A stretch of 64,000 nt of DNA from Thermohalobaculum xanthum. Its GTDB lineage: Bacteria; Pseudomonadota; Alphaproteobacteria; Rhodobacterales; Rhodobacteraceae. The stretch spans positions 124,001 to 188,000 of the forward strand of contig NZ_JAEHHL010000006.1 of the NCBI RefSeq assembly GCF_016623495.1. Reading direction: 5' to 3'. Positions 1 through 64,000 of the stretch are shown piece after piece (the stretch's first letter is position 1; each line of letters begins with the position of its first letter). The notes beneath the pieces were generated by a model. The model was not told where the DNA came from, searched no databases, and worked only from the letters and a program-made list of their open reading frames with translations. A program made the position numbers and the translations under genes.

Positions 1-347
1 TCTTCTTGCAGCTGCATCGTCGTTTCTAGATCGTAAGCCAGAGCAGGGGTCCCTTGGAGCGTAAGCGCCGACGTTGCCCAGAAGACTGCAAAATCCAGAT
101 GCATACCGTCGCCACGCGGGGTCTGGAACGACTGCATGAACTGGATCGCCATGATCAAGAGGATGTTGACGACAGCCGCTGCGAACGCGAGCCAGTAAAC
201 CCGGCGGTCAGTCAGCCACGCGCCCGTCAAGAAACGGTTCAGAGGGCGAGGCCTTGCGGCGATGCTTGGTGCAGCCGATTTCGGCATGCACTTCGCGGCT
301 TCTGCGTCGTCGGTTCCGGCGTCTATTGTCGGGGCGTCAGTCTTCAT
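1..347 (-). CDS. DUF2029/GT87-like membrane protein, N-terminal part (runs off left edge)
   Basis: Only the first 115 codons are inside the window. The protein starts with about 48 polar residues, then one hydrophobic segment (about residues 50-68), followed by a short loop reading HLDFAVFWATSALTLQGTPA. A D-F-x-x-F/Y-W...L-x-G-x-P-A-x-A-Y-D pattern is typical of the first periplasmic loop of DUF2029/GT87 polyprenyl-phosphate-sugar glycosyltransferases, so a membrane mannosyl/glycosyltransferase is likely. The ATG overlaps the end of the upstream glycosyltransferase gene by 11 bases and has a GGAGG five bases before it, so the two are translated as a coupled pair. The GT2 partner would make the lipid-linked sugar and this protein would use it. 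Family assignment rests on about 60 residues. Confidence 0.6.
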   Translation of the reverse strand, partial: MKTDAPTIDAGTDDAEAAKCMPKSAAPSIAARPRPLNRFLTGAWLTDRRVYWLAFAAAVVNILLIMAIQFMQSFQTPRGDGMHLDFAVFWATSALTLQGTPALAYDLETTMQLQE

Positions 348-1350
348 GATCCTCCAGCCCCCAAGCCGCGCGAACCAGATAAAGCGGGCGCTGCTTTGTT
401 TCGATCAGGATCCTCCCGATGTATTCGCCGAGGATGCCGAGCGACACGAGTTGGATACCTCCGATGAAGAGCACCGCGGTCAGGATCGACGCATAGCCAG
501 GCACATCGGCACCGAAGATGATCGTGCGCAGAACGATGAAGCTCGCATAGACCATGGCGATGAAGGCGACCGAGAAGCCCAGATAGCTCCAGACCCTGAG
601 GGGAAGGGTCGAGAAGGCCGTGATCCCATCGAGCGCGAAGTTCCACAGCGACCAGAACCGGAACTTGCTCTCGCCCGCAACGCGGTCGGTGTGCTCATAA
701 GGGATCATCTCCGCGCGGAAGCCCACCCAGGCAAAAAGCCCTTTCATGAACCGGTTCCGCTCCGGCAGCCGGCGCAAGGCATGGATCACCGCACGGTCCA
801 TCAACCGAAAGTCGCCGGCTTCCGGCGGGATAGGCCGTTCGGCTATCTTGTTGAAGACGCGATAGAACGCGCCGCTCACGAAGCCGCGGGCGGCTGAGTC
901 GTGTGATCGGTCGGAACGCATCGCCGCGACGACATCGACGCCTTCGCGCCATCTCGCGATCATCTCTCCCATGAGCTCGGGGGGATGCTGAAGATCGGCG
1001 TCGATCGTGACCACGGCATCTCCGGTCGCGTGATCGATGCCGGCCGAGAGCGCTGCCTCCTTCCCGAAATTTCGAGCGAAGCAGATGAGTTTCACCCGTG
1101 GCTCGGCCCGTCGCCGGGCAAGAACCCGCGCCGCCGTCGCATCACGGCTGCCGTCATCAATGCAGATGACTTCGAAGTCGTCCGTCCACGTGCTCAGCAG
1201 GGGAAGAATTCGGTCGAGGAAGGCGTCGACCGCCTCGGCCTCGTTGAACATCGGGACAATCACGCTCAGGCGGAAGGGGGCGGGCCGCGCAACCGGGTCG
1301 CCCTCGGGCACGGTCTCGTGCTTGCCGTCACTGATCTCGCGCTGATCCAT
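337..1350 (-). CDS. Family 2 glycosyltransferase, dolichol-phosphate-mannose synthase/GtrB type
   Basis: About 337 residues. A GT-A domain fills residues 27-245: nucleotide-binding start LSVIVPMFNEAEA, the metal-binding DAD at 117-119 inside IDADLQHPPE, and the basic pre-membrane stretch RVAGESKFRFWSLW. Two hydrophobic helices follow at about 255-275 and 285-308, then a GEYIGRILIETKQRPLY tail. This arrangement is that of polyprenyl-phosphate glycosyltransferases that load a sugar on undecaprenyl phosphate at the inner membrane. The open frame extends upstream to 1443, but the extra 31 residues look non-coding and the ATG at 1350 (MDQREISDG) gives the family's usual N-terminus. It is followed with an 11-base overlap by a GT87-like gene, the likely user of the lipid-linked sugar. 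Confidence 0.85.
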   Translation of the reverse strand: MDQREISDGKHETVPEGDPVARPAPFRLSVIVPMFNEAEAVDAFLDRILPLLSTWTDDFEVICIDDGSRDATAARVLARRRAEPRVKLICFARNFGKEAALSAGIDHATGDAVVTIDADLQHPPELMGEMIARWREGVDVVAAMRSDRSHDSAARGFVSGAFYRVFNKIAERPIPPEAGDFRLMDRAVIHALRRLPERNRFMKGLFAWVGFRAEMIPYEHTDRVAGESKFRFWSLWNFALDGITAFSTLPLRVWSYLGFSVAFIAMVYASFIVLRTIIFGADVPGYASILTAVLFIGGIQLVSLGILGEYIGRILIETKQRPLYLVRAAWGLEDHED

Positions 1351-1509
1351 CGCCCTTCTGCGCCAACCGCCGTGCGCTGAAGCCACGGCCATCCGTAAAC
1401 ACGGTCGCAGCGGTGACGCGGGTTCGCAACACCGTAGCACCACCCATCCTTGACGGTATCCCGTGCGAATGTGGCGAACATGAGGGCGGCGCGGTCACTT
1501 CCGCGCGTT

Positions 1510-2862
1510 TCAGTCCCGTGGAAACAGGTTTTCCCATGCACGCTCGAGGAAATCGGGGCGCAGCTGCGGCGCCACGCCCTCGAAGGCGCAGATCGACAGC
1601 GTCTGATCGATCAGGAACCGCGGGTGGAACGCCTGGTACGTCCTGCCGTGCCGGGCGTAGAGCTCGACCATCACGAAGGCCAGGATCTCCTCCGTCAGCG
1701 CGATGCCCATGCGGCGCGCCGTCTGTAGGAAGATCCTGACGAAAGTTTCCTCGTCGGGGCTGTCGACGAGGATCTTGTATCGCAAGCGCCGCAGCGCCGC
1801 GTCATCGACGAGGTTCGAGGGCGCGATGTTGGTCGAAAAGATCACGAGGCTGTCGAACGGCGCCTCGAACTTCCGCCCGGTTTGCAGCGCGAGATAATCC
1901 ATCCCGTTCTCGAGCGGGATGATGAGGCGGTTGATCAGTTCCTGCGGATGCTGGCGCTGACGGCCGAAATCATCGATCAGCAGAACGCCGCCCGCGGCCT
2001 TCATCTGCATCGGGGCTTCGTAGACCCGGCTCACCGGGCTGTAGCTCAGGTCGAGCATGTCGAGGGTGAGTTCGCCGCCGGCAACGATGCGCGGGCGCAG
2101 GCAGCGGACATAGCGCGCATCCGCCTCGGCTCGGCGGCGCAGGCCCTCGGTGGCGCTCTCCTCCTCCACCACCGCATGCACCGCGGGATCGAAGACCGTG
2201 ATGATCTGGCGGTCGACCTCGACCGCATGAGGCAACCAGACCGTGTTGCCGAACGCGCGCGTGATCGCCTCGGCGATCGAGGATTTGCCATTGCCCGGAG
2301 GGCCGTAGAGAAGCATCGAGGCCCCGGAGTTGGCCGCGGGCCCAAGCTTGCTGACCAGTGCGGGTGCCAATGTCAGGCGCGAGAACACCCGCTCGAGCGC
2401 CGGGCGCAGCAGGGTCTCGCCGCGGATCGACTGGGTGGCGACCTGGGCCGCGAAGGCGATCATCGGCACCGGTGCCGGACCGGCATATTCACTCTGCGCC
2501 AGAGCCTCGAGCGCCCATTCCCGCCCCTTGCCCGTCAGCGCGTATCGCATTTCCGCGGTCATCCGCGCGCCCAGCTGGCCAAGCGGCTCGATCAGCTTGC
2601 GCTCGCGCGCAATTGCGATCAGGTCGTCCACAACCTTGACCGGCAGACAAAGGGCGCGAGCGAGATCCGATGGTCTTTCGAGCGCGTGACGGTAGATGAC
2701 CTTGCAAAGGTGATCGACAAGGAAGTTCGGATCGAGCCCGGTGTCGTCGATGCTGTTGGGCGCCGCGGGCGGGCGCGGCGCTTGCGGCGGCAGCGCCCCG
2801 TCGAGGAGGAAGGCGTCGGCGTCGGCACCCTGCGCGGCAAGGGGCGAAGCGGTGGCTGTCAT
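1510..2862 (-). CDS. AAA+ ATPase with N-terminal winged-helix-like domain
   Basis: 450 residues. A proline/alanine-rich leader (1-40) precedes a helical, winged-helix-like region (45-125). The ATPase core has Walker A GPPGNGKS at 187-194 and Walker B VLLIDDFG at 293-300, followed by a sensor-like FSTN motif and a C-terminal lid. The overall plan resembles MoxR/ChlI-like AAA+ proteins. Its substrate cannot be read from the sequence. A very similar gene begins at 62974: in the 90-residue block after the GGELT motif I count 70 identities. The gene stands alone on its strand, with 66 bases to the glycosyltransferase frame downstream. The start ATG gives MTATASPLAA; an internal start cannot be excluded because the first 40 residues are low-complexity. 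Confidence 0.8.
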   Translation of the reverse strand: MTATASPLAAQGADADAFLLDGALPPQAPRPPAAPNSIDDTGLDPNFLVDHLCKVIYRHALERPSDLARALCLPVKVVDDLIAIARERKLIEPLGQLGARMTAEMRYALTGKGREWALEALAQSEYAGPAPVPMIAFAAQVATQSIRGETLLRPALERVFSRLTLAPALVSKLGPAANSGASMLLYGPPGNGKSSIAEAITRAFGNTVWLPHAVEVDRQIITVFDPAVHAVVEEESATEGLRRRAEADARYVRCLRPRIVAGGELTLDMLDLSYSPVSRVYEAPMQMKAAGGVLLIDDFGRQRQHPQELINRLIIPLENGMDYLALQTGRKFEAPFDSLVIFSTNIAPSNLVDDAALRRLRYKILVDSPDEETFVRIFLQTARRMGIALTEEILAFVMVELYARHGRTYQAFHPRFLIDQTLSICAFEGVAPQLRPDFLERAWENLFPRD

Positions 2863-2979
2863 GCGCGCGGTCTCCCGGTTCGGGCCGCCGGAGAATGGCG
2901 GCCGACCGCGCGATCTTGGACGCCGATCTCTTCTTCCAAGTTAAGCCAGATGGTTAATGTCGCGATGCGCGCTTGAGCC

Positions 2980-3606
2980 TCAGAGCGCGAAGGAAGGCAC
3001 GACCCGCACGCCGCTCTCGGCCATCTCGGCATGCGCCTCGGCGAGAGAGCCCCCGAGATCGATCGCGCGGCAGGCATCCTCGGCGACCGTGACCTGGAAC
3101 CCAAGCCGCGCGGCGTCGACGGCCGAGTGGCGCACGCAGTAGTCGGTGGCGAGACCGACAAGGACCAGGCTGCGCACGCCGCGCTCGCTGAGGTATCCGC
3201 GCAGCCCCGTGACCGTGCGTCGGTCGTTCTCGAAGAAGGCCGAGTAGCTGTCGATCCTGTGCCGGAAACCCTTGCGGATCACCAGCTGCGCGGGGTCGGT
3301 GCGCAGATCGGGGTGAAACGCGGCGCCGGGCGTTCCCTGCACGCAGTGCTCGGGCCACAGAACCTGCGGGCCATAGGGCATCTCGACCATCTCGAACGGC
3401 GCCTTGGCCGGATGCGCCGCGGCGAAGGAGTGATGTCCCGCCGGGTGCCAGTCCTGCGTGAGCACGACGGTCGAGAAGCGGTCCATGAGCGGGTTGATCA
3501 GGGGCACCACCGCGCTCCCGTCCTCGACCGCCAAGGCGCCTCCGGGGCAGAAATCGACCTGGACGTCGATGACGATCAGGGCGGTATCGGCGGGAAACTG
3601 GTCCAT
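2980..3606 (-). CDS. pncA: Nicotinamidase (isochorismatase fold)
   Basis: 208 residues, the usual size for PncA. It should hydrolyse nicotinamide to nicotinate and ammonia in the cytoplasm. The catalytic triad is visible: Asp14 in IDVQVDF, Lys112 in RKGF and the nucleophile Cys157 in GLATDYCV. The metal site is suggested by Asp52-x-His54 in QDWHPAGH and His87 in WPEHC. It lies 21 bases downstream of the MarR gene on the same strand, so the pair is probably one transcript. Its product nicotinate would fit as a substrate for the divergent hydroxylase/6-hydroxynicotinate-reductase-like operon. Confidence 0.92.
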   Translation of the reverse strand: MDQFPADTALIVIDVQVDFCPGGALAVEDGSAVVPLINPLMDRFSTVVLTQDWHPAGHHSFAAAHPAKAPFEMVEMPYGPQVLWPEHCVQGTPGAAFHPDLRTDPAQLVIRKGFRHRIDSYSAFFENDRRTVTGLRGYLSERGVRSLVLVGLATDYCVRHSAVDAARLGFQVTVAEDACRAIDLGGSLAEAHAEMAESGVRVVPSFAL

Positions 3607-3627
3607 GAGGCGCTCCGTCGTGGGATC

Positions 3628-4074
3628 TCAGCCCAGCCGCTCGAGCAGGGCGATGAACTCGGCGCGCTCGGGCGGCGTCAAGGGGGCGAGCGTCGCCTCG
3701 GTGATCGCCTGCGCCGAAGGGATCAGGCGCGCCAGCGCGGCCCTCCCCTCGGATGTCAGGCGGACCATCACGCGGCGGCGGTCGGTCGGGCTCTCACCGG
3801 TCTCGATCAGGCCGCGCGCGGCCAGCCGATCGATGACACCCTTGATCGTGGCGGCATCCATTGCGGTGGCACGGCCCAGCTCGTTCTGGCTCACCGGCCC
3901 GATCTCGGCGGTCTTCGCCAGCGCGGCGAACTGCGTTGGCGTCAGTTCTGGGATGCCGGCGTTGAAGATCGCGATGTGGCGCTGCGACGCGCGGCGCAGG
4001 AGGAAGCCGACCTGTTCGTCGAGCTGGTAGGCCTCGGTCCCGCTCGCGGCCCGCCGGCTGGGCGCATCGCTCAT
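3628..4074 (-). CDS. MarR-family transcriptional regulator, candidate repressor of the N-heterocycle regulon
   Basis: 148 residues. A winged helix-turn-helix spans about residues 45-107, with the recognition part at NELGRATAMDAATIKGVIDR and the wing at DRRRVMVRL. Flanking helices form the usual MarR dimerisation region. MarR proteins usually bind short palindromes as dimers and release DNA on binding an aromatic ligand. It is transcribed divergently from the hydroxylase operon across a 228-base gap that holds a strong promoter and an 18-bp palindrome, and is followed by pncA. The same palindrome occurs twice more in the window, so I infer this protein is the regulator of all three units. That link is inference. 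Confidence 0.85.
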   Translation of the reverse strand: MSDAPSRRAASGTEAYQLDEQVGFLLRRASQRHIAIFNAGIPELTPTQFAALAKTAEIGPVSQNELGRATAMDAATIKGVIDRLAARGLIETGESPTDRRRVMVRLTSEGRAALARLIPSAQAITEATLAPLTPPERAEFIALLERLG

Positions 4075-4228
4075 GACGCCTCCGCGCGACGGATCGCGGG
4101 ACGTTTCGCTGCCACCATCGATTCATCGACCTGCCGCTGCATGGGCACATAGTGCATGCGTTGAACCGCCGTGGGAAGCCGCATCCCCGTTTACCGGCAT
4201 GCACGGCCCCGGGCGCCCCAGATCGCGT

Positions 4229-4256
4229 TTGACAGCGGCCCGGCGCGTCATATGAT
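4229..4256 (+). promoter_or_regulatory. Sigma-70-type promoter of the hydroxylase operon
   Basis: TTGACA at 4229-4234, a 16-base spacer, and TATGAT at 4251-4256. The -35 matches consensus at all six positions and the -10 at five of six, which is unusually good for this GC-rich sequence. The start point would fall around 4263, inside the palindrome that begins at 4257, so a protein bound there should block initiation. Confidence 0.75.
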
Positions 4257-4274
4257 TTGTTTGTGTGCAAACGA
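4257..4274. promoter_or_regulatory. Palindromic operator, copy 1 (TTGTTTG-N4-CAAACGA)
   Basis: Arms of seven bases around a four-base centre (TGTG), with one mismatch to the perfect form found at 15530. It abuts the -10 box and ends 28 bases before the ATG of the FAD subunit. The position is that of a repressor site for the rightward operon; the leftward MarR gene lies 183 bases away. Confidence 0.7.
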
Positions 4275-4302
4275 ACCGGGCGGTGCCCCGGGGGATGCGG
4301 CG

Positions 4303-5139
4303 ATGCTTTACGAGAGGCCCGGAACGCTCGACGAGGCGCTCGCTCTCATGGCCGGCGGCCCGGCCTGGCGCGTGCTGGCAGGGGGCACGGATCTCTATCC
4401 CGCGACCACGCATCAGAGCCTGCACGGACCGGTCCTTGACATAGCCGGCCTGGCCGAGCTTCGCGGCATCGCGCGCGAGCCCTCAGGCTGGCGGATCGGC
4501 GCCGCGGCGACCTGGACCGAGGTCCTTGGAGCAGGTTTGCCGTCCGCCTTCAGCGCGCTGGTCGAGGCGGGCCGCGAGTTGGGCTCGATCCAGATCCAGA
4601 ACGTCGCGACCGTGATGGGCAACCTGTGCAACGCCTCGCCCGCCGCCGACGGCGTGCCCGCGCTGATGGTTCTCGACGCCGAGCTCGAGCTCGTCTCGGC
4701 CACCGGCCGAAGGCGGCTTGGGCTTTCCGAGTTCATCCTGGGCAACCGTCGCACCGCGCGGACCCCGGACGAGATCGCGGTGGCGATCCACGTGCCCGAG
4801 GCGGCCGTGCGCGGTGTCTCGGCATTCGAGAAGCTTGGTACGCGGCGCTACCTGGTGATCTCGATCGCTATGGCCGCGGCCCGGGTCGAGGTCGAGAACG
4901 GCCGCATCGCGGCAGCCTCGCTCGCGGTGGGCGCCTGTTCCGAGGTTGCGCGACGGCTCCCGATGGTCGAGCGCGCGCTGGTCGGCCAGCCGGCCGACGC
5001 CCCAGTAATCGATGCGGCGGCGGTTGCGGAGGCGCTGGACCCCATCGACGACGTGCGCGCGACGGCCGCCTACCGGCGCGAGGCGGCGGCCGAGATCCTT
5101 CGGCGCGCGGTCTTGCGCGCGGCGTGGGGCGCGTCATGA
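4303..5139 (+). CDS. Molybdenum hydroxylase (xanthine dehydrogenase family), FAD-binding subunit
   Basis: 278 residues, the size of CoxM/XdhB-type medium subunits. Two FAD-binding motifs are clear: LAGGTDLYP at residues 25-33 and the TVMGNLCNASPAAD region near 105-118. The C-terminal CO-dehydrogenase-flavoprotein domain follows. It should pass electrons from the 2Fe-2S/Mo subunit encoded next to an acceptor. The open frame continues upstream to 4171, but that part overlaps the promoter and operator, and the ATG at 4303 starts the conserved MLYERPGTLDEAL. Its stop overlaps the next gene's start (ATGA). The substrate is not readable here; the neighbours suggest an N-heterocycle such as nicotinate. 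Confidence 0.88.
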   Translation: MLYERPGTLDEALALMAGGPAWRVLAGGTDLYPATTHQSLHGPVLDIAGLAELRGIAREPSGWRIGAAATWTEVLGAGLPSAFSALVEAGRELGSIQIQNVATVMGNLCNASPAADGVPALMVLDAELELVSATGRRRLGLSEFILGNRRTARTPDEIAVAIHVPEAAVRGVSAFEKLGTRRYLVISIAMAAARVEVENGRIAAASLAVGACSEVARRLPMVERALVGQPADAPVIDAAAVAEALDPIDDVRATAAYRREAAAEILRRAVLRAAWGAS

Positions 5140-7865
5140 GCTTCGACACAAGGCCTGCCGCCTTCACGGTCAACGGCCGCCAGGTCGAGATCGAGGCGGC
5201 GCCCACCGAACGCCTGAGCCACCTGCTGCGCGAGCGCCTGGGCCTGACCGGTACCAAGGTCGGCTGCGATGCCGGTGACTGCGGCGCCTGCACGGTTCTG
5301 GTCGATGGCATGCCGCAATGCGCGTGCCTCATGCCCGCCGCGCGCGTTGCGGGACGGCAGGTGACCACGGTCGAGGGGCTGGCCTCGGACGGGCGGCTCT
5401 CCGCGCTGCAGGCGGCCTTCCTTCGCCACGGTGCCGCGCAGTGCGGCATCTGCACGCCGGGTATGCTGATGGCGGCAGCGGCGCTTCTGTCGGTAAACCC
5501 GCGTCCCGCACCGGCCGAGGCCGAGGCGGCGCTGGGCGGAGTGCTGTGCCGCTGCACCGGCTACCGCAAGATCGTGGCGGCGGTGTGCGATGCATGGGCC
5601 GACGCGCCGCGACCCGCGCCCGTTCCGGCTGGCCGCGCGGTGGGGGCCCCCGTCGCGCGCCTCGACGGCCCGCCCAAGGTTACCGGAGCTGATGTCTTCG
5701 GCGCGGACCGCTGGCCCGCCGGCGCGCTCTGGGTGCACGTGATCCGATCGCCGCATCATCACGCGGACTTCAGCTTTGGCGATCTGGCTGCATGGCAGGC
5801 GGCGACGCCAGGTGTCGCCGCGGTCTTCACTGCAGCCGACATCCCGGGTCGCAATGCCTTCGGCGTGATCCCGCCTTTCGCCGATCAGCCCGCGCTGGCG
5901 GTCGATGCCGCACGGTTTCGCGGCGAGGCGGTGGCGCTGGTCGCGCTGGAGCCCGGTGCGGCCGAGGACTTCGACGCGACCGCCTTCCCGGTGACATGGG
6001 AGGAGCTTCCGGCCGCCCTCGATCCCGAGGCCGCGAAGTCTGCCCCCGCCATCCACCCGGCACGCCCTGGCAACCTGCTGATCCGCGGGCTCGTGCGGCG
6101 CGGCGACCCCGACGCCGCTCTCGCGGCCGCCGCGCATGTCGCCGAGGGCGCGATCGAGACCGCCTATGTCGAGCACGCCTATATCGAGCCCGAGGCGGGC
6201 TGCGCCTATATGGATGGCGAGACCCTGGTCATCCATACCTGCACGCAGGCGCCGCACATGGATCGCGACGACACCGCGGTGATGCTGGGCCTGCCGCCCG
6301 AGCGGGTGCGGATCGTGGCGACCTCGACCGGCGGGGGCTTCGGCTCGAAGCTCGACATCTCGATCCAACCCCTGGTCGGGCTCGTGACGCTCAAGACCGG
6401 AAGGCCGGCGCGGATCGTCTACACGCGGGGCGACTCGATGCGGTCGACGACCAAGCGCCACCCGGCTCGGATGCGCGCACGCATCGGCACCGACGCCGCC
6501 GGGCGCGTCACGGGTCAGGTGTTCGACGGCGACTTCAATACCGGCGCCTATGCAAGCTGGGGGCCGACGGTCGCAAACCGCGTGCCGGTGCATGCCTCGG
6601 GCCCCTACAGCGTGCCGAACTACCGCGCCGAGGCCCGGGCGATCCACACCAACGGCCCGATCGCCGGTGCGTTCCGCGGCTTCGGCGTTCCGCAAGCGAC
6701 GATCATGCAGGAGGTGCTCTACGACCAGCTCGCCGCCGACGCAGGGATCGACCGCCTTGCCTTTCGACAGCTCAATGCACTGACGGACGGAGAGTCCACG
6801 GTCTGTGGCCAGCGCCTCTCGGCGGTCGGGATCGGCGCCTGTCTCGCAGCGCTCGAGGGGCCGTGGTCGGAGGCGCTCGCCTGGGCGGCGGATGCGCCTG
6901 CCGGTCCCGTGACGCGGGGCGTCGGGATCGCCTCGTGCTGGTATGGCTGCGGCAACACGGCGCTGCCCAACCCGTCGACCATCCGCATCGGCGTGACCGC
7001 GGCGGGCGAGGTCGTGCTGCACCAGGGTGCTGCCGACATCGGCCAGGGCGCGAACACCGTCATCGCGCAGATCGCCGCCGATGCGCTGGGCGTTGCGCTC
7101 GGCGCGATCCGGCTGGTCGGGCCCGATACGGCGTTCACCCCGGATGCCGGCAAGACCTCGGCCTCGCGCCAGACCTATGTGAGCGGACGAGCGGCCGAGG
7201 CCGCGGGCCGTGCGCTGAGATCCGCGATCCTGCGTCATGCGAACGTGGCCGAGGGTGCGTCGCTCGGGTTCGGGCAGGGCACGATCGTGATCGATGACGG
7301 CGCCGCGCGGCATGTGATCGACCTCGCCGCCCTGGCCGAGGGGCGGGACGGCTACGTCTTCGCCGCCGAGGAGACCTACGACCCCCCGACCACCGCGCTC
7401 GACGCGGACGGGCAGGGGACGCCCTATGCCGTCTACGGCTATGGCGCGCAGATCGTCGAGCTGTCGGTCGACACCCGGCTCGGTACGGTCAAGCTGCACC
7501 GCATCACCGCCGCGCACGACCTGGGCCGCGTGATCAACCCCGTGCTGGCGGAAGGGCAGATCGAGGGCGGCATCGCGCAGGGTATCGGGCTTGCGCTGAT
7601 GGAGGATTACGTGCCCGGCCGCACCGAGAACCTGCATGATTACCTGATCCCGACCTTCGGCGATGTCCCCGAGATCCACCATATCCTGATCGAGAAACCT
7701 GACCCCGAGGGCCCGTTCGGCGCCAAGGGATTGGGCGAGCATGTCCTGATCCCCACCGCGCCCGCCATTCTCAACGCCATCCGCCACGCCACCGGGGCGC
7801 TGGTGACGCGGCTGCCGGCAACCCCGGACCGGGTGCTGGCCGCGATCCGGTCCAAGGGAGCCTGA
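5136..7865 (+). CDS. Molybdenum hydroxylase, fused 2Fe-2S and molybdopterin subunit
   Basis: 909 residues. Residues 8-150 form a complete small subunit: plant-type 2Fe-2S cysteines 44, 49, 52 and 62, and the second cluster at 103, 106, 138 and 140 (CGIC and CRC). From about 165 onward it is the large Mo-cofactor subunit, with GGGFGSK, AFRGFGVPQ, ADIGQGANT and the C-terminal GAKGLGEH, whose Glu868 matches the catalytic glutamate of the family. It hydroxylates an aromatic N-heterocycle or aldehyde using water. Bacterial relatives more often have these two parts as separate genes, so the fusion is notable. The start is the ATG at 5136 overlapping the preceding stop. A maturation chaperone (XdhC) is not present in the window. 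Confidence 0.9.
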   Translation: MSFDTRPAAFTVNGRQVEIEAAPTERLSHLLRERLGLTGTKVGCDAGDCGACTVLVDGMPQCACLMPAARVAGRQVTTVEGLASDGRLSALQAAFLRHGAAQCGICTPGMLMAAAALLSVNPRPAPAEAEAALGGVLCRCTGYRKIVAAVCDAWADAPRPAPVPAGRAVGAPVARLDGPPKVTGADVFGADRWPAGALWVHVIRSPHHHADFSFGDLAAWQAATPGVAAVFTAADIPGRNAFGVIPPFADQPALAVDAARFRGEAVALVALEPGAAEDFDATAFPVTWEELPAALDPEAAKSAPAIHPARPGNLLIRGLVRRGDPDAALAAAAHVAEGAIETAYVEHAYIEPEAGCAYMDGETLVIHTCTQAPHMDRDDTAVMLGLPPERVRIVATSTGGGFGSKLDISIQPLVGLVTLKTGRPARIVYTRGDSMRSTTKRHPARMRARIGTDAAGRVTGQVFDGDFNTGAYASWGPTVANRVPVHASGPYSVPNYRAEARAIHTNGPIAGAFRGFGVPQATIMQEVLYDQLAADAGIDRLAFRQLNALTDGESTVCGQRLSAVGIGACLAALEGPWSEALAWAADAPAGPVTRGVGIASCWYGCGNTALPNPSTIRIGVTAAGEVVLHQGAADIGQGANTVIAQIAADALGVALGAIRLVGPDTAFTPDAGKTSASRQTYVSGRAAEAAGRALRSAILRHANVAEGASLGFGQGTIVIDDGAARHVIDLAALAEGRDGYVFAAEETYDPPTTALDADGQGTPYAVYGYGAQIVELSVDTRLGTVKLHRITAAHDLGRVINPVLAEGQIEGGIAQGIGLALMEDYVPGRTENLHDYLIPTFGDVPEIHHILIEKPDPEGPFGAKGLGEHVLIPTAPAILNAIRHATGALVTRLPATPDRVLAAIRSKGA

Positions 7866-7868
7866 GCC

Positions 7869-9419
7869 ATGGACGAAGGCCCACCGCGCACCGATCCGAA
7901 GACCGATACCCCGAACCCCGAGGCGCCCGTCGAGGCCCATGCTCCGCGCGACCGCGACGGCAAGATCCGCTGCGACGCCTGCCCGGTCATGTGCTACATC
8001 GCCGAGGGGCGCACGGGGGCCTGTGACCGCTATGCCAATCATGGCGGGCGCATCCTGCGCTGCGATCCCGTGACCATCCTCGACCGCACGATGGAGGCGG
8101 GAGGCAAGGTCGTGCCCTTCATGGCGGGCGAGTGGGACGGCGAGATGATGGCGCGGCCGGGCCTCTTCGTCACCGGCGTCGGCGCGGGCACCACCTATCC
8201 CGACTACAAGCCCGCGCCCTTCATCGTCGCGTCGCGGCCCGAGGGCGCCGACCTCGTCACCGTCGTGACCGAGGCGATCTTCAGCTACTGCGGCGTCAAG
8301 GTGAAGATCGACACCGACCGCCATCTCGGCGAGGAGGGCGACTTCGTGCGCGCGGCGGGCGAGCCGGTGGGCCTGGTGATGACCGCCGAATATGGCAGCC
8401 AGATGCTCTCGCTCGGCGGCGTTCGGCATCTCACGGGGGGCTCGAAACCCGAGGGCCGCGTGACTTGCGAGACGCTGCTGGCACTGTGCAACCGCGAGGC
8501 CGTCGAGCTCGAGATCGAGAACGGCTCGCGCGTGGTCGTGCAGGCGGGGCATGCGCCCATCGTCGATGGCACGCCCGAGACGCGCATGCGCGTGGGCTGC
8601 GGCTCGGCCACGATCGGCATGTTCGCGACCCAATGGCAGGGGCTCGTGGACGAGGTGGTGGTGGTCGACGACCACATCACCGGTGTCGTCTCCGAGCACC
8701 AGGCGGGCAAGGTGATTGGCTGGGAGGACACCGGCATCCGCATCAAGGGCCGGCGCTCGACCCCGGGGCGGTATTTCAAGGTCGCGGAGCCGGGGCAGGG
8801 CTGGGGCGGCACCAATATCGATGACCCGCTGTCGATCCTGGGGCCCTGGAACCCCAAGAAGGGCGCGCGGCCCGGCCTGCGGCTGCTCATGGTCTCGACC
8901 ACGGGTGAGCAAGCCGCCTATTACGAGCTGGACGAGGACCTCACGCCGGTCCGGCGCGACCTGCCCTCGCGGCTCGTGCCTTCGGTGCACCTGATCGACG
9001 AGAACTGCGAGCCGGCGCTCTGCACGGTCCTTTTCATGGGCGGCGCGGGCGGCTCGCTCAGGTCGGGCGTGACCAGGAACCCGGTGCGCCTCACGCGCTC
9101 GGTCCAGGCGGGGCGAACCCGCGTGACCTGCGGCGGCGCCCCGGTCTATGTCTGGCCGGGCGGCGGCATCACCCTGATGACCGATGTCACGCGTCTTCCC
9201 GACGGCGCCTTTGGCTATGTCCCCACCCCGGCGCTGGTCGCGCCGCTCGAATTCACGCTGCCGCGGGCCGAGTATCTCGCGCTGGGCGGCCATGGCGCGC
9301 ATATCCGCACGCTCGGCGACATCCTCGCCTCGGGCGGCGAGTATGGCGAGGCGCTGGCCCGTGCCGCCCCAGACCCGGCCAACCCCTGGCCGCTGGATGA
9401 CGAGATCGTGCCGGGATGA
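7869..9419 (+). CDS. 6-hydroxynicotinate reductase-like iron-sulphur protein
   Basis: 516 residues. I recognise it as the family annotated 6-hydroxynicotinate reductase, known from Eubacterium barkeri, where it reduces 6-hydroxynicotinate to 1,4,5,6-tetrahydro-6-oxonicotinate with ferredoxin. Visible features are an N-terminal cluster motif of Cys35, Cys38, Cys42 and Cys52, a further Cys65, a glycine-rich stretch GVGAGTTYPD near 103, and GCGSATIG at 243-250, which loosely resembles a flavin-attachment motif (Thr248). No signal peptide or membrane segment is seen. It starts three bases after the hydroxylase stop and overlaps the UPF0280 gene by four bases. The actual substrate is unproven; the preceding hydroxylase and nearby pncA favour a pyridine carboxylate. 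Confidence 0.72.
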   Translation: MDEGPPRTDPKTDTPNPEAPVEAHAPRDRDGKIRCDACPVMCYIAEGRTGACDRYANHGGRILRCDPVTILDRTMEAGGKVVPFMAGEWDGEMMARPGLFVTGVGAGTTYPDYKPAPFIVASRPEGADLVTVVTEAIFSYCGVKVKIDTDRHLGEEGDFVRAAGEPVGLVMTAEYGSQMLSLGGVRHLTGGSKPEGRVTCETLLALCNREAVELEIENGSRVVVQAGHAPIVDGTPETRMRVGCGSATIGMFATQWQGLVDEVVVVDDHITGVVSEHQAGKVIGWEDTGIRIKGRRSTPGRYFKVAEPGQGWGGTNIDDPLSILGPWNPKKGARPGLRLLMVSTTGEQAAYYELDEDLTPVRRDLPSRLVPSVHLIDENCEPALCTVLFMGGAGGSLRSGVTRNPVRLTRSVQAGRTRVTCGGAPVYVWPGGGITLMTDVTRLPDGAFGYVPTPALVAPLEFTLPRAEYLALGGHGAHIRTLGDILASGGEYGEALARAAPDPANPWPLDDEIVPG

Positions 9420-10285
9420 GCGCGACCGCACGCATGTTGCCGGACGGGCGGCGGCTCCACCTCCACCACGGGCCAATCGACGTGATCTTCGAGGCCTGGG
9501 GCTCTCGCGCGGAGGTCGAGGCCGCGCGCGCTCAGGCAGCCGCGCGGTTCCGCTCGATCCTGCAAGAACTGGTCGACGAGCTCCCGACCCTCCGCCGCCC
9601 GGTCGGCGACGGGCCCTCCAACCTGTCCGGCACGGTCGCGCGCGCGATGGAGCAGGCGGCCCGCGCCCATCATCCAACATTCGCGACGCCGATGATCGCC
9701 GTCGCGGGCGCGGTGGCCGACGAGATCCTACGCGCCGCCCTGTCCGGGCGGCGCCTTGCGCGCGCCTATGCCAACAATGGCGGCGATGTCGCGCTGCACC
9801 TGGGGCCGGGCGAAGCGATGGCGGCGGCGATAGCCACCCGTCCCGAACTACCGGACCGCGTCCGTATCGACGCCGCAAGCCCGGTGCGCGGCATCGCCAC
9901 CTCGGGCTGGCGCGGGCGGTCGCGCTCGCTCGGCATCGCGGACGCCGTCACCGTGCTCGCGCGCAGCGCTGCCCTCGCCGACGCGGCGGCAACGCTCGTC
10001 GCCAACGCGGTTGACCTGCCGGGTCATCGGGCGGTCGAACGGGCCCGCGCCTGCGATCTCGACGATGACTCGGACCTCGGCGCGCGGCTGGTCACGGTCG
10101 CGGTCGGGCACCTCGACCCGCCGGAGGCGGCGCGGGCGCTGGAGGTCGGGGCCGCGGTCGCGCGGACGATGAAGAGACGCGGCCTGATCGAGGCCGCGGC
10201 GCTTTTTCTCGCGGGCGAGGCGCGCGTCGTGGGCGAGTTGGGAACCGGGGCGCTGATCCCCGCGCTGGAGAGGACAGATGGCTGA
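9416..10285 (+). CDS. UPF0280 family protein (ApbE-like)
   Basis: 289 residues, start codon overlapping the upstream stop (ATGA). The sequence fits the UPF0280 family, which is distantly related to the flavin transferase ApbE: MIAVAGAVADEIL near residue 92, the YANNGGDVALHL core at about 119-130, and SGWRGRSRSLGIADAVTVLA further on. The general ApbE fold binds FAD and transfers FMN to a Thr/Ser, but no activity is established for UPF0280. Its tight coupling to the iron-sulphur reductase makes a role in loading that enzyme with flavin a reasonable hypothesis. It overlaps the DUF1185 gene by eight bases. Confidence 0.75.
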   Translation: MSATARMLPDGRRLHLHHGPIDVIFEAWGSRAEVEAARAQAAARFRSILQELVDELPTLRRPVGDGPSNLSGTVARAMEQAARAHHPTFATPMIAVAGAVADEILRAALSGRRLARAYANNGGDVALHLGPGEAMAAAIATRPELPDRVRIDAASPVRGIATSGWRGRSRSLGIADAVTVLARSAALADAAATLVANAVDLPGHRAVERARACDLDDDSDLGARLVTVAVGHLDPPEAARALEVGAAVARTMKRRGLIEAAALFLAGEARVVGELGTGALIPALERTDG

Positions 10286-10856
10286 TTTCGCGATCCGCAA
10301 GACCGTTCTGGTCACCGAGCAGATCCTGCACGACGGCGGCCCTGTCGCGCCCCGCCCCCGTCGCCGCGCGCTGGCAGCGGCGGTCGTGGCGAACCCCTTC
10401 GCCGGACGCCACGTCGCCGAGCTCCAGCCGGCGATGGAGGACCTCAAGCCGCTGGGCGAGCAGCTCACCACCATGCTGATCGGCGCGCTGGGCGAAGGCG
10501 CGATCGATGCTTATGGAAAGGGTGCCATCGTCGGCGCGGCGGGCGAGATCGAGCACGGTGCGCTGTGGCACGTGCCGGGTGGCTACGCGATGCGCGGCCG
10601 GCTCGAGCCGTCGAAGGCGATCGTCCCCTCGGCGATGAAGCTGGGCCCGATGGGGGCGAGCCTCGATGTGCCGCTCGGGCATGTGAATGCCGCCTATGTC
10701 CGGAGCCATTTCGACGCGATGACCCTGGTCGTTCCCGATGCGCCACGGACCGATGAGATCGTCTTCGCGCTGGCGATGTCCTGCGGGCCGCGCATCCACT
10801 CGCGCATGGGCGGGCTCGAGGCATGGGACGTGAAGGGCGAGGACGGGCTGCGCTGA
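10278..10856 (+). CDS. DUF1185 (amino acid synthesis family) protein
   Basis: 192 residues. It resembles the small DUF1185 family, labelled amino acid synthesis in databases without a known reaction. Conserved-looking blocks include VVANPFAGRHVAEL, YGKGAIVGAAGEIEHGALWH and VPLGHVNAAYVRSHFDAM. It is soluble, with no signal peptide. It is the last gene of the five-gene rightward operon, overlaps the UPF0280 stop, and faces the convergent cupin gene 20 bases away. The order reductase-UPF0280-DUF1185 suggests a fixed functional unit; I cannot name its reaction. Confidence 0.72.
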   Translation: MADFAIRKTVLVTEQILHDGGPVAPRPRRRALAAAVVANPFAGRHVAELQPAMEDLKPLGEQLTTMLIGALGEGAIDAYGKGAIVGAAGEIEHGALWHVPGGYAMRGRLEPSKAIVPSAMKLGPMGASLDVPLGHVNAAYVRSHFDAMTLVVPDAPRTDEIVFALAMSCGPRIHSRMGGLEAWDVKGEDGLR

Positions 10857-10875
10857 CGCCCGGGCGCCCGGCGCC

Positions 10876-11283
10876 TCAATCCAGCTGGACGACCGCGAGG
10901 CGGCATTCGCCCGGGCTGGTGACGCGCGTGCTGTGGCCGGTCCCCGCGACGTCCTCCATCAGCCAGATCCCGCCGGGGCCGATCTCGCGCCGCTCGCCGT
11001 CGCCGGCCTCGACACTGATGCTGCCTGACAGGCAGAACGCGACCTGGCGCTTCGGCGAGGGGTGCCGCTTGCCGACCCAGCCGGCCGGCAGGGTCAGGAA
11101 CAGCAGGCGCTTCGCCGTCCACGGCGCCGAGAGGAACAGCGCCTGCGCAGGCGGCGCGAAGTCCTGGAGTTCGAGCTCCACGCTGTGGTCCTCGAAATGC
11201 GAGACGCCATTCTTGTCCGCGGCAAGATGAAGATAGTCCGTCCGTGGAGCTCCCCGCTGGTCGTCACCCGAAGGCGCCATCAT
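10876..11283 (-). CDS. Cupin-domain protein
   Basis: 135 residues, single cupin barrel. The two cupin motifs are weak: GKRHPSPKRQVAFCLSGS in the first half and GGIWLMEDVAGTGHSTRV in the second, so metal ligands are partly retained (His74, His115 approximately). It is the last gene of the leftward hyuA-hyuB-small-ORF-cupin series. A role as a small isomerase, hydrolase or sensor in the same catabolic route is possible but not shown. Confidence 0.7.
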   Translation of the reverse strand: MMAPSGDDQRGAPRTDYLHLAADKNGVSHFEDHSVELELQDFAPPAQALFLSAPWTAKRLLFLTLPAGWVGKRHPSPKRQVAFCLSGSISVEAGDGERREIGPGGIWLMEDVAGTGHSTRVTSPGECRLAVVQLD

Positions 11284-11346
11284 GCCATGGAACGCATCGC
11301 CGCGGGGACAGCGGTGTCTCGATCCTTCGCCATCGTGGTGCCGGTG

Positions 11347-11586
11347 TCAGCCGCCTTCGAGCGCGTCTGCCAGCTCGCGCAGCTTGGCCGCGGCATCGCG
11401 GGTGGTCACGCCGTCCGTCAGCGTGTGATCGAAGGCGACGATCGTGATCACCGACAGCCTCTGCATCGGCGTCAGGTTGCTCCCGTTGTCCGAGTCGGAG
11501 AAATCGCGCACCAGGTCCGCTGCCGTCAGGACGGCGCGGTCGATCCTGTAGAGCGTGGGGCAGCAGCCATGCATATGTTTCGCCAC
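11347..11586 (-). CDS. Small conserved-looking protein of unknown function (79 aa)
   Basis: Not recognised. The reading frame has the G/C-rich third positions of its neighbours, supporting a real gene. The N-terminus MAKHMHGCCPTLYRIDRA contains a His-x-His and a Cys-Cys pair that could bind a metal; the rest is predicted helical and acidic (DSDNGSNLTPMQRL, AAAKLRELADALEGG). It sits between hyuB (95 bases upstream) and the cupin (63 bases downstream) on the same strand. An imperfectly explained inverted repeat ACGAA-TCG-TTCGT (11603-11615) lies just before its start. Confidence 0.5.
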   Translation of the reverse strand: MAKHMHGCCPTLYRIDRAVLTAADLVRDFSDSDNGSNLTPMQRLSVITIVAFDHTLTDGVTTRDAAAKLRELADALEGG

Positions 11587-11681
11587 GTCTTTGCACCCAG
11601 GGACGAATCGTTCGTTAACGCATCTTGCCGCGCGGGCAGTTCACTGTCTTTGACACGCGTCAGAGTCGTGCCGATCTGTTG

Positions 11682-13430
11682 CTACTCTGCCGCTTTGCGC
11701 AGGCTTTCGCGCAGCGCCGTGGTGGCATCGGCATCGATGGCAGCTCCGTCGATGACCACGCCGAAGCGCGCCCGCGCGTCGTCCGGCGTGTAGTAGCCCA
11801 GCCGCACGTCCTCGGCGACCGCAGCGGGATCGCGCGCCAGCGGGTCGCCGTAGCCACCGCCGCCGGGCGTGCCCACCCGGACCCGGTCCCCCGGCTCCAT
11901 CGGGATGTCCTGCTCCTTCGACAGGTGCGGCGGCACGTGGATCTCGCCCTTGCGGACCACCTGCACGCTGTTGGTCGCGCCATCCTCGCCGCCCAGCGCG
12001 CCCTGCGGACCGAACCGCCCGTGATCCATCACGAAGGAGGCCCGCGCCTCGCCGCGCCTCAGCTCGATCTCGTAGTCGAGGCCGAAGCCGCCGCGCCATT
12101 TGCCTGCGCCACCCGATCCCTCGCGCAGCGCGTAGCGGTGATAGAGCACCGGGAACTGCTGCTCCATGATCTCGACCGGAGGCGCCTTCGAGATGCCGAT
12201 GGTCGAGCAGCCGTTCGTCAGCCCGTCGATCCCCCGGGCGCCGCCATAGCCGCCGCCCGACAACTGGTACATCACGAAGCCGCGTCCGCGTGCGGGGTCG
12301 AATCCGCCAAGCGCGAAATTGCCCGAGGTTCCGGCGGGTGCCGCCGTCACCCGCTCGGGGATGGCCTGCACCAGGGCGGCGAACACCGCCTCGGCGATGC
12401 GCTGGCTGACCTCCGCCGCGCAGCCCGAGACCGGGCGCGGATACTGCGCATCGAGGAATGTGCCGGTGGGGACGACCACCTCCAGCGGCTCGAAGGCGCC
12501 CGCGCTGATCGGCACGTCCGGGAAGATGTGGCGCATCGCCAGGTAGACCGACGACAATGTCGTCGCCAGCACCGAGTTCATCGGCCCCTGGCAGGGCGGC
12601 GAGGAACCTGCGAAATCGAAGACCAGACGCTCCCCCGTCCGGCTCACCGCCAGCCGGATCTCGAGCGGCGCGTCCACCACGCCGTCGGAATCGACATGGG
12701 CCGTCGCATGGTAGGTGCCCTCGGGGATGGTCGCGATCTGCGCCCGCATCCGCGCGGCCGCGCGGCCGCGCAACTCGCCGATCGCCTCGCCTACGGTCGC
12801 GTCGCCATAGCGGTCGAGCAGCCGCGTGAGCCCGTCGGCGCCGATCTCCAGGGCCGCGGCCTGCGCCTTGACGTCGCCGATGCGCTGCTCGGCCACCCGG
12901 ATGTTCGAGCAGATGATCTGGTAGATCTCGGGGTCGAGCACGCCGCGCTTGAACAGCTTGACCGGCGGCAGCCGCAGCCCCTCCTGCTCGACCGCGGTGG
13001 CCGAGGCCGAGAAGCCACCCGGCACCGCGCCGCCGATGTCCGGCCAGTGGCCGGTGTTCGACAGCCAGCAGAAGATCTTGCCGTCACGCCAGTATGGCAT
13101 GGCGAAGCGCACATCCATCAGGTGCGTGCCGCCCAGGTAGGGGTCGTTGACGATGTAGATGTCGCCGGGCTCGGGCGCGGCGGTCAGGCCGTCGCGGATG
13201 CGCTCGATCAGGCATCGGGTCGAGAACTGCATGGTGCCGACGAAGACCGGCAGCCCGCCCGCGCCTTGCGCGATCAGCGCGCCGTCAACCGGCGAATAGA
13301 TCCCGTCGGAACGGTCGTTTGCCTCGGCGATGATCGGCGAGAAGGCGGCGCGCGAGAAGGCCAGGTCCATCTCGTCGCAGATCTGCTGCAGCGCGGCCTC
13401 GATGACCGTGAGCGTCACGGGGTCGATCAT
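11682..13430 (-). CDS. hyuB: Hydantoinase B/oxoprolinase-family subunit
   Basis: 582 residues, full length for HyuB. Family blocks include IDPVTLTVIEAALQQICDEM at the start, YIVNDPYLGGTHLMDVRFA near residue 100, and the C-terminal GDRVRVGTPGGGGYGDPLAR. Together with HyuA it forms an ATP-dependent cyclic amide (hydantoin, oxoproline or related lactam) hydrolase. The frame is open upstream to 13592, but the ATG at 13430 overlaps the hyuA stop (ATGA) and gives the conserved N-terminus. In this cluster a plausible substrate is the lactam made by the reductase, but N-methylhydantoin- or oxoproline-type substrates are equally compatible. Confidence 0.9.
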   Translation of the reverse strand: MIDPVTLTVIEAALQQICDEMDLAFSRAAFSPIIAEANDRSDGIYSPVDGALIAQGAGGLPVFVGTMQFSTRCLIERIRDGLTAAPEPGDIYIVNDPYLGGTHLMDVRFAMPYWRDGKIFCWLSNTGHWPDIGGAVPGGFSASATAVEQEGLRLPPVKLFKRGVLDPEIYQIICSNIRVAEQRIGDVKAQAAALEIGADGLTRLLDRYGDATVGEAIGELRGRAAARMRAQIATIPEGTYHATAHVDSDGVVDAPLEIRLAVSRTGERLVFDFAGSSPPCQGPMNSVLATTLSSVYLAMRHIFPDVPISAGAFEPLEVVVPTGTFLDAQYPRPVSGCAAEVSQRIAEAVFAALVQAIPERVTAAPAGTSGNFALGGFDPARGRGFVMYQLSGGGYGGARGIDGLTNGCSTIGISKAPPVEIMEQQFPVLYHRYALREGSGGAGKWRGGFGLDYEIELRRGEARASFVMDHGRFGPQGALGGEDGATNSVQVVRKGEIHVPPHLSKEQDIPMEPGDRVRVGTPGGGGYGDPLARDPAAVAEDVRLGYYTPDDARARFGVVIDGAAIDADATTALRESLRKAAE

Positions 13431-15490
13431 GCCGCCCCCACATGGATGAAGAGGTTGCCGTCGGCGCCCGTCTCGGCCCGGTCGCCAGGCGGGATCACCA
13501 CGGTGGTGTCCATCTGCTCGACGATGGCGGGGCCGGCAAAGCGGGCATCGCGTGGCAGCCGGGACCGGGCATAGACCGGGGTGTCGTGCCATTCGGCCCC
13601 GAAGCGGACGGGACGGCGGTGCGTGATCGCGTCATCGAGGCTTTTGCCGTCGCCGCCATCCGCAAGTGCCCCGAGGTCGATCGCGGCGCGCTCGCCGATC
13701 ACCGAGGTGTTGAGGTTCACGAGGTTCGCGCGGATCGTCGGAAGCTCGACCTTGAAGCGGGCGTAGTAGGCCGCCTCGAAAAGCTGTTGCAGCGTCTCGC
13801 GCGCGGGTGCGGCGTCGGGCAGCGCGACGCGGATCAGGTGCGTCTGGCCGACGAACTGCATGTCGGCGGTGTAGACCGCGCGCACCCGCCCGACCGATGC
13901 GCCGTTTCGCGCGACCGTCTCGCGCCCCGTCGCGGTCTGCTCGGCCAGGATCGCGTGGACATGCGCGATGTCGATGCTGTCGAGCGGGCGGTTCACCGTG
14001 CGCACGAAGTCGTGCCGCAGGTCCGCGACCGCGCAGCCCAGCGCGTTGGTGATGCCCGGCCGGGCCGGCACCAGCACGCGCGGGATCGCGAGCTCGCGGG
14101 CGAGTGCTGCGGCGTGCAGCGGACCGGCTCCGCCGAAGGCGAACAGCGCGAAGTCGCGCGGGTCGTGCCCCATCGAGATCGAGACCATGCGGATCGCGCC
14201 CGCCATGTTGGCGTTGGCGACCCGGATCGCTGCCTCCGCCGCGCCCTCGGCGTCGAGCCCCAGCGCCGCGCCGATCCCGGCAAAGGCCGCGCGCACCGAC
14301 TCGACCGGCGGCATCCCGTCGACCGAAAGCAGTTTGGCCGGGTTGAGCCGGCCCAGCAGCAGGTTCGCGTCAGAGATCGTGGGCTCGGTCCCGCCGCGCC
14401 CGAAGCAGATCGGCCCCGGCATCGCCCCCGCGCTCTCGGGGCCGACACGCAGCAAGCCCCCCTCGTCGACCGAGACGATCGAGCCACCGCCCGCGCCGAT
14501 GGTGCGCACGTCGACCATCGGCACATGGATCGGCATGGCGTACTCGATCTCGATCTCGTGGCTGACGGCCGGCTCGGCGCCGCGGATCAGCGACACATCG
14601 GACGAGGTGCCGCCCATGTCATAGGTGATCAGGTTGGTGCAGCCCGCGCGGCGCCCGGTATAGGCCGCCGCCATCACGCCCGATGCCGGGCCCGACATCA
14701 CTGTCTTGGCCGCCTCGCGCCCCGCGAGACGGGCCGAGACCATGCCGCCATTGCCGTTCATCACCAGGATCTCGCGCCCGTATCCCTGCGCGGCCAGCTC
14801 GGCCTGCAATCGTGCCAGGTAACGCTCGAGGATGGGCTGCACGCTGGCATTCACCGCCGCCGTGGCGCCCCGCTCGAACTCGCGGCTCTCGGACAGCAGG
14901 GCATGGCCCATGGTCACATGCCCGTTGGGCCAGAGCTCGGCCGCGACCTCGGCCGCGCGCAGCTCGTGCGCGGGGTTGGCATAGGCATGCAGGAAGTGGA
15001 TCACCAGCGACTCGCAGCCGCGATCGAGCAGCGCGCGCACCGCGTCGCGCACCGCGCCCTCGTCGAGCGGGACCAGGATCTCGCCGGTGGCGTCCATGCG
15101 CTCGGGCACCTCGAGGCGCAGGTCGCGCGGAATCACGGGCCGGAAGCGCCCCGTCATGCCATAGGGCTGCGGCCGCGTCCGCCGGCCCAGCTCAAGTACG
15201 TCGCGAAACCCCGCCGTGGTGATCAGCCCCGTGCGCGCAAGGCGGCGTTCGAGCACCGCGTTGGTCGTGGTCGTGGTGCCATGCACGATCAGGTCCAGCG
15301 CCGCAGGGGCGACGCCCGCCGCCTCGAGCGCTGCCAGCACGCCATCCGCCTGATTCTGCGGCGTTGTCGGCGTCTTGGCGATCCGCACGCCGCCATCCGC
15401 GCCGCCGATCAGGATCAGGTCGGTGAAGGTGCCGCCGACATCGATCCCCGCAATGGTCTCGACAGACGGGCTTGCATCGGCGGCGGACAT
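13427..15490 (-). CDS. hyuA: Hydantoinase A/oxoprolinase-family subunit
   Basis: 687 residues, normal HyuA length. The N-terminal actin-like ATPase motif IAGIDVGGTFTDLILIGG is at about 13-30, GTTTTTNAVLERR at about 94-106, and the second phosphate loop TYDMGGTSSDVSL in the middle; the C-terminus is the HyuA domain. It works with HyuB, using ATP to open a cyclic amide. The frame is open upstream to 15658, but the ATG at 15490 begins the family's N-terminus and the upstream part contains the palindromic operator. It is divergent from the ferredoxin-NADP reductase gene, 167 bases away, with the perfect operator copy between them. Confidence 0.9.
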   Translation of the reverse strand: MSAADASPSVETIAGIDVGGTFTDLILIGGADGGVRIAKTPTTPQNQADGVLAALEAAGVAPAALDLIVHGTTTTTNAVLERRLARTGLITTAGFRDVLELGRRTRPQPYGMTGRFRPVIPRDLRLEVPERMDATGEILVPLDEGAVRDAVRALLDRGCESLVIHFLHAYANPAHELRAAEVAAELWPNGHVTMGHALLSESREFERGATAAVNASVQPILERYLARLQAELAAQGYGREILVMNGNGGMVSARLAGREAAKTVMSGPASGVMAAAYTGRRAGCTNLITYDMGGTSSDVSLIRGAEPAVSHEIEIEYAMPIHVPMVDVRTIGAGGGSIVSVDEGGLLRVGPESAGAMPGPICFGRGGTEPTISDANLLLGRLNPAKLLSVDGMPPVESVRAAFAGIGAALGLDAEGAAEAAIRVANANMAGAIRMVSISMGHDPRDFALFAFGGAGPLHAAALARELAIPRVLVPARPGITNALGCAVADLRHDFVRTVNRPLDSIDIAHVHAILAEQTATGRETVARNGASVGRVRAVYTADMQFVGQTHLIRVALPDAAPARETLQQLFEAAYYARFKVELPTIRANLVNLNTSVIGERAAIDLGALADGGDGKSLDDAITHRRPVRFGAEWHDTPVYARSRLPRDARFAGPAIVEQMDTTVVIPPGDRAETGADGNLFIHVGAA

Positions 15491-15529
15491 GCGGCAGACC
15501 CCCTTGCGACGATATTGGCCATTGCCTAT

Positions 15530-15547
15530 TTGTTTGTACGCAAACAA
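15530..15547. promoter_or_regulatory. Palindromic operator, copy 2, perfect (TTGTTTG-TACG-CAAACAA)
   Basis: Perfect seven-base arms around TACG; the symmetry extends one base on each side (15529 T, 15548 A). It lies 40 bases before hyuA on the minus strand and 110 bases before the ferredoxin-NADP reductase ATG on the plus strand, so it could control both. Neither direction shows a promoter as clear as that at 4229. Confidence 0.72.
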
Positions 15548-15657
15548 AACAGGCGCGAAAAGTGGAATTCGCGGCGCCCCTGCAGGGATCGACGCCGAGG
15601 ACGGAAACCCGAATGCCCGGCCGCGCGCCGGGACGGCCTCTGAGGAGCCCACCGACA

Positions 15658-16473
15658 ATGACCGCGACCAATGCCGCTGTCGCCCAGACCGCCTATCCGA
15701 TCCCGGAGAACGTCTTCGCCGAGACCGTGACCGAGGTGCAGCACTACACCGACCGGCTGTTCAAGTTCCGCATCACCCGCCCCGCGAGCTTCCGCTTCCG
15801 CTCGGGCGAGTTCGTGATGATCGGCCTGCCGAATGCCGAGCGCCCGGTCTACCGTGCCTACTCGATTGCCTCGCCGTCCTGGGACGAGGAGCTCGAGTTC
15901 TTCTCGATCAAGGTGCCCGGCGGCCCGCTGACCGAGCATCTGCAGAAGATCGTCGTCGGCGACACGATCCTGATGAAGAAAAAGCCCACGGGGACGCTGG
16001 TCAACGACGCGCTGATCGCCGGCAAGCGGCTCTATCTGTTCTCGACCGGCACGGGGATCGCGCCCTTCGCCTCGATCGTGCGCGACCCCGAGACCTACCA
16101 GAAGTTCGAGAAGGTCTACCTGCTCCACACCTGCCGCCTCGACGCCGAGCTCGAGTACGGCCGCGAGCTCGTGGCGATCACCAAGGACGACCCGCTGGTT
16201 GGCGAGGAAGCGAGCGCGCAGCTGGTGCACTACGCCACCACCACCCGCGACCAGACAGACCGCATGGGCCGGCTGACCGATCTGATGGACTCGGGCAAGC
16301 TGTGGGAGGATCTGGGCGTGCCCCCGATCGATCCGGCCGAGGACCGCGGCATGATCTGCGGCTCGATGGCGATGCTCAAGGACGTGAAGGCCCGGCTCGA
16401 AGCCGCGGGGTTGACCGAAGGGGCGAACAATCGCCCCGCCGAATTCGTGGTCGAGCGCGCCTTCGTCGACTGA
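15658..16473 (+). CDS. fpr: Ferredoxin/flavodoxin-NADP reductase
   Basis: 271 residues, the length of Rhodobacter-type Fpr. The FAD site is RAYS at 66-69, the NADP site is GTGIAPF at 131-137 and the C-terminus ends in VVERAFVD, typical of subclass I bacterial reductases. It moves electrons between NADPH and ferredoxin or flavodoxin. The frame is open upstream to 15472, but the ATG at 15658 starts the conserved protein. A strong terminator follows at 16501, so it is probably transcribed alone. Its position next to the shared operator suggests it is recruited to supply reduced ferredoxin to the cluster's reductase, although Fpr usually serves general redox balance. Confidence 0.9.
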   Translation: MTATNAAVAQTAYPIPENVFAETVTEVQHYTDRLFKFRITRPASFRFRSGEFVMIGLPNAERPVYRAYSIASPSWDEELEFFSIKVPGGPLTEHLQKIVVGDTILMKKKPTGTLVNDALIAGKRLYLFSTGTGIAPFASIVRDPETYQKFEKVYLLHTCRLDAELEYGRELVAITKDDPLVGEEASAQLVHYATTTRDQTDRMGRLTDLMDSGKLWEDLGVPPIDPAEDRGMICGSMAMLKDVKARLEAAGLTEGANNRPAEFVVERAFVD

Positions 16474-16500
16474 CGCCGCCGACGCGCTATCCACGACAAC

Positions 16501-16531
16501 AGGCCCCGGACACGCCGTCCGGGGCCTTTTT
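16501..16531 (+). terminator. Rho-independent terminator after fpr
   Basis: Perfect 11-bp stem (AGGCCCCGGAC pairing with GTCCGGGGCCT), loop ACGCC, followed by a run of T at 16527-16531. It lies 28 bases after the fpr stop. Confidence 0.88.
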
Positions 16532-16605
16532 CGTTTGCGCCCGCGACAATGCGGCACCGACCCGGCCTCTTGCCCCGCCGCGCGATTTTCGCCCTCAATG
16601 CGCAG

Positions 16606-18027
16606 ATGGCGTCGCAGGGGAAGCACGGAGTTCGGTTCGGTGGCGGGCTTGCGGCCTGCGCGCTCGGCCTCCTGTCGCCCGTACCAGCGCTTGCGCATGT
16701 CGCCCAGCGCGCGATCGTGCTCCTGCTGCCGACGGGGCATTCGATCTGGGGCGGCACGCTCGCGGTTGCCGCGACCTTCGGGCTGCTCGCGCTGGTACCC
16801 GGCCAATGGCTTGCCCGCGCCTTCGCCTGGCGGGTCCCGCTGCCGCAAGGCGGCGAGGGGCTGCGTGTCTGGACCGGTTGGCTCGGCTTCGTCACGATGG
16901 CGGGGCTGATCGCCGCCGGGATCTGGGGCAGCCGCGATCCGCTGGAGAACCCGCTGCCGCTTGCGGTCTGGACCGTGTTCTGGGTCGCCTTCGTCATCCT
17001 GCACGCCTTCCTCGGAAATCTGTGGGCCTGGGTGAATCCCTGGCAGGCGCCCCTGGCGGCGCTGCGCCGGCTCGGTATCGGCCGGCGCGCGGCCGCGCAG
17101 CTGCCTCGGCGCCTGGGCCTGTGGCCCGCGACGCTGGGCCTCGCGGCGATCTACTGGTTCACGCTGGTCGACATCGCGCCCGACGATCCGGCACGGCTTG
17201 CCCGGGCGGTGACCGGCTGGTGGGCGTTGCATCTGATCGCCATGCTGGTCTTCGGCGAGGCGCAGTGGCGCGCGCGGGGCGAGACGCTCTCGGTGCTCAC
17301 GGGTTTCCTTGCCCGGCTCGCGCCCGTCGGGCGCGACGCTTCGGGCCGCCGCGTGCTGAGCCTGCCGGGCGCGCGCGCGACGGAAGGAGCGGCGCTTCCC
17401 GGCACCACCGCGTTCCTCCTGCTCGCGCTCGCCGGCGGCTCCTTCGATGGGCTCAACGAGACGTTCTGGTGGCTCGCGCGCATCGGCATCAACCCGCTCG
17501 ACTTTCCCGGCCGCTCGGCGGTGGTGGCCGAGCACAGCCTCGGGCTCGCGGGTGCGTGGGTCGGGCTGATGGCGCTCTACGGGGGCGCGCTCGCTCTCGG
17601 CGCGCGCCTCGCGGGCGGCGTTTCCGTGCGGGATGCCGCCGGGCCACTGGCGCTGTCGCTCGTGCCGATCGCGCTGGCCTATCACCTCGCGCATTACCTG
17701 ATCGTGCTGCTGATCAACGGCCAGTACGTGCTCGTCGCGCTGTCGGACCCGTTCGGCACCGGCGCGGACTGGCTCGGGCTGGGGCATCATTTCGTGACGA
17801 CCTCGTTTCTCAACCGGATCGAGACGGTCAGCGTGATCTGGACGGCCCAGGCCGCGATCATCGTGGGCGGGCATGTCTGGGCGGTGATCCTCGCCGACGC
17901 CATCGCCACCCGGATCTGGGCCGGCGGGCGCGGGACGGCGGTGCTGAGCCAGGTCCCGCTGGCCGCGCTGATGGTGCTCTACACGCTCTTCGGCCTGTGG
18001 CTGCTCTCGACCCCCGTGGGGGCGTGA
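16606..18027 (+). CDS. Polytopic inner-membrane protein of unknown function
   Basis: About 473 residues from the ATG at 16606; an earlier ATG at 16549 is possible. The N-terminus looks like a cleavable signal (LAACALGLLSPVPALAH). About ten to eleven hydrophobic segments follow. Conserved-looking polar spots within the membrane region are HSIWGGTLAV, LHAFLGNLWAWVNPW, GSFDGLNETFWW, AYHLAHYLIVLLINGQY and GHVWAVILADAIA; His/Asn/Glu inside helices suggest cofactor or substrate contact. Similar proteins are sometimes labelled fenitrothion hydrolase, a label I would not transfer. It stands between the fpr terminator and the ABC transporter operator, on the same strand, and may be an accessory transporter or enzyme of the cluster. 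Confidence 0.65.
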   Translation: MASQGKHGVRFGGGLAACALGLLSPVPALAHVAQRAIVLLLPTGHSIWGGTLAVAATFGLLALVPGQWLARAFAWRVPLPQGGEGLRVWTGWLGFVTMAGLIAAGIWGSRDPLENPLPLAVWTVFWVAFVILHAFLGNLWAWVNPWQAPLAALRRLGIGRRAAAQLPRRLGLWPATLGLAAIYWFTLVDIAPDDPARLARAVTGWWALHLIAMLVFGEAQWRARGETLSVLTGFLARLAPVGRDASGRRVLSLPGARATEGAALPGTTAFLLLALAGGSFDGLNETFWWLARIGINPLDFPGRSAVVAEHSLGLAGAWVGLMALYGGALALGARLAGGVSVRDAAGPLALSLVPIALAYHLAHYLIVLLINGQYVLVALSDPFGTGADWLGLGHHFVTTSFLNRIETVSVIWTAQAAIIVGGHVWAVILADAIATRIWAGGRGTAVLSQVPLAALMVLYTLFGLWLLSTPVGA

Positions 18028-18057
18028 GTCCGCGAAATCGGGGGCTTTTCCTGCAGC

Positions 18058-18075
18058 TTGTTTGCCTACAAAGTA
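18058..18075. promoter_or_regulatory. Palindromic operator, copy 3 (TTGTTTG-N4-CAAAGTA)
   Basis: The left arm is identical to the other two copies; the right arm has two mismatches to CAAACAA. The spacing (four bases, CCTA) is the same. It lies 65 bases before the substrate-binding protein of the ABC importer and 30 bases after the membrane protein stop. Confidence 0.6.
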
Positions 18076-18140
18076 CTTCTGCACAACGCGAGACCGCGCC
18101 CCGGCGAGTGGCGCGGCCAGCCCGACAGGAGGGATCGGTC

Positions 18141-19451
18141 ATGTCCAGCACGACGGCGCCCCAGGCGCAAAAGGTGCGATCGGCGATCACGCGGCGCACG
18201 GCGCTCAAGGGTCTTGCGGGCGGTGCCGCGCTCGCGGCGGCCCCGGGGTTCGTGCCATACATCCAGGCGCAGTCATCGGCGCCGCTGAAGCTGGGCTTCC
18301 AGGTCCACCGCACCGGCATCGGCGCCGCCTATGGGCGCTGGTACGACCGCGTGACGACGGCCGCGGCCGCCCTGATCAACGAGGAGGGCGGGATCAACGG
18401 CCGTATGATCGAGATCGTGACCGAGGATGACGGCACCGATCCCAAGCGCGGCGCCGAGGTGGTCGAGAAGCTCGCCTCCCAGCATGGCTGCGACCTCGCC
18501 TTCGGCACGCTGTTCAGCCACGTGGTGATGGGCTCGTCGCCCCGGGCGGGCGAACTCAAGTTGCCCTATTTCGTGGTGTCCGAGGGGCACCACGTCGCCT
18601 CGGGCAAGCTCAACCGCTACACGCTCCAGCCCGGCATCACCGATGTCAAAAGCCAGGTCCGGGCGATGGCGCCCTGGGTGTCGCAGAACCTCGGCAAGAA
18701 GGTCACGATGATCTTCCCCGACTATGCCTTTGGCCACGACCACCGCGACTTCTTCTCCGAGGCGATCGCGGCGCAAGGCGGTGAGGTGATCGAGAAGATC
18801 GCCATCCCGCCGACCGAGAGCAGCTTCACCCGCTACTTCCCGCGCATTCCGCGCGACACCGAGGTGATCTACCACGTGATGGTGGGCCCCGGCGTTCTGA
18901 CCTTCGTGAAGGAGCTGGGCGAGTTCTACGGCAGCGGGGCGCGGCCGCAGATCTTCGGCTTCATCGACAGCCTCGAGGCGGTCGACATCGCCACCCCCGG
19001 CCTCGAGTTCCTGGAGGGGACCTATTTCTGGGAAGGGATGCCGCGCTACGCGCCAGCCGACGCCCCCGAATACGAGACCTTCTACCGCGAGCGCGTCGGC
19101 GTCGACGCGAACGGCGCCAGCGTGAGCGACTCCAAGGACATCTCGACCTACGCGCACATGTTCGGCTGCTGGGAGACGCTGCACGTCATCAAGGCGGGCA
19201 TGGAGGCCGCTGGCTACCAGGGTCCGGACGACCGGGTGAAGCTGATCGAGGCGGTCGAGGCGATGACGACCATGCCCGCGGGCCGCGCCCATCCGCAGGG
19301 CGACAAGGTCTTCAACGGCAAGACCCACCAGGTCTTTGGCCACCAGTACATCAGCCAGGTCGCGGACGCGAAGCTCTCGGTCGTGCACACCGCGTCGATC
19401 GAGGACGGGATGTATCCCGACGAGACCGACTACACGGCCCAGCCGTTCTGA
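18141..19451 (+). CDS. ABC transporter substrate-binding protein, branched-chain amino acid (Liv/Urt/Amt) type
   Basis: 436 residues. The N-terminus carries a twin-arginine-like signal (ITRRTALKGLAGGAALAAAP) ending near residue 43. The periplasmic-binding-protein type I fold follows: LKLGFQVHRTGIGAAYGRW, EEGGINGRMIEIVTEDDGTDP and a lobe-2 motif KVTMIFPDYAFGHDHRDFF. A GGAGGGA ribosome site lies seven bases before the ATG. It delivers ligand to the permeases encoded just downstream. Ligands of this class include amino acids, urea, amides and aromatic acids. The operator upstream links it to the N-heterocycle cluster. Confidence 0.9.
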   Translation: MSSTTAPQAQKVRSAITRRTALKGLAGGAALAAAPGFVPYIQAQSSAPLKLGFQVHRTGIGAAYGRWYDRVTTAAAALINEEGGINGRMIEIVTEDDGTDPKRGAEVVEKLASQHGCDLAFGTLFSHVVMGSSPRAGELKLPYFVVSEGHHVASGKLNRYTLQPGITDVKSQVRAMAPWVSQNLGKKVTMIFPDYAFGHDHRDFFSEAIAAQGGEVIEKIAIPPTESSFTRYFPRIPRDTEVIYHVMVGPGVLTFVKELGEFYGSGARPQIFGFIDSLEAVDIATPGLEFLEGTYFWEGMPRYAPADAPEYETFYRERVGVDANGASVSDSKDISTYAHMFGCWETLHVIKAGMEAAGYQGPDDRVKLIEAVEAMTTMPAGRAHPQGDKVFNGKTHQVFGHQYISQVADAKLSVVHTASIEDGMYPDETDYTAQPF

Positions 19452-19458
19452 CCCGGAC

Positions 19459-19477
19459 GGGCGGGCAGGTCCCGCCC
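19459..19477 (+). promoter_or_regulatory. Hairpin between the binding-protein and permease genes
   Basis: GGGCGGG pairs with CCCGCCC across a five-base loop, eight bases after the stop; only a weak pyrimidine tract follows. Such hairpins often stabilise the 3' end of the binding-protein message and lower permease expression. Confidence 0.5.
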
Positions 19478-19503
19478 CCTTTCCTGCCGGAGGCGAGGCC
19501 CGC

Positions 19504-20385
19504 TTGGACTTCGGACCCTATCTCCTGCTCGCCTCGCTTGAGGGCGCGGTCGGCGCGGCGGTGCTGGCGCTCACCGCGCTCGGGCTCAGCCTCGTCTTCG
19601 GGGTCATGCGCATCGTCAATGTCGCGCATGGCGAGTTCTACATGCTTGGCGCCGTCATCGCCTGGTGGGTGACCTCGATGGTCGGCGGCCACCCGGCGCT
19701 GGGCTTCGTCGCCGCGATGGTCGTGAGCCCGCTGATCGTCGGCATCGCCGCCGCGGCGGCCGAGCGGCTGGTGCTGCGGCGCCTCGACTACGACCCCGAG
19801 GCCACCATCGTCGCGACCATCGGGCTGCTCTACGTCATTCAGCAGCTCGCGCTCTCGACCTATGGCGCTGATGCCCGCCCCGTGGCCGCGCCCATCGATT
19901 TCCGGGTGCAGTTCCCGTGGTTCGGCTATTCCGGCTACAAGCTGTGCGTGATCGGGGCCTCGGCCGTGATGATGCTGGCGGTCTGGCTGGTGCTGACCCA
20001 CACGCGCGTTGGCCTGATGATGCGCGCGACCCAGCATGACCCGGAAACCGCGCGGGCCTTCGCCATTCCCGTCGACCGCGTCTATGCCGGCGTCTTCGCC
20101 ATCGGCGCGATGCTGGCGGCGCTGGGCGCGGTGCTGATCGTGCCGATCCAGCAGGCGCACTACCTGATGGGGCACGACCCGCTGCTGCTCAGTTTCATCG
20201 TCGTCATCATCGGCGGGCTCGGCAGCCTGCGCGGCACCGTGCTTGCCGCCGTGATCATCGGCATGAGCGACGGCATCATCTCGGTCTTCTTCTCGCCCAC
20301 GCTGGCCAAGATCCTGGCGACGCTGCTGGTGGCCTTTGTGCTGGTCTGGCGGCCGGCCGGCCTCTTCGGGGCGCGGCCGGCATGA
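19504..20385 (+). CDS. Branched-chain amino acid-type ABC permease (LivH-like)
   Basis: 293 residues with about eight hydrophobic helices, and the family motifs LSLVFGVMRIVNVAHGEFYM and VVIIGGLGSLRGTVLAAVIIG. No ATG lies near the conserved N-terminus. The best start is TTG at 19504 (reading MDFGPYLLLASLEG), preceded by GGAGG about ten bases upstream. Starting further up would run through the hairpin after the binding-protein gene. It forms the membrane channel with the LivM-like protein, whose ATG overlaps this stop. Confidence 0.88.
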   Translation: MDFGPYLLLASLEGAVGAAVLALTALGLSLVFGVMRIVNVAHGEFYMLGAVIAWWVTSMVGGHPALGFVAAMVVSPLIVGIAAAAAERLVLRRLDYDPEATIVATIGLLYVIQQLALSTYGADARPVAAPIDFRVQFPWFGYSGYKLCVIGASAVMMLAVWLVLTHTRVGLMMRATQHDPETARAFAIPVDRVYAGVFAIGAMLAALGAVLIVPIQQAHYLMGHDPLLLSFIVVIIGGLGSLRGTVLAAVIIGMSDGIISVFFSPTLAKILATLLVAFVLVWRPAGLFGARPA

Positions 20386-21317
20386 GCCGCGCGGTCGGGC
20401 TTCATATCGCCGTGCTCGCCGGGCTCGCGCTGGCGCAGTTCACGCTGCCCGAGTACCACCACGGCAATCTCGCCCGCATCATGGTGCTCGCGGCCTTCGC
20501 CAGCGCCTACAACATCACCTTCGGGTACGCCGGGATGCTGAGCCTCGGGCACGCGATGTTCTTCGGTGCGGGGCTCTACGCGGCGGGGCTCGCGGCCGAG
20601 TTCGGCGGCATCGCCGCCCCCGGCGGCCTGGTCCTGGGCGTGATCGCGGGTGCGCTGATGGCGGCGGTCGTGGGTGTGCTCGCGCTCAGGACCACCGGCG
20701 TGAGCTTCATGATCGTGACGCTGATGTTCGCGCAGGCGGCCTTCCTCACGGTTCTCTACTTCGGCGAATGGACCCGCGGCGACGAGGGGTTCGTCATCGC
20801 CTCGGACATGCGCCGCGTGCTGGGCCTAGATCTCGCCGATCCGGCAACGCGCTACTGGGCGGCGTTCGCGGTCTTCGGGGCGGTGATGCTGGGCTCGCTC
20901 GCGGTCGCGCGCTCGTCCTTCGGGCGGGTGCTGGCTGCGATCCGAGAGAACGAGGAGCGCACTCGCATGCTGGGCTACGACGTGTTCCGCGCCAAGCTGA
21001 TGGCGCTTGCGGTCTCGGGCGCCATGGCGGGGGCGGCGGGGGCAGCCTATGCGCTGCTGTTCGGCTATGTCGGGGCGACCTTCGCCTCGATCCAGTACTC
21101 GATCCTGCCGCTGCTGTGGGTCCTGACCGGCGGGGCCGCGACCGTGCTGGGGCCCTTCCTCGGTACGCTCCTGATGTTCTACCTGATCGACGTCTCGTCC
21201 TCCTTCACCACGGCGCACATGATGATCGTGGGTTTTGCGCTGATCGGGCTGATCCTGTTCTTCCCCAAGGGCATCCTCGGCACGCTGCGCGAGCGGGTGG
21301 TGCCATGGCTGCCATGA
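20382..21317 (+). CDS. Branched-chain amino acid-type ABC permease (LivM-like)
   Basis: 311 residues with about nine hydrophobic helices. Family motifs are NITFGYAGMLSLGHAMFFGAG, RTTGVSFMIVTLMFAQ and the EAA-like loop RENEERTRMLGYDVFRAKL, and the C-terminus ends in FFPKGILGTLRER. It is coupled by ATGA overlaps to both the preceding LivH-like and the following LivG-like genes, so the importer is one operon. Confidence 0.9.
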   Translation: MSRAVGLHIAVLAGLALAQFTLPEYHHGNLARIMVLAAFASAYNITFGYAGMLSLGHAMFFGAGLYAAGLAAEFGGIAAPGGLVLGVIAGALMAAVVGVLALRTTGVSFMIVTLMFAQAAFLTVLYFGEWTRGDEGFVIASDMRRVLGLDLADPATRYWAAFAVFGAVMLGSLAVARSSFGRVLAAIRENEERTRMLGYDVFRAKLMALAVSGAMAGAAGAAYALLFGYVGATFASIQYSILPLLWVLTGGAATVLGPFLGTLLMFYLIDVSSSFTTAHMMIVGFALIGLILFFPKGILGTLRERVVPWLP

Positions 21318-22039
21318 CGCTGCTCGAGACCCACGGGCTGACCCGCCGCTTCGGCGGGCTCACCGCGGTCGACGGGGTCGAGTTCCGCCTCGACGAGGGC
21401 GAGATCCGCGCGCTGATCGGCCCGAATGGCGCGGGCAAGACCACGTTCGTCAGCCTGCTCTCGGGGCGCATCCGCCCCAGCGCCGGGCGCGTGGTCTTCG
21501 CGGGCGAGGATGTGACCCGCCTGCCGGCGCATGCCCGCGTGATGCGCGGCATCGCCTATACCTTCCAGATCACCTCGATCTTTGCGCGCATGACCCTGCT
21601 CGACAATGTCCGCCTCGCGGTGCAGCGGCGGATGATGCGCGGCTGGCGTGGTCCGGATGCGCGCGCGCTCGACGCGGCCGCGATGGCCGTGCTCGACCGG
21701 GTCGGGCTGGCGGACCGCGCCACCGGGATCGCGGGCAACCTGAGCTATGGTCACCAGCGGCTGCTCGAGGTCGCGATGGGGCTCGGGCTGCGCCCGCGGC
21801 TCCTGATCCTCGACGAGCCGACCCAGGGCCTGTCGGATGCCGAGATCGCCGGCTTTGTCGACCTTGTGCGCGAGATCGCGCGCGATGCCACCGTCCTGCT
21901 GATCGAGCACAACATGGGCGTGGTGATGGAGCTCGCCCACCGCATCACCGTGATGGAGATGGGCCAGATCCTCGCCGAGGGCCCGCCCGAGGCGATCCGC
22001 GCCGACGCCGAGGTCCAGCGCGCGTATCTTGGGGGCTGA
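21314..22039 (+). CDS. Branched-chain amino acid-type ABC transporter ATPase (LivG-like)
   Basis: 241 residues. Walker A is GPNGAGKT, the signature is NLSYGHQRLLEVAMGL (YGHQR rather than SGGQ, as common in LivG), and Walker B is LLILDEPTQGLS. An ATG nine bases upstream (21305, MAA) is an alternative; I chose the one overlapping the LivM stop. It powers the importer together with the LivF-like protein. Confidence 0.9.
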   Translation: MTLLETHGLTRRFGGLTAVDGVEFRLDEGEIRALIGPNGAGKTTFVSLLSGRIRPSAGRVVFAGEDVTRLPAHARVMRGIAYTFQITSIFARMTLLDNVRLAVQRRMMRGWRGPDARALDAAAMAVLDRVGLADRATGIAGNLSYGHQRLLEVAMGLGLRPRLLILDEPTQGLSDAEIAGFVDLVREIARDATVLLIEHNMGVVMELAHRITVMEMGQILAEGPPEAIRADAEVQRAYLGG

Positions 22040-22040
22040 G

Positions 22041-22763
22041 ATGACCGCGATGCTCAAGGTCGAGGGGCTCGACGCCTTCTACGGAAAGGTGCAGGTGCTG
22101 CACGGGTTGTCGCTCGAGGTCGACCGGGGCGAGATCCTGTGCCTTCTTGGCCGCAACGGCGCGGGCAAGACCACCGCGCTCAAGGCGATCATGGGGCTGG
22201 TCCCGCCACGCGCGGGCGCGGTCATGCTCGACGGGGTCGACATCTCGCTGCTGCCGCCCGAGGACATCGCGAAGGAGGGGATCGGCTACGTGCCGCAAGG
22301 CCGCCGTCTCTTCGCCGAGCTCACGGTGGCCGAGAATCTCGAGATCGGGCTGATGGTTCGGGGCGCGCCGCGCCGCGCGCGCGGCCGGGTGCTCGAGCGC
22401 GTGCTCGACCTCTTCCCCGTGCTGGCCGAGCGCCTGCACCAGCGCTCGGGCACGCTCTCCGGCGGCGAGCAGCAGATGCTCGCCATCGGTCGGGCGCTGT
22501 GCCTCGAGCCCGCGGTGCTGATGCTGGACGAGCCGACCGAGGGGCTGATGCCGGCGATGATCCAGCGCATCCGCGAGGTGGTCCTGGCCATGCGGGCCGA
22601 GGGGGTCGCGGTGCTGCTGGTCGAGCAGCGGGTCGAGGCGGTGCTGCCTGTCGCTGACCGCGTGCTCTTCGTCGAGAACGGCCGCTCGCGCGACTGCGTG
22701 GCGGCCAGCGATCTTGGCGAGGATCACGCCTTGCTGCACCGCTATGTCGGGGTCGGCGCCTGA
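22041..22763 (+). CDS. Branched-chain amino acid-type ABC transporter ATPase (LivF-like)
   Basis: 240 residues. Walker A is GRNGAGKT, the signature LSGGEQQMLAIGRAL, Walker B VLMLDEPTEGL, and the LivF-typical VPQGRRLFAELTVAENL is present. The ATG begins one base after the LivG stop and is preceded by GGGGG. It is the last gene of the five-gene importer. Confidence 0.9.
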   Translation: MTAMLKVEGLDAFYGKVQVLHGLSLEVDRGEILCLLGRNGAGKTTALKAIMGLVPPRAGAVMLDGVDISLLPPEDIAKEGIGYVPQGRRLFAELTVAENLEIGLMVRGAPRRARGRVLERVLDLFPVLAERLHQRSGTLSGGEQQMLAIGRALCLEPAVLMLDEPTEGLMPAMIQRIREVVLAMRAEGVAVLLVEQRVEAVLPVADRVLFVENGRSRDCVAASDLGEDHALLHRYVGVGA

Positions 22764-22875
22764 GACGATCCGACCCGCCGCCGCCCCCTTGCATTGACCC
22801 GAGCACAGGCGTTTGAATGGCGCCGTGACGCGCGCGCCCCTCCCCGGGGCCTCCACGCGGCTGTCCGAAGGAAGC

Positions 22876-24603
22876 ATGACCATGGCGACAGATGCGACGC
22901 GCCCGGCGCCGGGCGCCGGGGGGCAATTCGTCGGGCTTTTCACGCCCAAGCTGGTGACCGTCCTGTCCGAGGGCTATGGGCTGCGGCAACTGCGCGCCGA
23001 CGCGCTGGCCGGGCTGACCGTCGCCATCGTGGCGCTGCCGCTCTCGATGGCCATCGCCATCGCGTCGGGCGCGACGCCGGCGATGGGGCTCTACACCGCG
23101 ATCATCGGCGGCTTTCTCGTCTCGGCGCTGGGCGGCAGCCGGTACCAGATCGGCGGACCGGCCGGCGCCTTCATCGTGCTGGTGGCGGCGACCGTCGCGC
23201 GCGAGGGGATCGACGGGCTGATCCTCGCGACCTTCATGGCCGGCATCATCCTCGTCGCGGCGGGCTTCCTGAGGATCGGAACCTATATCAAGTTCATCCC
23301 GTACCCGGTGACGGTCGGCTTCACCGCCGGGATCGCCGCGATCATCTTCGCAAGCCAGATCTCGGGTCTCCTGGGCCTGACGCTGGACGGCCCCGAGCCC
23401 GGGCCCTTGATCGAGAAGATCTCCGCGCTCTGGGCGGCGCTGCCCAGCTTCAATGGCTGGTCGGTGGCGCTGGCGGCCGGCACGGCTGCGCTCATCCTGG
23501 GGCTGCGGCACGTCAATTCCCGCCTGCCGGGAATGCTGATCGCGGTCACGGCGGCCGGGGTGGCGACCGCGCTTTTCGCCCTGCCGGTCGACACCATCGG
23601 CACCCGTTTCGGCGGCATCCCCTCGGGACTGCCGCTGCCCGCGCTGCCCGACCTGTCGCTCGCCAAGGTCGAGGCGGTTCTGCCCGACGCCATCGCCTTC
23701 GCGCTTCTCGGCGCCATCGAGTCGCTTCTCTCGGCGGTGGTCGCAGATGGCATGTCGGGTCGTCGCCACCGGTCGAACTGCGAGCTGGTGGCCCAAGGCG
23801 CGGCAAACATGGGCTCGGCGCTCTTCGGCGGCTTCTGTGTGACGGGGACGATTGCGCGCACCGCGACCAACGTACGCGCGGGCGCGCACGGCCCGGTGTC
23901 GGGCATGCTCCATTCGGCCTTCCTGCTGGCCTTCATGCTGATCGCGGCGCCGCTCGCGGCCTATATCCCGCTCGCCGCGCTGGCGGCCGTTCTGGCGGTC
24001 GTGTCGTGGCAGATGGTCGAGCGCCATGCCATCGGCATCCTGATGCGCGCCTCGCGCGGCGACGCGCTGGTGCTGAGCGTCACCTTCCTGCTCACGGTGT
24101 TCCGCGACCTGACCGAGGCAATCGTGGTGGGCTTCGCGCTCGGCTCGGTGATCTTCATCCACCGCATGTCGGGCTCGACCGTGGTCGAGGCCGGCACGCC
24201 GATGGTGCCCGAGGACCGCGCCGACGACAGCTATGCCCGCCACGGCCTGCCCGAGGTGCCGGGCGTCGTGCTCTACAAGGTGCGTGGTGTGCTGTTCTTC
24301 GGCGCGGCCTCGGCCATCGAGGGGGTGCTCGACCGGATCGGAAGCCAGCACAAGGCGCTGGTGCTCGACCTCAGCCGCGTGCCTTTCCTCGACTCGACCG
24401 GGGCGAACACGATCGGCGGCCTCGTCGCCAAGGCGCGGACGCGGGGCGTACGGATCGCCATCAGCGGGGCGCTCGATCCCGTGCGCCGCGACCTCGCCAC
24501 GCACGGGATTGCCGCGCCGCAGGTGATCCTCGTCCCCACGATCCCGGCCGCGATCGAGGCGCTGGAGGCTGAAGGGGTGATCGCGGCGCCGGCGCCCGGC
24601 TGA
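22876..24603 (+). CDS. SulP-family anion transporter with STAS domain
   Basis: 575 residues. About eleven membrane helices include the family hallmark AGLTVAIVALPLSMAIAIAS at about 45-64 and GGPAGAFIVLVAA. A cytoplasmic STAS domain fills the last 120 residues (GVVLYKVRGVLFFGAAS, LDLSRVPFLDSTGANTI). It should carry sulphate, bicarbonate or another small anion; motif reading cannot tell which. The frame is open to 22813, but the ATG at 22876 is preceded by GAAGGA. No partner gene clarifies its role; it converges with upp, eight bases away. Confidence 0.88.
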   Translation: MTMATDATRPAPGAGGQFVGLFTPKLVTVLSEGYGLRQLRADALAGLTVAIVALPLSMAIAIASGATPAMGLYTAIIGGFLVSALGGSRYQIGGPAGAFIVLVAATVAREGIDGLILATFMAGIILVAAGFLRIGTYIKFIPYPVTVGFTAGIAAIIFASQISGLLGLTLDGPEPGPLIEKISALWAALPSFNGWSVALAAGTAALILGLRHVNSRLPGMLIAVTAAGVATALFALPVDTIGTRFGGIPSGLPLPALPDLSLAKVEAVLPDAIAFALLGAIESLLSAVVADGMSGRRHRSNCELVAQGAANMGSALFGGFCVTGTIARTATNVRAGAHGPVSGMLHSAFLLAFMLIAAPLAAYIPLAALAAVLAVVSWQMVERHAIGILMRASRGDALVLSVTFLLTVFRDLTEAIVVGFALGSVIFIHRMSGSTVVEAGTPMVPEDRADDSYARHGLPEVPGVVLYKVRGVLFFGAASAIEGVLDRIGSQHKALVLDLSRVPFLDSTGANTIGGLVAKARTRGVRIAISGALDPVRRDLATHGIAAPQVILVPTIPAAIEALEAEGVIAAPAPG

Positions 24604-24610
24604 CGCAGCG

Positions 24611-25270
24611 TCACACCTCGCCGCGGTGATCCTTGGTTCCGAACAGCCGGTCGCCCGCGTCACCCAGCCCGGGGACGATGTACTTGTGGTCGTCGAGCCG
24701 CTCGTCCATCGACGCGGCATAGACCCGCACGTCGGGATGCGCCGCGGCGAATGCGGCCGCCCCCTCGGGCGCGCAGACCAGCGCCAGGAAGCGGATGTCG
24801 CGCGCGCCGGCCTCCTTAACCTTGCGCACCGCCTCGATGGCCGAGCCGGCAGTCGCCAGCATCGGGTCCACCAGCACCGTGACGCGGTCGCCCAGGTCGT
24901 CGGGCAGCTTCATCAGGTACTCGACCGGTTGCTTGCTGACCGGGTCACGATAGAGCCCGATATGGCCCACCCGCGCCGCGGGCACGAGGTCGAGCAGCCC
25001 CTGCAGCAAGCCGTCGCCCGCGCGCAGGATCGAGACGAAGCACAGCTTCTTGCCCCGCAGGCGCGGTGCCATCATCGGCGTCAGCGGTGTCTCGATTTCG
25101 ACCTGCTCGACCGGCAGGTCGCGCAGGGTCTCGTAGGCCAGCAGCAGGCTGATCTCGCGCAGCAGGGTCCGGAAACTCGCCGTCGAGGTCTCCTTGTCGC
25201 GCATCAGCGTCAGCTTGTGCAGCACCAAAGGGTGGTCGACGATCGTGAAGCTCGGGGGGATCGTGCTCAT
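24611..25270 (-). CDS. upp: Uracil phosphoribosyltransferase
   Basis: 219 residues, about ten more than usual. The PRPP-binding region [13 protein letters not shown] and the C-terminal [16 protein letters not shown], which contacts uracil, are intact. It converts uracil and PRPP to UMP, the salvage alternative to the degradation enzymes encoded divergently next door (preT-preA). The 213-base gap shared with preT would let one signal set the balance between salvage and breakdown. Confidence 0.95.
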
Positions 25271-25483
25271 GGGGCTCTCCGGCGGTGGCGGTCGGTTTTC
25301 GACTAGCCGGGCCGGCGACGAAAATCCACCCCGATGGACTGCGCCGACACCCGGTCACCACCTCCGGCGGGCCGGCCGCGCCCATCCGCTCGCCCCGAAC
25401 GCACCGGCGAGAAGTTTTTCCAGTTGATAAAAGAATTCGCCGTGTCACAGTGATGCCTTGTACCGGGATCACGGAGGTCTGGG

Positions 25484-26824
25484 ATGGACGGGGCACGGCA
25501 CCAGGCGGGCATCGCGGCAGGGCGGATCTCGGCCGAGGAGGCCGCGCAGAACTTCGCCGACCTCCACCCGCCGCTCGACGGCCACGAGGCCGCGGTGGCG
25601 GCTGACCGTTGCTATTTCTGTCATGACGCGCCTTGCGTCGCGGCCTGTCCCACCGGCATCGACATCCCGCTCTTCATCCGCCAGATCGCGACGGGCCAGC
25701 CCCGCGCGGCGGCGCAGACGATCTTCGAGAGCAACATCCTGGGCGGCATGTGCGCCCGCGTCTGCCCGACCGAGACGCTGTGCGAGGAAGCCTGCGTGCG
25801 CATGACCGCCGAGGAAAAACCTGTCGAGATCGGCCGGCTCCAGCGTTATGCCACCGACGCCCAGATGGCCACGGGCCGCCATCCCTTCACCCGCGCGGCG
25901 CAGACTGGCAAGCGCGTCGCCGTGGTGGGCGCGGGGCCCGCGGGCCTTGCCTGCGCGCACCGACTGGCGATGCACGGCCACGATGTGGTGGTGATGGACG
26001 CCCGCCCGAAGGGTGGCGGGCTGAACGAATACGGGATCGCTGCCTACAAGACCACGGGCGGCTTCGCCCAGGCCGAGCTCGACTGGCTTTTACAGATTGG
26101 CGGGATCGAGTTGCGCACCGGCACGGCTCTGGGGCGCGAGGTGACGCTCGACGCGCTCGAGGCCGACCATGACGCCGTCTTCCTCGGGATCGGCCTCGGC
26201 GCGGTCAACGCGCTGGCCTGCGAGGGGGGCGACCTTCCCGGGGTCGAGGACGCGGTCGATTTCATCGCTCGTCTCAGGCAGGCCGAAGATCTCCCGACCC
26301 TGCCAGTTGGGCGGCGCGTCGTGGTGATCGGGGGGGGCATGACCGCAGTCGACGCCGCCGTCCAGTCGCGGCTGCTCGGCGCCGAGGAGGTAACCATCGT
26401 CTATCGCCGCGCGAAGGCGGCGATGAGCGCGAGCCTCTACGAGCAGGACCTTGCCGCCGCGCGCGGTGTCGGCCTGCGCTACAACGCCCGCCCCGTGCGC
26501 GTGATCGGAACGGGCCGCGCCGAGGCAGTCGAGTTCGAATACACCGTCGACGGGCCCGATGGCCTGACCGGCACGGGCGAGACCTTCCGCCTCGCCGCCG
26601 ACCAGGTGCTGCGCGCCATCGGCCAGGCGCTGGAAACCGGGCCGCTCGCCGGGCTCGAACTCGACGGCCGCAAGATCGCGGTCGACGCCGAGGGCAGAAC
26701 CTCGCGCGCGGGCGTCTGGGCCGGCGGCGACTGCACCGCAGGCGGCGACGACCTCACGGTGACGGCCGTGGCCCAGGGGCGCGACGCGGCCGAGAGCATC
26801 CACCGCGCGCTGATGGAGGGCTGA
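25484..26824 (+). CDS. preT: NAD(P)-dependent dihydropyrimidine dehydrogenase, PreT subunit
   Basis: 446 residues. The N-terminal iron-sulphur region has CYFCHDAPCVAACP and CARVCPTETLCEEAC, for two 4Fe-4S clusters. Then come two dinucleotide folds: FAD motif VAVVGAGPAGLACAHRLA near residue 144 and NAD(P) motif VVVIGGGMTAVDAAV near 282. It takes electrons from NAD(P)H and passes them to PreA, reducing uracil and thymine to dihydro forms. It lies three bases upstream of preA. An AT-rich stretch at 25413-25436 before the start is the probable promoter region. Confidence 0.93.
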   Translation: MDGARHQAGIAAGRISAEEAAQNFADLHPPLDGHEAAVAADRCYFCHDAPCVAACPTGIDIPLFIRQIATGQPRAAAQTIFESNILGGMCARVCPTETLCEEACVRMTAEEKPVEIGRLQRYATDAQMATGRHPFTRAAQTGKRVAVVGAGPAGLACAHRLAMHGHDVVVMDARPKGGGLNEYGIAAYKTTGGFAQAELDWLLQIGGIELRTGTALGREVTLDALEADHDAVFLGIGLGAVNALACEGGDLPGVEDAVDFIARLRQAEDLPTLPVGRRVVVIGGGMTAVDAAVQSRLLGAEEVTIVYRRAKAAMSASLYEQDLAAARGVGLRYNARPVRVIGTGRAEAVEFEYTVDGPDGLTGTGETFRLAADQVLRAIGQALETGPLAGLELDGRKIAVDAEGRTSRAGVWAGGDCTAGGDDLTVTAVAQGRDAAESIHRALMEG

Positions 26825-26827
26825 GCA

Positions 26828-28141
26828 ATGGCAGACATCCGCGGCAATTTCGTTGGCATCAAGTCCCCCAACCCGTTCTGGCTGGCCTCGGCGCCGCCGA
26901 CGGACAAGGAATACAACGTCAGGCGCGCCTTCGAGGCGGGCTGGGGCGGTGTCGTGTGGAAGACGCTGGGGGCCGAGGGGCCGCCCATCGTCAACGTCAA
27001 CGGCCCGCGCTACGGCGTCGTCTATGGCGCCGACCGCCGCGTGCTGGGCCTCAACAACATCGAGCTGATCACCGACCGCCCGCTCGAGGTCAATCTGCGA
27101 GAGATCAAGGCGGTGAAGCGCGACTACCCGGATCGCGCGCTGGTGGTGAGCCTGATGGTCCCCTGCGAGGAGCAGGCCTGGAAGGACATCCTCGCACGCG
27201 TCGAGGAGACCGGGGCCGACGGGGTCGAGCTCAATTTCGGCTGCCCGCACGGCATGTCCGAGCGCGGCATGGGTTCGGCCGTGGGGCAGGTACCCGACTA
27301 CATCGAGATGGTGACGCGCTGGTGCAAGGCCAACAGCCGCATGCCGGTGATCGTCAAGCTCACGCCCAACATCACCGACATCCGCTACCCCGCCCGGGCG
27401 GCGGCAAAGGGCGGCGCCGACGCGGTCAGCCTGATCAACACCGTCTCCTCGATCACCTCGGTCGATCTCGACAACTTCTCGCCAGAGCCGACGATCGACG
27501 GCAAGGGCAGCCATGGCGGCTATTGCGGCCCGGCGGTGAAGCCCATCGCGCTCAACATGGTGGCCGAGATCGCCCGTGACCCCGAAACCGCGGGCCTCCC
27601 GATCTCGGGCATCGGGGGCATCACAACATGGCGCGACGCCGCCGAGTTCATGGCGCTCGGCTGCGGCAACGTCCAGGTCTGCACCGCGGCGATGACCTAC
27701 GGCTTCAAGGTGGTGCAGGAGATGATCTCGGGCCTGAAGCTGTGGATGGACGACAAGGGGCATCCGGACCTTGGCGCATTCCGCGGAAGGGCCGTGCCGA
27801 ATGTCACGGACTGGCAGTATCTCAACCTCAACTACGTCACCAAGGCGCGCATCGACCCCGGCAAGTGCATCGAGTGCGGGCGTTGTTTCGCCGCCTGTGA
27901 GGATACCTCGCACCAGGCCATCGCGATGCGCGTCGAGGCCGGCCAGCGCCGCTTCGAGGTGATCGACGAGGAATGTGTCGCCTGCAACCTCTGCGTCGAC
28001 GTCTGTCCGGTCGAGGGCTGCATCACCATGGAGCGGCTCTCGGCGGGATCGATCGACCCGCGGACCGGGCAGGTGGTGTCCGACGACCACGCCGACTGGA
28101 CGACCCACCCGAACAACCCGGGGCGCGTGGCGGCCGAATGA
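26828..28141 (+). CDS. preA: NAD-dependent dihydropyrimidine dehydrogenase, PreA subunit
   Basis: 437 residues. An FMN-binding dihydroorotate-dehydrogenase-like barrel (1-330) is followed by a ferredoxin domain with CIECGRCFAACEDTSHQ and CVACNLCVDVCPVEGC. It reduces uracil and thymine at the FMN site, the first step of the reductive pathway continued by the amidohydrolases at 35595 and 33995. In the active loop ERGMGSAVGQ the position that I align with the mammalian catalytic cysteine is valine; this may be normal for bacterial PreA. Position and spacing indicate an operon with preT. Confidence 0.93.
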   Translation: MADIRGNFVGIKSPNPFWLASAPPTDKEYNVRRAFEAGWGGVVWKTLGAEGPPIVNVNGPRYGVVYGADRRVLGLNNIELITDRPLEVNLREIKAVKRDYPDRALVVSLMVPCEEQAWKDILARVEETGADGVELNFGCPHGMSERGMGSAVGQVPDYIEMVTRWCKANSRMPVIVKLTPNITDIRYPARAAAKGGADAVSLINTVSSITSVDLDNFSPEPTIDGKGSHGGYCGPAVKPIALNMVAEIARDPETAGLPISGIGGITTWRDAAEFMALGCGNVQVCTAAMTYGFKVVQEMISGLKLWMDDKGHPDLGAFRGRAVPNVTDWQYLNLNYVTKARIDPGKCIECGRCFAACEDTSHQAIAMRVEAGQRRFEVIDEECVACNLCVDVCPVEGCITMERLSAGSIDPRTGQVVSDDHADWTTHPNNPGRVAAE

Positions 28142-28184
28142 ACGGCGCCACACCCGGGCGTCCGCGCCGCGGCTTCGGCCGCCC

Positions 28185-28301
28185 CTAGCCGTGGCCTCGC
28201 AGGGCGAAGGCGACGAGCGCGACCAGCCCGGCCGCGTTGAGGAGCCAGAACAGCAGGGTCACCCTGCGGTGGCCCGAAAGCCTGCGCAGCCATTCAGTCA
28301 T
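28185..28301 (-). CDS. Small single-pass membrane protein (38 aa)
   Basis: Too short for most gene callers. The ATG overlaps the end of the flavocytochrome gene by eight bases (ATGACTGA), and the frame is G/C-rich at third positions. It has a basic N-terminus (MTEWLRRLSGHRRV) followed by one hydrophobic helix (LLFWLLNAAGLVALVAFALR) and a stop. The topology suggests a small subunit or stabiliser of the upstream membrane reductase. No known family is recognised. Confidence 0.55.
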   Translation of the reverse strand: MTEWLRRLSGHRRVTLLFWLLNAAGLVALVAFALRGHG

Positions 28302-29613
28302 ACTGGAACCTCTCGGCCAGGATGCGTTCGGGCGCGACGCCCAGTCCGATCAGCGCGTCCTCGGTCGCGTCCAGCATCTTCGGCGGGCCGCACAGCACGA
28401 ACAGCCACTGGCGCCGCGACGGGTCGGCGAAAAGCTTGCGCAGCAGGGCTTCATCCACCACGCCCGTGCGCCCCTGCCAGCCGGGCGGCGGCTCGGCCAG
28501 CACCTGAACGACCTCCTTGCCCGGGAGCGTGGCGAAGGCCGCGAGGTCGTCGCGCGCGGCAATCTGCGCCTCGGTCCGATTGCCATAGACCAGCACGGCA
28601 GGGCGCGGATCGCCCGTCAGGTGCATCTGGCGCATGATGCCCAAGAGCGGCGCGATGCCGATGCCGCCGGCGATCAGCGCGACGCCCGGCTCGGTCCGGC
28701 CCTTGATGGTCAGGGTTCCATGCGGCCCGTCGATATGGGCGGGCGTGCCGGGCATGATCGACCCCACGGTCGAGGTGAAGTCGCCAAGCTCCTTGATCAG
28801 GAACGACAGCGCCGGGCCCGACGCGGGGGCTGAGCTGATCGAGAACGGGTGTTCGAGTATCGAGAACGGGCTGTTCCCAAGGTTGAGCCAGACGAACTGC
28901 CCCGCCTCGTAATTCAGCCCTGCGTGGTCCTGCGGCTCGATCACCACTTCCCAGCTGCGCAGCGCCGCGGGGCGGACGCTCGCGACCCGCCAGGGGGCAC
29001 GCAGCTGCAGCACCGGGCGCAGCAGGTAGACATGCGCCAGCGTCAGCGCCGCCAGCGCGAACAGGCCCGTCCAGATCCATGCCAGCACGGGGTCGGCGCT
29101 GTAGCGCCCGGCTTTCAGCGTGTGATGCAGGATCAGCCCCGCGGCGATCAGCGCGCCGATCCCGTGCATCATGCGCCAAGTCTCGTAGCGGTAGTCAATT
29201 CGGTCGCGGTGAATCGCGTGCAGCACCAGAACGAACAGCAGGAGCCAGCCCAGGATGCCGCTCCAGAGCGCGCCGAAATCATGCATCAGCGTCAGGCGCC
29301 GCGTCGCGTCCCACGGGTAGGGCCGGATCGACGGCGCGCGGTAGAGAAAGGGATGGACCAGCGCCAGCACCAGCGCCGAGCGGGCGAAGAGCTGGTGGAG
29401 CCGCATCGTGACATCCATGCCGATCCGGCCAGAGACGGCGCGGAAGCGGCCCGACAGCACGAACTCGACCAGGATGACCGCGAAGGCGAGCATCCCCGCG
29501 CCGGTGGCCAGCTCGTCCCAGAACGACCGGGGAGGCCGTGTGCCCGTCCATGCCAGCGCCAGCGGCACCAGCACCACGCCGACATAGAGACCAAGCAGGA
29601 GGCGTGGGTTCAT
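28294..29613 (-). CDS. Ferric-reductase-like flavocytochrome
   Basis: 439 residues. Six or seven N-terminal helices carry paired histidines fitting two b haems (MRLHQLFARSALVLALVHP, LFVLVLHAIHRDRIDY, MMHGIGALIAAGLILHHTL). The cytoplasmic half has the FAD motif HPFSISSAP, the NAD(P) motif AGGIGIAPLLGIMRQ and the C-terminal CGPP. The plan is that of FRE/NOX-type transmembrane electron transfer from NAD(P)H outward, to Fe(III) or oxygen. The frame is open to 29646; the ATG at 29613 fits the first helix better. A 38-residue membrane protein overlaps its stop. Confidence 0.85.
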   Translation of the reverse strand: MNPRLLLGLYVGVVLVPLALAWTGTRPPRSFWDELATGAGMLAFAVILVEFVLSGRFRAVSGRIGMDVTMRLHQLFARSALVLALVHPFLYRAPSIRPYPWDATRRLTLMHDFGALWSGILGWLLLFVLVLHAIHRDRIDYRYETWRMMHGIGALIAAGLILHHTLKAGRYSADPVLAWIWTGLFALAALTLAHVYLLRPVLQLRAPWRVASVRPAALRSWEVVIEPQDHAGLNYEAGQFVWLNLGNSPFSILEHPFSISSAPASGPALSFLIKELGDFTSTVGSIMPGTPAHIDGPHGTLTIKGRTEPGVALIAGGIGIAPLLGIMRQMHLTGDPRPAVLVYGNRTEAQIAARDDLAAFATLPGKEVVQVLAEPPPGWQGRTGVVDEALLRKLFADPSRRQWLFVLCGPPKMLDATEDALIGLGVAPERILAERFQYD

Positions 29614-29755
29614 GGCCCTCCCCACGGCTGCGACGCCGAGATCCACCTGCCTGCAATGCTAGGGACGCGGCGGGCGCCGCGCCATGGCAAACGGGGGGCG
29701 GGAGGCGATCGGACGCAGCCGCGCGAGCCGCCGCCGGTCGCTCCCGCCCCGCGCC

Positions 29756-31393
29756 TTAGCGGGGCTCGCTCGCCAGCCCCTTCACGATCGCCCAGCAGGC
29801 CAGCAGCAGGACGACGGTGAACGGGAAGCCCGTCGATACCGCCATGGCCTGGAGCGCCCCGAGCCCGCCGCCGAGCAGGAGCGCGATGGCCACCAGCCCC
29901 TCGAAGGTGCACCAGAACACGCGCTGCGGCACCGGCGCGTCGACCTTGCCGCCCGCCGTGATCGTGTCGATCACCAGGCTGCCCGAGTCCGACGAGGTGA
30001 CGAAGAACACGATCACCAGCACGATCCCGATGACCGATGTGACGGAGGCCATCGGCAGTTCGGATAGCATCCCGAAGAGCGAGAGCTCGGGCACGTAGCT
30101 GTCGATCACGTAGGTGCGCACCGCGCTCTCGGGGTTCGTCAGCACCTGCTCGATCGCCGTGCCGCCGAAGGCCGTCATCCAGAAGACCGAGACGGCCGAG
30201 GGGATCAGGAGCACGCAGACCACGAACTCGCGGACCGAGCGGCCCCGGCTCACCCGGGCGATGAACATCCCGACGAAGGGCGACCAGGAAATCCACCAGG
30301 CCCAGTAGAACGAGGTCCAGCCCTGCCGGAAGCCGTCATCGTCGCGTCCGAACGGCATCGAGAGCGGCACGACCTCGCGGGCGTACTCGCCCAGGTTGGT
30401 GAAGAACCCGCCGATGATCGCGCCCGTCGGCCCGGCGAAGACGACGAACAGCAACAGCAGCGCCGCGATCGCCATGTTGATCTCGGACAGCACCTTCACC
30501 CCGCCATCGAGGCCGCGCAGCACCGAGACCAGCGCGACCGCGGTGATGCCGATGATCAGGAAGACCTGCATGTTAACCGAGTTCGGGATGCCGAAGACGA
30601 AGTCGAGCCCGGCATTCGCCTGCTGCGCGCCGAAGCCCAGCGAGGTCGCGAGCCCGAAGAGCGTGGCGAACACGGCCAGGATGTCGATGACATGGCCGAC
30701 CCAGCCCCAGACCTTCTCGCCGAAGATCGGGTAGAAGATCGACCGCATCGTCAGCGGCAGCCCCTTGTTGAACGAGAAAAGCGCCAGCGCGAGCGCCACG
30801 ACCGCATAGATCGCCCAGGGGTGCAGGCCCCAGTGGAAGATCGTCGCGGCCATGCCCATGGCGACGGCGGCGTCGACGTTCTCGGGGATCAGGTTGCCGC
30901 TCTCGTCGAACGGCGCCGGCACGCCCAGCGGCTCCGAGATCGCCATGTGGTAGACCGGCTCGAGCACGCCGAAGAACATCAGCCCGATGCCCATGCCCGC
31001 GGCGAACAGCATCGCGAACCAGCCGAAATAGCTGTAATCGGGCGTCGCCTCCTTGCCGCCCAGCCGGACCGAGCCAAGCGGCGTGACGATCAGCGCGAGG
31101 CAGACCAGCACGAAGATGTTCGCCGAGGCCAGGAAGAACCAGTCGAGCGAACCGGTCAGCCAGCTTCTCAGGTCGTTGAAGATCGGTCCGACGCTGTCCT
31201 GGAAGGCGAGCGTCAGGAAGGTGAAGGCGACGATCGACAGCCCCGAGATGGCGAAGACGGGGTTGTGGATGTCGAGGCCGAACGGCCCGATTGAGGTCGT
31301 TATGTTGTCCTGGCCGATCTCGTAATCGGTCGCGATGATGTCCGCGGCCCCCTCGGGCGCGGGTATGGCCTGGGAGTCGGTGTCGTCGTTCAT
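29756..31393 (-). CDS. BCCT-family (betaine/carnitine/choline) transporter
   Basis: 545 residues with about twelve helices. The family's glycine-rich helix reads FAAGMGIGLMFFGVLEPVYH, and the aromatic box segment near FHWGLHPWAIYA and WISWSPFVGMFIARVSRG is intact. It imports a quaternary amine such as glycine betaine, with Na+ or H+. The uspA-like gene 39 bases upstream on the same strand is probably co-transcribed, which points to stress or osmolarity use. The tails are short, so an osmosensory C-terminal domain as in BetP is absent. Confidence 0.93.
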   Translation of the reverse strand: MNDDTDSQAIPAPEGAADIIATDYEIGQDNITTSIGPFGLDIHNPVFAISGLSIVAFTFLTLAFQDSVGPIFNDLRSWLTGSLDWFFLASANIFVLVCLALIVTPLGSVRLGGKEATPDYSYFGWFAMLFAAGMGIGLMFFGVLEPVYHMAISEPLGVPAPFDESGNLIPENVDAAVAMGMAATIFHWGLHPWAIYAVVALALALFSFNKGLPLTMRSIFYPIFGEKVWGWVGHVIDILAVFATLFGLATSLGFGAQQANAGLDFVFGIPNSVNMQVFLIIGITAVALVSVLRGLDGGVKVLSEINMAIAALLLLFVVFAGPTGAIIGGFFTNLGEYAREVVPLSMPFGRDDDGFRQGWTSFYWAWWISWSPFVGMFIARVSRGRSVREFVVCVLLIPSAVSVFWMTAFGGTAIEQVLTNPESAVRTYVIDSYVPELSLFGMLSELPMASVTSVIGIVLVIVFFVTSSDSGSLVIDTITAGGKVDAPVPQRVFWCTFEGLVAIALLLGGGLGALQAMAVSTGFPFTVVLLLACWAIVKGLASEPR

Positions 31394-31432
31394 GAATTCC
31401 CCCGGTGTCGTTGTCGGTTGCGCCTGTCGCCG

Positions 31433-31846
31433 TCAGCGGACGACGAGGACCGAGGCGTCCGAATGCGTGGCGAGTGTCCCGCCGTTCGACGGCCAGATCC
31501 AATCGGTGACGTTCGGAATATGCGAGGCCATCACCACCAGGTCCGAGCGTGTCTCGTGCACCGCCTTCAGCAGCGTGTCGTCGAGGTCGATCGACGGGTC
31601 ATGGCTGGTATAGGCCTTGGTCTCGGCCTGATGGCCATGCCGCGTTGCCTGGTCGCGGCCGAACTCGGCCAGCTTTTCGGCATATTCCTTCGGATTGTGC
31701 GCCAGAGAACTTGGGGTTGCGGTAGTAACCCCGACATAAACGACTGGAATCTTGTAATGCTTGGACAGATCTGCCGCAGTTATCAGCGCCTTTTCAAGCC
31801 GATTTGCGTGGGCAAGATCGACCGGAACCATTATCCGATTATACAT
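31433..31846 (-). CDS. Universal stress protein, UspA family
   Basis: 137 residues, one Usp domain. The N-terminal strand YNRIMVPVDLAHA carries the conserved Asp, and the C-terminus ends SDASVLVVR. The ATP-binding G-x2-G-x9-G-S/T pattern is degenerate (NGGTLATHSDASVLVVR), so nucleotide binding is uncertain. It precedes the BCCT transporter; TRAP and BCCT transporters in marine alphaproteobacteria are often paired with such proteins. The coding sequence is less GC-rich than its neighbours. Confidence 0.88.
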   Translation of the reverse strand: MYNRIMVPVDLAHANRLEKALITAADLSKHYKIPVVYVGVTTATPSSLAHNPKEYAEKLAEFGRDQATRHGHQAETKAYTSHDPSIDLDDTLLKAVHETRSDLVVMASHIPNVTDWIWPSNGGTLATHSDASVLVVR

Positions 31847-32207
31847 CGTTCCCCCTGTGTTATTTCACGTGCATCCCTCGTGTATTGCACGGGCCAGCGG
31901 GATTCAACCTAACAGGGGAATTTGGCGCCGCATCCCCTGTCACCGGACTTTCACGATACGGAAGCGACCTCTGCGGCCATCCGCACGCCACGGTCATCAC
32001 CACCGGCCTCCTGCGCCGCTGGCACGCTCACGGGGTGCAAACGGCGCCAGGTATTGGCGCGCGCCTTCGCATTCTCGTCCATGCCGCGCGGCGATTTCGC
32101 GGCCGGCGGTGTCGCACCCCGGGGTCGGATGCGCCGGCCTTAAAGGCGGTACCCGCCGCGGCGCAGGGGGCTGGGCAGCATGGCCGTGCCCGGGTAATGC
32201 TCGCGCC
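31847..32207. other. Intergenic region between uspA-like and DMT transporter genes
   Basis: 361 bases with no convincing gene. The AT-richer left part (31847-31915) should hold the leftward uspA promoter. An 8-bp inverted repeat, ACAGGGGA (31912-31919) and TCCCCTGT (31933-31940), encloses 13 bases including GGCGCC. The right part is GC-rich without recognisable elements. Confidence 0.4.
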
Positions 32208-33122
32208 ATGAGAGACGCCTCACCCGCTCCCGCCGGCCATGCCGCCGCCCCCGCCGCGACCGATTGGGCCGCGCATGGCGCCATGCTCCTCTTCGCGCTC
32301 ATGATTTCCGTGTCGTTCTCGCTCGGCCAGCGCGCGGCGCCGCATATCGCGCCCGAGGCACTCACCTTTGCGCGCTTCATGCTCGCCTCGGCGGTGATCG
32401 GCGCGCTGGCCTCACGGCGGATGCAGGCCGCGCATTTCGCCAGCCCTTGGCGCTACGGCCTGCTCGGCGGCCTGCTGGGCGGCTATTTCGTGCTGATGTT
32501 CGTGGCGCTGCGGCTCACCGACCCGGTCTCGACCTCGGCGGTCTTCACCCTGATCCCGGCGATGAGCGCGTTGTTCGGCTGGATGCTGTTGCGACAGGTG
32601 ACCACGCCGCGCATGGCGCTGAGCCTCGCGCTGGCCGGGGCAGGGGCGGTGTGGGTGATCTTTCGCGGCGGCGTTGACGCGATCCTCGGCCTCGAGATCG
32701 GGCGGGGCGAGGCGATCTTCTTCTTCGGCTGCATGATGCACGCGCTCTACACGCCCCTGGTGCGGCGACTGAACCGGGGCGAGCCGGTCCTGGTATTCAC
32801 CTTCGGCACGCTGCTGGGCGGGCTCGCGGCCACCGGCATCGCGGGCGCGTCGCAGACCCTGTCGACCGACTGGACGGCGCTGCCGGCGGTGGTCTGGGCG
32901 GCGATCTTCTACCTCGGCATCTTCACCACGGCGGGCACCTTCTACCTGCTCCAGTTCGCGGCGCTGCGGCTCAAGTCGGGAACGGTGATGGCCTATGGCT
33001 ACCTGGTGCCCAGCTTCGTCATCCTGCTCGAAGGCGTGTTCGCCGGGCACTGGGTCGCCGCACCGGTCTGGCTCGGGGTGGTCGCGACGGTCGGCGCGCT
33101 GCTGATGCTGCTTAGGGACTGA
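32208..33122 (+). CDS. EamA/DMT-superfamily transporter
   Basis: 304 residues with ten predicted helices in two EamA repeats (about 25-150 and 165-300). Typical spots are LTFARFMLASAVIGAL in the first repeat and the LKSGTVMAYGYLVPSFVILLEG end of the second. It probably exports or imports a small metabolite. The frame is open far upstream, but the ATG at 32208 fits the start of the domain. It converges with rutR, 11 bases away; no link to pyrimidine use is visible. Confidence 0.85.
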   Translation: MRDASPAPAGHAAAPAATDWAAHGAMLLFALMISVSFSLGQRAAPHIAPEALTFARFMLASAVIGALASRRMQAAHFASPWRYGLLGGLLGGYFVLMFVALRLTDPVSTSAVFTLIPAMSALFGWMLLRQVTTPRMALSLALAGAGAVWVIFRGGVDAILGLEIGRGEAIFFFGCMMHALYTPLVRRLNRGEPVLVFTFGTLLGGLAATGIAGASQTLSTDWTALPAVVWAAIFYLGIFTTAGTFYLLQFAALRLKSGTVMAYGYLVPSFVILLEGVFAGHWVAAPVWLGVVATVGALLMLLRD

Positions 33123-33133
33123 GCACCGGCGCC

Positions 33134-33859
33134 TCAGCGCGGCAGGAGCCCGTCGAGGAACACCCGCTCGAGGAACCGCGCGGCGTCGGAAAAGCGCCCC
33201 TCGCCCTCGTCGCCCAGCACTGCACGCACCTGCACGTCGAAATCGGCATAGTGCTGGGTCGTGGCCCAGATGGCGAAGATCAGGTGGCGCGGGTCGTGCC
33301 GCGCCAGCCGGCCCTGCCGGATCCAGCCCTCGATCACCGCCGCCTTCTCGTCTACCAGGTCCTTGAGCGGCCCCTTCAGCGCCTCGCCCAGCAGCGGCGC
33401 GCCGCGCATGATCTCGCCCGCGAATAGCCGGCTCTCGCGCGGGTAGTCGCGCGCCATCTCCAGCTTGCGGCGGATATAGTCGCGGATCTCGTGCCGGGGC
33501 TCGCCGCCGGCATCCATCTCGCGCAAGGGGGCGAGCCAGGTTTCCAGCAGCCGGTCGAGCAGCGCGCGGTAGATCTCTTCCTTGCCGGGGAAATAATAGA
33601 GCAGGTTCGGCTTCGACATCTCGGCGGCGTCGGCGATCTGGTCGATGGTCGCGCCCCTGAACCCCTCGCGCGAAAAGACCTCCAGCGCCGCGTCCATGAT
33701 CCGCTCGGCGTTCTCGCGCTGGATGCGGGTGCGCTTCGAGGTGCGGGCCGCGCGCGGGGCACGGCGGCTTCCGCCCTCGGCCAGCCTGGCGTCGCCCTGC
33801 GCGTCGTCGGGTGATCGATCCTGCGCCAGGCGCTGCCTCCTTCTCGGGCAATCGGCCAT
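33134..33859 (-). CDS. rutR: TetR-family regulator of pyrimidine catabolism, RutR
   Basis: 241 residues. After a basic 45-residue N-terminal extension, the TetR helix-turn-helix is ATIDQIADAAEMSKPNLLYYFPGKEEIY. The ligand domain shares with E. coli RutR the blocks RDYPRESRLFAGEIMRGAPLL, KLEMARDYP and HLIFAIWATTQHYADF. RutR senses uracil or thymine and controls pyrimidine degradation. It diverges from the amidohydrolase gene, with a RutR-type palindrome in the 135-base gap. The start could lie further inside, since the first 40 residues are not part of the domain. Confidence 0.9.
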   Translation of the reverse strand: MADCPRRRQRLAQDRSPDDAQGDARLAEGGSRRAPRAARTSKRTRIQRENAERIMDAALEVFSREGFRGATIDQIADAAEMSKPNLLYYFPGKEEIYRALLDRLLETWLAPLREMDAGGEPRHEIRDYIRRKLEMARDYPRESRLFAGEIMRGAPLLGEALKGPLKDLVDEKAAVIEGWIRQGRLARHDPRHLIFAIWATTQHYADFDVQVRAVLGDEGEGRFSDAARFLERVFLDGLLPR

Positions 33860-33951
33860 GCGGTGCGCCCGCAGCGGCCAGGGGACGATCCGGGGGTGGC
33901 CGCATCGCCAAAAACGCGCTTGACCCCCTCATTCGGGTTGATAGCGTCGAT

Positions 33952-33967
33952 TTTACCAGACGGTCAA
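33952..33967. promoter_or_regulatory. RutR-type operator (TTTACCA-GA-CGGTCAA)
   Basis: An imperfect palindrome close to the RutR consensus TTGACCA-NN-TGGTCAA. It lies 27 bases before the N-carbamoyl-beta-alanine amidohydrolase ATG and 92 bases from rutR. A possible -35 (TTGACC, 33920-33925) lies upstream, which would place the site over the start point. Confidence 0.65.
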
Positions 33968-33994
33968 GAACAGGCGCAGTGCGGGAGACGGGTC

Positions 33995-35245
33995 ATGGCG
34001 GCACCGGGCGAGAATCTCAAGATCGACGGCCAGCGGCTCTGGGACAGCCTCATGGAGATGGCGAAGATCGGCCCCGGCATCGCCGGGGGCAACAACCGCC
34101 AGACCCTGACGGACGAGGACGCCGAGGGGCGCCGCCTGTTCCAGCGCTGGTGCGAGGCCGAGGGGCTGACTATCGGCGTCGACCAGATGGGCACCATGTT
34201 CGCCCGGCGCGAGGGCACCGACCCCGACGCCCTGCCGGTCTATGTAGGCTCGCATCTCGACACCCAGCCGACCGGCGGCAAGTATGACGGCGTGCTGGGC
34301 GTGCTGGGCGGGCTCGAGGTGATCCGCACCCTCAACCGCCTCGGGATCAAGACGCGCCACCCCATCGTCGTCACCAACTGGACGAATGAGGAAGGCACGC
34401 GCTTTGCCCCGGCCATGCTGGCCTCGGGCGTCTTCGCGGGCGTGATCGACCAGGACTGGGCCTATGCGCGAGAGGACGCCAAGGGCGTCCGCTTCGGCGA
34501 CGAGCTCGCGCGCATCGGCTTCAAGGGCGACGAGCCGGTGGGTGCGCGCAAGATGAAGGCCTTCTTCGAGCTCCATATCGAGCAGGGCCCGATCCTCGAG
34601 GAAGAAGGCATCGACATCGGCGTCGTCACCCACGGCCAGGGCCTGCGCTGGATCCAGTGCACGGTGACCGGCAAGGAAAGCCACACGGGCTCGACGCCGA
34701 TGCGGATGCGCCGCAATGCCGGGCGCGGGCTCGCGCAGATCACCGAGCTGGTCCACGAAATCGCGATGAAGCACCAGCCGAACGCGGTGGGTGCCATCGG
34801 CCATATCGACGTCTACCCGAACTCGCGCAACATCATCCCCGGAAAGGTGGTATTCACCATCGATTTCCGCAGCCACGTCCTGCCGACGCTCGAGGCCATG
34901 GTGGCCGAGCTGATGGACAAGGCGCCCAGGCTCTGCGCCGATCTGGGCCTCGAGTTCTCGTCCGAGATCGTCGGCCAGTTCGACCCGCCCGCCTTCGACG
35001 AGGGCTGCGTCGGCGCGATCCGCGACGCTGCCGAGCGGCTGGGCTACAGCCACATGAACATCGTCTCGGGCGCGGGGCACGACGCGTGCTGGATCAACCG
35101 CGTGGCCCCGACCGCGATGGTGATGTGCCCCTGCGTCGACGGCCTGAGCCACAACGAGGCCGAGGAGATCACGCCCGAATGGGCCGAGAAGGGGGCGAAC
35201 GTGCTGTTCCACGCGGTGGTCGAGACGGCGGAGATCGTGGAGTGA
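33995..35245 (+). CDS. hyuC: N-carbamoyl-beta-alanine amidohydrolase (Zn hydrolase, HyuC/PydC type)
   Basis: 416 residues, standard M20-type length. Metal ligands are visible: His87 and Asp98 (GSHLDT...KYDGV), Glu133 (NEEGTRFAP), His194 (FELHIEQGP) and a late His in GLSHNEAEE. The lid-domain motif GKESHTGSTPM is also present. It cleaves N-carbamoyl-beta-alanine to beta-alanine, CO2 and ammonia, the third step after PreTA and dihydropyrimidinase. The frame is open to 33863, but the ATG at 33995 follows GGGAGA and lies downstream of the operator. It probably shares a transcript with the dihydropyrimidinase gene, despite a reverse-strand ORF between them. Confidence 0.9.
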   Translation: MAAPGENLKIDGQRLWDSLMEMAKIGPGIAGGNNRQTLTDEDAEGRRLFQRWCEAEGLTIGVDQMGTMFARREGTDPDALPVYVGSHLDTQPTGGKYDGVLGVLGGLEVIRTLNRLGIKTRHPIVVTNWTNEEGTRFAPAMLASGVFAGVIDQDWAYAREDAKGVRFGDELARIGFKGDEPVGARKMKAFFELHIEQGPILEEEGIDIGVVTHGQGLRWIQCTVTGKESHTGSTPMRMRRNAGRGLAQITELVHEIAMKHQPNAVGAIGHIDVYPNSRNIIPGKVVFTIDFRSHVLPTLEAMVAELMDKAPRLCADLGLEFSSEIVGQFDPPAFDEGCVGAIRDAAERLGYSHMNIVSGAGHDACWINRVAPTAMVMCPCVDGLSHNEAEEITPEWAEKGANVLFHAVVETAEIVE

Positions 35246-35247
35246 AC

Positions 35248-35535
35248 CTATCTCGGGAGCGCGAAGAATACTTCGAACGTGGAGCTGTGCTCGGCGTTAA
35301 TCTCGCCATACCATTCGCATCGGTTCTTGCCGCGCCTAAACAGATCGCGGCCCTTTTGAAAGCGTTCCTCCATCGCGGAACAGCATGTCGGCATGGACTC
35401 GAGCTTCCGATCGAGTTCCGCTTCCAGTCTTCGATGGATCCAAAGTGCAGTGATGGACACGCCGCTAAGCTCGGCGTCCTCACATGCATTGAGCAACTCA
35501 TCGAGAAGTCGCAGGGCGTCGTCCTTCGAAGGCAT
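35248..35535 (-). CDS. Small hypothetical protein (95 aa) on the opposite strand inside the pyrimidine operon
   Basis: Not recognised. The sequence is charged and helical (MPSKDDALRLLDELLNACED, TALWIHRRLEAELDRKLES, MEERFQKGRDLFRRGKNR), with four cysteines including a Cys-Cys pair, and no membrane segment. Base composition is clearly lower in G+C than the flanking genes, and the tight flanking genes leave just enough room for it, which suggests a late insertion. Expression against the operon could have an antisense effect. It is a plausible gene, but coding evidence is modest. Confidence 0.45.
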   Translation of the reverse strand: MPSKDDALRLLDELLNACEDAELSGVSITALWIHRRLEAELDRKLESMPTCCSAMEERFQKGRDLFRRGKNRCEWYGEINAEHSSTFEVFFALPR

Positions 35536-35594
35536 GCGTTTCCTCCGCGAACCATGGCTCGCGTTCAGGATGCCGCATATACAGGGAGAGAAGA

Positions 35595-37055
35595 ATGACC
35601 AAAGTCATCAAGGGCGGCACCGTCGTCACCGCCGACCGGCAGTACAAGGCAGATGTCCTGATCGACGGCGAGACGATCCTCGAGATCGGCGAGAACCTCA
35701 AGGGCGACGAGACGATCGACGCCTCCGAGGCCTATGTCATCCCCGGCGGCATCGATCCGCACACGCATCTCGAGATGCCCTTCATGGGCACCACGGCGGC
35801 CGAGACCTTCGAGTCCGGCACCTGGGCCGCGGCGGCGGGCGGCACGACCATGCTGATCGACTTCGTCCTGCCGGGCGAGGACGGCTCGCTGGTGAACGCC
35901 GTCAATGAATGGCACCGCAAGTCGGGCAAGCAGATCTGCTCGGACATCGGCTTCCACATGGCCATCACCGGCTGGTCGAAGCAGATCTGGGAGGAGATGG
36001 CCCAGGTCGTCGACATGGGCGTGAACTCGTTCAAGCACTTCATGGCCTACAAGGGCGCCCTGATGGTCGAGGACGACGAGATGTACGCGTCCTTCCAGCG
36101 CTGCAAGGAACTGGGCGCGCTGCCGATGGTCCATGCCGAGAACGGTGACATCGTCGCCGAGCTGCAGAAGAAATACCTCGCCATGGGCATCACCGGCCCC
36201 GAGGGCCACGCCTATTCCCGCCCGCCCGAGGTCGAGGGCGAGGCCGCGAACCGCGCCATCATGATCGCCGATGCCGCCGGCACGCCGCTCTACATCGTGC
36301 ATGTCTCGTGCGAGCAGGCGCACGAGGCGATCCGGCGCGCGCGCCAGAAGGGGATGCGCGTCTATGGCGAGCCGCTGATCCAGTTCCTGACGCTCGACGA
36401 GAGCGAGTATTTCAACAAGGACTGGGAGCACGCGGCCCGGCGCGTCATGTCGCCCCCCTTCCGCAACAAGGAGCACCAGGCCAGCCTCTGGGCCGGCCTC
36501 GCCGCGGGCTCGCTGCAGGTCGTGGCCACCGACCACGCGGCCTTCACCACCGCGCAGAAGCATATGGGCGACGGTGACTTCACGCGCATCCCGAACGGCA
36601 CCGGGGGGCTCGAGGAACGGCTCGGCGTGCTCTGGACCGAAGGGGTCGACACCGGCCGCCTGACGCCCGAGGAATTCGTGGCCGCGACCTCGACCAACAT
36701 CGCCAAGATCCTGAACATCTACCCCAGGAAGGGTGCTCTGGTGCCCGGCGCGGACGCCGACATCGTGGTCTGGGACCCCTCGATCTCGAAGACCATCGCG
36801 GCCTCGACGCAGAAATCCGTGCTCGACTACAACGTCTTCGAGGGCCGCAAGGTCACCGCCCAGCCGCGCTACACCCTCAGCCGCGGCGAGGTGATCTTCG
36901 CCTGGGGCCAGAACAGCCAGCCGCAACCGGGCCGCGGCCGCTTCGTGCCCCGCCCGCCGTTCTCCTCGGCCAACCGGGCGCTGTCGAAGTGGAAGGAGCT
37001 GAACTCGCCCCGCAAGGTCGAGCGCGACCCGATGAACATCCCGAGCGGGGTCTGA
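35595..37055 (+). CDS. hydA: Dihydropyrimidinase / D-hydantoinase
   Basis: 486 residues, typical length. Binuclear zinc ligands are in place: His56 and His58 (DPHTHLE), the carbamylated Lys153 (FMAYKG), His180 (PMVHAENG), His236 (IVHVSCE) and Asp313 (ATDHAAF). It opens dihydrouracil or dihydrothymine to the N-carbamoyl amino acid, the second step of the reductive pathway. An AGGGAGAGAAG ribosome site directly precedes the ATG. With hyuC upstream and the ABC importer downstream it forms the main RutR-controlled block. Confidence 0.95.
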   Translation: MTKVIKGGTVVTADRQYKADVLIDGETILEIGENLKGDETIDASEAYVIPGGIDPHTHLEMPFMGTTAAETFESGTWAAAAGGTTMLIDFVLPGEDGSLVNAVNEWHRKSGKQICSDIGFHMAITGWSKQIWEEMAQVVDMGVNSFKHFMAYKGALMVEDDEMYASFQRCKELGALPMVHAENGDIVAELQKKYLAMGITGPEGHAYSRPPEVEGEAANRAIMIADAAGTPLYIVHVSCEQAHEAIRRARQKGMRVYGEPLIQFLTLDESEYFNKDWEHAARRVMSPPFRNKEHQASLWAGLAAGSLQVVATDHAAFTTAQKHMGDGDFTRIPNGTGGLEERLGVLWTEGVDTGRLTPEEFVAATSTNIAKILNIYPRKGALVPGADADIVVWDPSISKTIAASTQKSVLDYNVFEGRKVTAQPRYTLSRGEVIFAWGQNSQPQPGRGRFVPRPPFSSANRALSKWKELNSPRKVERDPMNIPSGV

Positions 37056-37064
37056 GTGGCGGTG

Positions 37065-37475
37065 TCACGGCACCCTGGCGTCCAGATGCGGCAGCAGCAC
37101 GACGCTCTCCTGCTCGTTGGGGTCGGTGCGCGCGATCACCGCGGTCGCGGGCGTGTCCGTGCGGTTCATCGGCAGGTGCGGCACGCCGGGCGGGATGTAG
37201 AGAAGCTCGCCCTCGCGCAGCACGATGTGCTCGGCAAGATCGTCGCCGTAGAACATCTCGCTCTCGCCCTTCAGCATGTAGATCGCGGTCTCGTGGCTCT
37301 CGTGCAGGTGGGCCTTGGCGCGCCCGCCGGGCGGGATGGTAAGCAGATGCATGCAGATCCCGGTGGCGCCGACACTCTCGGCCGAGATGCCGGCGTCGTA
37401 ATCGAAGCCCTGCTTCCCGGAATAGCTGGCATCCGGGCGGATGACGCGGCAGCCTCGGGCGGTGGTATCAGGCAT
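37065..37475 (-). CDS. Cupin-domain protein
   Basis: 136 residues, single cupin with good metal motifs: GGRAKAHLHESHETAIYMLKG (His, His, Glu) and PPGVPHLPMNRT (His). Proteins of this type include small dioxygenases, isomerases and sugar-binding barrels. It lies on the opposite strand between the dihydropyrimidinase and the ABC ATPase, and its start is only 14 bases from the ATPase ATG, so its promoter would lie in the ATPase coding region. A role in pyrimidine use is suggested only by position. Confidence 0.78.
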   Translation of the reverse strand: MPDTTARGCRVIRPDASYSGKQGFDYDAGISAESVGATGICMHLLTIPPGGRAKAHLHESHETAIYMLKGESEMFYGDDLAEHIVLREGELLYIPPGVPHLPMNRTDTPATAVIARTDPNEQESVVLLPHLDARVP

Positions 37476-37489
37476 GGGTGTTCTCCAGC

Positions 37490-38317
37490 ATGACGGCGGC
37501 GGCTCCGAAAACGGACAGGGACGACCTCGCCCGGACTTCCGGCCCGGTGATCGAGGCGCAGGGGCTCGGCCTCACCTTCCAGACCGCCGACGGGCCGGTC
37601 CATGCGCTCACGGGCGTCGATCTTAGCATCGGCAAGGGCGATTTCGTCTCGTTCATCGGCCCCTCGGGCTGCGGCAAGACCACCTTCCTACGGGTGATCG
37701 CCGATCTCGAGCAGCCGACCGAGGGCACCATCACCGTGAACGGCGTCAGCCCGCGCGAGGCGCGGCTTGCCCGCGCCTACGGCTATGTCTTCCAGGCGGC
37801 GGGGCTCTACCCGTGGCGGACCATCGGCGCCAATGTCCGACTGCCGCTCGAGATCATGGGCTACTCGAAGGCCGAGCAGGCCGAGCGGGTCGCCCGCGTG
37901 CTCGGACTGGTCGAGCTTGCGGGCTTCGAGAAGAAGTTCCCCTGGCAGCTCTCGGGCGGCATGCAGCAGCGCGCCTCGATCGCCCGTGCGCTGGCCTTCG
38001 ACGCCGACATCCTCTTGATGGACGAGCCCTTCGGCGCGCTCGACGAGATCGTGCGCGACCACCTGAACGAGGAGGTCCTGCGCCTCTGGGCCAAGACGCG
38101 CAAGACGATCTGCTTCGTCACCCACTCGATCCCCGAGGCGGTCTATCTCTCGACCAAGATCGTGGTGATGAGCCCGCGCCCCGGCCGCGTGACCGACGTG
38201 ATCGAATCCCCCCTGCCGCGCGAGCGCCCGCTCGAGATCCGCGAGACGCCGGAATTCCTCGAAATCGCCCACCGCGTGCGCGAGGGGCTGCGGGCAGGGC
38301 ACAGCTATGATGTGTAA
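37490..38317 (+). CDS. ABC transporter ATPase, nitrate/taurine/pyrimidine-precursor class
   Basis: 275 residues from the ATG at 37490; a GTG at 37478 is an alternative. Walker A GPSGCGKT is at 57-64, signature LSGGMQQ at 154-160 and Walker B LLMDEPF at 175-181. Resemblance is to SsuB/TauB/ThiZ-type ATPases. It should energise the two permeases at 39167 and 40039 together with the NMT1-type binding protein at 41043. In the context of rutR and the pyrimidine enzymes, the ligand is probably a pyrimidine or its breakdown product. Confidence 0.9.
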   Translation: MTAAAPKTDRDDLARTSGPVIEAQGLGLTFQTADGPVHALTGVDLSIGKGDFVSFIGPSGCGKTTFLRVIADLEQPTEGTITVNGVSPREARLARAYGYVFQAAGLYPWRTIGANVRLPLEIMGYSKAEQAERVARVLGLVELAGFEKKFPWQLSGGMQQRASIARALAFDADILLMDEPFGALDEIVRDHLNEEVLRLWAKTRKTICFVTHSIPEAVYLSTKIVVMSPRPGRVTDVIESPLPRERPLEIRETPEFLEIAHRVREGLRAGHSYDV

Positions 38318-39170
38318 GGCGGTGCCTGCCACTCGCTCGCGCTGCGCGCGGCGGACGTCATGGCGCAGGGTCGCCCGTACCGCCGCCGCATTCGTGATCG
38401 TCGGCTCGCTTGCGTCGCCCGACGCACAGGCAGACACGCTGCAGTATGATCCGGACCTCTGCCCGACCGAAGCGGATGGCAAGGTCTACCTCCGCCTCGC
38501 GACCGGAATCGCGTTCGGGTTTCCGTCGGGTTCGCTGCAATACCTCTATGACACCTTCGAGCCCAGACCTGAGGCTCCTGACCCATCAGCACCGGAGGGC
38601 TGCCCGGGCAATCCGATCGTCACCAAGACGGCGACCGTGGCCTTTTCCTTCGAGATTCCGCCCAAGGTTGAAAGTGCAGAACCTCGTCGGATCGCGGAGT
38701 TCGTGAAGCTGCGCGGGGCCGATGCGCTGGCGTTCCGGCCTGGAACCGACCATCTCTTTTTGCAAAACTCCGTCTTTCATCTCTCCGAAGTGAGCCGGAA
38801 GCTCGGGCGCTGCGAGGAGACGCCCAAGGGATGGGAGGTCTGCTATCAGCCCAAGCCGGGCCGGCCGCATCACACGGACAACGGCGCGTATTACATCGCC
38901 CTTCCGGACCGGCATCCGCTGCGCTCCGGGATTCCCCTTGCCGCCCGATGCAGTCCGCCGCTCCCATGGAACGGCAAGCGGCTTTGCGATCTCGATTACC
39001 GGCCGCTGCCGCGGGTCTATCTCTCCCTGGCTTTCACCGACAAGGAAATCCCAATCGAGTATCTCTTCGCGTTTGACGCCGCCGTCGTCGACTGGCTGGA
39101 GAGTTCGCATGTGCCCGAATTGGATTTCATCCCGCCCCCGGGCGTCCTGTACATGGAGGCCGGGCAATGA
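38307..39170 (+). CDS. Exported protein of unknown function embedded in the ABC operon
   Basis: 287 residues, not recognised. A long basic N-terminus with a hydrophobic core (TAAAFVIVGSLASPDAQA) looks like a signal peptide cleaved near residue 42. The mature part has about six cysteines, suggesting disulphides, and motifs such as GKVYLRLATGIAFGFPSGS and FRPGTDHLFLQNSVFHLSE. It overlaps the ATPase stop by 11 bases and the permease start by four, so it is translated as an integral part of the operon. Its G+C is somewhat lower than that of the neighbours. It could modify or hold the ligand in the periplasm. Confidence 0.7.
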   Translation: MMCKAVPATRSRCARRTSWRRVARTAAAFVIVGSLASPDAQADTLQYDPDLCPTEADGKVYLRLATGIAFGFPSGSLQYLYDTFEPRPEAPDPSAPEGCPGNPIVTKTATVAFSFEIPPKVESAEPRRIAEFVKLRGADALAFRPGTDHLFLQNSVFHLSEVSRKLGRCEETPKGWEVCYQPKPGRPHHTDNGAYYIALPDRHPLRSGIPLAARCSPPLPWNGKRLCDLDYRPLPRVYLSLAFTDKEIPIEYLFAFDAAVVDWLESSHVPELDFIPPPGVLYMEAGQ

Positions 39171-40042
39171 CACGCATCCTCCACCACATCGCCCCGGTCC
39201 TGGCGGTCGTCGCGGCCATCGTCGTGCTCTGGTATTTCGCGGCCGTCATCCTCAACGCCCCCTGGGTCTACGATCAGGCCGCGCGGGCGGGCGAGACTGT
39301 CGGGCTGGCCGAGCTCATCCCCGCCACCATGGCGCAGGAGCGGCCCGTCCTGCCCGCGCCCCACCAGGTCGCGGCCGAGCTGTGGGACACCACCGTCGAG
39401 AAGAAGATCACGTCGAAGCGCAGCCTGATCTATCACGGCTGGATCACGCTCTCGGCCACGCTCCTTGGCTTCGTGATGGGCACGGTGCTGGGGATGCTGC
39501 TGGCCATCGGCATCGTCCACAACCGGGCGATGGACATGAGCGTGATGCCCTGGGTCATCGCCTCGCAGACCATCCCGATCCTCGCCATCGCGCCGATGAT
39601 AATCGTGGTGCTGAACTCGGTCGGGCTGTCGGGGCTGATCCCCAAGGCGACGATCTCGACCTATCTGAGCTTCTTCCCCGTCGTGGTCGGCATGACCAAG
39701 GGGCTGCGCTCGCCCGACGCTCTGCAGCTTGACCTGATGACGACCTATTCCGCCAGCCGCGCGCAGATCTTCTGGAAGCTGCGCTTCCCCTCCGCGATGC
39801 CCTATCTCTTCACCTCGATGAAGGTGGCGGTGGCCGCGAGCCTCGTGGGCGCCATCGTGGGCGAGCTGCCGACCGGCGCGGTCGCGGGGCTGGGCGCGCG
39901 GCTGCTGGCGGGCAGCTATTACGGGCAGACGATCCAGATCTGGTCGGCGCTGTTCGCGGCCGCCTTCCTGGCGGCTGGGCTGGTTGCGCTGATCGGGCTC
40001 GCCAGCCGCATGGTCAATGCGCGGATGGGGGCGCGGGCATGA
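39167..40042 (+). CDS. ABC transporter permease, nitrate/taurine class (first)
   Basis: 291 residues with about seven hydrophobic helices; the BPD_transp_1 domain occupies the C-terminal 190 residues. The EAA loop reads YSASRAQIFWKLRFPSAMPYL, before the ATPase-contact helix. The N-terminal part has a long periplasmic segment after the first helix. The start overlaps the exported protein's stop and the stop overlaps the second permease's start. Confidence 0.88.
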   Translation: MTRILHHIAPVLAVVAAIVVLWYFAAVILNAPWVYDQAARAGETVGLAELIPATMAQERPVLPAPHQVAAELWDTTVEKKITSKRSLIYHGWITLSATLLGFVMGTVLGMLLAIGIVHNRAMDMSVMPWVIASQTIPILAIAPMIIVVLNSVGLSGLIPKATISTYLSFFPVVVGMTKGLRSPDALQLDLMTTYSASRAQIFWKLRFPSAMPYLFTSMKVAVAASLVGAIVGELPTGAVAGLGARLLAGSYYGQTIQIWSALFAAAFLAAGLVALIGLASRMVNARMGARA

Positions 40043-41013
40043 AGGCGCGGCGGTCCTCGACCGAGGTGGGATGGCTCATCGGCGTCGCCGCGGCGGTTGC
40101 GGCCGGCACGACGCTTGTGCGCATCGAGCCCGACAACCCGGCGGGAGCCACGGTCTGGGTCGGGATCGTCGCCACATGGGCCGCGTGCTGGGCGCTGGTC
40201 GAGTGGATCTCGCGGCTCGACACCAGTACCTCGCCCCGGCTGCGTTCGGCGCTCGGGATTCTCGTGCCGGTGCTGTTCGGGGCGACCGTGCTGTTCCTGT
40301 GGGAGGGGGTGGTGCGCGCGGCCAAGATCTCGCCGGTGCTGCTGCCGCCGCCCTCGATGATCTGGGACCGGCTGATCACCTCGACCGGCATCCTGTGGGC
40401 CGATTTCGTGCAGACCTATCTCAAGGGCGCGGTGGTGGGCTACGTGCTGGGCTGTGGTGCGGCCTTCCTCACCGCCATCGCCATCGACCGCTCGCCCTTC
40501 CTGCAGCGCGGCCTGCTGCCGGTCGGCAACCTCGTGGCGGCCCTGCCGATCATCGGCATCGCGCCGATCATGGTGATGTGGTTCGGCTTCGACTGGCCCT
40601 CGAAGGCCGCGGTCGTGGTGGTGATGTGCTTCTTCCCGATGCTGGTGAACACGGTCGAGGGGCTCAAGTCCGCCGACCGCATGCAGGCCGACCTGATGCG
40701 CACCTGGGCGGCGTCCTACTGGCAGACGATGTTCAAGCTGCGCCTGCCGGCGGCGGCGCCCTTCATCTTCAACGGGCTCAAGATCTGCTCGACCCTTGCG
40801 CTGATCGGCGCGATCGTGGCGGAGTTCTTCGGCACGCCGATCGTGGGCATGGGCTTCCGCATCTCGACCGAGGTGGGGCGAATGAACATCGACATGGTCT
40901 GGGCGACGATTACGGTGGCCGCGCTTGCCGGGTCGGCCTCCTACGGCGCCGTGGTGCTGATCGAGCGCGCGGTGACCTTCTGGCACCCTTCGGTCCGGGG
41001 TTCGGGCCGGTAA
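40039..41013 (+). CDS. ABC transporter permease, nitrate/taurine class (second)
   Basis: 324 residues. Two N-terminal helices precede a BPD_transp_1 domain whose EAA loop is AASYWQTMFKLRLPAAAPFIF. It is homologous to the preceding permease; two different permease genes rather than one homodimer suggest an asymmetric channel. It is followed after 29 bases by the substrate-binding protein. Confidence 0.88.
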   Translation: MKARRSSTEVGWLIGVAAAVAAGTTLVRIEPDNPAGATVWVGIVATWAACWALVEWISRLDTSTSPRLRSALGILVPVLFGATVLFLWEGVVRAAKISPVLLPPPSMIWDRLITSTGILWADFVQTYLKGAVVGYVLGCGAAFLTAIAIDRSPFLQRGLLPVGNLVAALPIIGIAPIMVMWFGFDWPSKAAVVVVMCFFPMLVNTVEGLKSADRMQADLMRTWAASYWQTMFKLRLPAAAPFIFNGLKICSTLALIGAIVAEFFGTPIVGMGFRISTEVGRMNIDMVWATITVAALAGSASYGAVVLIERAVTFWHPSVRGSGR

Positions 41014-41042
41014 CGACAAGGTTCACGACAGGGAGAACCATC

Positions 41043-42032
41043 ATGAAACAGGTGTTCGGATTGGCGCTGGCATCGGCACTGGCGATGGCCGCGGGCGCGG
41101 CGCAGGCGGCCGACAAGGTCACGCTGCAGCTCAAATGGGTCACCCAGGCGCAGTTCGCGGGCTACTACGTCGCCAAGGACAAGGGCTTCTACGAGGAGGA
41201 AGGTCTCGACGTCGAGATCAAGCCCGGCGGCCCCGACATCGCCCCCGCCCAGGTGCTGGCCGGCGGCGGCGCGGACGTGATCCTCGACTGGATGCCCTCG
41301 GCTTTGGCGACGCGCGAGAAGGGGCTGCCGCTGGTGAACATCGCCCAGCCCTTCAAGTCGTCGGGCATGATGCTGACCTGCCTGAAGGAAAGCGGCGTGA
41401 CTGGCCCCGAGGACTTCCCCGGCCGCACGCTGGGCGTCTGGTTCTTCGGCAACGAGTATCCCTTCCTCAGCTGGATGTCGAAGCTGGGCATCCCGACCGA
41501 CGGCTCGGCCGGCGGCGTGACGGTGCTCAAGCAGGGCTTCAACGTCGACCCGCTGCTGCAGAAGCAGGCGGACTGCATCTCGACCATGACCTACAACGAG
41601 TACTGGCAGGTGATCGACGCCGGCATCACGCCCGAGGAGCTGGTGACCTTCAAGTACGAGGACCAGGGCGTCGCCACGCTCGAGGACGGCATCTACGTGC
41701 TCGAGGATGCCCTGAAGGACGAGGCTTTCAAGGACAAGATGATCCGCTTCGTCCGCGCCTCGATGAAGGGCTGGAAATGGGCCGAGGAGAACCCCGACGA
41801 TGCCGCCGAGATCGTGCTCGAGAACGACGCGACCGGCGCCCAGACGGAAAAGCACCAGAAGCGCATGATGGGTGAGGTCGCCAAGCTCACCGCGGGCTCG
41901 GACGGCAGCCTTGACCCCGCCGATTACGAGCGCACGGTGGCCACCCTGCTGGGCGGCGGCTCGGACCCGGTGATCACCAAGGCACCCGAGGGCGCCTGGA
42001 CGCACGAGATCACGGATGCGGCGCTGAAGTGA
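41043..42032 (+). CDS. ABC transporter substrate-binding protein, NMT1/THI5-like
   Basis: 329 residues. Signal peptide 1-23 (LALASALAMAAGAAQA). The mature protein opens with VTLQLKWVTQAQFAGYYVAK, a hallmark of the NMT1/THI5 group that binds hydroxymethylpyrimidine, formylaminopyrimidine or riboflavin-type ligands. An AGGGAGAA site precedes the ATG. Given rutR and the catabolic genes, uptake of a pyrimidine or dihydropyrimidine is the best guess. A hairpin follows at 42049. Confidence 0.88.
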   Translation: MKQVFGLALASALAMAAGAAQAADKVTLQLKWVTQAQFAGYYVAKDKGFYEEEGLDVEIKPGGPDIAPAQVLAGGGADVILDWMPSALATREKGLPLVNIAQPFKSSGMMLTCLKESGVTGPEDFPGRTLGVWFFGNEYPFLSWMSKLGIPTDGSAGGVTVLKQGFNVDPLLQKQADCISTMTYNEYWQVIDAGITPEELVTFKYEDQGVATLEDGIYVLEDALKDEAFKDKMIRFVRASMKGWKWAEENPDDAAEIVLENDATGAQTEKHQKRMMGEVAKLTAGSDGSLDPADYERTVATLLGGGSDPVITKAPEGAWTHEITDAALK

Positions 42033-42048
42033 GGCGCTGAGACTGCCT

Positions 42049-42079
42049 GCGCGCTCCGGCTGGAGAGGCCGGGGCGCGC
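42049..42079 (+). terminator. Hairpin after the pyrimidine-type ABC operon
   Basis: A 12-bp stem (GCGCGCTCCGGC with GCCGGGGCGCGC, one T-G pair) and a seven-base loop, 16 bases after the stop. No T-run follows, so it may act as a 3'-end stabiliser or need Rho. Confidence 0.5.
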
Positions 42080-42118
42080 CCAGATGCTCGGCTTCAAGTC
42101 GCGGCCGGATCGCTCCCT

Positions 42119-42598
42119 TCAGTCACCATCCCTCCCGACTTCCTGTTGCGGGGATCCCTGTTCGGGGATCGTTTGGCATCCCAGTTCACGGTTGATCCGC
42201 GTGATCGTTTGCCGGATCGGATATACGGGCCTGTCTCCCTTCTCGAATTTGCCCCCGTAACCAACAATGGTGACTTGATACCGACATCCCTCCTTCAGGT
42301 TTGCCTGAAGGTGCTTTCGGCCCTGGTGGATTCCCCAGAACTCATAGGAATACGGGAGCCTGTAATCGCCCATATCCGTAAAGATTGCTCCACAGTATCC
42401 TGCATATCCGTGCGTCGGGGCCGAGCTTCTCGATTTCGAGCCGAACAACTTGGTCCTCCTTGGATAGCAATCCTCAACAGCGTCATTGTCTGTGACCGTG
42501 ATTTGAGCGCGATGCGAAAAGAAAATGTATTTATGATATAAAATGAAAAAGAGTGGCGATAATATTAATAAAATAACAATGATTTTGTTAAATTTCAA
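42119..42598 (-). CDS. Membrane-anchored hypothetical protein in an AT-rich patch
   Basis: About 159 residues if translation starts at the TTG at 42598; the frame is open further into ubiH, but that part is a shadow. The N-terminal anchor (KFNKIIVILLILSPLFFILY) is followed by an extracytoplasmic domain with four cysteines and motifs DCYPRRTKLFGSK, YCGAIFTDMGDYRLPYSY and CRYQVTIVGYGGKFEKGDRP. DNA at 42480-42650 is strikingly AT-rich for this genome, pointing to recent acquisition. It follows ubiH on the same strand after 19 bases. Function unknown; no ATG is available near the anchor. Confidence 0.5.
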   Translation of the reverse strand: MKFNKIIVILLILSPLFFILYHKYIFFSHRAQITVTDNDAVEDCYPRRTKLFGSKSRSSAPTHGYAGYCGAIFTDMGDYRLPYSYEFWGIHQGRKHLQANLKEGCRYQVTIVGYGGKFEKGDRPVYPIRQTITRINRELGCQTIPEQGSPQQEVGRDGD

Positions 42599-42617
42599 AT
42601 CAAGGATCCATGTGTCA

Positions 42618-43844
42618 TTAGTTAAGATTGTTGCCTTTATTACGTTGGTTTCCCATTCCCATCCCAAGGCGCATCGCCAGGTGCCGCACCGGCGCGATCC
42701 CGTGGATCGCCTTGAGCCCCAGCCGGCGCAGGTCGCGGACCGGCTGGGCCTCGGCCTGGGCAAAGCGGTTCAGGGCATCGACCCCGGCGACGCGCGCCGC
42801 CATCTCGGGCCAGCGGGCCCGGTGGTAGCGCGACAGCAGGTCGGGCGCGCCGATGTCGCGCCCCTCGCGATGGGCGGCGGCGACCAGCCCGGCCAGGGAC
42901 TCGATGTCGGCGAGGCTTATGTTCAGCCCTTGCGCCCCGATCGGCGGGATGACATGGGCGGTCTCGGCGACCAGGGCCAGCCGCTCGGCCCAGAGCCGGG
43001 TGGCAAGCTGGCCGATGATCGGCCAGACCGCGCGCGGGCTCGCCACCTCGAGCGGCCCGAAGATGCCCATCGTCTCGGCCGTGATCTCGACGCAGAGGCG
43101 CGTGTCGTCCATCGCCGCCAGTTCGTCGGCCCGCGCGTTCGGCACCATCCACACCACCGACGAGCAGGGCCGCCCGTCGATGTCGGGCATCGGTACCAGC
43201 GTCAGCGGGCCGCCCGTGCGGTGGATCTCGGTCGAACAGCCCTCGTGCGGGGCGGGGTGGGTCACGCAGAACACCAGCGCCCTCTGCCCGTAATGCCAGC
43301 GCCGGACGCCTAGGCCCGCCGCCTCGCGCAGCGCCGAGTCGCGCCCGTCGGCGGCCACGACCAGCCGCGCGCGGACCTGGCGCCCGTCGCCCAGCCGGGC
43401 CACCGCCTCGGCGGTCCGGCGCAGCACCCGCGTGACCGTCGTCCCGTCGATCAGCCGGGCATGGGGCGTCGCGGCGATCGCGTCGACCAGCGCGCGCCGC
43501 GCCGCGCGGTTCGTGACGTTGAAGCCGAAGGGCCGGTCGCCCATCTCGCGCGCGTCGAAGGGGCAGTCCTCGCGGACATGGCGCGCCTCGCCCCCGGCAT
43601 CCACCAGCCGCATGGTCCAGAGCGGCGTCGCCGCTTGCGCCATCGCCTGCCACGCGCCGGCGCGGGTCAGCGTCTCGACCGCCGGCATCAGGAAGGCGGT
43701 GGTGCGCAGGTCCGGCCCCTCGGCCGCGGCGGGCAGGGGGTCGACGCAGGCGACGCGCACCCCCTCGGCGGCGAGCCGCAGGGTGGCCGCGAGCCCGGCG
43801 ATGCCGCCGCCGGAGACGAGGATATCGGTGTCGATCGTTTCCAT
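42618..43844 (-). CDS. UbiH/UbiF-family FAD-dependent hydroxylase (ubiquinone biosynthesis type)
   Basis: 408 residues. The FAD fingerprint ILVSGGGIAGLAATLRLAAEG is at about 8-28, the DG motif is VVAADGRDSALREAAG, and the second FAD motif ALVAETAHVIPPIGAQGLNIS is near 311-331 (the usual GD is AE here). Such monooxygenases hydroxylate the ubiquinone ring precursor at the membrane. The last ten residues (NQRNKGNNLN) are encoded in AT-rich DNA and unlike a normal family end, so the native 3' end seems to have been replaced by the inserted patch. Confidence 0.87.
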   Translation of the reverse strand: METIDTDILVSGGGIAGLAATLRLAAEGVRVACVDPLPAAAEGPDLRTTAFLMPAVETLTRAGAWQAMAQAATPLWTMRLVDAGGEARHVREDCPFDAREMGDRPFGFNVTNRAARRALVDAIAATPHARLIDGTTVTRVLRRTAEAVARLGDGRQVRARLVVAADGRDSALREAAGLGVRRWHYGQRALVFCVTHPAPHEGCSTEIHRTGGPLTLVPMPDIDGRPCSSVVWMVPNARADELAAMDDTRLCVEITAETMGIFGPLEVASPRAVWPIIGQLATRLWAERLALVAETAHVIPPIGAQGLNISLADIESLAGLVAAAHREGRDIGAPDLLSRYHRARWPEMAARVAGVDALNRFAQAEAQPVRDLRRLGLKAIHGIAPVRHLAMRLGMGMGNQRNKGNNLN

Positions 43845-43877
43845 GGCTTCCAGAGCTAAACCGCGCCGGTCCGCCTC

Positions 43878-44336
43878 TCAAGTGGCGTTGCGACGCATGG
43901 CGAAGAAGTCGCGCAGCAGATCGGCGGACTCGGCCGCCGATATGCCGTCATAGACCTCGGGCACGTGGTGGCACTGGCGGTGCGAGAAGACCCGCGCGCC
44001 ATGGGCGACGCCGCCGGTCTTGGGGTCCTCGGCGCCGTAGTAGAGCCGGCGGATGCGCGCGAGCGAGATCGCGCCCGCGCACATCGGGCAGGGCTCCAGC
44101 GTGACGTAGAGATCGCAGTCCGTGAGCCGCTCCGAGCCCAGGGCGACCGCGGCCGCGCGGAGCGCCAGCATCTCGGCATGCGCCGTGGGATCGGCTCGCT
44201 CGCGCACGCGGTTGCCGTCGGCGGCCAGAACGCGCCCTCCGGGCGCGACGACGACGGCGCCGACCGGGGTCTCTCCCCGCGCCGCGGCTGCGCGCGCCTC
44301 GGCCAGCGCCCGGTCCATATGCGAGACGAATTTCAT
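43878..44336 (-). CDS. tadA: tRNA-specific adenosine deaminase
   Basis: 152 residues, normal length. The zinc deaminase motifs are complete: His53-Ala-Glu55 (TAHAEML) and PCPMC with Cys83 and Cys86. It deaminates A34 to inosine in tRNA-Arg(ACG). The frame is open to 44438, but the ATG at 44336 gives the usual short N-terminus. It is divergent from the RluB-type gene, 100 bases away. Confidence 0.95.
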   Translation of the reverse strand: MKFVSHMDRALAEARAAAARGETPVGAVVVAPGGRVLAADGNRVRERADPTAHAEMLALRAAAVALGSERLTDCDLYVTLEPCPMCAGAISLARIRRLYYGAEDPKTGGVAHGARVFSHRQCHHVPEVYDGISAAESADLLRDFFAMRRNAT

Positions 44337-44436
44337 GCCGCGCGACGATGCCCCGGAAGCGGGGGCGGCGCAATCTCCGCGTCTGCCGCGCCGCTTTCCC
44401 CTCGCCAAGCCGGATCGTCTGGCGTAGAGGGGGCGC

Positions 44437-45279
44437 ATGGCAAGACCTCCCTCACATCGTCCCGGCCCGCGTCAGGGCGGCAAGCCCACAGGCACCGGCC
44501 GCGCGACCCGCGAGACCTCCGCAAGGACCGTGGCGGCCGCCCCCGTGTCCGACGGGCCGGAGCGGATCGCCAAGCGCCTCGCCCGCGCCGGCGTCGCATC
44601 GCGCCGCGAGGTCGAGCGGATGATCACGGATGGCCGCGTCCGTCTCAACGGCCGGGTGCTCGACACGCCCGCGGTGACCGTCACGGCTGCCGACCGGATC
44701 GAGGTCGACGGCAAGCCTGTCGCCGAACCCGAGCCGGCACGGCTCTGGCGCTATCACAAGCCCGCGGGGCTTGTGACCTCGGCGCGCGACGAGAAGGGTC
44801 GCGACACGGTGTTCGACCACCTGCCGGCCGAGCTGCCGCGGGTGATGACGATCGGGCGGCTCGACCTGAACTCGGAAGGCTTGCTGCTGCTCACCAATGA
44901 CGGCGAGCTGAAGCGCCGGCTCGAGCTCCCCTCGACCGGCTGGCTGCGCAAGTATCGGGTCCGTGTCCACGGTGATCCCGACGACGTGGCGCTGGAGCCG
45001 TTGCGAAAGGGCATCATTGTCGATGGCGAGCGATTCCAGCCCATGACCGTCACGATCGACCGCCAGCAGGGGTCGAATGCCTGGCTCACCGTCGGCCTGC
45101 GCGAGGGGCGGAACCGCGAGGTCAGACGGGCGATGGAGGCGGTCGGACTGACGGTCAACCGCCTGATCCGGCTCAGCTATGGCCCGTTCCAGCTTGGCGA
45201 TCTCGCGGCCGGGGCGGTCGAGGAAGTGCGCTCGAAAGTTCTCGCCGATCAGCTTGGTGGCGCATCGCGCAAGCGATGA
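44437..45279 (+). CDS. rluB: Ribosomal large-subunit pseudouridine synthase, RluB family
   Basis: 280 residues. An S4 RNA-binding domain (about 40-85, RIAKRLARAGVASRREVERM) is followed by the RsuA/RluB catalytic domain, with Asp143 in GRLDLNSEGLLLLTNDG. It modifies 23S rRNA near position 2605 in E. coli terms. The first 35 residues are basic and low-complexity, as common in alphaproteobacterial members. RluB versus RluE/RluF specificity is inferred from the motif. Confidence 0.9.
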   Translation: MARPPSHRPGPRQGGKPTGTGRATRETSARTVAAAPVSDGPERIAKRLARAGVASRREVERMITDGRVRLNGRVLDTPAVTVTAADRIEVDGKPVAEPEPARLWRYHKPAGLVTSARDEKGRDTVFDHLPAELPRVMTIGRLDLNSEGLLLLTNDGELKRRLELPSTGWLRKYRVRVHGDPDDVALEPLRKGIIVDGERFQPMTVTIDRQQGSNAWLTVGLREGRNREVRRAMEAVGLTVNRLIRLSYGPFQLGDLAAGAVEEVRSKVLADQLGGASRKR

Positions 45280-45435
45280 GCGCCGTACAGGGCGCAACGA
45301 CCGAAACGGCGCATGGCGGGAACGGTGGCGCTTTCCATTGCGATCCCGAATGTGCTATCAATCCTTGATGTTTGCGTGGCCGCCATTCGTGGCGACCGAT
45401 ATGGGGCGTCCGCGAGTGTTTGGACGGAGGGTGAA

Positions 45436-45855
45436 GTGAAACGTTTCGCAGTGGTTGTTGCGGCCGCCGTGTGCCTTGGATTGGCCGGGTGCTCGGGGTC
45501 GACCGGTGGACCTGATACAGAGACCGCCGCACAGGAAGCCGAATACCAGCAAGAGCTCAATCGCGGCTTCGCGATGTTGCGCGACCAGCGCTTCGAAGAA
45601 GCCAAGGACCATTTCTCGGAAATGGCTCAGGACCATCCCAAGGATGCAACCGTCGCGTTGTCCTTGGGCGTGGCGCATCACGAGCTTGGGGAATGGGACG
45701 CCGCGCAGGTCCAGTACGACAAGGCCGTCGAGAACGGCAACCTCGTGATCGTCAAGGAGACGATCTACAAGGGCAAGGTCACCGAGGAACGGACGACCAT
45801 CGCCAACCTCGCCTTCAAGAACATCGAGCAGCTGCGCGCTGATCGTGCTGGCTGA
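45436..45855 (+). CDS. TPR-like lipoprotein
   Basis: 139 residues from a GTG start at 45436, preceded by GGAGGGTGAA. A lipobox (LGLAGCS, Cys19) follows a short signal helix, so the protein is lipid-anchored. The rest forms about two tetratricopeptide-like repeats (NRGFAMLRDQRFEEAKDHF, SLGVAHHELGEWDAAQVQYDKA), a protein-binding scaffold. No partner can be named. A YjbE-like gene follows after 35 bases on the same strand. Confidence 0.75.
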   Translation: MKRFAVVVAAAVCLGLAGCSGSTGGPDTETAAQEAEYQQELNRGFAMLRDQRFEEAKDHFSEMAQDHPKDATVALSLGVAHHELGEWDAAQVQYDKAVENGNLVIVKETIYKGKVTEERTTIANLAFKNIEQLRADRAG

Positions 45856-45890
45856 GCGGGGTGTATAGTGTGATGACGGGAACAGTATCC

Positions 45891-46139
45891 ATGCGAAAGA
45901 TTGCAGCAGCGGGCTTCACCGCGATCCTGACCGCGCTGGCGCCCATGGCGGGGCAGGCCCAGGTTGCAGGCGTTCCGGCCGACGACAAGGCGGCGGCGGC
46001 CATTCCGCCCGCGGCGGTCGCGGTTGGCGCGGCTGCGCTGATCGGCGGCGGCGTCGCGATCGCGCTTTCGGGCGGTGGCGGCGGCGGTGGTTCGACCACC
46101 TCGACGACGGGCACGACGACGCCCTCGCCGTCCGACTGA
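45891..46139 (+). CDS. YjbE-like small secreted protein
   Basis: About 82 residues from the ATG at 45891; another ATG lies at 45861. Signal peptide (AAGFTAILTALAPMAGQAQ), then an Ala-rich segment AVAVGAAALIGGGVAIALSG, a glycine run and a Thr/Ser tail. This matches the odd composition of E. coli YjbE, the first gene of the yjbEFGH exopolysaccharide operon. The YjbF- and YjbH-like genes lie directly opposite on the other strand. The assignment rests on composition and context. Confidence 0.6.
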   Translation: MRKIAAAGFTAILTALAPMAGQAQVAGVPADDKAAAAIPPAAVAVGAAALIGGGVAIALSGGGGGGGSTTSTTGTTTPSPSD

Positions 46140-46197
46140 GGCTTGCCGGAGCGGCAGCCCAGACCTGCCGCCATGCAAGATGTCCGAGCTATGCTAT

Positions 46198-46228
46198 GGG
46201 GCCCCTGAAGGGCCCCGTTTGCTTTTTG
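46198..46228 (+). terminator. Rho-independent terminator after the YjbE-like gene
   Basis: GGGGCCC (46198-46204) pairs with GGGCCCC (46210-46216) across loop CTGAA, followed by GTTTGCTTTTT. It also lies between the convergent yjbE- and yjbF-like genes. Confidence 0.78.
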
Positions 46229-46256
46229 CATCCCGCGTTATCTGCGGGTCACGCGG

Positions 46257-46970
46257 TCAGCCTTCTGCGGATGCTCTCAGCAGTTCGACGATGACCGGCC
46301 GGGTGGTTGGCCCGGTCCACTGCTGCGAGCGCCGGATCGTGCCCGAGTCAGGCTCGACCCAGTAGGTATTCTCGAAGCTGCGGCGCTGATTGGTGCAGGT
46401 CTCGACGATGCGCACGGTCTCGTATCGCTCGATGACCTCGATGTTCTCGCGCACCACCCGGTCGAAGACGCAGCTGACGACGATCGAGTAGTTGTAGAGG
46501 TCGCGTTGCCGGTACTGGTATTCGCGATCCACCTGTCCCGGCCACTGGATCAGGGGGACCGGGTGGGCCACGGGATCGTCTCGCTGGAAGCGCACGGCGA
46601 GCAGGTCGATGCCGAAGCCATAGGTTCCCGACACCGCGCCTTCGTGCATCCTGATGCCGCGACGGTTCTGGTCCTGAAAGTTCTGCTGGTCATCCGCTGC
46701 ATAGGGGGCGGCGCTGAGAATGATGCGCTGAACGCCGCCGAGCGTGAGCGCGATCATCGGCTCTGGCGATTGCGCCAGCACGTCGGCCGGTATCGCGCCC
46801 TCCGGCATCACGAGCGGGGGCTCCTCGGCGCGGCCGGTGCGGATGCTGCTTGCCGCGACCTCTGCAAGCTCGCCGAGCGGGCCCAGCTGCTCGCTCGCGC
46901 TGCCGCATGCGGACAGCAGCACCGCCAGGGCGGTCATCGCGTGACGCAGTTGCGTGCGGGAGCCGATCAT
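46257..46970 (-). CDS. yjbF: YjbF/GfcB-family outer-membrane lipoprotein
   Basis: 237 residues. Signal and lipobox MTALAVLLSACGS place the lipidated cysteine at 22. The remainder matches the YjbF/GfcB family (MIALTLGGVQRIILSAA, DLYNYSIVVSCVFDRVV, ENTYWVEPDSGTIRRSQQW), linked to capsule or exopolysaccharide export. Its start overlaps the end of the YjbH-like gene, so they are coupled. Confidence 0.82.
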   Translation of the reverse strand: MIGSRTQLRHAMTALAVLLSACGSASEQLGPLGELAEVAASSIRTGRAEEPPLVMPEGAIPADVLAQSPEPMIALTLGGVQRIILSAAPYAADDQQNFQDQNRRGIRMHEGAVSGTYGFGIDLLAVRFQRDDPVAHPVPLIQWPGQVDREYQYRQRDLYNYSIVVSCVFDRVVRENIEVIERYETVRIVETCTNQRRSFENTYWVEPDSGTIRRSQQWTGPTTRPVIVELLRASAEG

Positions 46971-49432
46971 TCCCAGAACCCTCCCCAGCGCGTCTTCAGA
47001 CCGCCCCGATCATTGTCGCGCACCGTCGGGTAGAGCCGGTTCGCGACGATCAGGCGCTGCCCGCCGTCCCGCGTCACCGGGCGGATCGTGGTCGAGTACG
47101 AACTGCGGCCGTCGAAGGGAAGCACCCAGTTGAACGGGATCGTCAGCGTGATGCCCTTGTCGAAGCTGCCCTCGCCGAACTCGTCAAAGGGCACGTCGGT
47201 GAGGGTGAAGAAGGCGCCGATCTCCCAGCCATTGGCGAAGCGGCGCGAGAGCGAGAACGTGCCGCCCCAGTCGCCTGCGAGATATCGCCCGGCATCGATC
47301 TGGGTGGAGATGCCGTAGAACCCCGTATCCCAGTAGAACGAGGCGTGGCCGGTGAACACATCGTAGTTGCGGAAGCCGAAATACCCCTCGAAATCGCGCT
47401 GCTGGACCCAGTTGATCTCGCCGCCGATGCCCCAGGACTGGTCGACCGGTTTCCACAGCACCTCGGCCCCGACGCCGCCGAACATCCGCTCGAAAAGCCC
47501 GCCCGAGAAGCGCGCGTAGATGTCGTCGTCCAGCTTGGTCACGTAATCGGCCGTGAGCCGTGAAATCACCGGCGTGTCGGTGCGGAAATACTCGGCGAGA
47601 TCGGTGCGCACTGGCGGCAGGTCCGAGTCCGGGTCGCGCTCGATGTCGTCGAGATTGCCGACGATCCGCTGCGTGATCTCGGCCGAGGCCGATATGCCCG
47701 GCGCTACCTCGACCGTGCCGAGCGCGAGGATCTGCAGATCGGCGCGAAGCGGGCTGTCGGGGTCGAAGAAGTTGATCGGCACATAGGGACCGATCGAATA
47801 GGACGCGCGCGGGAAGAGGCTGTCGACCCCCTCGACGGCGCTCCACTGCGGCTTGGGCGCCTCGGCAAGCGTGGCCGCGGACCACATGTCGGTCGCGCCA
47901 TCGGACTGGTCGACGAAGTCCTCGACGTCGGTGCGGGTGATCGCGATCGTCGCCACCGGCAGGCCGTTCTCGACCGGAACGATTTCGAAGAGCTCGACCG
48001 AGGGCGGCATCGAGCGGCTGAGCGCCCGGGCCGTGCGCCCGATGGCGCGCGGCATGGCGAAGAAGCGCCGGTTCTCGATATAGACCCGCGCGCGGGTCGC
48101 GAAGAGCTCGATGCCGAAGAGCCCGACACCATCGGTCGCAAGGGCCTCGCCGAGGGCCTCGACGGCGCGCTCGCGGTTGGCGGGGTCGTCGTACCAGTCG
48201 GTCGAAAAGTCGGTCGCTGCCCGGCGCGCGGCCCGGATCGCCCGCTCGCCGGCAGGCCGCAGTGCGACCGTGCAGATCGCCTGGCCATCCGGGCGCACGT
48301 ATGTAACGAGGTCGATCAGCTGAAGATCGGCATCGATGCCGGTGGCGGTCGCGGCCGGGCAGGCGTCGTCGGCCGAAGCCGGAAGGACCGCCTGCGCGCG
48401 CCTGGTGCCGTCGGGGTCTGTCTCGAGCGTGACCTTCTTGATCCCGGCTTCGCGGTAGTCGGTCACCGGGACGGCCCCGGTCACCAGGTCGATGGTCTTG
48501 CCGAGACCGACGGACGGCGCCGTGCTGGGCTGCAGGCTGCGATGCCGAACCGGGAGGGTCGAGGGCTCGGTGTCGAAAGGCGCGGGCGGCGAGAAGGGAT
48601 TGCCCGAGATGGTGATCCGAACACCGAATTCCGAGCCGTACATGTAGTAGGCCCCGACCTCGATGTTCTCGATGGGCCTGTATTCGATCCCGAAGTTGAC
48701 GGGAATGTTCTGGTCGAAGTTGCCGGAGAGTTCCTCGCGCGTGTAGGCGTCGCTCGACAACTCGGCCTTCAGGGCAAGCCCGTCGATCGGCGTGTCCCAC
48801 TGGACGCCGCCGAAGAAGCCCATTTTCTCGCCGCGGAAGAAACGGCCGAAATTCACTTCGCCGCCCACGCCGTCGAAGTCGTCGCGGTCGCACATGCTGT
48901 CGATCGCCGCGCAGAAGACGTTCTCGACATCGTTCGCTGACGAAAGGCGCCCCCAGCCGACGCCGCCGGTGAGCACGACGCTGCCTTCGAAAAAGCGCTT
49001 GGTCGCCGCGATGTATTCGGACGAGTAGACGCCCGTGCCGAGGAAGTCCTGGAAGCCCACGACCACGTTCGGCCAGATTTCGGATTCTCGGATCAGCCTG
49101 AGCTTGATGTCGAAGCTGCGGTCGTAGAGGTCCTCGGTGCCGGCGCTGAGAAAATCTGTGAGGATGCTGTATCGGAACGCGGCCTCGACGCCCGGAAAGA
49201 TCTGCGCCGAGAGCGTGTTGCGCATGTAGCCGCCGAAATATCCGCTGGTCAGGCTGATCTGGGCGTCCGGCTGCATCTCGGCCGAGGGCATGTCGATCAG
49301 GCCGGTCACGCCATAGAGGTTGTGGTGCGGCCGTGGCGGCTCCTCGGGCATCTCTGCGCGCGTGCTGACCGGCGCGGCAAGTGCCGCACAGGCGCAAAGC
49401 CGCACCGCGACTGACTTGATGTCGCGCACCAC
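46967..49432 (-). CDS. yjbH: YjbH/GfcD-family outer-membrane beta-barrel protein
   Basis: 821 residues. Signal peptide 1-26 (CACAALAAPVSTRA), then the family opening NLYGVTGLIDMPSAEMQPDAQ. Many short amphipathic strands alternate with aromatic residues, as in a barrel, and the C-terminus ends in GLKTRWGGFWE with a terminal aromatic zone. E. coli YjbH is somewhat shorter (about 700). It is the probable outer-membrane component of an exopolysaccharide system together with YjbF. The polymerase and sugar transferases are not in the window. Confidence 0.85.
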   Translation of the reverse strand: MVRDIKSVAVRLCACAALAAPVSTRAEMPEEPPRPHHNLYGVTGLIDMPSAEMQPDAQISLTSGYFGGYMRNTLSAQIFPGVEAAFRYSILTDFLSAGTEDLYDRSFDIKLRLIRESEIWPNVVVGFQDFLGTGVYSSEYIAATKRFFEGSVVLTGGVGWGRLSSANDVENVFCAAIDSMCDRDDFDGVGGEVNFGRFFRGEKMGFFGGVQWDTPIDGLALKAELSSDAYTREELSGNFDQNIPVNFGIEYRPIENIEVGAYYMYGSEFGVRITISGNPFSPPAPFDTEPSTLPVRHRSLQPSTAPSVGLGKTIDLVTGAVPVTDYREAGIKKVTLETDPDGTRRAQAVLPASADDACPAATATGIDADLQLIDLVTYVRPDGQAICTVALRPAGERAIRAARRAATDFSTDWYDDPANRERAVEALGEALATDGVGLFGIELFATRARVYIENRRFFAMPRAIGRTARALSRSMPPSVELFEIVPVENGLPVATIAITRTDVEDFVDQSDGATDMWSAATLAEAPKPQWSAVEGVDSLFPRASYSIGPYVPINFFDPDSPLRADLQILALGTVEVAPGISASAEITQRIVGNLDDIERDPDSDLPPVRTDLAEYFRTDTPVISRLTADYVTKLDDDIYARFSGGLFERMFGGVGAEVLWKPVDQSWGIGGEINWVQQRDFEGYFGFRNYDVFTGHASFYWDTGFYGISTQIDAGRYLAGDWGGTFSLSRRFANGWEIGAFFTLTDVPFDEFGEGSFDKGITLTIPFNWVLPFDGRSSYSTTIRPVTRDGGQRLIVANRLYPTVRDNDRGGLKTRWGGFWE

Positions 49433-49615
49433 CCCTTCGGAGCCCCCGCTCGCAGATCTCCCCGCGCGACCTTGCCTCTATCGCGCGCGGGCAGCCTACG
49501 GATTTGAAACTGGTGTCACAATCCGTTTTTCGGCAAGTCGGAATCGCCGTCGGGAAATCGCGTGCGTCGGGCAACAGGTGTGCCGGTCCCAGGTTTCGTG
49601 ATAGGCGTCGAAGCG

Positions 49616-49644
49616 TTGACCCCTCCCTTGCGCGTTCTTAAGAT
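49616..49644 (+). promoter_or_regulatory. Putative nrdJ promoter
   Basis: TTGACC (49616-49621), a 17-base spacer and TAAGAT (49639-49644), 36 bases before the nrdJ ATG. The -35 matches consensus at five positions and the -10 at four. I found no cobalamin riboswitch or NrdR box in the 248-base gap. Confidence 0.5.
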
Positions 49645-49680
49645 GTTCTGTCTGCGCCTCAGGACGACAGGATCCGCCCG

Positions 49681-51975
49681 ATGACCGCTTTCACGGCCCC
49701 GATCGCCCGACAGATCTGGGAAATGAAGTATCGCTTCAAGTCGCCATCGGGGGACTCGCTCGACGCGAGCCTGGACGACAGCTTCCGGCGTGTCGCGCAT
49801 GCGCTGGCTGCCGTCGAAGCCGAGCCCGCCGTTTGGGAGCCCCGGTTCCGGGCGGCTCTCGATAGTTTCAGGTTCCTTCCCGCTGGGCGGATCCTCGCCG
49901 GTGCGGGGACTGACCGGGCGGTCACGCTTTTCAACTGCTTCGTGATGGGCACGATCCCCGATTCGATGGAGGGGATCTTCGAGTCGCTCAAGGAGGCCGC
50001 GCTGACGATGCAGCAGGGCGGCGGGATCGGCTATGACTTCTCGACCATCCGGCCGCGGGGCGCGGCGGTGAAGGGCATCGGGGCCGACGCCTCGGGACCG
50101 CTGAGCTTCATGGATGTCTGGGACGCCATGTGCCGGACGATCATGTCGGCCGGGTCGCGTCGCGGCGCGATGATGGCGACGATGCGCTGCGACCACCCCG
50201 ACATCGAGGCCTTCATCGAGAGCAAGCGCGACGCCGCGCGGCTCAGGATGTTCAATCTCTCCGTCCTCGCCACCGACGCGTTCATGGCGGCGGTCGAAGC
50301 CGACGAGCCCTGGGACCTCGTGTTTGATGGCGTGGTCTACAAGACCCTTCGGGCGCGCGACCTGTGGCACCGGATCATGCGCGCGACCTATGATTACGCC
50401 GAGCCGGGCGTGATCTTCATCGACCGGATCAACCGGCTCAACAACCTTTGGTATGCCGAGGCCATCTCGGCCACGAATCCCTGCGGCGAGCAGCCGCTGC
50501 CACCCTACGGCGCCTGCCTGCTCGGCTCGATCAACCTTGCCGCCTTGGTGCGCGACCCGTTCGGCGAGGACGCGGGCGTCGATGCCGAGGAACTCTCGGA
50601 CCTCGTGTCGGTCGCGGTCCGGATGATGGACAACGTGGTCGATGCCTCGCGCTTTCCCTTGGCCCAGCAGGCCGAGGAGGCGCGGGCGAAACGCCGGATC
50701 GGGCTGGGCGTCACGGGGCTCGCGGACGCGCTGGCGATGTGCGGGGTGCGGTACGGCACGCCCGCGGCGGTGGCGCAGAGCGGCGCCTGGCTGAGCGCCA
50801 TCCGCGATGCCGCCTATGCCGCCTCGGTCGGGCTTGCGCGCGAGAAGGGCGCCTTTCCGCTGTTCGACCGCGAGAAGTTCATGGCCGGCGAGACAGTCGC
50901 CGCGCTCCCGCAACATGTCCGAGACGGCATCGCGAGCCATGGCATCCGCAACGCACTACTGACCTCGATCGCGCCCACGGGCACGATTTCGCTCTTTGCC
51001 GGAAACGTCTCCTCGGGGATCGAGCCGATCTTCGCGCTGTCCTACACGCGAAAGGTCCTGCTGCCCGACGGCACGCGTGCCGAGGAGGAGGTCGTCGATT
51101 ACGCCCTGGCGCGCTGGCGCGATCTGAAGGGACCCGACGCGCCGCTGCCCGAGACCTTCGTGACGGCGCAGGACCTGGCGCCCCATGACCACGTGGTCAT
51201 GCAGGCGGAAGCGCAGAAATTCATCGACAGCTCGATCTCGAAGACCATCAACCTGCCTGCCGACATTCCCTTCGACGCGTTCGAGGACGTCTACCTCGAA
51301 GCCTGGCGCAGCGGCTGCAAGGGATGCACCACCTACCGGCCAAATGACGTCACGGGATCGGTGCTCGAGGTGTCGCAGTCCGTCGCGAAGCCGGCGGCAG
51401 GCGCGGAGGACGATGCCGATCACGCAAGCGCGGGCGATGTCGTCTGGATCGCCGAGCCGCTGAACCGGCCGGAAACGCTTGAAGGCATCACCTACAAGCT
51501 CAAATGGCCCGACAGCCCGCATGCCATCTACATCACGATGAACGACGTGATCGTGGGAGGCCGGCGCCGGCCGTTCGAGATCTTCATCAACTCGAAGAAC
51601 ATGGAGCACTACGCCTGGACCGTGGCGCTCACGCGCATGATCTCGGCCGTGTTCCGGCGTGGCGGCGACGTGAGCTTCGTGGTCGAGGAGCTGAAGGCCG
51701 TTTTCGACCCGCGGGGCGGGGCCTGGATGAAGGGGCGGTATGTGCCCTCGATCCTCGCCGCGATCGGCGGGGTGATCGAGCGGCACCTGGTGGAGATCGA
51801 CTTCATCGATGGCGAGGGCATGGGTCTTGCCGAGGACCCGGCCGCGGCCAAGCAGGTCGCCGTCGGCCAGGATCGTGCCGTCCCCTCGGCCTGTCCCAAT
51901 TGCGGCAGCTTCAACACCACCCTGCGCGAGGGCTGCGAGGTCTGCCTCGACTGCGGACACTCGAAATGCGGTTAG
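49681..51975 (+). CDS. nrdJ: Adenosylcobalamin-dependent (class II) ribonucleotide reductase
   Basis: 764 residues. Barrel motifs include LFNCFVMGT (first redox cysteine), GGGIGYDFSTIRP and the finger-loop NPCGEQPL with the radical cysteine and glutamate. The second half has TSIAPTGTISLFAGN and SGCKGCTTYRPN. The C-terminal tail CPNCGSFNTTLREGCEVC and CGHSKC holds the cysteine pairs that reduce the active site. It makes deoxynucleotides without oxygen, using B12. No class I subunit gene is in the window. The gene stands alone. Confidence 0.94.
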   Translation: MTAFTAPIARQIWEMKYRFKSPSGDSLDASLDDSFRRVAHALAAVEAEPAVWEPRFRAALDSFRFLPAGRILAGAGTDRAVTLFNCFVMGTIPDSMEGIFESLKEAALTMQQGGGIGYDFSTIRPRGAAVKGIGADASGPLSFMDVWDAMCRTIMSAGSRRGAMMATMRCDHPDIEAFIESKRDAARLRMFNLSVLATDAFMAAVEADEPWDLVFDGVVYKTLRARDLWHRIMRATYDYAEPGVIFIDRINRLNNLWYAEAISATNPCGEQPLPPYGACLLGSINLAALVRDPFGEDAGVDAEELSDLVSVAVRMMDNVVDASRFPLAQQAEEARAKRRIGLGVTGLADALAMCGVRYGTPAAVAQSGAWLSAIRDAAYAASVGLAREKGAFPLFDREKFMAGETVAALPQHVRDGIASHGIRNALLTSIAPTGTISLFAGNVSSGIEPIFALSYTRKVLLPDGTRAEEEVVDYALARWRDLKGPDAPLPETFVTAQDLAPHDHVVMQAEAQKFIDSSISKTINLPADIPFDAFEDVYLEAWRSGCKGCTTYRPNDVTGSVLEVSQSVAKPAAGAEDDADHASAGDVVWIAEPLNRPETLEGITYKLKWPDSPHAIYITMNDVIVGGRRRPFEIFINSKNMEHYAWTVALTRMISAVFRRGGDVSFVVEELKAVFDPRGGAWMKGRYVPSILAAIGGVIERHLVEIDFIDGEGMGLAEDPAAAKQVAVGQDRAVPSACPNCGSFNTTLREGCEVCLDCGHSKCG

Positions 51976-52018
51976 GCGGGGGCGCGCTGCCGCCGCCAGC
52001 CGCTTGGCACCGCTGACC

Positions 52019-54589
52019 TCAGTTCTCGTCGCCGTCATCCCCCAGCGGCGCATCCTCGGTCGGCTTGGCGGCCTTCGGCCTGGCCCGCTTCGTGTCGCTT
52101 CTGGCTGCAGGAGACGGCTCGACGAGGGCCCGCGTCAGGCCGCGATCGGCGAGCGCAAGCTGCGCCGGCGGGGCCGAGCCGTCCCGGTTCTCGCCAAACC
52201 AGATGGTCATGTGCGGGAAGGGGATCTCGACACCCGCCTGGTCGAAGCGCTTCTTGACCGCCTCGTTGTAGGCGCGGCCCATCGACCACTGATCGCCCGG
52301 ACGGGTCTTGATCCGTGCACGCAGCACCACGGCCGAGTCGCCAAGCTGCTGGACGCCGAACCATTCGAGATCGCCAAGGATCTTGTTGCCCTGCTCGGGA
52401 TCCGAGCGCAGCGTCTCGAACGCCTCGATCATCAGCGCCTTGGCCTCGTCGATGTCCTCGCGATAGGCGATGCCGATATCGGCGACGTGGTAGGAGAAGC
52501 CCCGCATGTAGTTCGAGACCGCGTCGACCGAGCTGAACGGGATGATGTGGAAGACCCCGTGGACGTCGCGCAGGCTGACCGAGCGGATGGTCAGCTTCTC
52601 GACCGTGCCGGTCGTGCCCGCCAGGGTCACGACGTCGCCCACATTGATGGCGCTCTCGAACTGGATGAAGATGCCGGTGATGATGTCCTGCACCATCTTC
52701 TGCGCGCCGAAGCCGATCGCGAGGCCCAGCACACCGGCCGATGCGATGAGCGGCGCGATGTCGATGCCGATGTCGGAGAGCACGAACATCAGCGTGAAAA
52801 CCGCGATCGCGATCGTCGCGGCGTTGCGCAGGAGCGACAGCAGCGTCTGCTCGCGCGAGGTGACCCGGCGTCCACGCCGCGGTGTCATGCGATAGTCGAC
52901 CCAGCTGGTGAGGGCGAGCCAGACCGCGAAGCCGGCCAGGACGATCACGCTGGCCGAGATCAGGGTCTCGGCAATGTCGACGCCGAACGAGCCTTCCAGC
53001 CATGCCTCGAGGTCAGCCACGCCCATGGTGTGCAGTGAGAACGCGACCACCATCACCATCATCACGAAACGCACGACGTTCAGGAAGGCGGGCACGAAGG
53101 TATTGATCCGCCGCTCGAGCAGGGGGAGCCGCTCATTCACTCCCGAGGGCAGTTTCAGGCCTCTCGCGCTGATCCTGCCGAGCACGGCCATCACGAATGC
53201 GCCGAGCGCGGCGGCGGCGGCGATCTTCGCCGTGGCGACGAGCATCGGCCCGACATTGCCCGACTGCCGAACCGCTGCCGAGAACAGGGTGAGCAGATAG
53301 ATAACCACGGCGATATGCCAGTAGCGCGCCGCATGGGCGATGATTGTGAGCGTGACGTCGCCGCCGCTCTCCTCGGCGCGCTTCTCGTAATACTCGCGCG
53401 GCACGCGACGGTTTCTGATCACCAGCGCCATCGCACTGAGCAGGAAGATCGCGTAGACCACGACCGCGACCGCCCGGCCGGTGAAGATGTTCACGGTCTC
53501 GTTGACCAGTGGCACGACAAGCAGCAGGCCGTAGCCGAGGAACGCGATCAGCAGCCCCCCCCAGCGCATCCAGTAATGCGCGGTCGCGCTGCCCATCGGG
53601 GCAATGCGCAAACCTTCGACCTTGGGTGAAAGGATGGCGCGCAGGACGACGCAGCCGAGCCCCACCATGATGAAGGAGTTGAGGAAGAGCGCCTGGTGCA
53701 GCTCGATGTCGAGCCGCTGCCCCAGATAGGCGATGGTCGTAAATGCGCCCGTCGCGGCCGAGACGATGAGTGCAATCGCATCAACGACCAGTGCCGCGGC
53801 GTCGGTCACGACGCGCCTCAGCGGGCCGGTGCGGCTCGCTATGGCGCCCAGGCGCCTCCGACACCACTGGACCGGGCCCCAGAGAATCGCGCGGATACCG
53901 GTCGCGATCGCCAGCGCGATCCCGACGGCTTCCATCGCGGACAGGAGTTCGTCGACATTCGTGTTGGCCAGCCCCGACAGGCGGCGCTGCGTGGCGCGCA
54001 GCCCGCGATACACCTCCTGCGCCCTCGCCATCACGCTCGTCATGGCCTCATGCGTGACCTCGGCAATCCGGCGCCCGATCGGAGGGTCTTCGGCGCTGGC
54101 GTCGCTTTTTCCGCGGTTCACGGCCGGTCTTTGCGAAGGCCCTCCAGTCGGTGTTGCAGGGGCATCGGCGGCGGCGGATGTAGGCGCGGAGCCATCGGTC
54201 TCGCCCGCCAGGCGCTCAAGTTCGGCGATCAGCCGGTCACGGGCCGTTGCATCGCGCAGGATCGCGATGAGCGCGCGGGCCTCGGAAATGACGGACTCAG
54301 CCGAGGCGGGCGCGCTCTCGGGCGTCGTTCCTGTCGCAGGTGCCGCCTGGCCGGGCTCGTTTGCCTGTGCATTGGATGTCGAGGACGGATCCTGCTGCAC
54401 CCGCGCACCCTCGGGGATCTCTGGCTCGCGGACAGGCGCTTCGACTTGCGGTGCGGCAATCTGCGGGGCGGCTGGAGACGCCGAAAGCACCGCGAGGCCC
54501 AGGAATATGAACGGGATCAGCCCGGGCATCGAGCCCAGTCGTGCAATGGTGTTCATGAAAACTCGTGCCGTCTGCTTCAGGAAGGGCAT
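52019..54589 (-). CDS. Large MscS-family mechanosensitive channel (MscK/YbdG-like, extended)
   Basis: About 856 residues from the ATG at 54589; open to 54676, with a further ATG at 54556. A signal-like helix (GLIPFIFLGLAVLSASPAA) is followed by a Pro/Ala/Thr-rich periplasmic stretch with a helical segment (about 100-240), then about ten membrane helices. The MscS core near residues 620-780 shows the pore helix SAGVLGLAIGFGAQKMVQDI and the beta domain INVGDVVTLAGTTGTVEKL. The tail is charged (DTKRARPKAAKPTEDAPLGD). It releases solutes on hypo-osmotic shock. It converges with nrdJ. Confidence 0.85.
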   Translation of the reverse strand: MPFLKQTARVFMNTIARLGSMPGLIPFIFLGLAVLSASPAAPQIAAPQVEAPVREPEIPEGARVQQDPSSTSNAQANEPGQAAPATGTTPESAPASAESVISEARALIAILRDATARDRLIAELERLAGETDGSAPTSAAADAPATPTGGPSQRPAVNRGKSDASAEDPPIGRRIAEVTHEAMTSVMARAQEVYRGLRATQRRLSGLANTNVDELLSAMEAVGIALAIATGIRAILWGPVQWCRRRLGAIASRTGPLRRVVTDAAALVVDAIALIVSAATGAFTTIAYLGQRLDIELHQALFLNSFIMVGLGCVVLRAILSPKVEGLRIAPMGSATAHYWMRWGGLLIAFLGYGLLLVVPLVNETVNIFTGRAVAVVVYAIFLLSAMALVIRNRRVPREYYEKRAEESGGDVTLTIIAHAARYWHIAVVIYLLTLFSAAVRQSGNVGPMLVATAKIAAAAALGAFVMAVLGRISARGLKLPSGVNERLPLLERRINTFVPAFLNVVRFVMMVMVVAFSLHTMGVADLEAWLEGSFGVDIAETLISASVIVLAGFAVWLALTSWVDYRMTPRRGRRVTSREQTLLSLLRNAATIAIAVFTLMFVLSDIGIDIAPLIASAGVLGLAIGFGAQKMVQDIITGIFIQFESAINVGDVVTLAGTTGTVEKLTIRSVSLRDVHGVFHIIPFSSVDAVSNYMRGFSYHVADIGIAYREDIDEAKALMIEAFETLRSDPEQGNKILGDLEWFGVQQLGDSAVVLRARIKTRPGDQWSMGRAYNEAVKKRFDQAGVEIPFPHMTIWFGENRDGSAPPAQLALADRGLTRALVEPSPAARSDTKRARPKAAKPTEDAPLGDDGDEN

Positions 54590-54768
54590 CCGCAAAGGCT
54601 GACGCTCGATGCGGGTCATACGGTCCGTCGCTGATAGGTCTTCTGGGGTCGGCATGTCAACGAAGGCCCATCCCAAGCTCTTCCACCCGAGCGTTGTAAT
54701 TCTGGTTTGAAACGGCCAGATTTCAAGCGCGCGCCCGATCGTCGGTGCGTTTGAGGGGAGCGCGTCAC

Positions 54769-55788
54769 ATGAATGGTATCGATGGGAATCTCGGCGTTCT
54801 TCAGATCGCCGTCATCGTCCTCGTCATCTTCACGATCATCGTCATCAGCCGCGCCGTGCGCAGCGTGCCGCAGGGCGAGGAATGGACGATCGAGCGCTTC
54901 GGGCGGTATGTCCGCACCCTTGGTCCCGGGTTGCGCTTCCTTTGGCCCGTGATCGAGCGCGTTGGCCGCCGCATGAACATGATGGAGACGGTCCTCGACA
55001 TCGAGGGACAGGAAGTCATCACCCGCGACAACGCGATGGTTCATGCCGATGCCGTCGCATTCTACCAGGTGATCGAAGCGAGCATGGCGGCCTACGAGGT
55101 CCGCGACCTCGAGAACGCGCTCCAGAACCTCGCGATGACAAATATCCGCTCGGTGATCGGTGCGATGGATCTCGACGATGTGCTGTCGAATCGCGACGTG
55201 ATCAACTCGAAGCTCCTGGGCATCATCGACGACGCCGCCCATCCCTGGGGCGTGAAGGTGACGCGGGTCGAGATCAAGGATCTGTCGCCGCCCGCGGACA
55301 TCGTGGCCGCGATGGGACGGCAGATGAAGGCCGAGCGCGACAAGCGCGCCGACGTCCTCCAGGCCGAGGGGCAGAAGCAGTCCGCTATCCTCAAGGCGGA
55401 AGGCGTGCGCGAGAGCCAGGTCCGCGAGGCGGAAGGCCGGCGCGAAGCCGCGTTCCTCGACGCGGAAGCGCGCGAACGCCTCGCCCAGGCGGAAGCGAAA
55501 GCCACCGAGATGGTCAGCCTCGCGATCTCCGAGGGTGACATCCAGGCGGTAAACTACTTCGTTGCCACGAAGTACACCGAGGCGCTGCGCGACATCGCCG
55601 CAAGCCCCAGTTCCCGCGTCGTGATCGTGCCGATCGAAGCCGGCGGCATCGCCGGAGCGGTCGCCGGAATCGCGGAACTGACGCGGACGATCGGGCAGCC
55701 CGTCAAGCGCGACGCGCGGGGCGCGGGCACGACGGATGGTGGCGACGGCGCTCCGGATCCCGGGGCTCGTCCGTGGGGAGGCAGCTGA
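54769..55788 (+). CDS. SPFH/stomatin-family membrane protease-associated protein (QmcA-like)
   Basis: 339 residues. One N-terminal helix (LQIAVIVLVIFTIIVIS) is followed by the SPFH domain (RSVPQGEEWTIERFGRYVRT to about 210), then a long Ala/Glu/Arg coiled coil (about 205-265) and a Gly-rich tail. Such proteins oligomerise in the membrane and scaffold proteases. It starts a two-gene operon: the NfeD-like partner's ATG overlaps this stop, the classic stomatin-NfeD pair. The ATG at 54769 is chosen over the one at 54745 because it places the helix close to the N-terminus. Confidence 0.9.
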   Translation: MNGIDGNLGVLQIAVIVLVIFTIIVISRAVRSVPQGEEWTIERFGRYVRTLGPGLRFLWPVIERVGRRMNMMETVLDIEGQEVITRDNAMVHADAVAFYQVIEASMAAYEVRDLENALQNLAMTNIRSVIGAMDLDDVLSNRDVINSKLLGIIDDAAHPWGVKVTRVEIKDLSPPADIVAAMGRQMKAERDKRADVLQAEGQKQSAILKAEGVRESQVREAEGRREAAFLDAEARERLAQAEAKATEMVSLAISEGDIQAVNYFVATKYTEALRDIAASPSSRVVIVPIEAGGIAGAVAGIAELTRTIGQPVKRDARGAGTTDGGDGAPDPGARPWGGS

Positions 55789-56279
55789 TGCCCGCCATCG
55801 ACCTCTTCGGTTTCCTCGACGGCACTTCGGCCTGGTGGTGGGTGGCGCTCGCCCTTGCCTTGGGCGCGGTGGAGGTCGTGACCTTCACCTATTTCCTGCT
55901 CTGGCTTTCATTCGCGGCGCTCACGGTCGGCGGGCTTCTCTTCCTCGCCCCGGAGACCACCGGCACGACGCAGGTCCTGACCTTCGCGCTCTCGGCGCTT
56001 GTCTACACGGTGGCGGGCTGGGCATGGCTGCGTGCGCGGCGCTCGGGCGGCGCAGCGGACGGGGGAAACCTCAATCGCCGTGCCGCGCAGCTCGTGGGGC
56101 GCGTCGGCGTCGTCGCGGGCCCGTTTCGCGCAGGGGTCGGCACGATCGAGATCGATGGCGTCGGGTGGCGTGCGCGACTTTCCGGGAATCTCGACCGGGA
56201 CGCGCAGCCCGGACCGGGCAGTCTGATGCGCGTTCTCGCGGCCGAGGGCACTACGCTTCTGGTCGACATCGCGGGTTGA
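55788..56279 (+). CDS. NfeD-family short membrane protein
   Basis: 163 residues. Three membrane helices are followed by an OB-fold domain (LVGRVGVVAGPFRAGVGTIEI to TTLLVDIAG). It lacks the ClpP-like protease domain, so it is the short NfeD1b form, which works with the adjacent SPFH protein. The start overlaps the SPFH stop (TGATG) and GGGGAGG lies six bases upstream. Confidence 0.88.
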   Translation: MPAIDLFGFLDGTSAWWWVALALALGAVEVVTFTYFLLWLSFAALTVGGLLFLAPETTGTTQVLTFALSALVYTVAGWAWLRARRSGGAADGGNLNRRAAQLVGRVGVVAGPFRAGVGTIEIDGVGWRARLSGNLDRDAQPGPGSLMRVLAAEGTTLLVDIAG

Positions 56280-56417
56280 GTCGCACGCAGGATTGATCAG
56301 GTCGCCTCGCAACGGGGCTTGCCGAATTTTAATACTTTGTTAAGAATACTGTCTAAAGGCCCGCAGAAATTGGAGAACCTCCACTTTTCCGCAGGCTTTG
56401 GTCAGAGGGTGCAGATT

Positions 56418-57554
56418 ATGATGGGTCAGTTTGCCGGTTTATCCGCGCGCGTCGCCGCGTTGGGTATTGCAACCGTGCTGTGGAGCGCTGGCGAGGCGCC
56501 GGCGCAGGGCAGGGGCCCTATCGCCTGCGGCTCGTTCTACACCGTGGTCCGCGGCGATACGCTGCACGCCATAGCCTCGCGGGCGTATCCGCGACCCGAT
56601 TACATGGCGATCTACCGCGCGAACCGCGGCTTCATGCCCTCTCCGGCCGAGGTCGAGATCGGGGATCAGCTCCTGATCCCATGCCTCGATGGCAGCGGGT
56701 TCCAGACGCGGGACGAGGCGCTTGCCGGTCTGGCGCCGCAAGGGGCCGCAAACGCCGCGGGCGAGACCGCTTCGACCGGTCAGGCACAAGGCGCACAGAC
56801 CGAGCCGGTGGCGGGCCAGTCCCCGACCGCGCGCATCATCGTGGTCTCGGAAGCCGCGCCCTATGCGGGCAAACGCCTGCCCGAAGGCGGCATGGTGACC
56901 GAGCTTGTCACCCGCGCCATGCTTCGTGCGCCTTCGCTGGTCGATTACGAGGTGTATTTCGACGAGACCGAGGTCGATCCGGTCGACGCGCTCGCAGCAG
57001 GCACGTTCGATCTTGGCTTCCCGATCGCCCGGCCGGATTGCGGGAACGCCCCCGCGCTGGGCGCGCGGCAGCGGCGGCTTTGCGAAGGGTTCATCTTCTC
57101 GGAGCCCTTCGCCGAGGTCGAGACACGCTTCTACGTGGCGGCTGGTGACCCGCTGGCGGCATCGACGGATCTCTCTGCAGTGTCAGGCAAGCGCGTATGC
57201 CGGGCGACGGGCCGCTTCCCGGGGGACGTGCCCGACGTCGAAGGCATCGAGGTGCTGCGCGAGGCCCATACCCGCGACTGCTTTGCCCTGCTCGCGTCTG
57301 GCGGAACCGACCTGGTGTCGGCGAGCGGTCCGGGACTTGACGCGCTGATGCCGCATCTGGGCGCCGACGGTGCGGCCGTCGAGGCGACTGGACTTCGCAG
57401 CCGTCGAACGATCCATGTCATCGCGCCGAAGGACAACCCGCGCGGGCAGACCTTTCTGCTGACGCTGAACCGCGGGCTCGAAGCGACGCGCCAGTCCGGC
57501 GAATGGTCCGAGGTCGTGGGCAACCACCTCGCGCTCGAGGCAAACACGATCTGA
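56418..57554 (+). CDS. LysM domain fused to a periplasmic solute-binding-like domain
   Basis: 378 residues from the ATG at 56418, preceded by GAGGG. Signal peptide to about residue 30 (VAALGIATVLWSAGEAPAQ). A LysM domain covers about 40-92 (FYTVVRGDTLHAIASRAYPR, YRANRGFMPSP, GDQLLIPC). After an Ala/Gln-rich linker, a type II periplasmic-binding fold runs from about 135 to the end (ARIIVVSEAAPYAGKRLPEGG, GTFDLGFPIARPD, LLASGGTDLVSASG). The combination ties ligand sensing to peptidoglycan. The preceding DNA (56319-56410) is AT-rich and likely holds the promoter. Confidence 0.75.
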   Translation: MMGQFAGLSARVAALGIATVLWSAGEAPAQGRGPIACGSFYTVVRGDTLHAIASRAYPRPDYMAIYRANRGFMPSPAEVEIGDQLLIPCLDGSGFQTRDEALAGLAPQGAANAAGETASTGQAQGAQTEPVAGQSPTARIIVVSEAAPYAGKRLPEGGMVTELVTRAMLRAPSLVDYEVYFDETEVDPVDALAAGTFDLGFPIARPDCGNAPALGARQRRLCEGFIFSEPFAEVETRFYVAAGDPLAASTDLSAVSGKRVCRATGRFPGDVPDVEGIEVLREAHTRDCFALLASGGTDLVSASGPGLDALMPHLGADGAAVEATGLRSRRTIHVIAPKDNPRGQTFLLTLNRGLEATRQSGEWSEVVGNHLALEANTI

Positions 57555-57570
57555 GCGGAGCCGGGGGCGG

Positions 57571-58164
57571 TCAGGACGCCTGATGCGCCTGTGCTCGGGC
57601 GCCGGCTCCATCTGGCGTGTCGGGGTCGCCGGAGATCTCGCGGACGCGGTGATCGAGTTCCTCGAGCGTGCTGTCCTCGACACCCAATTCGATGAGGTGG
57701 GCCACCGTGTTGTGGAGATAGTCCCGGTTGGTTCCCGCGGGACCGGCGGCACGCGAGATGATTCTTGCCTGCTCGTCGAGGCTGAGGCCGCCGCAATACT
57801 GGGGATGGGTCCGGTCGAGGATGTAGCAGATCGCGTCCACCGGGTCGCCGTCATCAAGCGTCACCGGATGGAGCACCTCGAAATAGCTCCGCGTGACCAG
57901 CTCCCGCTCGGCGAGGTAGGTGCGTACCGCCTCGGCACGCGTCGGGCAGACCCGGAAGGCCATGCCGGTGCAGACGGCGTTCGGATCCCAGTCGAGGCCG
58001 AGGACGAGGCCCGGCGCCTCGGGTGTCCCGCGGTACCGCACCGATCGCAGGGCGAAGGCACGCCGATAGCCGCGCAGCCGCGCCATGCGGCGGTCGAGAT
58101 ACTCGAAACCGGGCCGCCACATCAGCGAGCCGTAGCCAAACACCCAGAATCCGCCGTCAGTCAT
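57571..58164 (-). CDS. chaC: Gamma-glutamylcyclotransferase, ChaC type
   Basis: 197 residues from the ATG at 58164. The substrate loop FGYGSLMWRPGFEY is at about 8-21, and the late conserved block GYRRAFALRSVRYRGTPE matches ChaC. It degrades glutathione to 5-oxoproline and Cys-Gly in the cytoplasm. It converges with the LysM-type gene and is divergent from the DUF2125 gene (64 bases). Confidence 0.9.
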   Translation of the reverse strand: MTDGGFWVFGYGSLMWRPGFEYLDRRMARLRGYRRAFALRSVRYRGTPEAPGLVLGLDWDPNAVCTGMAFRVCPTRAEAVRTYLAERELVTRSYFEVLHPVTLDDGDPVDAICYILDRTHPQYCGGLSLDEQARIISRAAGPAGTNRDYLHNTVAHLIELGVEDSTLEELDHRVREISGDPDTPDGAGARAQAHQAS

Positions 58165-58228
58165 GGTGTTGCCACCCTCCATCGCATCTGAGGTATAACC
58201 CTCGCCGGTTCCGTGCAAGGAGAGGCCG

Positions 58229-59248
58229 ATGATCCGCCTTCTGAAGGCCGCAAGCGTTCTGTTCGCGATCGCAGCCGCTGGCTGGGTCGCGTGGTGGGTG
58301 GTTGCTGCCAACGGTCAGGAGGCGGCGCTGGAGGGCTGGTTCCAGGGCCGGGCCGCGGAAGGGTGGCAGGCCGAGACGAGCGCCATCGAGACAGGGGGGT
58401 TCCCGAGCCGTTTCACCACGCGCATCGCCAAGCTTGCTCTGGCGGATCCGGATGCGGGCTGGGCCTGGAGCGCGCCCGAACTGGTCCTCGACCGGCCGGC
58501 AACGGATCCGACGCATGTCACGGCTGTCTTAGCCCCCAGCCAGACCCTGGCCGTCCCCGGCGAGCGCGCCGCGATCGAGAGCAGCGAAATGACGGCGGTT
58601 CTCGCGCTCTTCCCGGGGCTCGATCTGCAGTTGCGGGAAGGCTCGATTGTCGCGCGCGACCTTGCGGTCGTAGGGCAGTCGGGTTGGCGCGCGGGGGCCA
58701 AGCTGGTCGATGCCGGCCTTCGCCGCCGAACGATCGAGGGCGAGCCCCCCGAGACGCACCAGTTGGAACTCACGGCCCAATCCGTGCTGTTGCCTGATAC
58801 GCTCATGAAGCAGATCGACCCCACCGGGCTGCTCAAGCCCGAGGTCACGGCGCTCCGCCTCGATGCCCTGTTCGTGCCCGATCGGCAGCTCGACCGGCAT
58901 GTCATCGAGGACGGGCATCTGGGCGTACGCACCCTCGTGCTCCGGCGCGCCGAGTTCGACTGGGACGGAATGGGCCTGACCGCGCGCGGGCGCCTCGATG
59001 CGGACGCGCAGGGGCTTGCCGAGGGTGACATCGCGCTCAGCCTCAGCGACTGGCGGCGGCTGCTCGCGCTCGCGCGCACGAGCGGTGCTCTCAACGACGA
59101 GGTCGCGGATGCGGTCGAGGGTGCGCTCGGGCTGGTGGCGTTGTTCAATGGCTCGGACGAGCTCGATGTCACGCTGAGCTTTGGCCGCGGGCGGGCGCGC
59201 ATCGGCCCCGTGCCGATCGGCCCGGCGCCCCGCCTTCTGCCGCCATGA
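58229..59248 (+). CDS. DUF2125 domain protein, membrane-anchored
   Basis: 339 residues. An N-terminal helix (LFAIAAAGWVAWWVVAANG) acts as signal or anchor, and the rest is a beta-rich periplasmic domain of the DUF2125 family common in alphaproteobacteria (WSAPELVLDRPATDP, ARDLAVVGQSGWRAGAKL). No function is known. AGGAGAGG lies directly before the ATG. It converges with the extensin gene across 157 bases, in which I see nothing specific. Confidence 0.8.
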   Translation: MIRLLKAASVLFAIAAAGWVAWWVVAANGQEAALEGWFQGRAAEGWQAETSAIETGGFPSRFTTRIAKLALADPDAGWAWSAPELVLDRPATDPTHVTAVLAPSQTLAVPGERAAIESSEMTAVLALFPGLDLQLREGSIVARDLAVVGQSGWRAGAKLVDAGLRRRTIEGEPPETHQLELTAQSVLLPDTLMKQIDPTGLLKPEVTALRLDALFVPDRQLDRHVIEDGHLGVRTLVLRRAEFDWDGMGLTARGRLDADAQGLAEGDIALSLSDWRRLLALARTSGALNDEVADAVEGALGLVALFNGSDELDVTLSFGRGRARIGPVPIGPAPRLLPP

Positions 59249-59405
59249 AGCGGCAAACGCGAAAAAATCGGTCAATCGAGGAATCTTCGGGAACCGGTTG
59301 CGCCAACTTGCGTTTGAGTGGTGCCGGGCGTCGTGTGTAAGCGCTCGCACTCTCACCCCGGAAGGCGGCGGGCGCCCGGCGAGTCTCCCTCATCCCTGAT
59401 CGGCT

Positions 59406-60446
59406 TCACCGACAGTAGGCGTTGCCCCGGCGGCGCGCGGTGTCGAGGTGGAAGTGGTCGTGGTGATAGCGATCCGCGTCGGGGCCGAGCACGGTCATGA
59501 ACAGTCCGCAGGACTGGCGGTGCACGGCCTTGAGGAATTTTCCCTCGCTCTTTTGCCCCCAGTCTTCCTTGACCGAGATGCGGCGGCCGTCTGCAAGGCG
59601 GAAGCCGCCCACGTCGATCGCTCGACCCACCGCGTGCTCGGAGATGCGCCCGCCCGGCCGGTTGTTCCGAGTCCGGCACGAATAGCTGCCCATGACGTCA
59701 ACCTCGACGATCCGGCTCCCGAGATGCTTCCGGGCGAGCGGCTCGGCGACACCCGTCAGCCAGTGCGCAACGCGCCGTGCAGTCGGGCAGTCGAGTGTCG
59801 CCGGCGTGTCGAACGCGATGCCCGAGACCGAGGTGAGGCGAACGGGCAGGGTAACGCCGCACGGAGCGCCATAATCCCCGATCGCCGGGATCACGGAGCC
59901 TGCGAGGCGGGGATCTCGGCAGACGAACTGGTCGGGCTGCGGGCCGCGGCTGTCGTCGGGCAGCCGAGCGGGTACGACCGCTGCTGGTTCGAGCGCGACG
60001 AACTTCACCGCGTCCGTCGCAGCCTCGGGGCGCGCTCGCGGTCGCATCACCCCTGCGCCGGGACGCGGCGGCGGGAGCGGAGAAGCGAGCTGATCAGGCG
60101 TGCCGTCGTTGCCTGTGGCTGGCCTTTGCTCGACGCGCTGCGTTGGCGGAGGGGAGACTGGCGTCCTTGCCTCGGCAAGGCCGGCTGCGACGCGCGGCGG
60201 GATGGCGTAGGGAGGTCGGTCGGAGGTCGCCGGGGCAAGCGGGCTGTCGCTTGCCTCGTCCTCGGGTCCGAACGGTGCCGTCGGCTCGACACGATCGACC
60301 GTCTCCGCGGCGTCGGATGATGGTGCCGGCGCCGGCGTCACGATTTCCAAGGCTTCGCCTGGAATTGCCGGGCGGGCGGGCGGTAACGGCGCAGCGGCGA
60401 GCGCCCAGAGGGCGAGGACCATCGCTGAGGTCCCCATCGCCGCCAT
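59406..60446 (-). CDS. Extensin-family protein (D,D-carboxypeptidase-like fold)
   Basis: 346 residues. Signal helix at 1-20 (SAMVLALWALAAAPLPPA), then a proline-rich linker to about 160. The C-terminal extensin-like domain has CRDPRLAG, PATLDCPTARRVAHWL, GSYSCRTRN, the SEHAVGRAIDVGGF motif (His, Asp) and HHDHFHLDT, a zinc-peptidase-like arrangement. It is likely periplasmic, acting on the cell wall. The start overlaps the tyrA stop (TAATG), so it is the third gene of the hisC-tyrA operon. Confidence 0.87.
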   Translation of the reverse strand: MAAMGTSAMVLALWALAAAPLPPARPAIPGEALEIVTPAPAPSSDAAETVDRVEPTAPFGPEDEASDSPLAPATSDRPPYAIPPRVAAGLAEARTPVSPPPTQRVEQRPATGNDGTPDQLASPLPPPRPGAGVMRPRARPEAATDAVKFVALEPAAVVPARLPDDSRGPQPDQFVCRDPRLAGSVIPAIGDYGAPCGVTLPVRLTSVSGIAFDTPATLDCPTARRVAHWLTGVAEPLARKHLGSRIVEVDVMGSYSCRTRNNRPGGRISEHAVGRAIDVGGFRLADGRRISVKEDWGQKSEGKFLKAVHRQSCGLFMTVLGPDADRYHHDHFHLDTARRRGNAYCR

Positions 60447-61384
60447 TACCCAGCCCGCCCCTTCTCGGCCTTGTGGATGCGCCCGAAATCGGGGGCGGCG
60501 GTGTCTTGCCCCGCCTCGATGATGCCGCGGCGGATCGCGCGCGTTCGAGTGAAATAGTCGTGGAGGTAGTCGCCATCACCTGTGCGGATCGCGCGTTGCA
60601 CGACGAAGAGCTCCTCGGCGAAGCGGCCAAGGATGTCGAGGACCGCCTCGCGGTTGTTGAGGAAGACGTCGCGCCACATGGTGGGGTCGGATGCCGCGAT
60701 CCGGGTGAAATCGCGAAAGCCGGCTGCCGAGTACCGGATCACCTCGGAATCCGTCACGCGCTGAAGGTCATCGGCGACCCCGACCATGGTGTAGGCGATC
60801 GCATGCGGCACATGGCTGGTGACGGCGAGCACGAGATCGTGGTGCTCGGCGGTCATCTCGTCGGTGCGCGCGCCAAGCGCCTCCCAGTAGGATCGCAAGC
60901 GCCTGGTGGCGTGCGGATCGGCGTCGGGCAGCGGCGTCAGGATGCACCAGCGGCTGTCGAAGAGCTCGGCGAAGCCCGACTCGGGGCCCGAATGCTCGGT
61001 CCCCGCGAGGGGATGCGCCGGGACGAAATGGACATTCGCGGGCAGGTGCGGCGCCATCTGCGCGATCACCGAGGTCTTGACCGAGCCCACATCCGACACG
61101 ATCGCGCCCGCCGCGAGCGAACCCGCGATTTCCGCGGTGACCGCCCCGCAGGCGCCGACCGGAACGCAAACGATGACGAGATCAGCGTCCTCCACCGCCT
61201 CGGCCGGGCTTTCCACCACCTTGTGGCAGAACCCGAGCTTGCGGGCAGTGGCGCGCGTCTGCGCCGAGCGCGCGTATCCCACGATCTCGTCCGCCGCCCC
61301 TGCGCGCCGCGTGGCCCAGGCAATCGACGAGCCGATCAGGCCCAGCCCGATCAGGGCCACACGGCGGAAGTGGGTGCCGCTCAT
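60446..61384 (-). CDS. tyrA: Prephenate/arogenate dehydrogenase
   Basis: 312 residues, full length without a fused chorismate mutase. The NAD motif VALIGLGLIGSSIAWATRR is at about 8-26, and PAHPLAGTEHSGPES marks the substrate site. It produces 4-hydroxyphenylpyruvate or tyrosine. The start overlaps the hisC stop (ATGA). Pairing with hisC, whose product can transaminate aromatic keto acids, is common in this group. Confidence 0.94.
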   Translation of the reverse strand: MSGTHFRRVALIGLGLIGSSIAWATRRAGAADEIVGYARSAQTRATARKLGFCHKVVESPAEAVEDADLVIVCVPVGACGAVTAEIAGSLAAGAIVSDVGSVKTSVIAQMAPHLPANVHFVPAHPLAGTEHSGPESGFAELFDSRWCILTPLPDADPHATRRLRSYWEALGARTDEMTAEHHDLVLAVTSHVPHAIAYTMVGVADDLQRVTDSEVIRYSAAGFRDFTRIAASDPTMWRDVFLNNREAVLDILGRFAEELFVVQRAIRTGDGDYLHDYFTRTRAIRRGIIEAGQDTAAPDFGRIHKAEKGRAG

Positions 61385-62478
61385 CGGGCGCTCTCGGCCA
61401 CGAAGGCGCGCATCGCCCCGGCGACCGCGCGGCAGGCCGCCTCGTCGCCGACCGAGATGCGCAGGTGGTGGGGCAGGCCGTAGCCCTCCATCCGGCGAAC
61501 GACGATGCCGCGCAGCTGAAGGTACTCGTCCGCCGCCGGCGCACTCGGCCCGATCTCGACCAGCAGGAAGTTTGCCGACGATGGCACGGCCTTCAGACCT
61601 GCCGCCGCGAGCTCCTTCGCCAGCCAGTCGCGCCAGACCTCGTTCTGGATGGCGCAGTGATCGACATACTCGCGATCGCGGATCGCGGCCTCGCCCGCAG
61701 CGAGTGCGGGTGCGGACACGTTGAACGGGCCGCGCACCCGGTTCAGAACGTCGACCACGTGTTCCGGGGCATAGGCCCAGCCCAGCCGGAGCGCCGCAAG
61801 GCCGTGGATCTTCGAGAAGGTGCGGGTCATCACGACGTTATCGCGCGCGCGCACCAGGCCGACGCCGCCGTCGTATCCCTGGTCACGGACATATTCGGCA
61901 TAGGCCGCGTCCAGAACCAGCAGCGCCGCGGGCGGGAGCGCCTCGGCAAGCCGCGCGAGCGCGCCCGCATCCACCATCGTGCCGGTGGGATTGTTAGGGT
62001 TGGCAAGGAACACGAGGCGCGTCCGCGGCGTGAGCTCGCGGATCAGCGCGTCGACATCCGTCGTCAGCTCCGCCTCGGGCGCGACCACGGGTGTCGCCCC
62101 CGCGGCCAGCGCCGAAAGGCGGTACATCAGGAAGCCATGCTGCGAATAGAGGACCTCGTCGCCGGGGCCCGAATAAGCCTTGCATAGGAGCGCGATGAGC
62201 TCGTCCGAGCCTGCGCCACACACGATCCGGCCGGCCTCGAGGCCGTGCGTCTCGGCGATTGCGGCGCGCAGCGCCACAGCGCTTCCGTCGGGATAGAGCG
62301 CCAGCCCGTCCGCCGATGCGGCGTAGGCCGCGCGAGCGGCCGGGCTCGGGCCCAAGGGGTTCTCGTTCGAGCTGAGCTTGATCGTGCGGTTCGCCCCGGC
62401 CGCATGGCTCTTGCCGCCGACATAGGGGGCAATCTCCATGACGCCCGGACGGGGGCGAATGGTCGGATGTGCGCTCAT
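61381..62478 (-). CDS. hisC: Histidinol-phosphate (aromatic) aminotransferase
   Basis: 365 residues. The substrate loop SSNENPLGPSP is at 36-46, ANPNNPTGT at about 159-167, and the PLP lysine is Lys223 in TFSKIHGLAALRLGW. It transaminates imidazole-acetol phosphate in histidine synthesis and probably aromatic keto acids, given its partner tyrA. The frame is open to 62904, but the ATG at 62478 starts the known N-terminus. An 8-bp inverted repeat lies 52 bases upstream. Confidence 0.94.
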   Translation of the reverse strand: MSAHPTIRPRPGVMEIAPYVGGKSHAAGANRTIKLSSNENPLGPSPAARAAYAASADGLALYPDGSAVALRAAIAETHGLEAGRIVCGAGSDELIALLCKAYSGPGDEVLYSQHGFLMYRLSALAAGATPVVAPEAELTTDVDALIRELTPRTRLVFLANPNNPTGTMVDAGALARLAEALPPAALLVLDAAYAEYVRDQGYDGGVGLVRARDNVVMTRTFSKIHGLAALRLGWAYAPEHVVDVLNRVRGPFNVSAPALAAGEAAIRDREYVDHCAIQNEVWRDWLAKELAAAGLKAVPSSANFLLVEIGPSAPAADEYLQLRGIVVRRMEGYGLPHHLRISVGDEAACRAVAGAMRAFVAESAR

Positions 62479-62973
62479 TTGGTCCTGCCCGTTGGTCTCG
62501 CGCGAGAAAGCCTCACTGCTCGCATACAGTCTCAAGCGCGGCTTGAGAAGGGGGCTGACGCCCAGCCGGGAATCGGGGCGGTCCCGCCATCTGGCTCGCT
62601 TCGCTGCGCGCCGACACGCCCACGAGGCGGCGGCCCGACGAAGCCAGGCCCCGACCGGCTCAAATGTGAATCTTGAAAGATGTTTTTCATCAATTGTTAA
62701 CACGGATTTCTTGACACAGATTCGAGACTTTGGCGAAAATGCGCCATAGCTGATCCAAAAATGAACATGGTCTGCGTTCAGCTTGAAGCCACGAACAGTC
62801 GCGGGGTGGCGACTCGCCGACGCGTCCGATGGGAGATCGCTCCAGTTCCCGAAGGGCACGCAACGGCAGGGTGACGGCGGGAGAAGCGAGGCTTCCGCCG
62901 TCATTCAGGAGGGGAGGGCCGGCGGCCCGTTCACCCGGCGGCGCGTCCGAACCAGAAGGGGTAGGGTACGCCG
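62479..62973. other. Intergenic region between hisC and the right-hand AAA+ gene
   Basis: 495 bases without a convincing gene. It has an inverted repeat TCTCAAGC-GCG-GCTTGAGA at 62530-62548 in the hisC leader, and an AT-rich segment at 62660-62770 that should hold the divergent promoters. The remainder (62780-62970) is GC-rich leader of the AAA+ gene with no recognised element. Confidence 0.45.
62711..62740 (+). promoter_or_regulatory. Putative promoter of the right-hand AAA+ gene
   Basis: TTGACA (62711-62716), an 18-base spacer and GAAAAT (62735-62740). The -35 is perfect; the -10 is weak. The start point would be about 225 bases before the ATG. Confidence 0.35.
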
Positions 62974-64000
62974 ATGAATCTTGCGTTGAACTTTGAGCAT
63001 GGCGCCGCAGTCAAAGTAATTCCCGCGCCGCGTGCCCCGCAGACACTCGCCGACACCGGTCTTGCCGAGGGCTTCCTTGTCGAACTGATGATGAAGACGA
63101 TCTATCGCCGCGGCCTCGAGCGTGCGAGCGAGATCGCCCGGGCGATGTGCCTGCCCGTGAATGTCGTTGGCGAACTGATCGAGACGGCCAAGGAGAACAA
63201 GCTGATCGACACGCTCGGCCAGCTCGGCGCCTCGGTCACGGCCGAGATGCGCTACGCGATGACCGTCAAGGGCCGCGAATGGGCGCTCGACGCGCTCACC
63301 CAGAGCGAGTGGGTCGGACCCGCCCCCGTTCCGGTCGAGCAGTACAACGCGCAGATCCGGGCACAGTCGATCCGCAACGAGCGGCTGTCCGAAGCGATGC
63401 TGCGCCAGGTGTTCGCGCATCTTACCCTGACCGACGCGATGATGGAGGAGGTCGGCCCGGCGGTTAACTCGTTCTCGGCCGTCCTGCTCTATGGCCCGCC
63501 GGGCAACGGTAAATCCTCGATTGCGCTTGCCGTTTGCGAGGCCTATCGCGACCACATCTACGTGCCGCACGCGATCCTGGTAGAGAAGCAGGTGATCACC
63601 GTCTATGATCCGACCGTGCACACGCCCACCGGCGCCGAGGCCGAGGCGACGGGCGGGGACGGGCTGCGCCGTCACATCGGCTTCGACCCGCGCTACATTC
63701 CCTGCAAGCGTCCGTCGATCACGGCGGGCGGCGAGCTCACGGTCGACATGCTCGACCTGAGCTACAACCCGGTGAGCCGCGTCTACGAGGCGCCCATGCA
63801 GCTCAAGGCTGCCGGCGGCGTGTTCGTCGTGGACGATTTCGGACGCCAGCGCGAGAGCCCGCAGGCGCTCATGAACCGGCTGATCGTTCCGCTCGAAGCA
63901 CGCCTCGACTACCTCGCGCTCCAGACGGGGCGGAAGTTCGAGGTTCCCTTCGACAGCCTCGTCGTGTTCTCGACCAACCTTACCCCGAAGACCCTTGTCG
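62974..64000 (+). CDS. AAA+ ATPase, paralogue of the gene at 1510-2862 (runs off right edge)
   Basis: 342 codons are inside the window. The protein parallels the left-hand ATPase throughout: the winged-helix-like part (FLVELMMKTIYRRGLERASE, GQLGASVTAEMRYAM), Walker A GPPGNGKSS near 177-185, Walker B FVVDDFGRQR, then DYLALQTGRKFEVPFDSLV. The N-terminus is shorter, lacking the Pro/Ala leader. Clean coding through the edge and the strong paralogy make it certain as a gene. Its target is unknown. The next genes outside the window would tell whether it belongs to a pilus (tad) or other secretion locus. Confidence 0.85.
   Translation, partial: MNLALNFEHGAAVKVIPAPRAPQTLADTGLAEGFLVELMMKTIYRRGLERASEIARAMCLPVNVVGELIETAKENKLIDTLGQLGASVTAEMRYAMTVKGREWALDALTQSEWVGPAPVPVEQYNAQIRAQSIRNERLSEAMLRQVFAHLTLTDAMMEEVGPAVNSFSAVLLYGPPGNGKSSIALAVCEAYRDHIYVPHAILVEKQVITVYDPTVHTPTGAEAEATGGDGLRRHIGFDPRYIPCKRPSITAGGELTVDMLDLSYNPVSRVYEAPMQLKAAGGVFVVDDFGRQRESPQALMNRLIVPLEARLDYLALQTGRKFEVPFDSLVVFSTNLTPKTLV

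Follow-up and report, generated by a model that had tools for sequence, protein, structure and literature searches.

Nicotinate is degraded by Eubacterium barkeri and, as known from physiology, by Azorhizobium via 6-hydroxynicotinate and its tetrahydro-oxo form. The 6-hydroxynicotinate reductase (Hnr) of E. barkeri, the subject of work by Alhapel in 2006, reportedly bears a covalent flavin. This reductive pathway of E. barkeri and of Azorhizobium and the Bradyrhizobiaceae is the closest system described (excerpts of PMC3511419), and a gene cluster of the Bradyrhizobiaceae has been assigned to nicotinate in the same source. A second group of relevant systems is formed by the lactam-opening enzymes CapAB and OplAB (excerpts of PMC8453981 and PMC11033972), which share with the proteins described here the ATP motifs of HyuA, the metal motif of HyuB and, as proposed here, the ability to open stable lactams. 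Delta-valerolactam, whose ring has six members, is hydrolysed by the related pair PpOplAB (excerpts of PMC11033972).

The DNA analysed here, a stretch of 64,000 nucleotides from Thermohalobaculum xanthum (the window), contains a block of genes (Table 1) that is likely to be a catabolic regulon for nicotinate (pyridine-3-carboxylate) of the reductive type, in which HyuAB would open 1,4,5,6-tetrahydro-6-oxonicotinate (THON). It seems to be a variant of the known pathway, with an unrelated ATP-driven pair instead of the enamidase, for which the genome of the window gave no match at E<=1e-60. A sequence-only reading had placed a nicotinamidase, a Mo-hydroxylase, an Hnr-like protein, HyuAB and an importer in one neighbourhood under a common operator. 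Indeed, every one of these genes was found in one block, together with three copies of one palindromic site. The importer genes (18141-22763) lie beyond the range of that reading (2980-16473).

Table 1. Features of the block with their positions in the window, their strand and the basis of their assignment.
Feature	Position	Strand	Basis
PncA, nicotinamidase (nicotinamide to nicotinate)	2980..3606	-	NF008623
MarR-type regulator	3628..4074	-	PF12802/PF01047
Operator 1, upstream of hydroxylase-Hnr operon	4256..4275	.	pattern search
Mo-hydroxylase FAD subunit	4303..5139	+	PF00941 + PF03450
Mo-hydroxylase, fused 2Fe-2S + molybdopterin subunit	5136..7865	+	PF00111, PF01799, PF01315, PF02738, PF20256
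Hnr, 6-hydroxynicotinate reductase-like	7869..9419	+	cluster context, alignment
UPF0280, ApbE-fold protein (predicted)	9416..10285	+	NF003322, predicted fold
DUF1185, BB2672-like type	10278..10856	+	PF06684
Small cupin	10876..11283	-	PF07883
HyuB, putative metal-binding lactam hydrolase subunit	11682..13430	-	PF02538, 536.6 bits
HyuA, putative ATP-dependent activating subunit	13427..15490	-	PF05378, PF01968, PF19278
Operator 2, between divergent HyuA and FNR	15529..15548	.	pattern search
Ferredoxin/flavodoxin-NADP+ reductase-like (FNR-like)	15658..16473	+	PF00970 + PF00175
Membrane protein beside importer	16549..18027	+	0 Pfam families
Operator 3, upstream of importer	18060..18072	.	pattern search
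Periplasmic binding protein of importer	18141..19451	+	PF13458
LivH-type permease	19450..20385 (start approximate)	+	PF02653
LivM-type permease	20382..21317	+	ORF; comparable genes in this position of other loci
LivG-type ATPase	21314..22039	+	PF00005 + PF12399
LivF-type ATPase	22029..22763	+	PF00005

For the FAD subunit, the Pfam search was run from position 4285 and the start codon at 4303 was chosen by reading frame. With at most one mismatch, TTTGTNNRCAAAC gave five matches, all at the three operator places; shuffled sequence gave 0.15 on average. A longer form of the operator, searched with up to three mismatches in the genome of 4.05 Mb, recovered two of the three sites and one weak site with three mismatches elsewhere, while the control pattern read backwards gave one match. 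The MarR regulator is the presumed binder of this palindrome, through which it would control the operons.

Conservation of the block was followed in the best 80 of more than 591 loci with Hnr relatives, a set that is mostly window-like owing to this selection, and in a second set of 20 loci; at least two genomes are present twice among these 100. The MarR gene was detected in 59 of the best 80 loci and 16 of the 20, pncA in 33 and four, respectively, and the gene of the membrane protein adjoined that of the binding protein in 33 and two. The small cupin was only seen in one of the best 80 (Limibaculum sediminis) and in none of the 20, and probably does not belong to the conserved pathway.

We infer the catalytic steps and the identity of the substrate as follows. 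The Liv-type ABC importer would take up the substrate, and PncA would convert nicotinamide into nicotinate. The Mo-hydroxylase, presumed to be a nicotinate 6-hydroxylase, would produce 6-hydroxynicotinate, which Hnr would reduce to THON with electrons presumably fed by the FNR-like protein, probably via ferredoxin. HyuAB would then spend ATP to open this six-membered lactam, with HyuA activating the lactim and the metal site of HyuB hydrolysing it. In doing so, the pair would fill the role that enamidase has in E. barkeri and in clusters of the Bradyrhizobium type. Ring opening would first give the enamine 2-(aminomethylene)glutarate, from which 2-formylglutarate and ammonium would arise. UPF0280 would serve Hnr by attaching or delivering its flavin, and DUF1185 would work on the ring-opened product. 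PncA passed the nicotinamidase model NF008623 (212.1 bits, cut-off 174). Every substrate-specific NCBIfam model scored the Mo-hydroxylase below its own cut-off. The presence of PncA, a pncB gene adjoining three of the 20 Hnr loci of the second set and the assignment of the Bradyrhizobiaceae cluster (excerpts of PMC3511419) suggest nicotinate rather than another pyridine as the substrate.

The Hnr-like protein has no match in Pfam or NCBIfam, a profile search of the PDB returned nothing, and its AlphaFold2 model was unusable (mean pLDDT 52.1). It is considered as probable kin of 6-hydroxynicotinate reductase by analogy, from its place in a cluster of the type described in excerpts of PMC3511419, where the Hnr of strain SG-6C is given as 42% identical to that of E. 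barkeri. Its N-terminus displays the motif C-x2-C-x3-C-x9-C. Among 398 genomes of the phylum (G000 being the genome of the window), a search at E<=0.001 matched 39, of which seven were discounted as short matches near residues 27-63, leaving 32 with full-length Hnr. Relatives at 57-70% identity sit with an enamidase in Bradyrhizobium-type loci.

UPF0280 (353.7 bits with NF003322, cut-off 290) was found in exactly these 32 genomes. Its AlphaFold2 model (pLDDT 91.3) aligned with chains of the ApbE family at Z 13.7-15.6 across 205-218 residues, the next fold reaching 7.8; the Foldseek matches to ApbE had E-values of 2.4e-4 at best and TM-scores around 0.3-0.5. By sequence, the protein of the window did not match the ApbE family of Pfam even at E<=10, and the sole convincing match of its profile in the PDB was 2o34 (DVU1097, DUF375; E 1.4e-12). 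The link to ApbE emerges from the predicted fold. One distant member of the family (L135) gave a sub-threshold match to Pfam ApbE (E 0.041). When residues were equated by motif with those of the ApbE flavin transferase (excerpts of PMC12052999), GGD, TSG and ADA-x-x-T were invariant in UPF0280 as in ApbE. The co-occurrence with Hnr and the ApbE-like fold indicate that UPF0280 may flavinylate Hnr, and it may act as a maturation factor that attaches or delivers the flavin.

That UPF0280 is instead a flavin carrier, a FAD pyrophosphatase or an assembly chaperone of an Hnr that takes its own flavin has a substantial chance, somewhat short of even. In the stretch after ATSG, where the base of ApbE would lie, UPF0280 has no conserved histidine (just 29 of 98 rows carry His at position 170), whereas Ser163, Asp189 and Thr193 are invariant in the same alignment, and the canonical target motif D-x-x-[ST]-G-A-[ST] is missing from all 32 Hnr sequences. 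The SGVT loop of Hnr was considered as flavin site because it resembles the end of this motif; the idea was weakened, as Thr402 is kept in only 91 of 100 sequences and replaced by V or A in nine. A transferase is nevertheless favoured by the match to the ApbE fold, by the strict co-occurrence with Hnr and by the covalent flavin which Hnr of E. barkeri is said to carry, and the near-invariant His15 and His18 (19/20) could act as the base.

Turning to the proposed ring opener, the HyuA motifs DVGGTFTD, DMGGT and GxxPGP are intact. In an alignment of the window protein with 35 orthologues, the motif residues (DxGGTxTD, DxGGT, GxxPGP) were identical in 33-35 of the 36 rows, the rest being gaps. 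In HyuB, an Asp and the motif His-x2-Asp-x21-His were invariant in 31 rows, three to five of them gapped. Catalytic roles of these motifs follow excerpts of PMC8453981. The spacing of the His-Asp-His residues equals that of H99, D102 and H124 in CapB, while the upstream Asp precedes the His by 61 or 64 residues, compared with 58 in CapB (same excerpts). HyuA and HyuB scored 482.5 and 318.2 bits with the caprolactamase equivalogs NF050156 and NF050157, far under the cut-offs of 1000, and the pair is therefore not caprolactamase itself. The top-scoring solved relative of HyuA was the N-methylhydantoinase 7hk5 (E 6.1e-138), followed by the caprolactamase entry 6yra (E 1.2e-107); 7hk5 combines the A and B parts in one chain of 1288 residues, whereas two genes are present in the window. 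As the caprolactamase cut-offs were missed and an N-methylhydantoinase ranks first, the substrate of HyuAB cannot be read from its sequence. In contrast to CapAB and OplAB, HyuAB would be expected to act on a vinylogous lactam that bears a carboxylate.

The proposal that HyuAB stands in the enamidase's place was tested on the 398 genomes. Each of the 32 with full-length Hnr has a close HyuB or the enamidase known from the E. barkeri pathway, a relative of PDB 2VUN (E 7.3e-109), a pattern that also supports the earlier idea of a reductive nicotinate-type pathway. Close HyuB (at least 67% identity) and enamidase (at least 63%) each occurred in 17 genomes, all with Hnr; their union is exactly the 32 Hnr genomes, both occurred in two, and neither was found at that identity in the other 366, with the best three to four candidates scored per genome. 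The thresholds were picked after seeing gaps in identity (67% to 47% for HyuB, 63% to 44% for enamidase). An overlap of two is the minimum possible for 17 and 17 in 32 (P 2.4e-7 under an independence of genomes which does not hold). In the two genomes that have both, the enamidase sits apart, in a locus with neither Hnr nor UPF0280, and none of the 100 loci (the best 80 of more than 591 plus 20) contained both ring openers. HyuA or HyuB was within the flank in 29 of the best 80 loci and enamidase in none. On the Hnr tree, the HyuB rows form two separate groups, with at least two changes forced by starred branches; a single HyuB origin appeared in 0% of 200 bootstrap trees.

In the window and in Mesorhizobium loci, an operator separates the divergent genes of HyuA and FNR. 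Divergent enamidase and FNR genes were present in L043, L052 and L192-L194; a similar operator separates them in all of these except L192, where none was seen. Among seven enamidase neighbourhoods within L034-L053, the operator upstream of enamidase was missing at the threshold in L041, L047 and L049, the match in L048 did not look palindromic, and enamidase and FNR were not divergent in L047 and L049. With several Bradyrhizobium-type loci as comparison, HyuAB seems to replace the enamidase beside FNR.

Two hydroxylases accompany the two ring openers. The type of the window, with FAD and fused 2Fe-2S/Mo subunits, differs from the cytochrome c-carrying type of Bradyrhizobium-type loci. It was present in 17 of the 32 Hnr genomes and paired with HyuB in 15 of them, while the other hydroxylase was paired with enamidase in 13 of 16. 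Such pairs could therefore mark two substrates, in which case HyuAB clusters would degrade another pyridine carboxylate or a pyridone by the same chemistry (picolinate, isonicotinate, a nicotine or neonicotinoid metabolite), Hnr reducing its hydroxy compound and HyuAB opening the lactam. This would also suit a HyuAB that passes no substrate-specific model. We regard it as unlikely, since all four combinations of hydroxylase and ring opener occur around the same Hnr-UPF0280 core (window-type hydroxylase with enamidase in G008 and G339, the other hydroxylase with HyuB in G386 and G167), the Hnr of both types are 57-76% identical to that of the window by alignment, and PncA is embedded in window-type clusters, as counted above for the best 80 loci.

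Very improbable is a HyuAB that is a mere neighbour acting on N-methylhydantoin, hydantoin, 5-oxoproline or a purine or pyrimidine product, with THON opened by some unrecognised amidase: its family includes hydantoinases, oxoprolinases and caprolactamases, its best solved relative is an N-methylhydantoinase, and in at least nine of 17 genomes HyuB and Hnr are on different contigs or over 70 kb apart, which counts against THON opening by HyuAB, but all Hnr genomes without enamidase have close HyuB, as against 0 of the 366 without full-length Hnr, HyuAB occupies the enamidase's place beside FNR as in several Bradyrhizobium-type loci, and eight unlinked HyuAB loci (L181-L188) keep the operator upstream of HyuA (8/8) and the FNR gene (6/8). 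HyuB of G333, G367, G139 and G016 has no adjoining FNR gene, and in G139, which is not among these eight, HyuA (L046) and HyuB (L189) are far apart. A hydantoin, purine or oxoproline role as leading idea was rejected because close HyuB is confined to Hnr genomes among the 398.

DUF1185 of the window matched PDB entry 3byq (E 7e-50), and the family was found in 70 of the best 80 loci and 19 of the 20. It also occurs beside enamidase or luciferase-like monooxygenase genes with Hnr not nearby, which suggests a step after ring opening; the enamine formed by ring opening is the proposed substrate of DUF1185. The initial view gave UPF0280 and DUF1185 roles not yet described. It can be sharpened, UPF0280 going with Hnr and DUF1185 with ring opening. 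DUF1185 has a chorismate mutase-like fold (excerpts of PMC2954203), and the Rid and AroH families belong to one superfamily (excerpts of PMC8805217). DUF1185 would hydrolyse the same chemical kind of enamine after ring opening as the 3-aminoacrylate deaminase RutC (excerpts of PMC8113886), from which it differs as a hexamer with extra elements and by the lack of a sequence link: at E<=0.001 in Pfam, the window protein matched PF06684 only, and no Rid family. A Rid-type gene as substitute was looked for in eight loci without DUF1185, where the ORFs just 3' of UPF0280 were unrelated by eye; the enamine idea is not supported by this, and the eight loci show that a cluster may lack DUF1185. The DUF1185 family also includes HcdD and, in the trigonelline pathway, TgnF; both belong to operons for ring-containing compounds, with pathways different from the THON route; attempts by the authors to detect an effect of HcdD failed (excerpts of PMC7913881). 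In the open-access literature, one passage dealt with TgnF and nothing further on these roles was retrieved, likewise nothing for homarine or for covalent flavin with 6-hydroxynicotinate.

Taken jointly, three new functions for HyuAB, UPF0280 and DUF1185 make a rather doubtful proposition. HyuAB would be an ATP-driven lactamase for THON that has been swapped with enamidase on two or more occasions. UPF0280 would form a new class of cytoplasmic flavin transferases, with an ApbE-like fold lacking the ApbE histidine, which attach flavin covalently to a non-canonical site of Hnr. DUF1185 proteins would be enamine deaminases, or formyl-acid tautomerases or decarboxylases, for H2N-CH=C(COOH)- products, serving N-heterocycle ring opening in both reductive and oxidative pathways.

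In the open-access literature, hydantoinase was never mentioned together with enamidase, 6-hydroxynicotin- or 2-formylglutarate, a wider search found hydantoinase with a nicotinate term absent among the matches listed, and UPF0280 was unmentioned. In the catabolism of vitamin B3, a central step is apparently carried out by two unrelated, almost mutually exclusive enzymes, a swap of ring openers that concerns soil and marine Alphaproteobacteria. Reading HyuAB in this way would correct an annotation as hydantoin or oxoproline metabolism. Likely jobs are also indicated for UPF0280 and DUF1185, two widely conserved protein families without assigned function, and a second class of flavin transferases, if true, would have a significance well past the nicotinate pathway.

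The genes named in the sequence-only reading lie in one block of the window, listed below. A palindrome around TTTGTNNRCAAAC is present in three copies: before the hydroxylase operon, between the divergent HyuA and FNR genes, and before the importer. The search gave five matches at three places against a mean of 0.15 in shuffles. With up to 3 mismatches allowed, a longer form was found in the 4.05 Mb genome at the hydroxylase-operon site, the HyuA/FNR site and one weak site elsewhere; as a control, the same form read backwards gave one match. Gene content and the three copies thus bear out the proposed block with a shared operator. Among the matches listed, Limibaculum sediminis FT325 has the closest named 6-hydroxynicotinate reductase-like protein (Hnr), at 87%, which probably puts the genome in or close to Limibaculum. 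The small cupin was seen elsewhere only in L. sediminis, in 100 loci (80 of them the best 80 of more than 591 Hnr relatives). The membrane protein, which may be a component of uptake, has the binding protein of the importer as its neighbour in 33 of these 80 named loci.

Gene block in the window
Feature	Position	Strand	Remark
Whole block	2980-22763	both
PncA, MarR	start of block	minus
FAD subunit, Mo/2Fe-2S hydroxylase subunit, Hnr, UPF0280, DUF1185		plus	ends overlap or almost touch
Small cupin	10876-11283	minus	between DUF1185 and HyuB
HyuB, HyuA		minus
FNR-like protein		plus
Membrane protein	16549-18027	plus	492 aa, no Pfam family
Liv-type importer		plus

Across the phylum, 39 of 398 genomes matched Hnr at E<=0.001. 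It is full length in 32 of them, while the remaining seven matches are short and lie near the N-terminal cysteine motif. The copy of genome G016 (locus L050) is in two pieces (2969796-2970518 and 2970518-2971258), which is a frameshift or an assembly error.

The 398 genomes were scanned with HyuB and the enamidase of the E. barkeri pathway as queries, scoring only the best three to four candidates per genome; identity thresholds were picked after gaps in identity had been seen. HyuB was detected in 21 genomes (E<=1e-120), in 17 of them at 67-100% identity and always with Hnr. The matches at 43-47% belong to G280 and G297 (without Hnr), to G339 and G379 (with Hnr and enamidase), and to second copies in G167, G333 and G367. 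Enamidase was detected in 19 genomes (E<=1e-60). In 17 of these, each of which has Hnr, identity is 63-100%; the two others reach 42-44% and lack Hnr. Together, the two sets of 17 make up all 32 Hnr genomes, with G123 and G194 common to both; the chance of this minimal overlap, 2.4e-7, is only a rough guide because the genomes are related. The earlier interpretation, a reductive nicotinate-type pathway with HyuAB in place of the enamidase, therefore holds, and replacement of the ring-opening enzyme, which would make a new variant of the known pathway, has strong comparative support. By sequence, the amidohydrolase in 7 of the 20 neighbourhoods fetched around Hnr is the E. barkeri-pathway enamidase (one member: PDB 2VUN, E 7.3e-109). 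In-frame stops were flagged in some matches; wherever their place could be read (five HyuB loci and one enamidase locus, L168 not among them), they are terminal.

In G123 and G194 the enamidase stands in a separate locus (L191, G123:C11:49000-65000; L190, G194:C11:23000-39000; 64% to the reference). There DUF1185 occurs twice, MarR lies at a distance, and neither Hnr nor UPF0280 is present. Perhaps these loci serve to degrade some other lactam or enamide ring.

In the Hnr tree, which has several long end branches, the HyuB rows form two separate groups, at least two changes being forced by the starred branches. A single origin of these rows appeared in 0% of 200 bootstrap trees, as read from the complement (enamidase-only) label. 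Each of the 32 Hnr genomes has a hydroxylase, either of the window type (17) or of a cytochrome c-carrying type (16; domains taken from one member), G274 having both. The window type accompanies HyuB in 15 genomes, two of them also with enamidase, and enamidase only in two; the cytochrome c-carrying type accompanies HyuB in three, including G274, and enamidase in 13. All four pairings thus occur. This favours a single pathway in which two steps can be exchanged over two separate pathways, though two favoured pairs are clearly commoner.

The operator was scored in relatives at >=10 of 12 specified positions and <=250 bases upstream, with expectations from single-base shuffles; the sample holds at least two genomes twice (L035 = L077, L037 = L111).

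Operator upstream of genes in the compared loci
Gene	Loci with operator	Expected
HyuA	22/35	1.0
FNR	23/27	1.4
PncA	29/38	1.6
FAD subunit	42/76	3.0
NicS	5/9	0.0
Enamidase	4/7	0.8
Binding protein	8/31	0.4
Membrane protein	1/5	0.0
Second-type binding protein	0/7	0.0
Hnr	2/51	1.0
LivF	4/84	2.2

HyuA and FNR are divergent around the operator in the window and in Mesorhizobium loci; a HyuA that comes after the importer genes shows no separate operator. Enamidase and FNR are divergent in L043, L052, L192, L193 and L194, with a similar operator between them except in L192. In L042 the operator precedes the enamidase, and a ferredoxin-like ORF, judged by eye, lies between enamidase and FNR. The two genes adjoin without being divergent in L047 and L049, and no FNR was seen in enamidase neighbourhoods L041 and L048. 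Nine further loci surround a HyuB far from Hnr (L181-L189). Eight have the operator upstream of HyuA and six have an FNR gene; in the ninth (L189, genome G139) HyuB stands without HyuA, about 1.4 Mb from Hnr locus L046, which holds a HyuA. The gene pncB (nicotinate phosphoribosyltransferase) adjoins the cluster in L039, L040 and L051 (by Pfam in L039), loci labelled Bradyrhizobium-type for a gene content that fits the cluster in the available part of PMC3511419.

The ATP motifs of HyuA are intact, as is the His-x2-Asp-x21-His metal motif of HyuB, upstream of which Asp residues are invariant; the equivalents in caprolactamase bind ATP and metal (PMC8453981, in excerpt). The top-scoring solved structure for HyuA is N-methylhydantoinase 7hk5 (E 6.1e-138), followed by caprolactamase 6yra (E 1.2e-107). 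That HyuAB is itself a caprolactamase was ruled out by scores far under the cut-offs of those models. The related pair PpOplAB hydrolyses delta-valerolactam (PMC11033972, in excerpt), so that a six-membered lactam such as 1,4,5,6-tetrahydro-6-oxonicotinate (THON), the presumed product of Hnr, would be a reasonable HyuAB substrate. Nowhere in the open-access literature searched was a hydantoinase joined with enamidase, 6-hydroxynicotinate or 2-formylglutarate.

The DUF1185 protein of the window is closest to BB2672 (3byq, E 7e-50), then to SPO0826 (2qtp, E 6.8e-38). Two copies are present in L038, L041, L042, L044, L047, L048 and L049, one of each type in the pairs aligned (L041, L042, L047). 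DUF1185 was found in 27 of 200 genomes, 14 with Hnr and 13 without; these 13 and five extra copies gave 18 loci without Hnr nearby. By clustering, a luciferase-like monooxygenase occurs in nine and an aldehyde dehydrogenase in 12, and the usual order also includes an alpha/beta hydrolase, a flavin reductase and a GntR regulator (domains from representative L201). In L198-L202, L206, L208 and L214, DUF1185 lies near a flavin reductase/alpha-beta hydrolase, a luciferase-like monooxygenase and/or an aldehyde dehydrogenase, with GntR in most. Because the Hnr-less loci resemble the gene set reportedly making up the trigonelline operon, DUF1185 is, by gene context, tied to ring opening and not to Hnr. 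TgnF of that operon is a DUF1185 homologue (PMC7913881, in excerpt). When a lactamase hydrolyses THON, the first product must be an enamine; a like enamine is removed in uracil breakdown by RutC, a step formerly presumed spontaneous (PMC8113886, in excerpt). With a chorismate mutase-like fold described for DUF1185 (PMC2954203) and the Rid and AroH families placed in one superfamily (PMC8805217; both in excerpt), fold and context point to DUF1185 as a candidate enamine deaminase. It is missing in 10 of the 80 named loci (best 80 of more than 591) and one of the 20 others, some cut by contig ends, and no Rid-like gene was seen by eye in its place.

UPF0280 occurs in 32 of the 398 genomes, exactly those with Hnr. 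In every one of the 20 fetched neighbourhoods it lies behind Hnr in the same orientation, at a distance of more than 400 bases only in L045, in which the two are separated by MarR. Among the 80 named loci (best 80 of more than 591), 78 have it. Of the two exceptions, L104 ends shortly past Hnr, whereas on L062, a MAG contig of 5.7 kb, Hnr is followed by genes for importer-like ATPases, so UPF0280 is truly not adjacent there. The structure of UPF0280 is predicted with confidence (mean pLDDT 91.3). Foldseek returned 2o34 first and then ApbE chains at modest TM-scores (~0.3-0.5); VIA-align gave 2o34 at Z 20.6, ApbE/Ftp/FmnB chains at Z 13.7-15.6 over 205-218 residues, and the next fold at Z 7.8. 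Asn120, GGD124, Ser163, Asp189 and Thr193 are invariant in 97 homologues and the window. Alhapel reportedly found, in 2006, a covalent flavin on E. barkeri Hnr. This flavin, the ApbE-like predicted fold and the invariant residues together suggest that UPF0280 flavinylates Hnr. Against this role, no counterpart of the ApbE catalytic His is conserved in the matching stretch (ApbE residues from the available part of PMC12052999), and the canonical ApbE target motif is present in 0 of 32 Hnr sequences. For these two reasons UPF0280 is not classed as ApbE, although it may work in the ApbE manner.

UPF0280 is mentioned nowhere in the open-access literature searched; two items in the excerpt available of a published passage are probably UPF0280 and DUF1185. 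Both families, of unknown function, gain testable roles.
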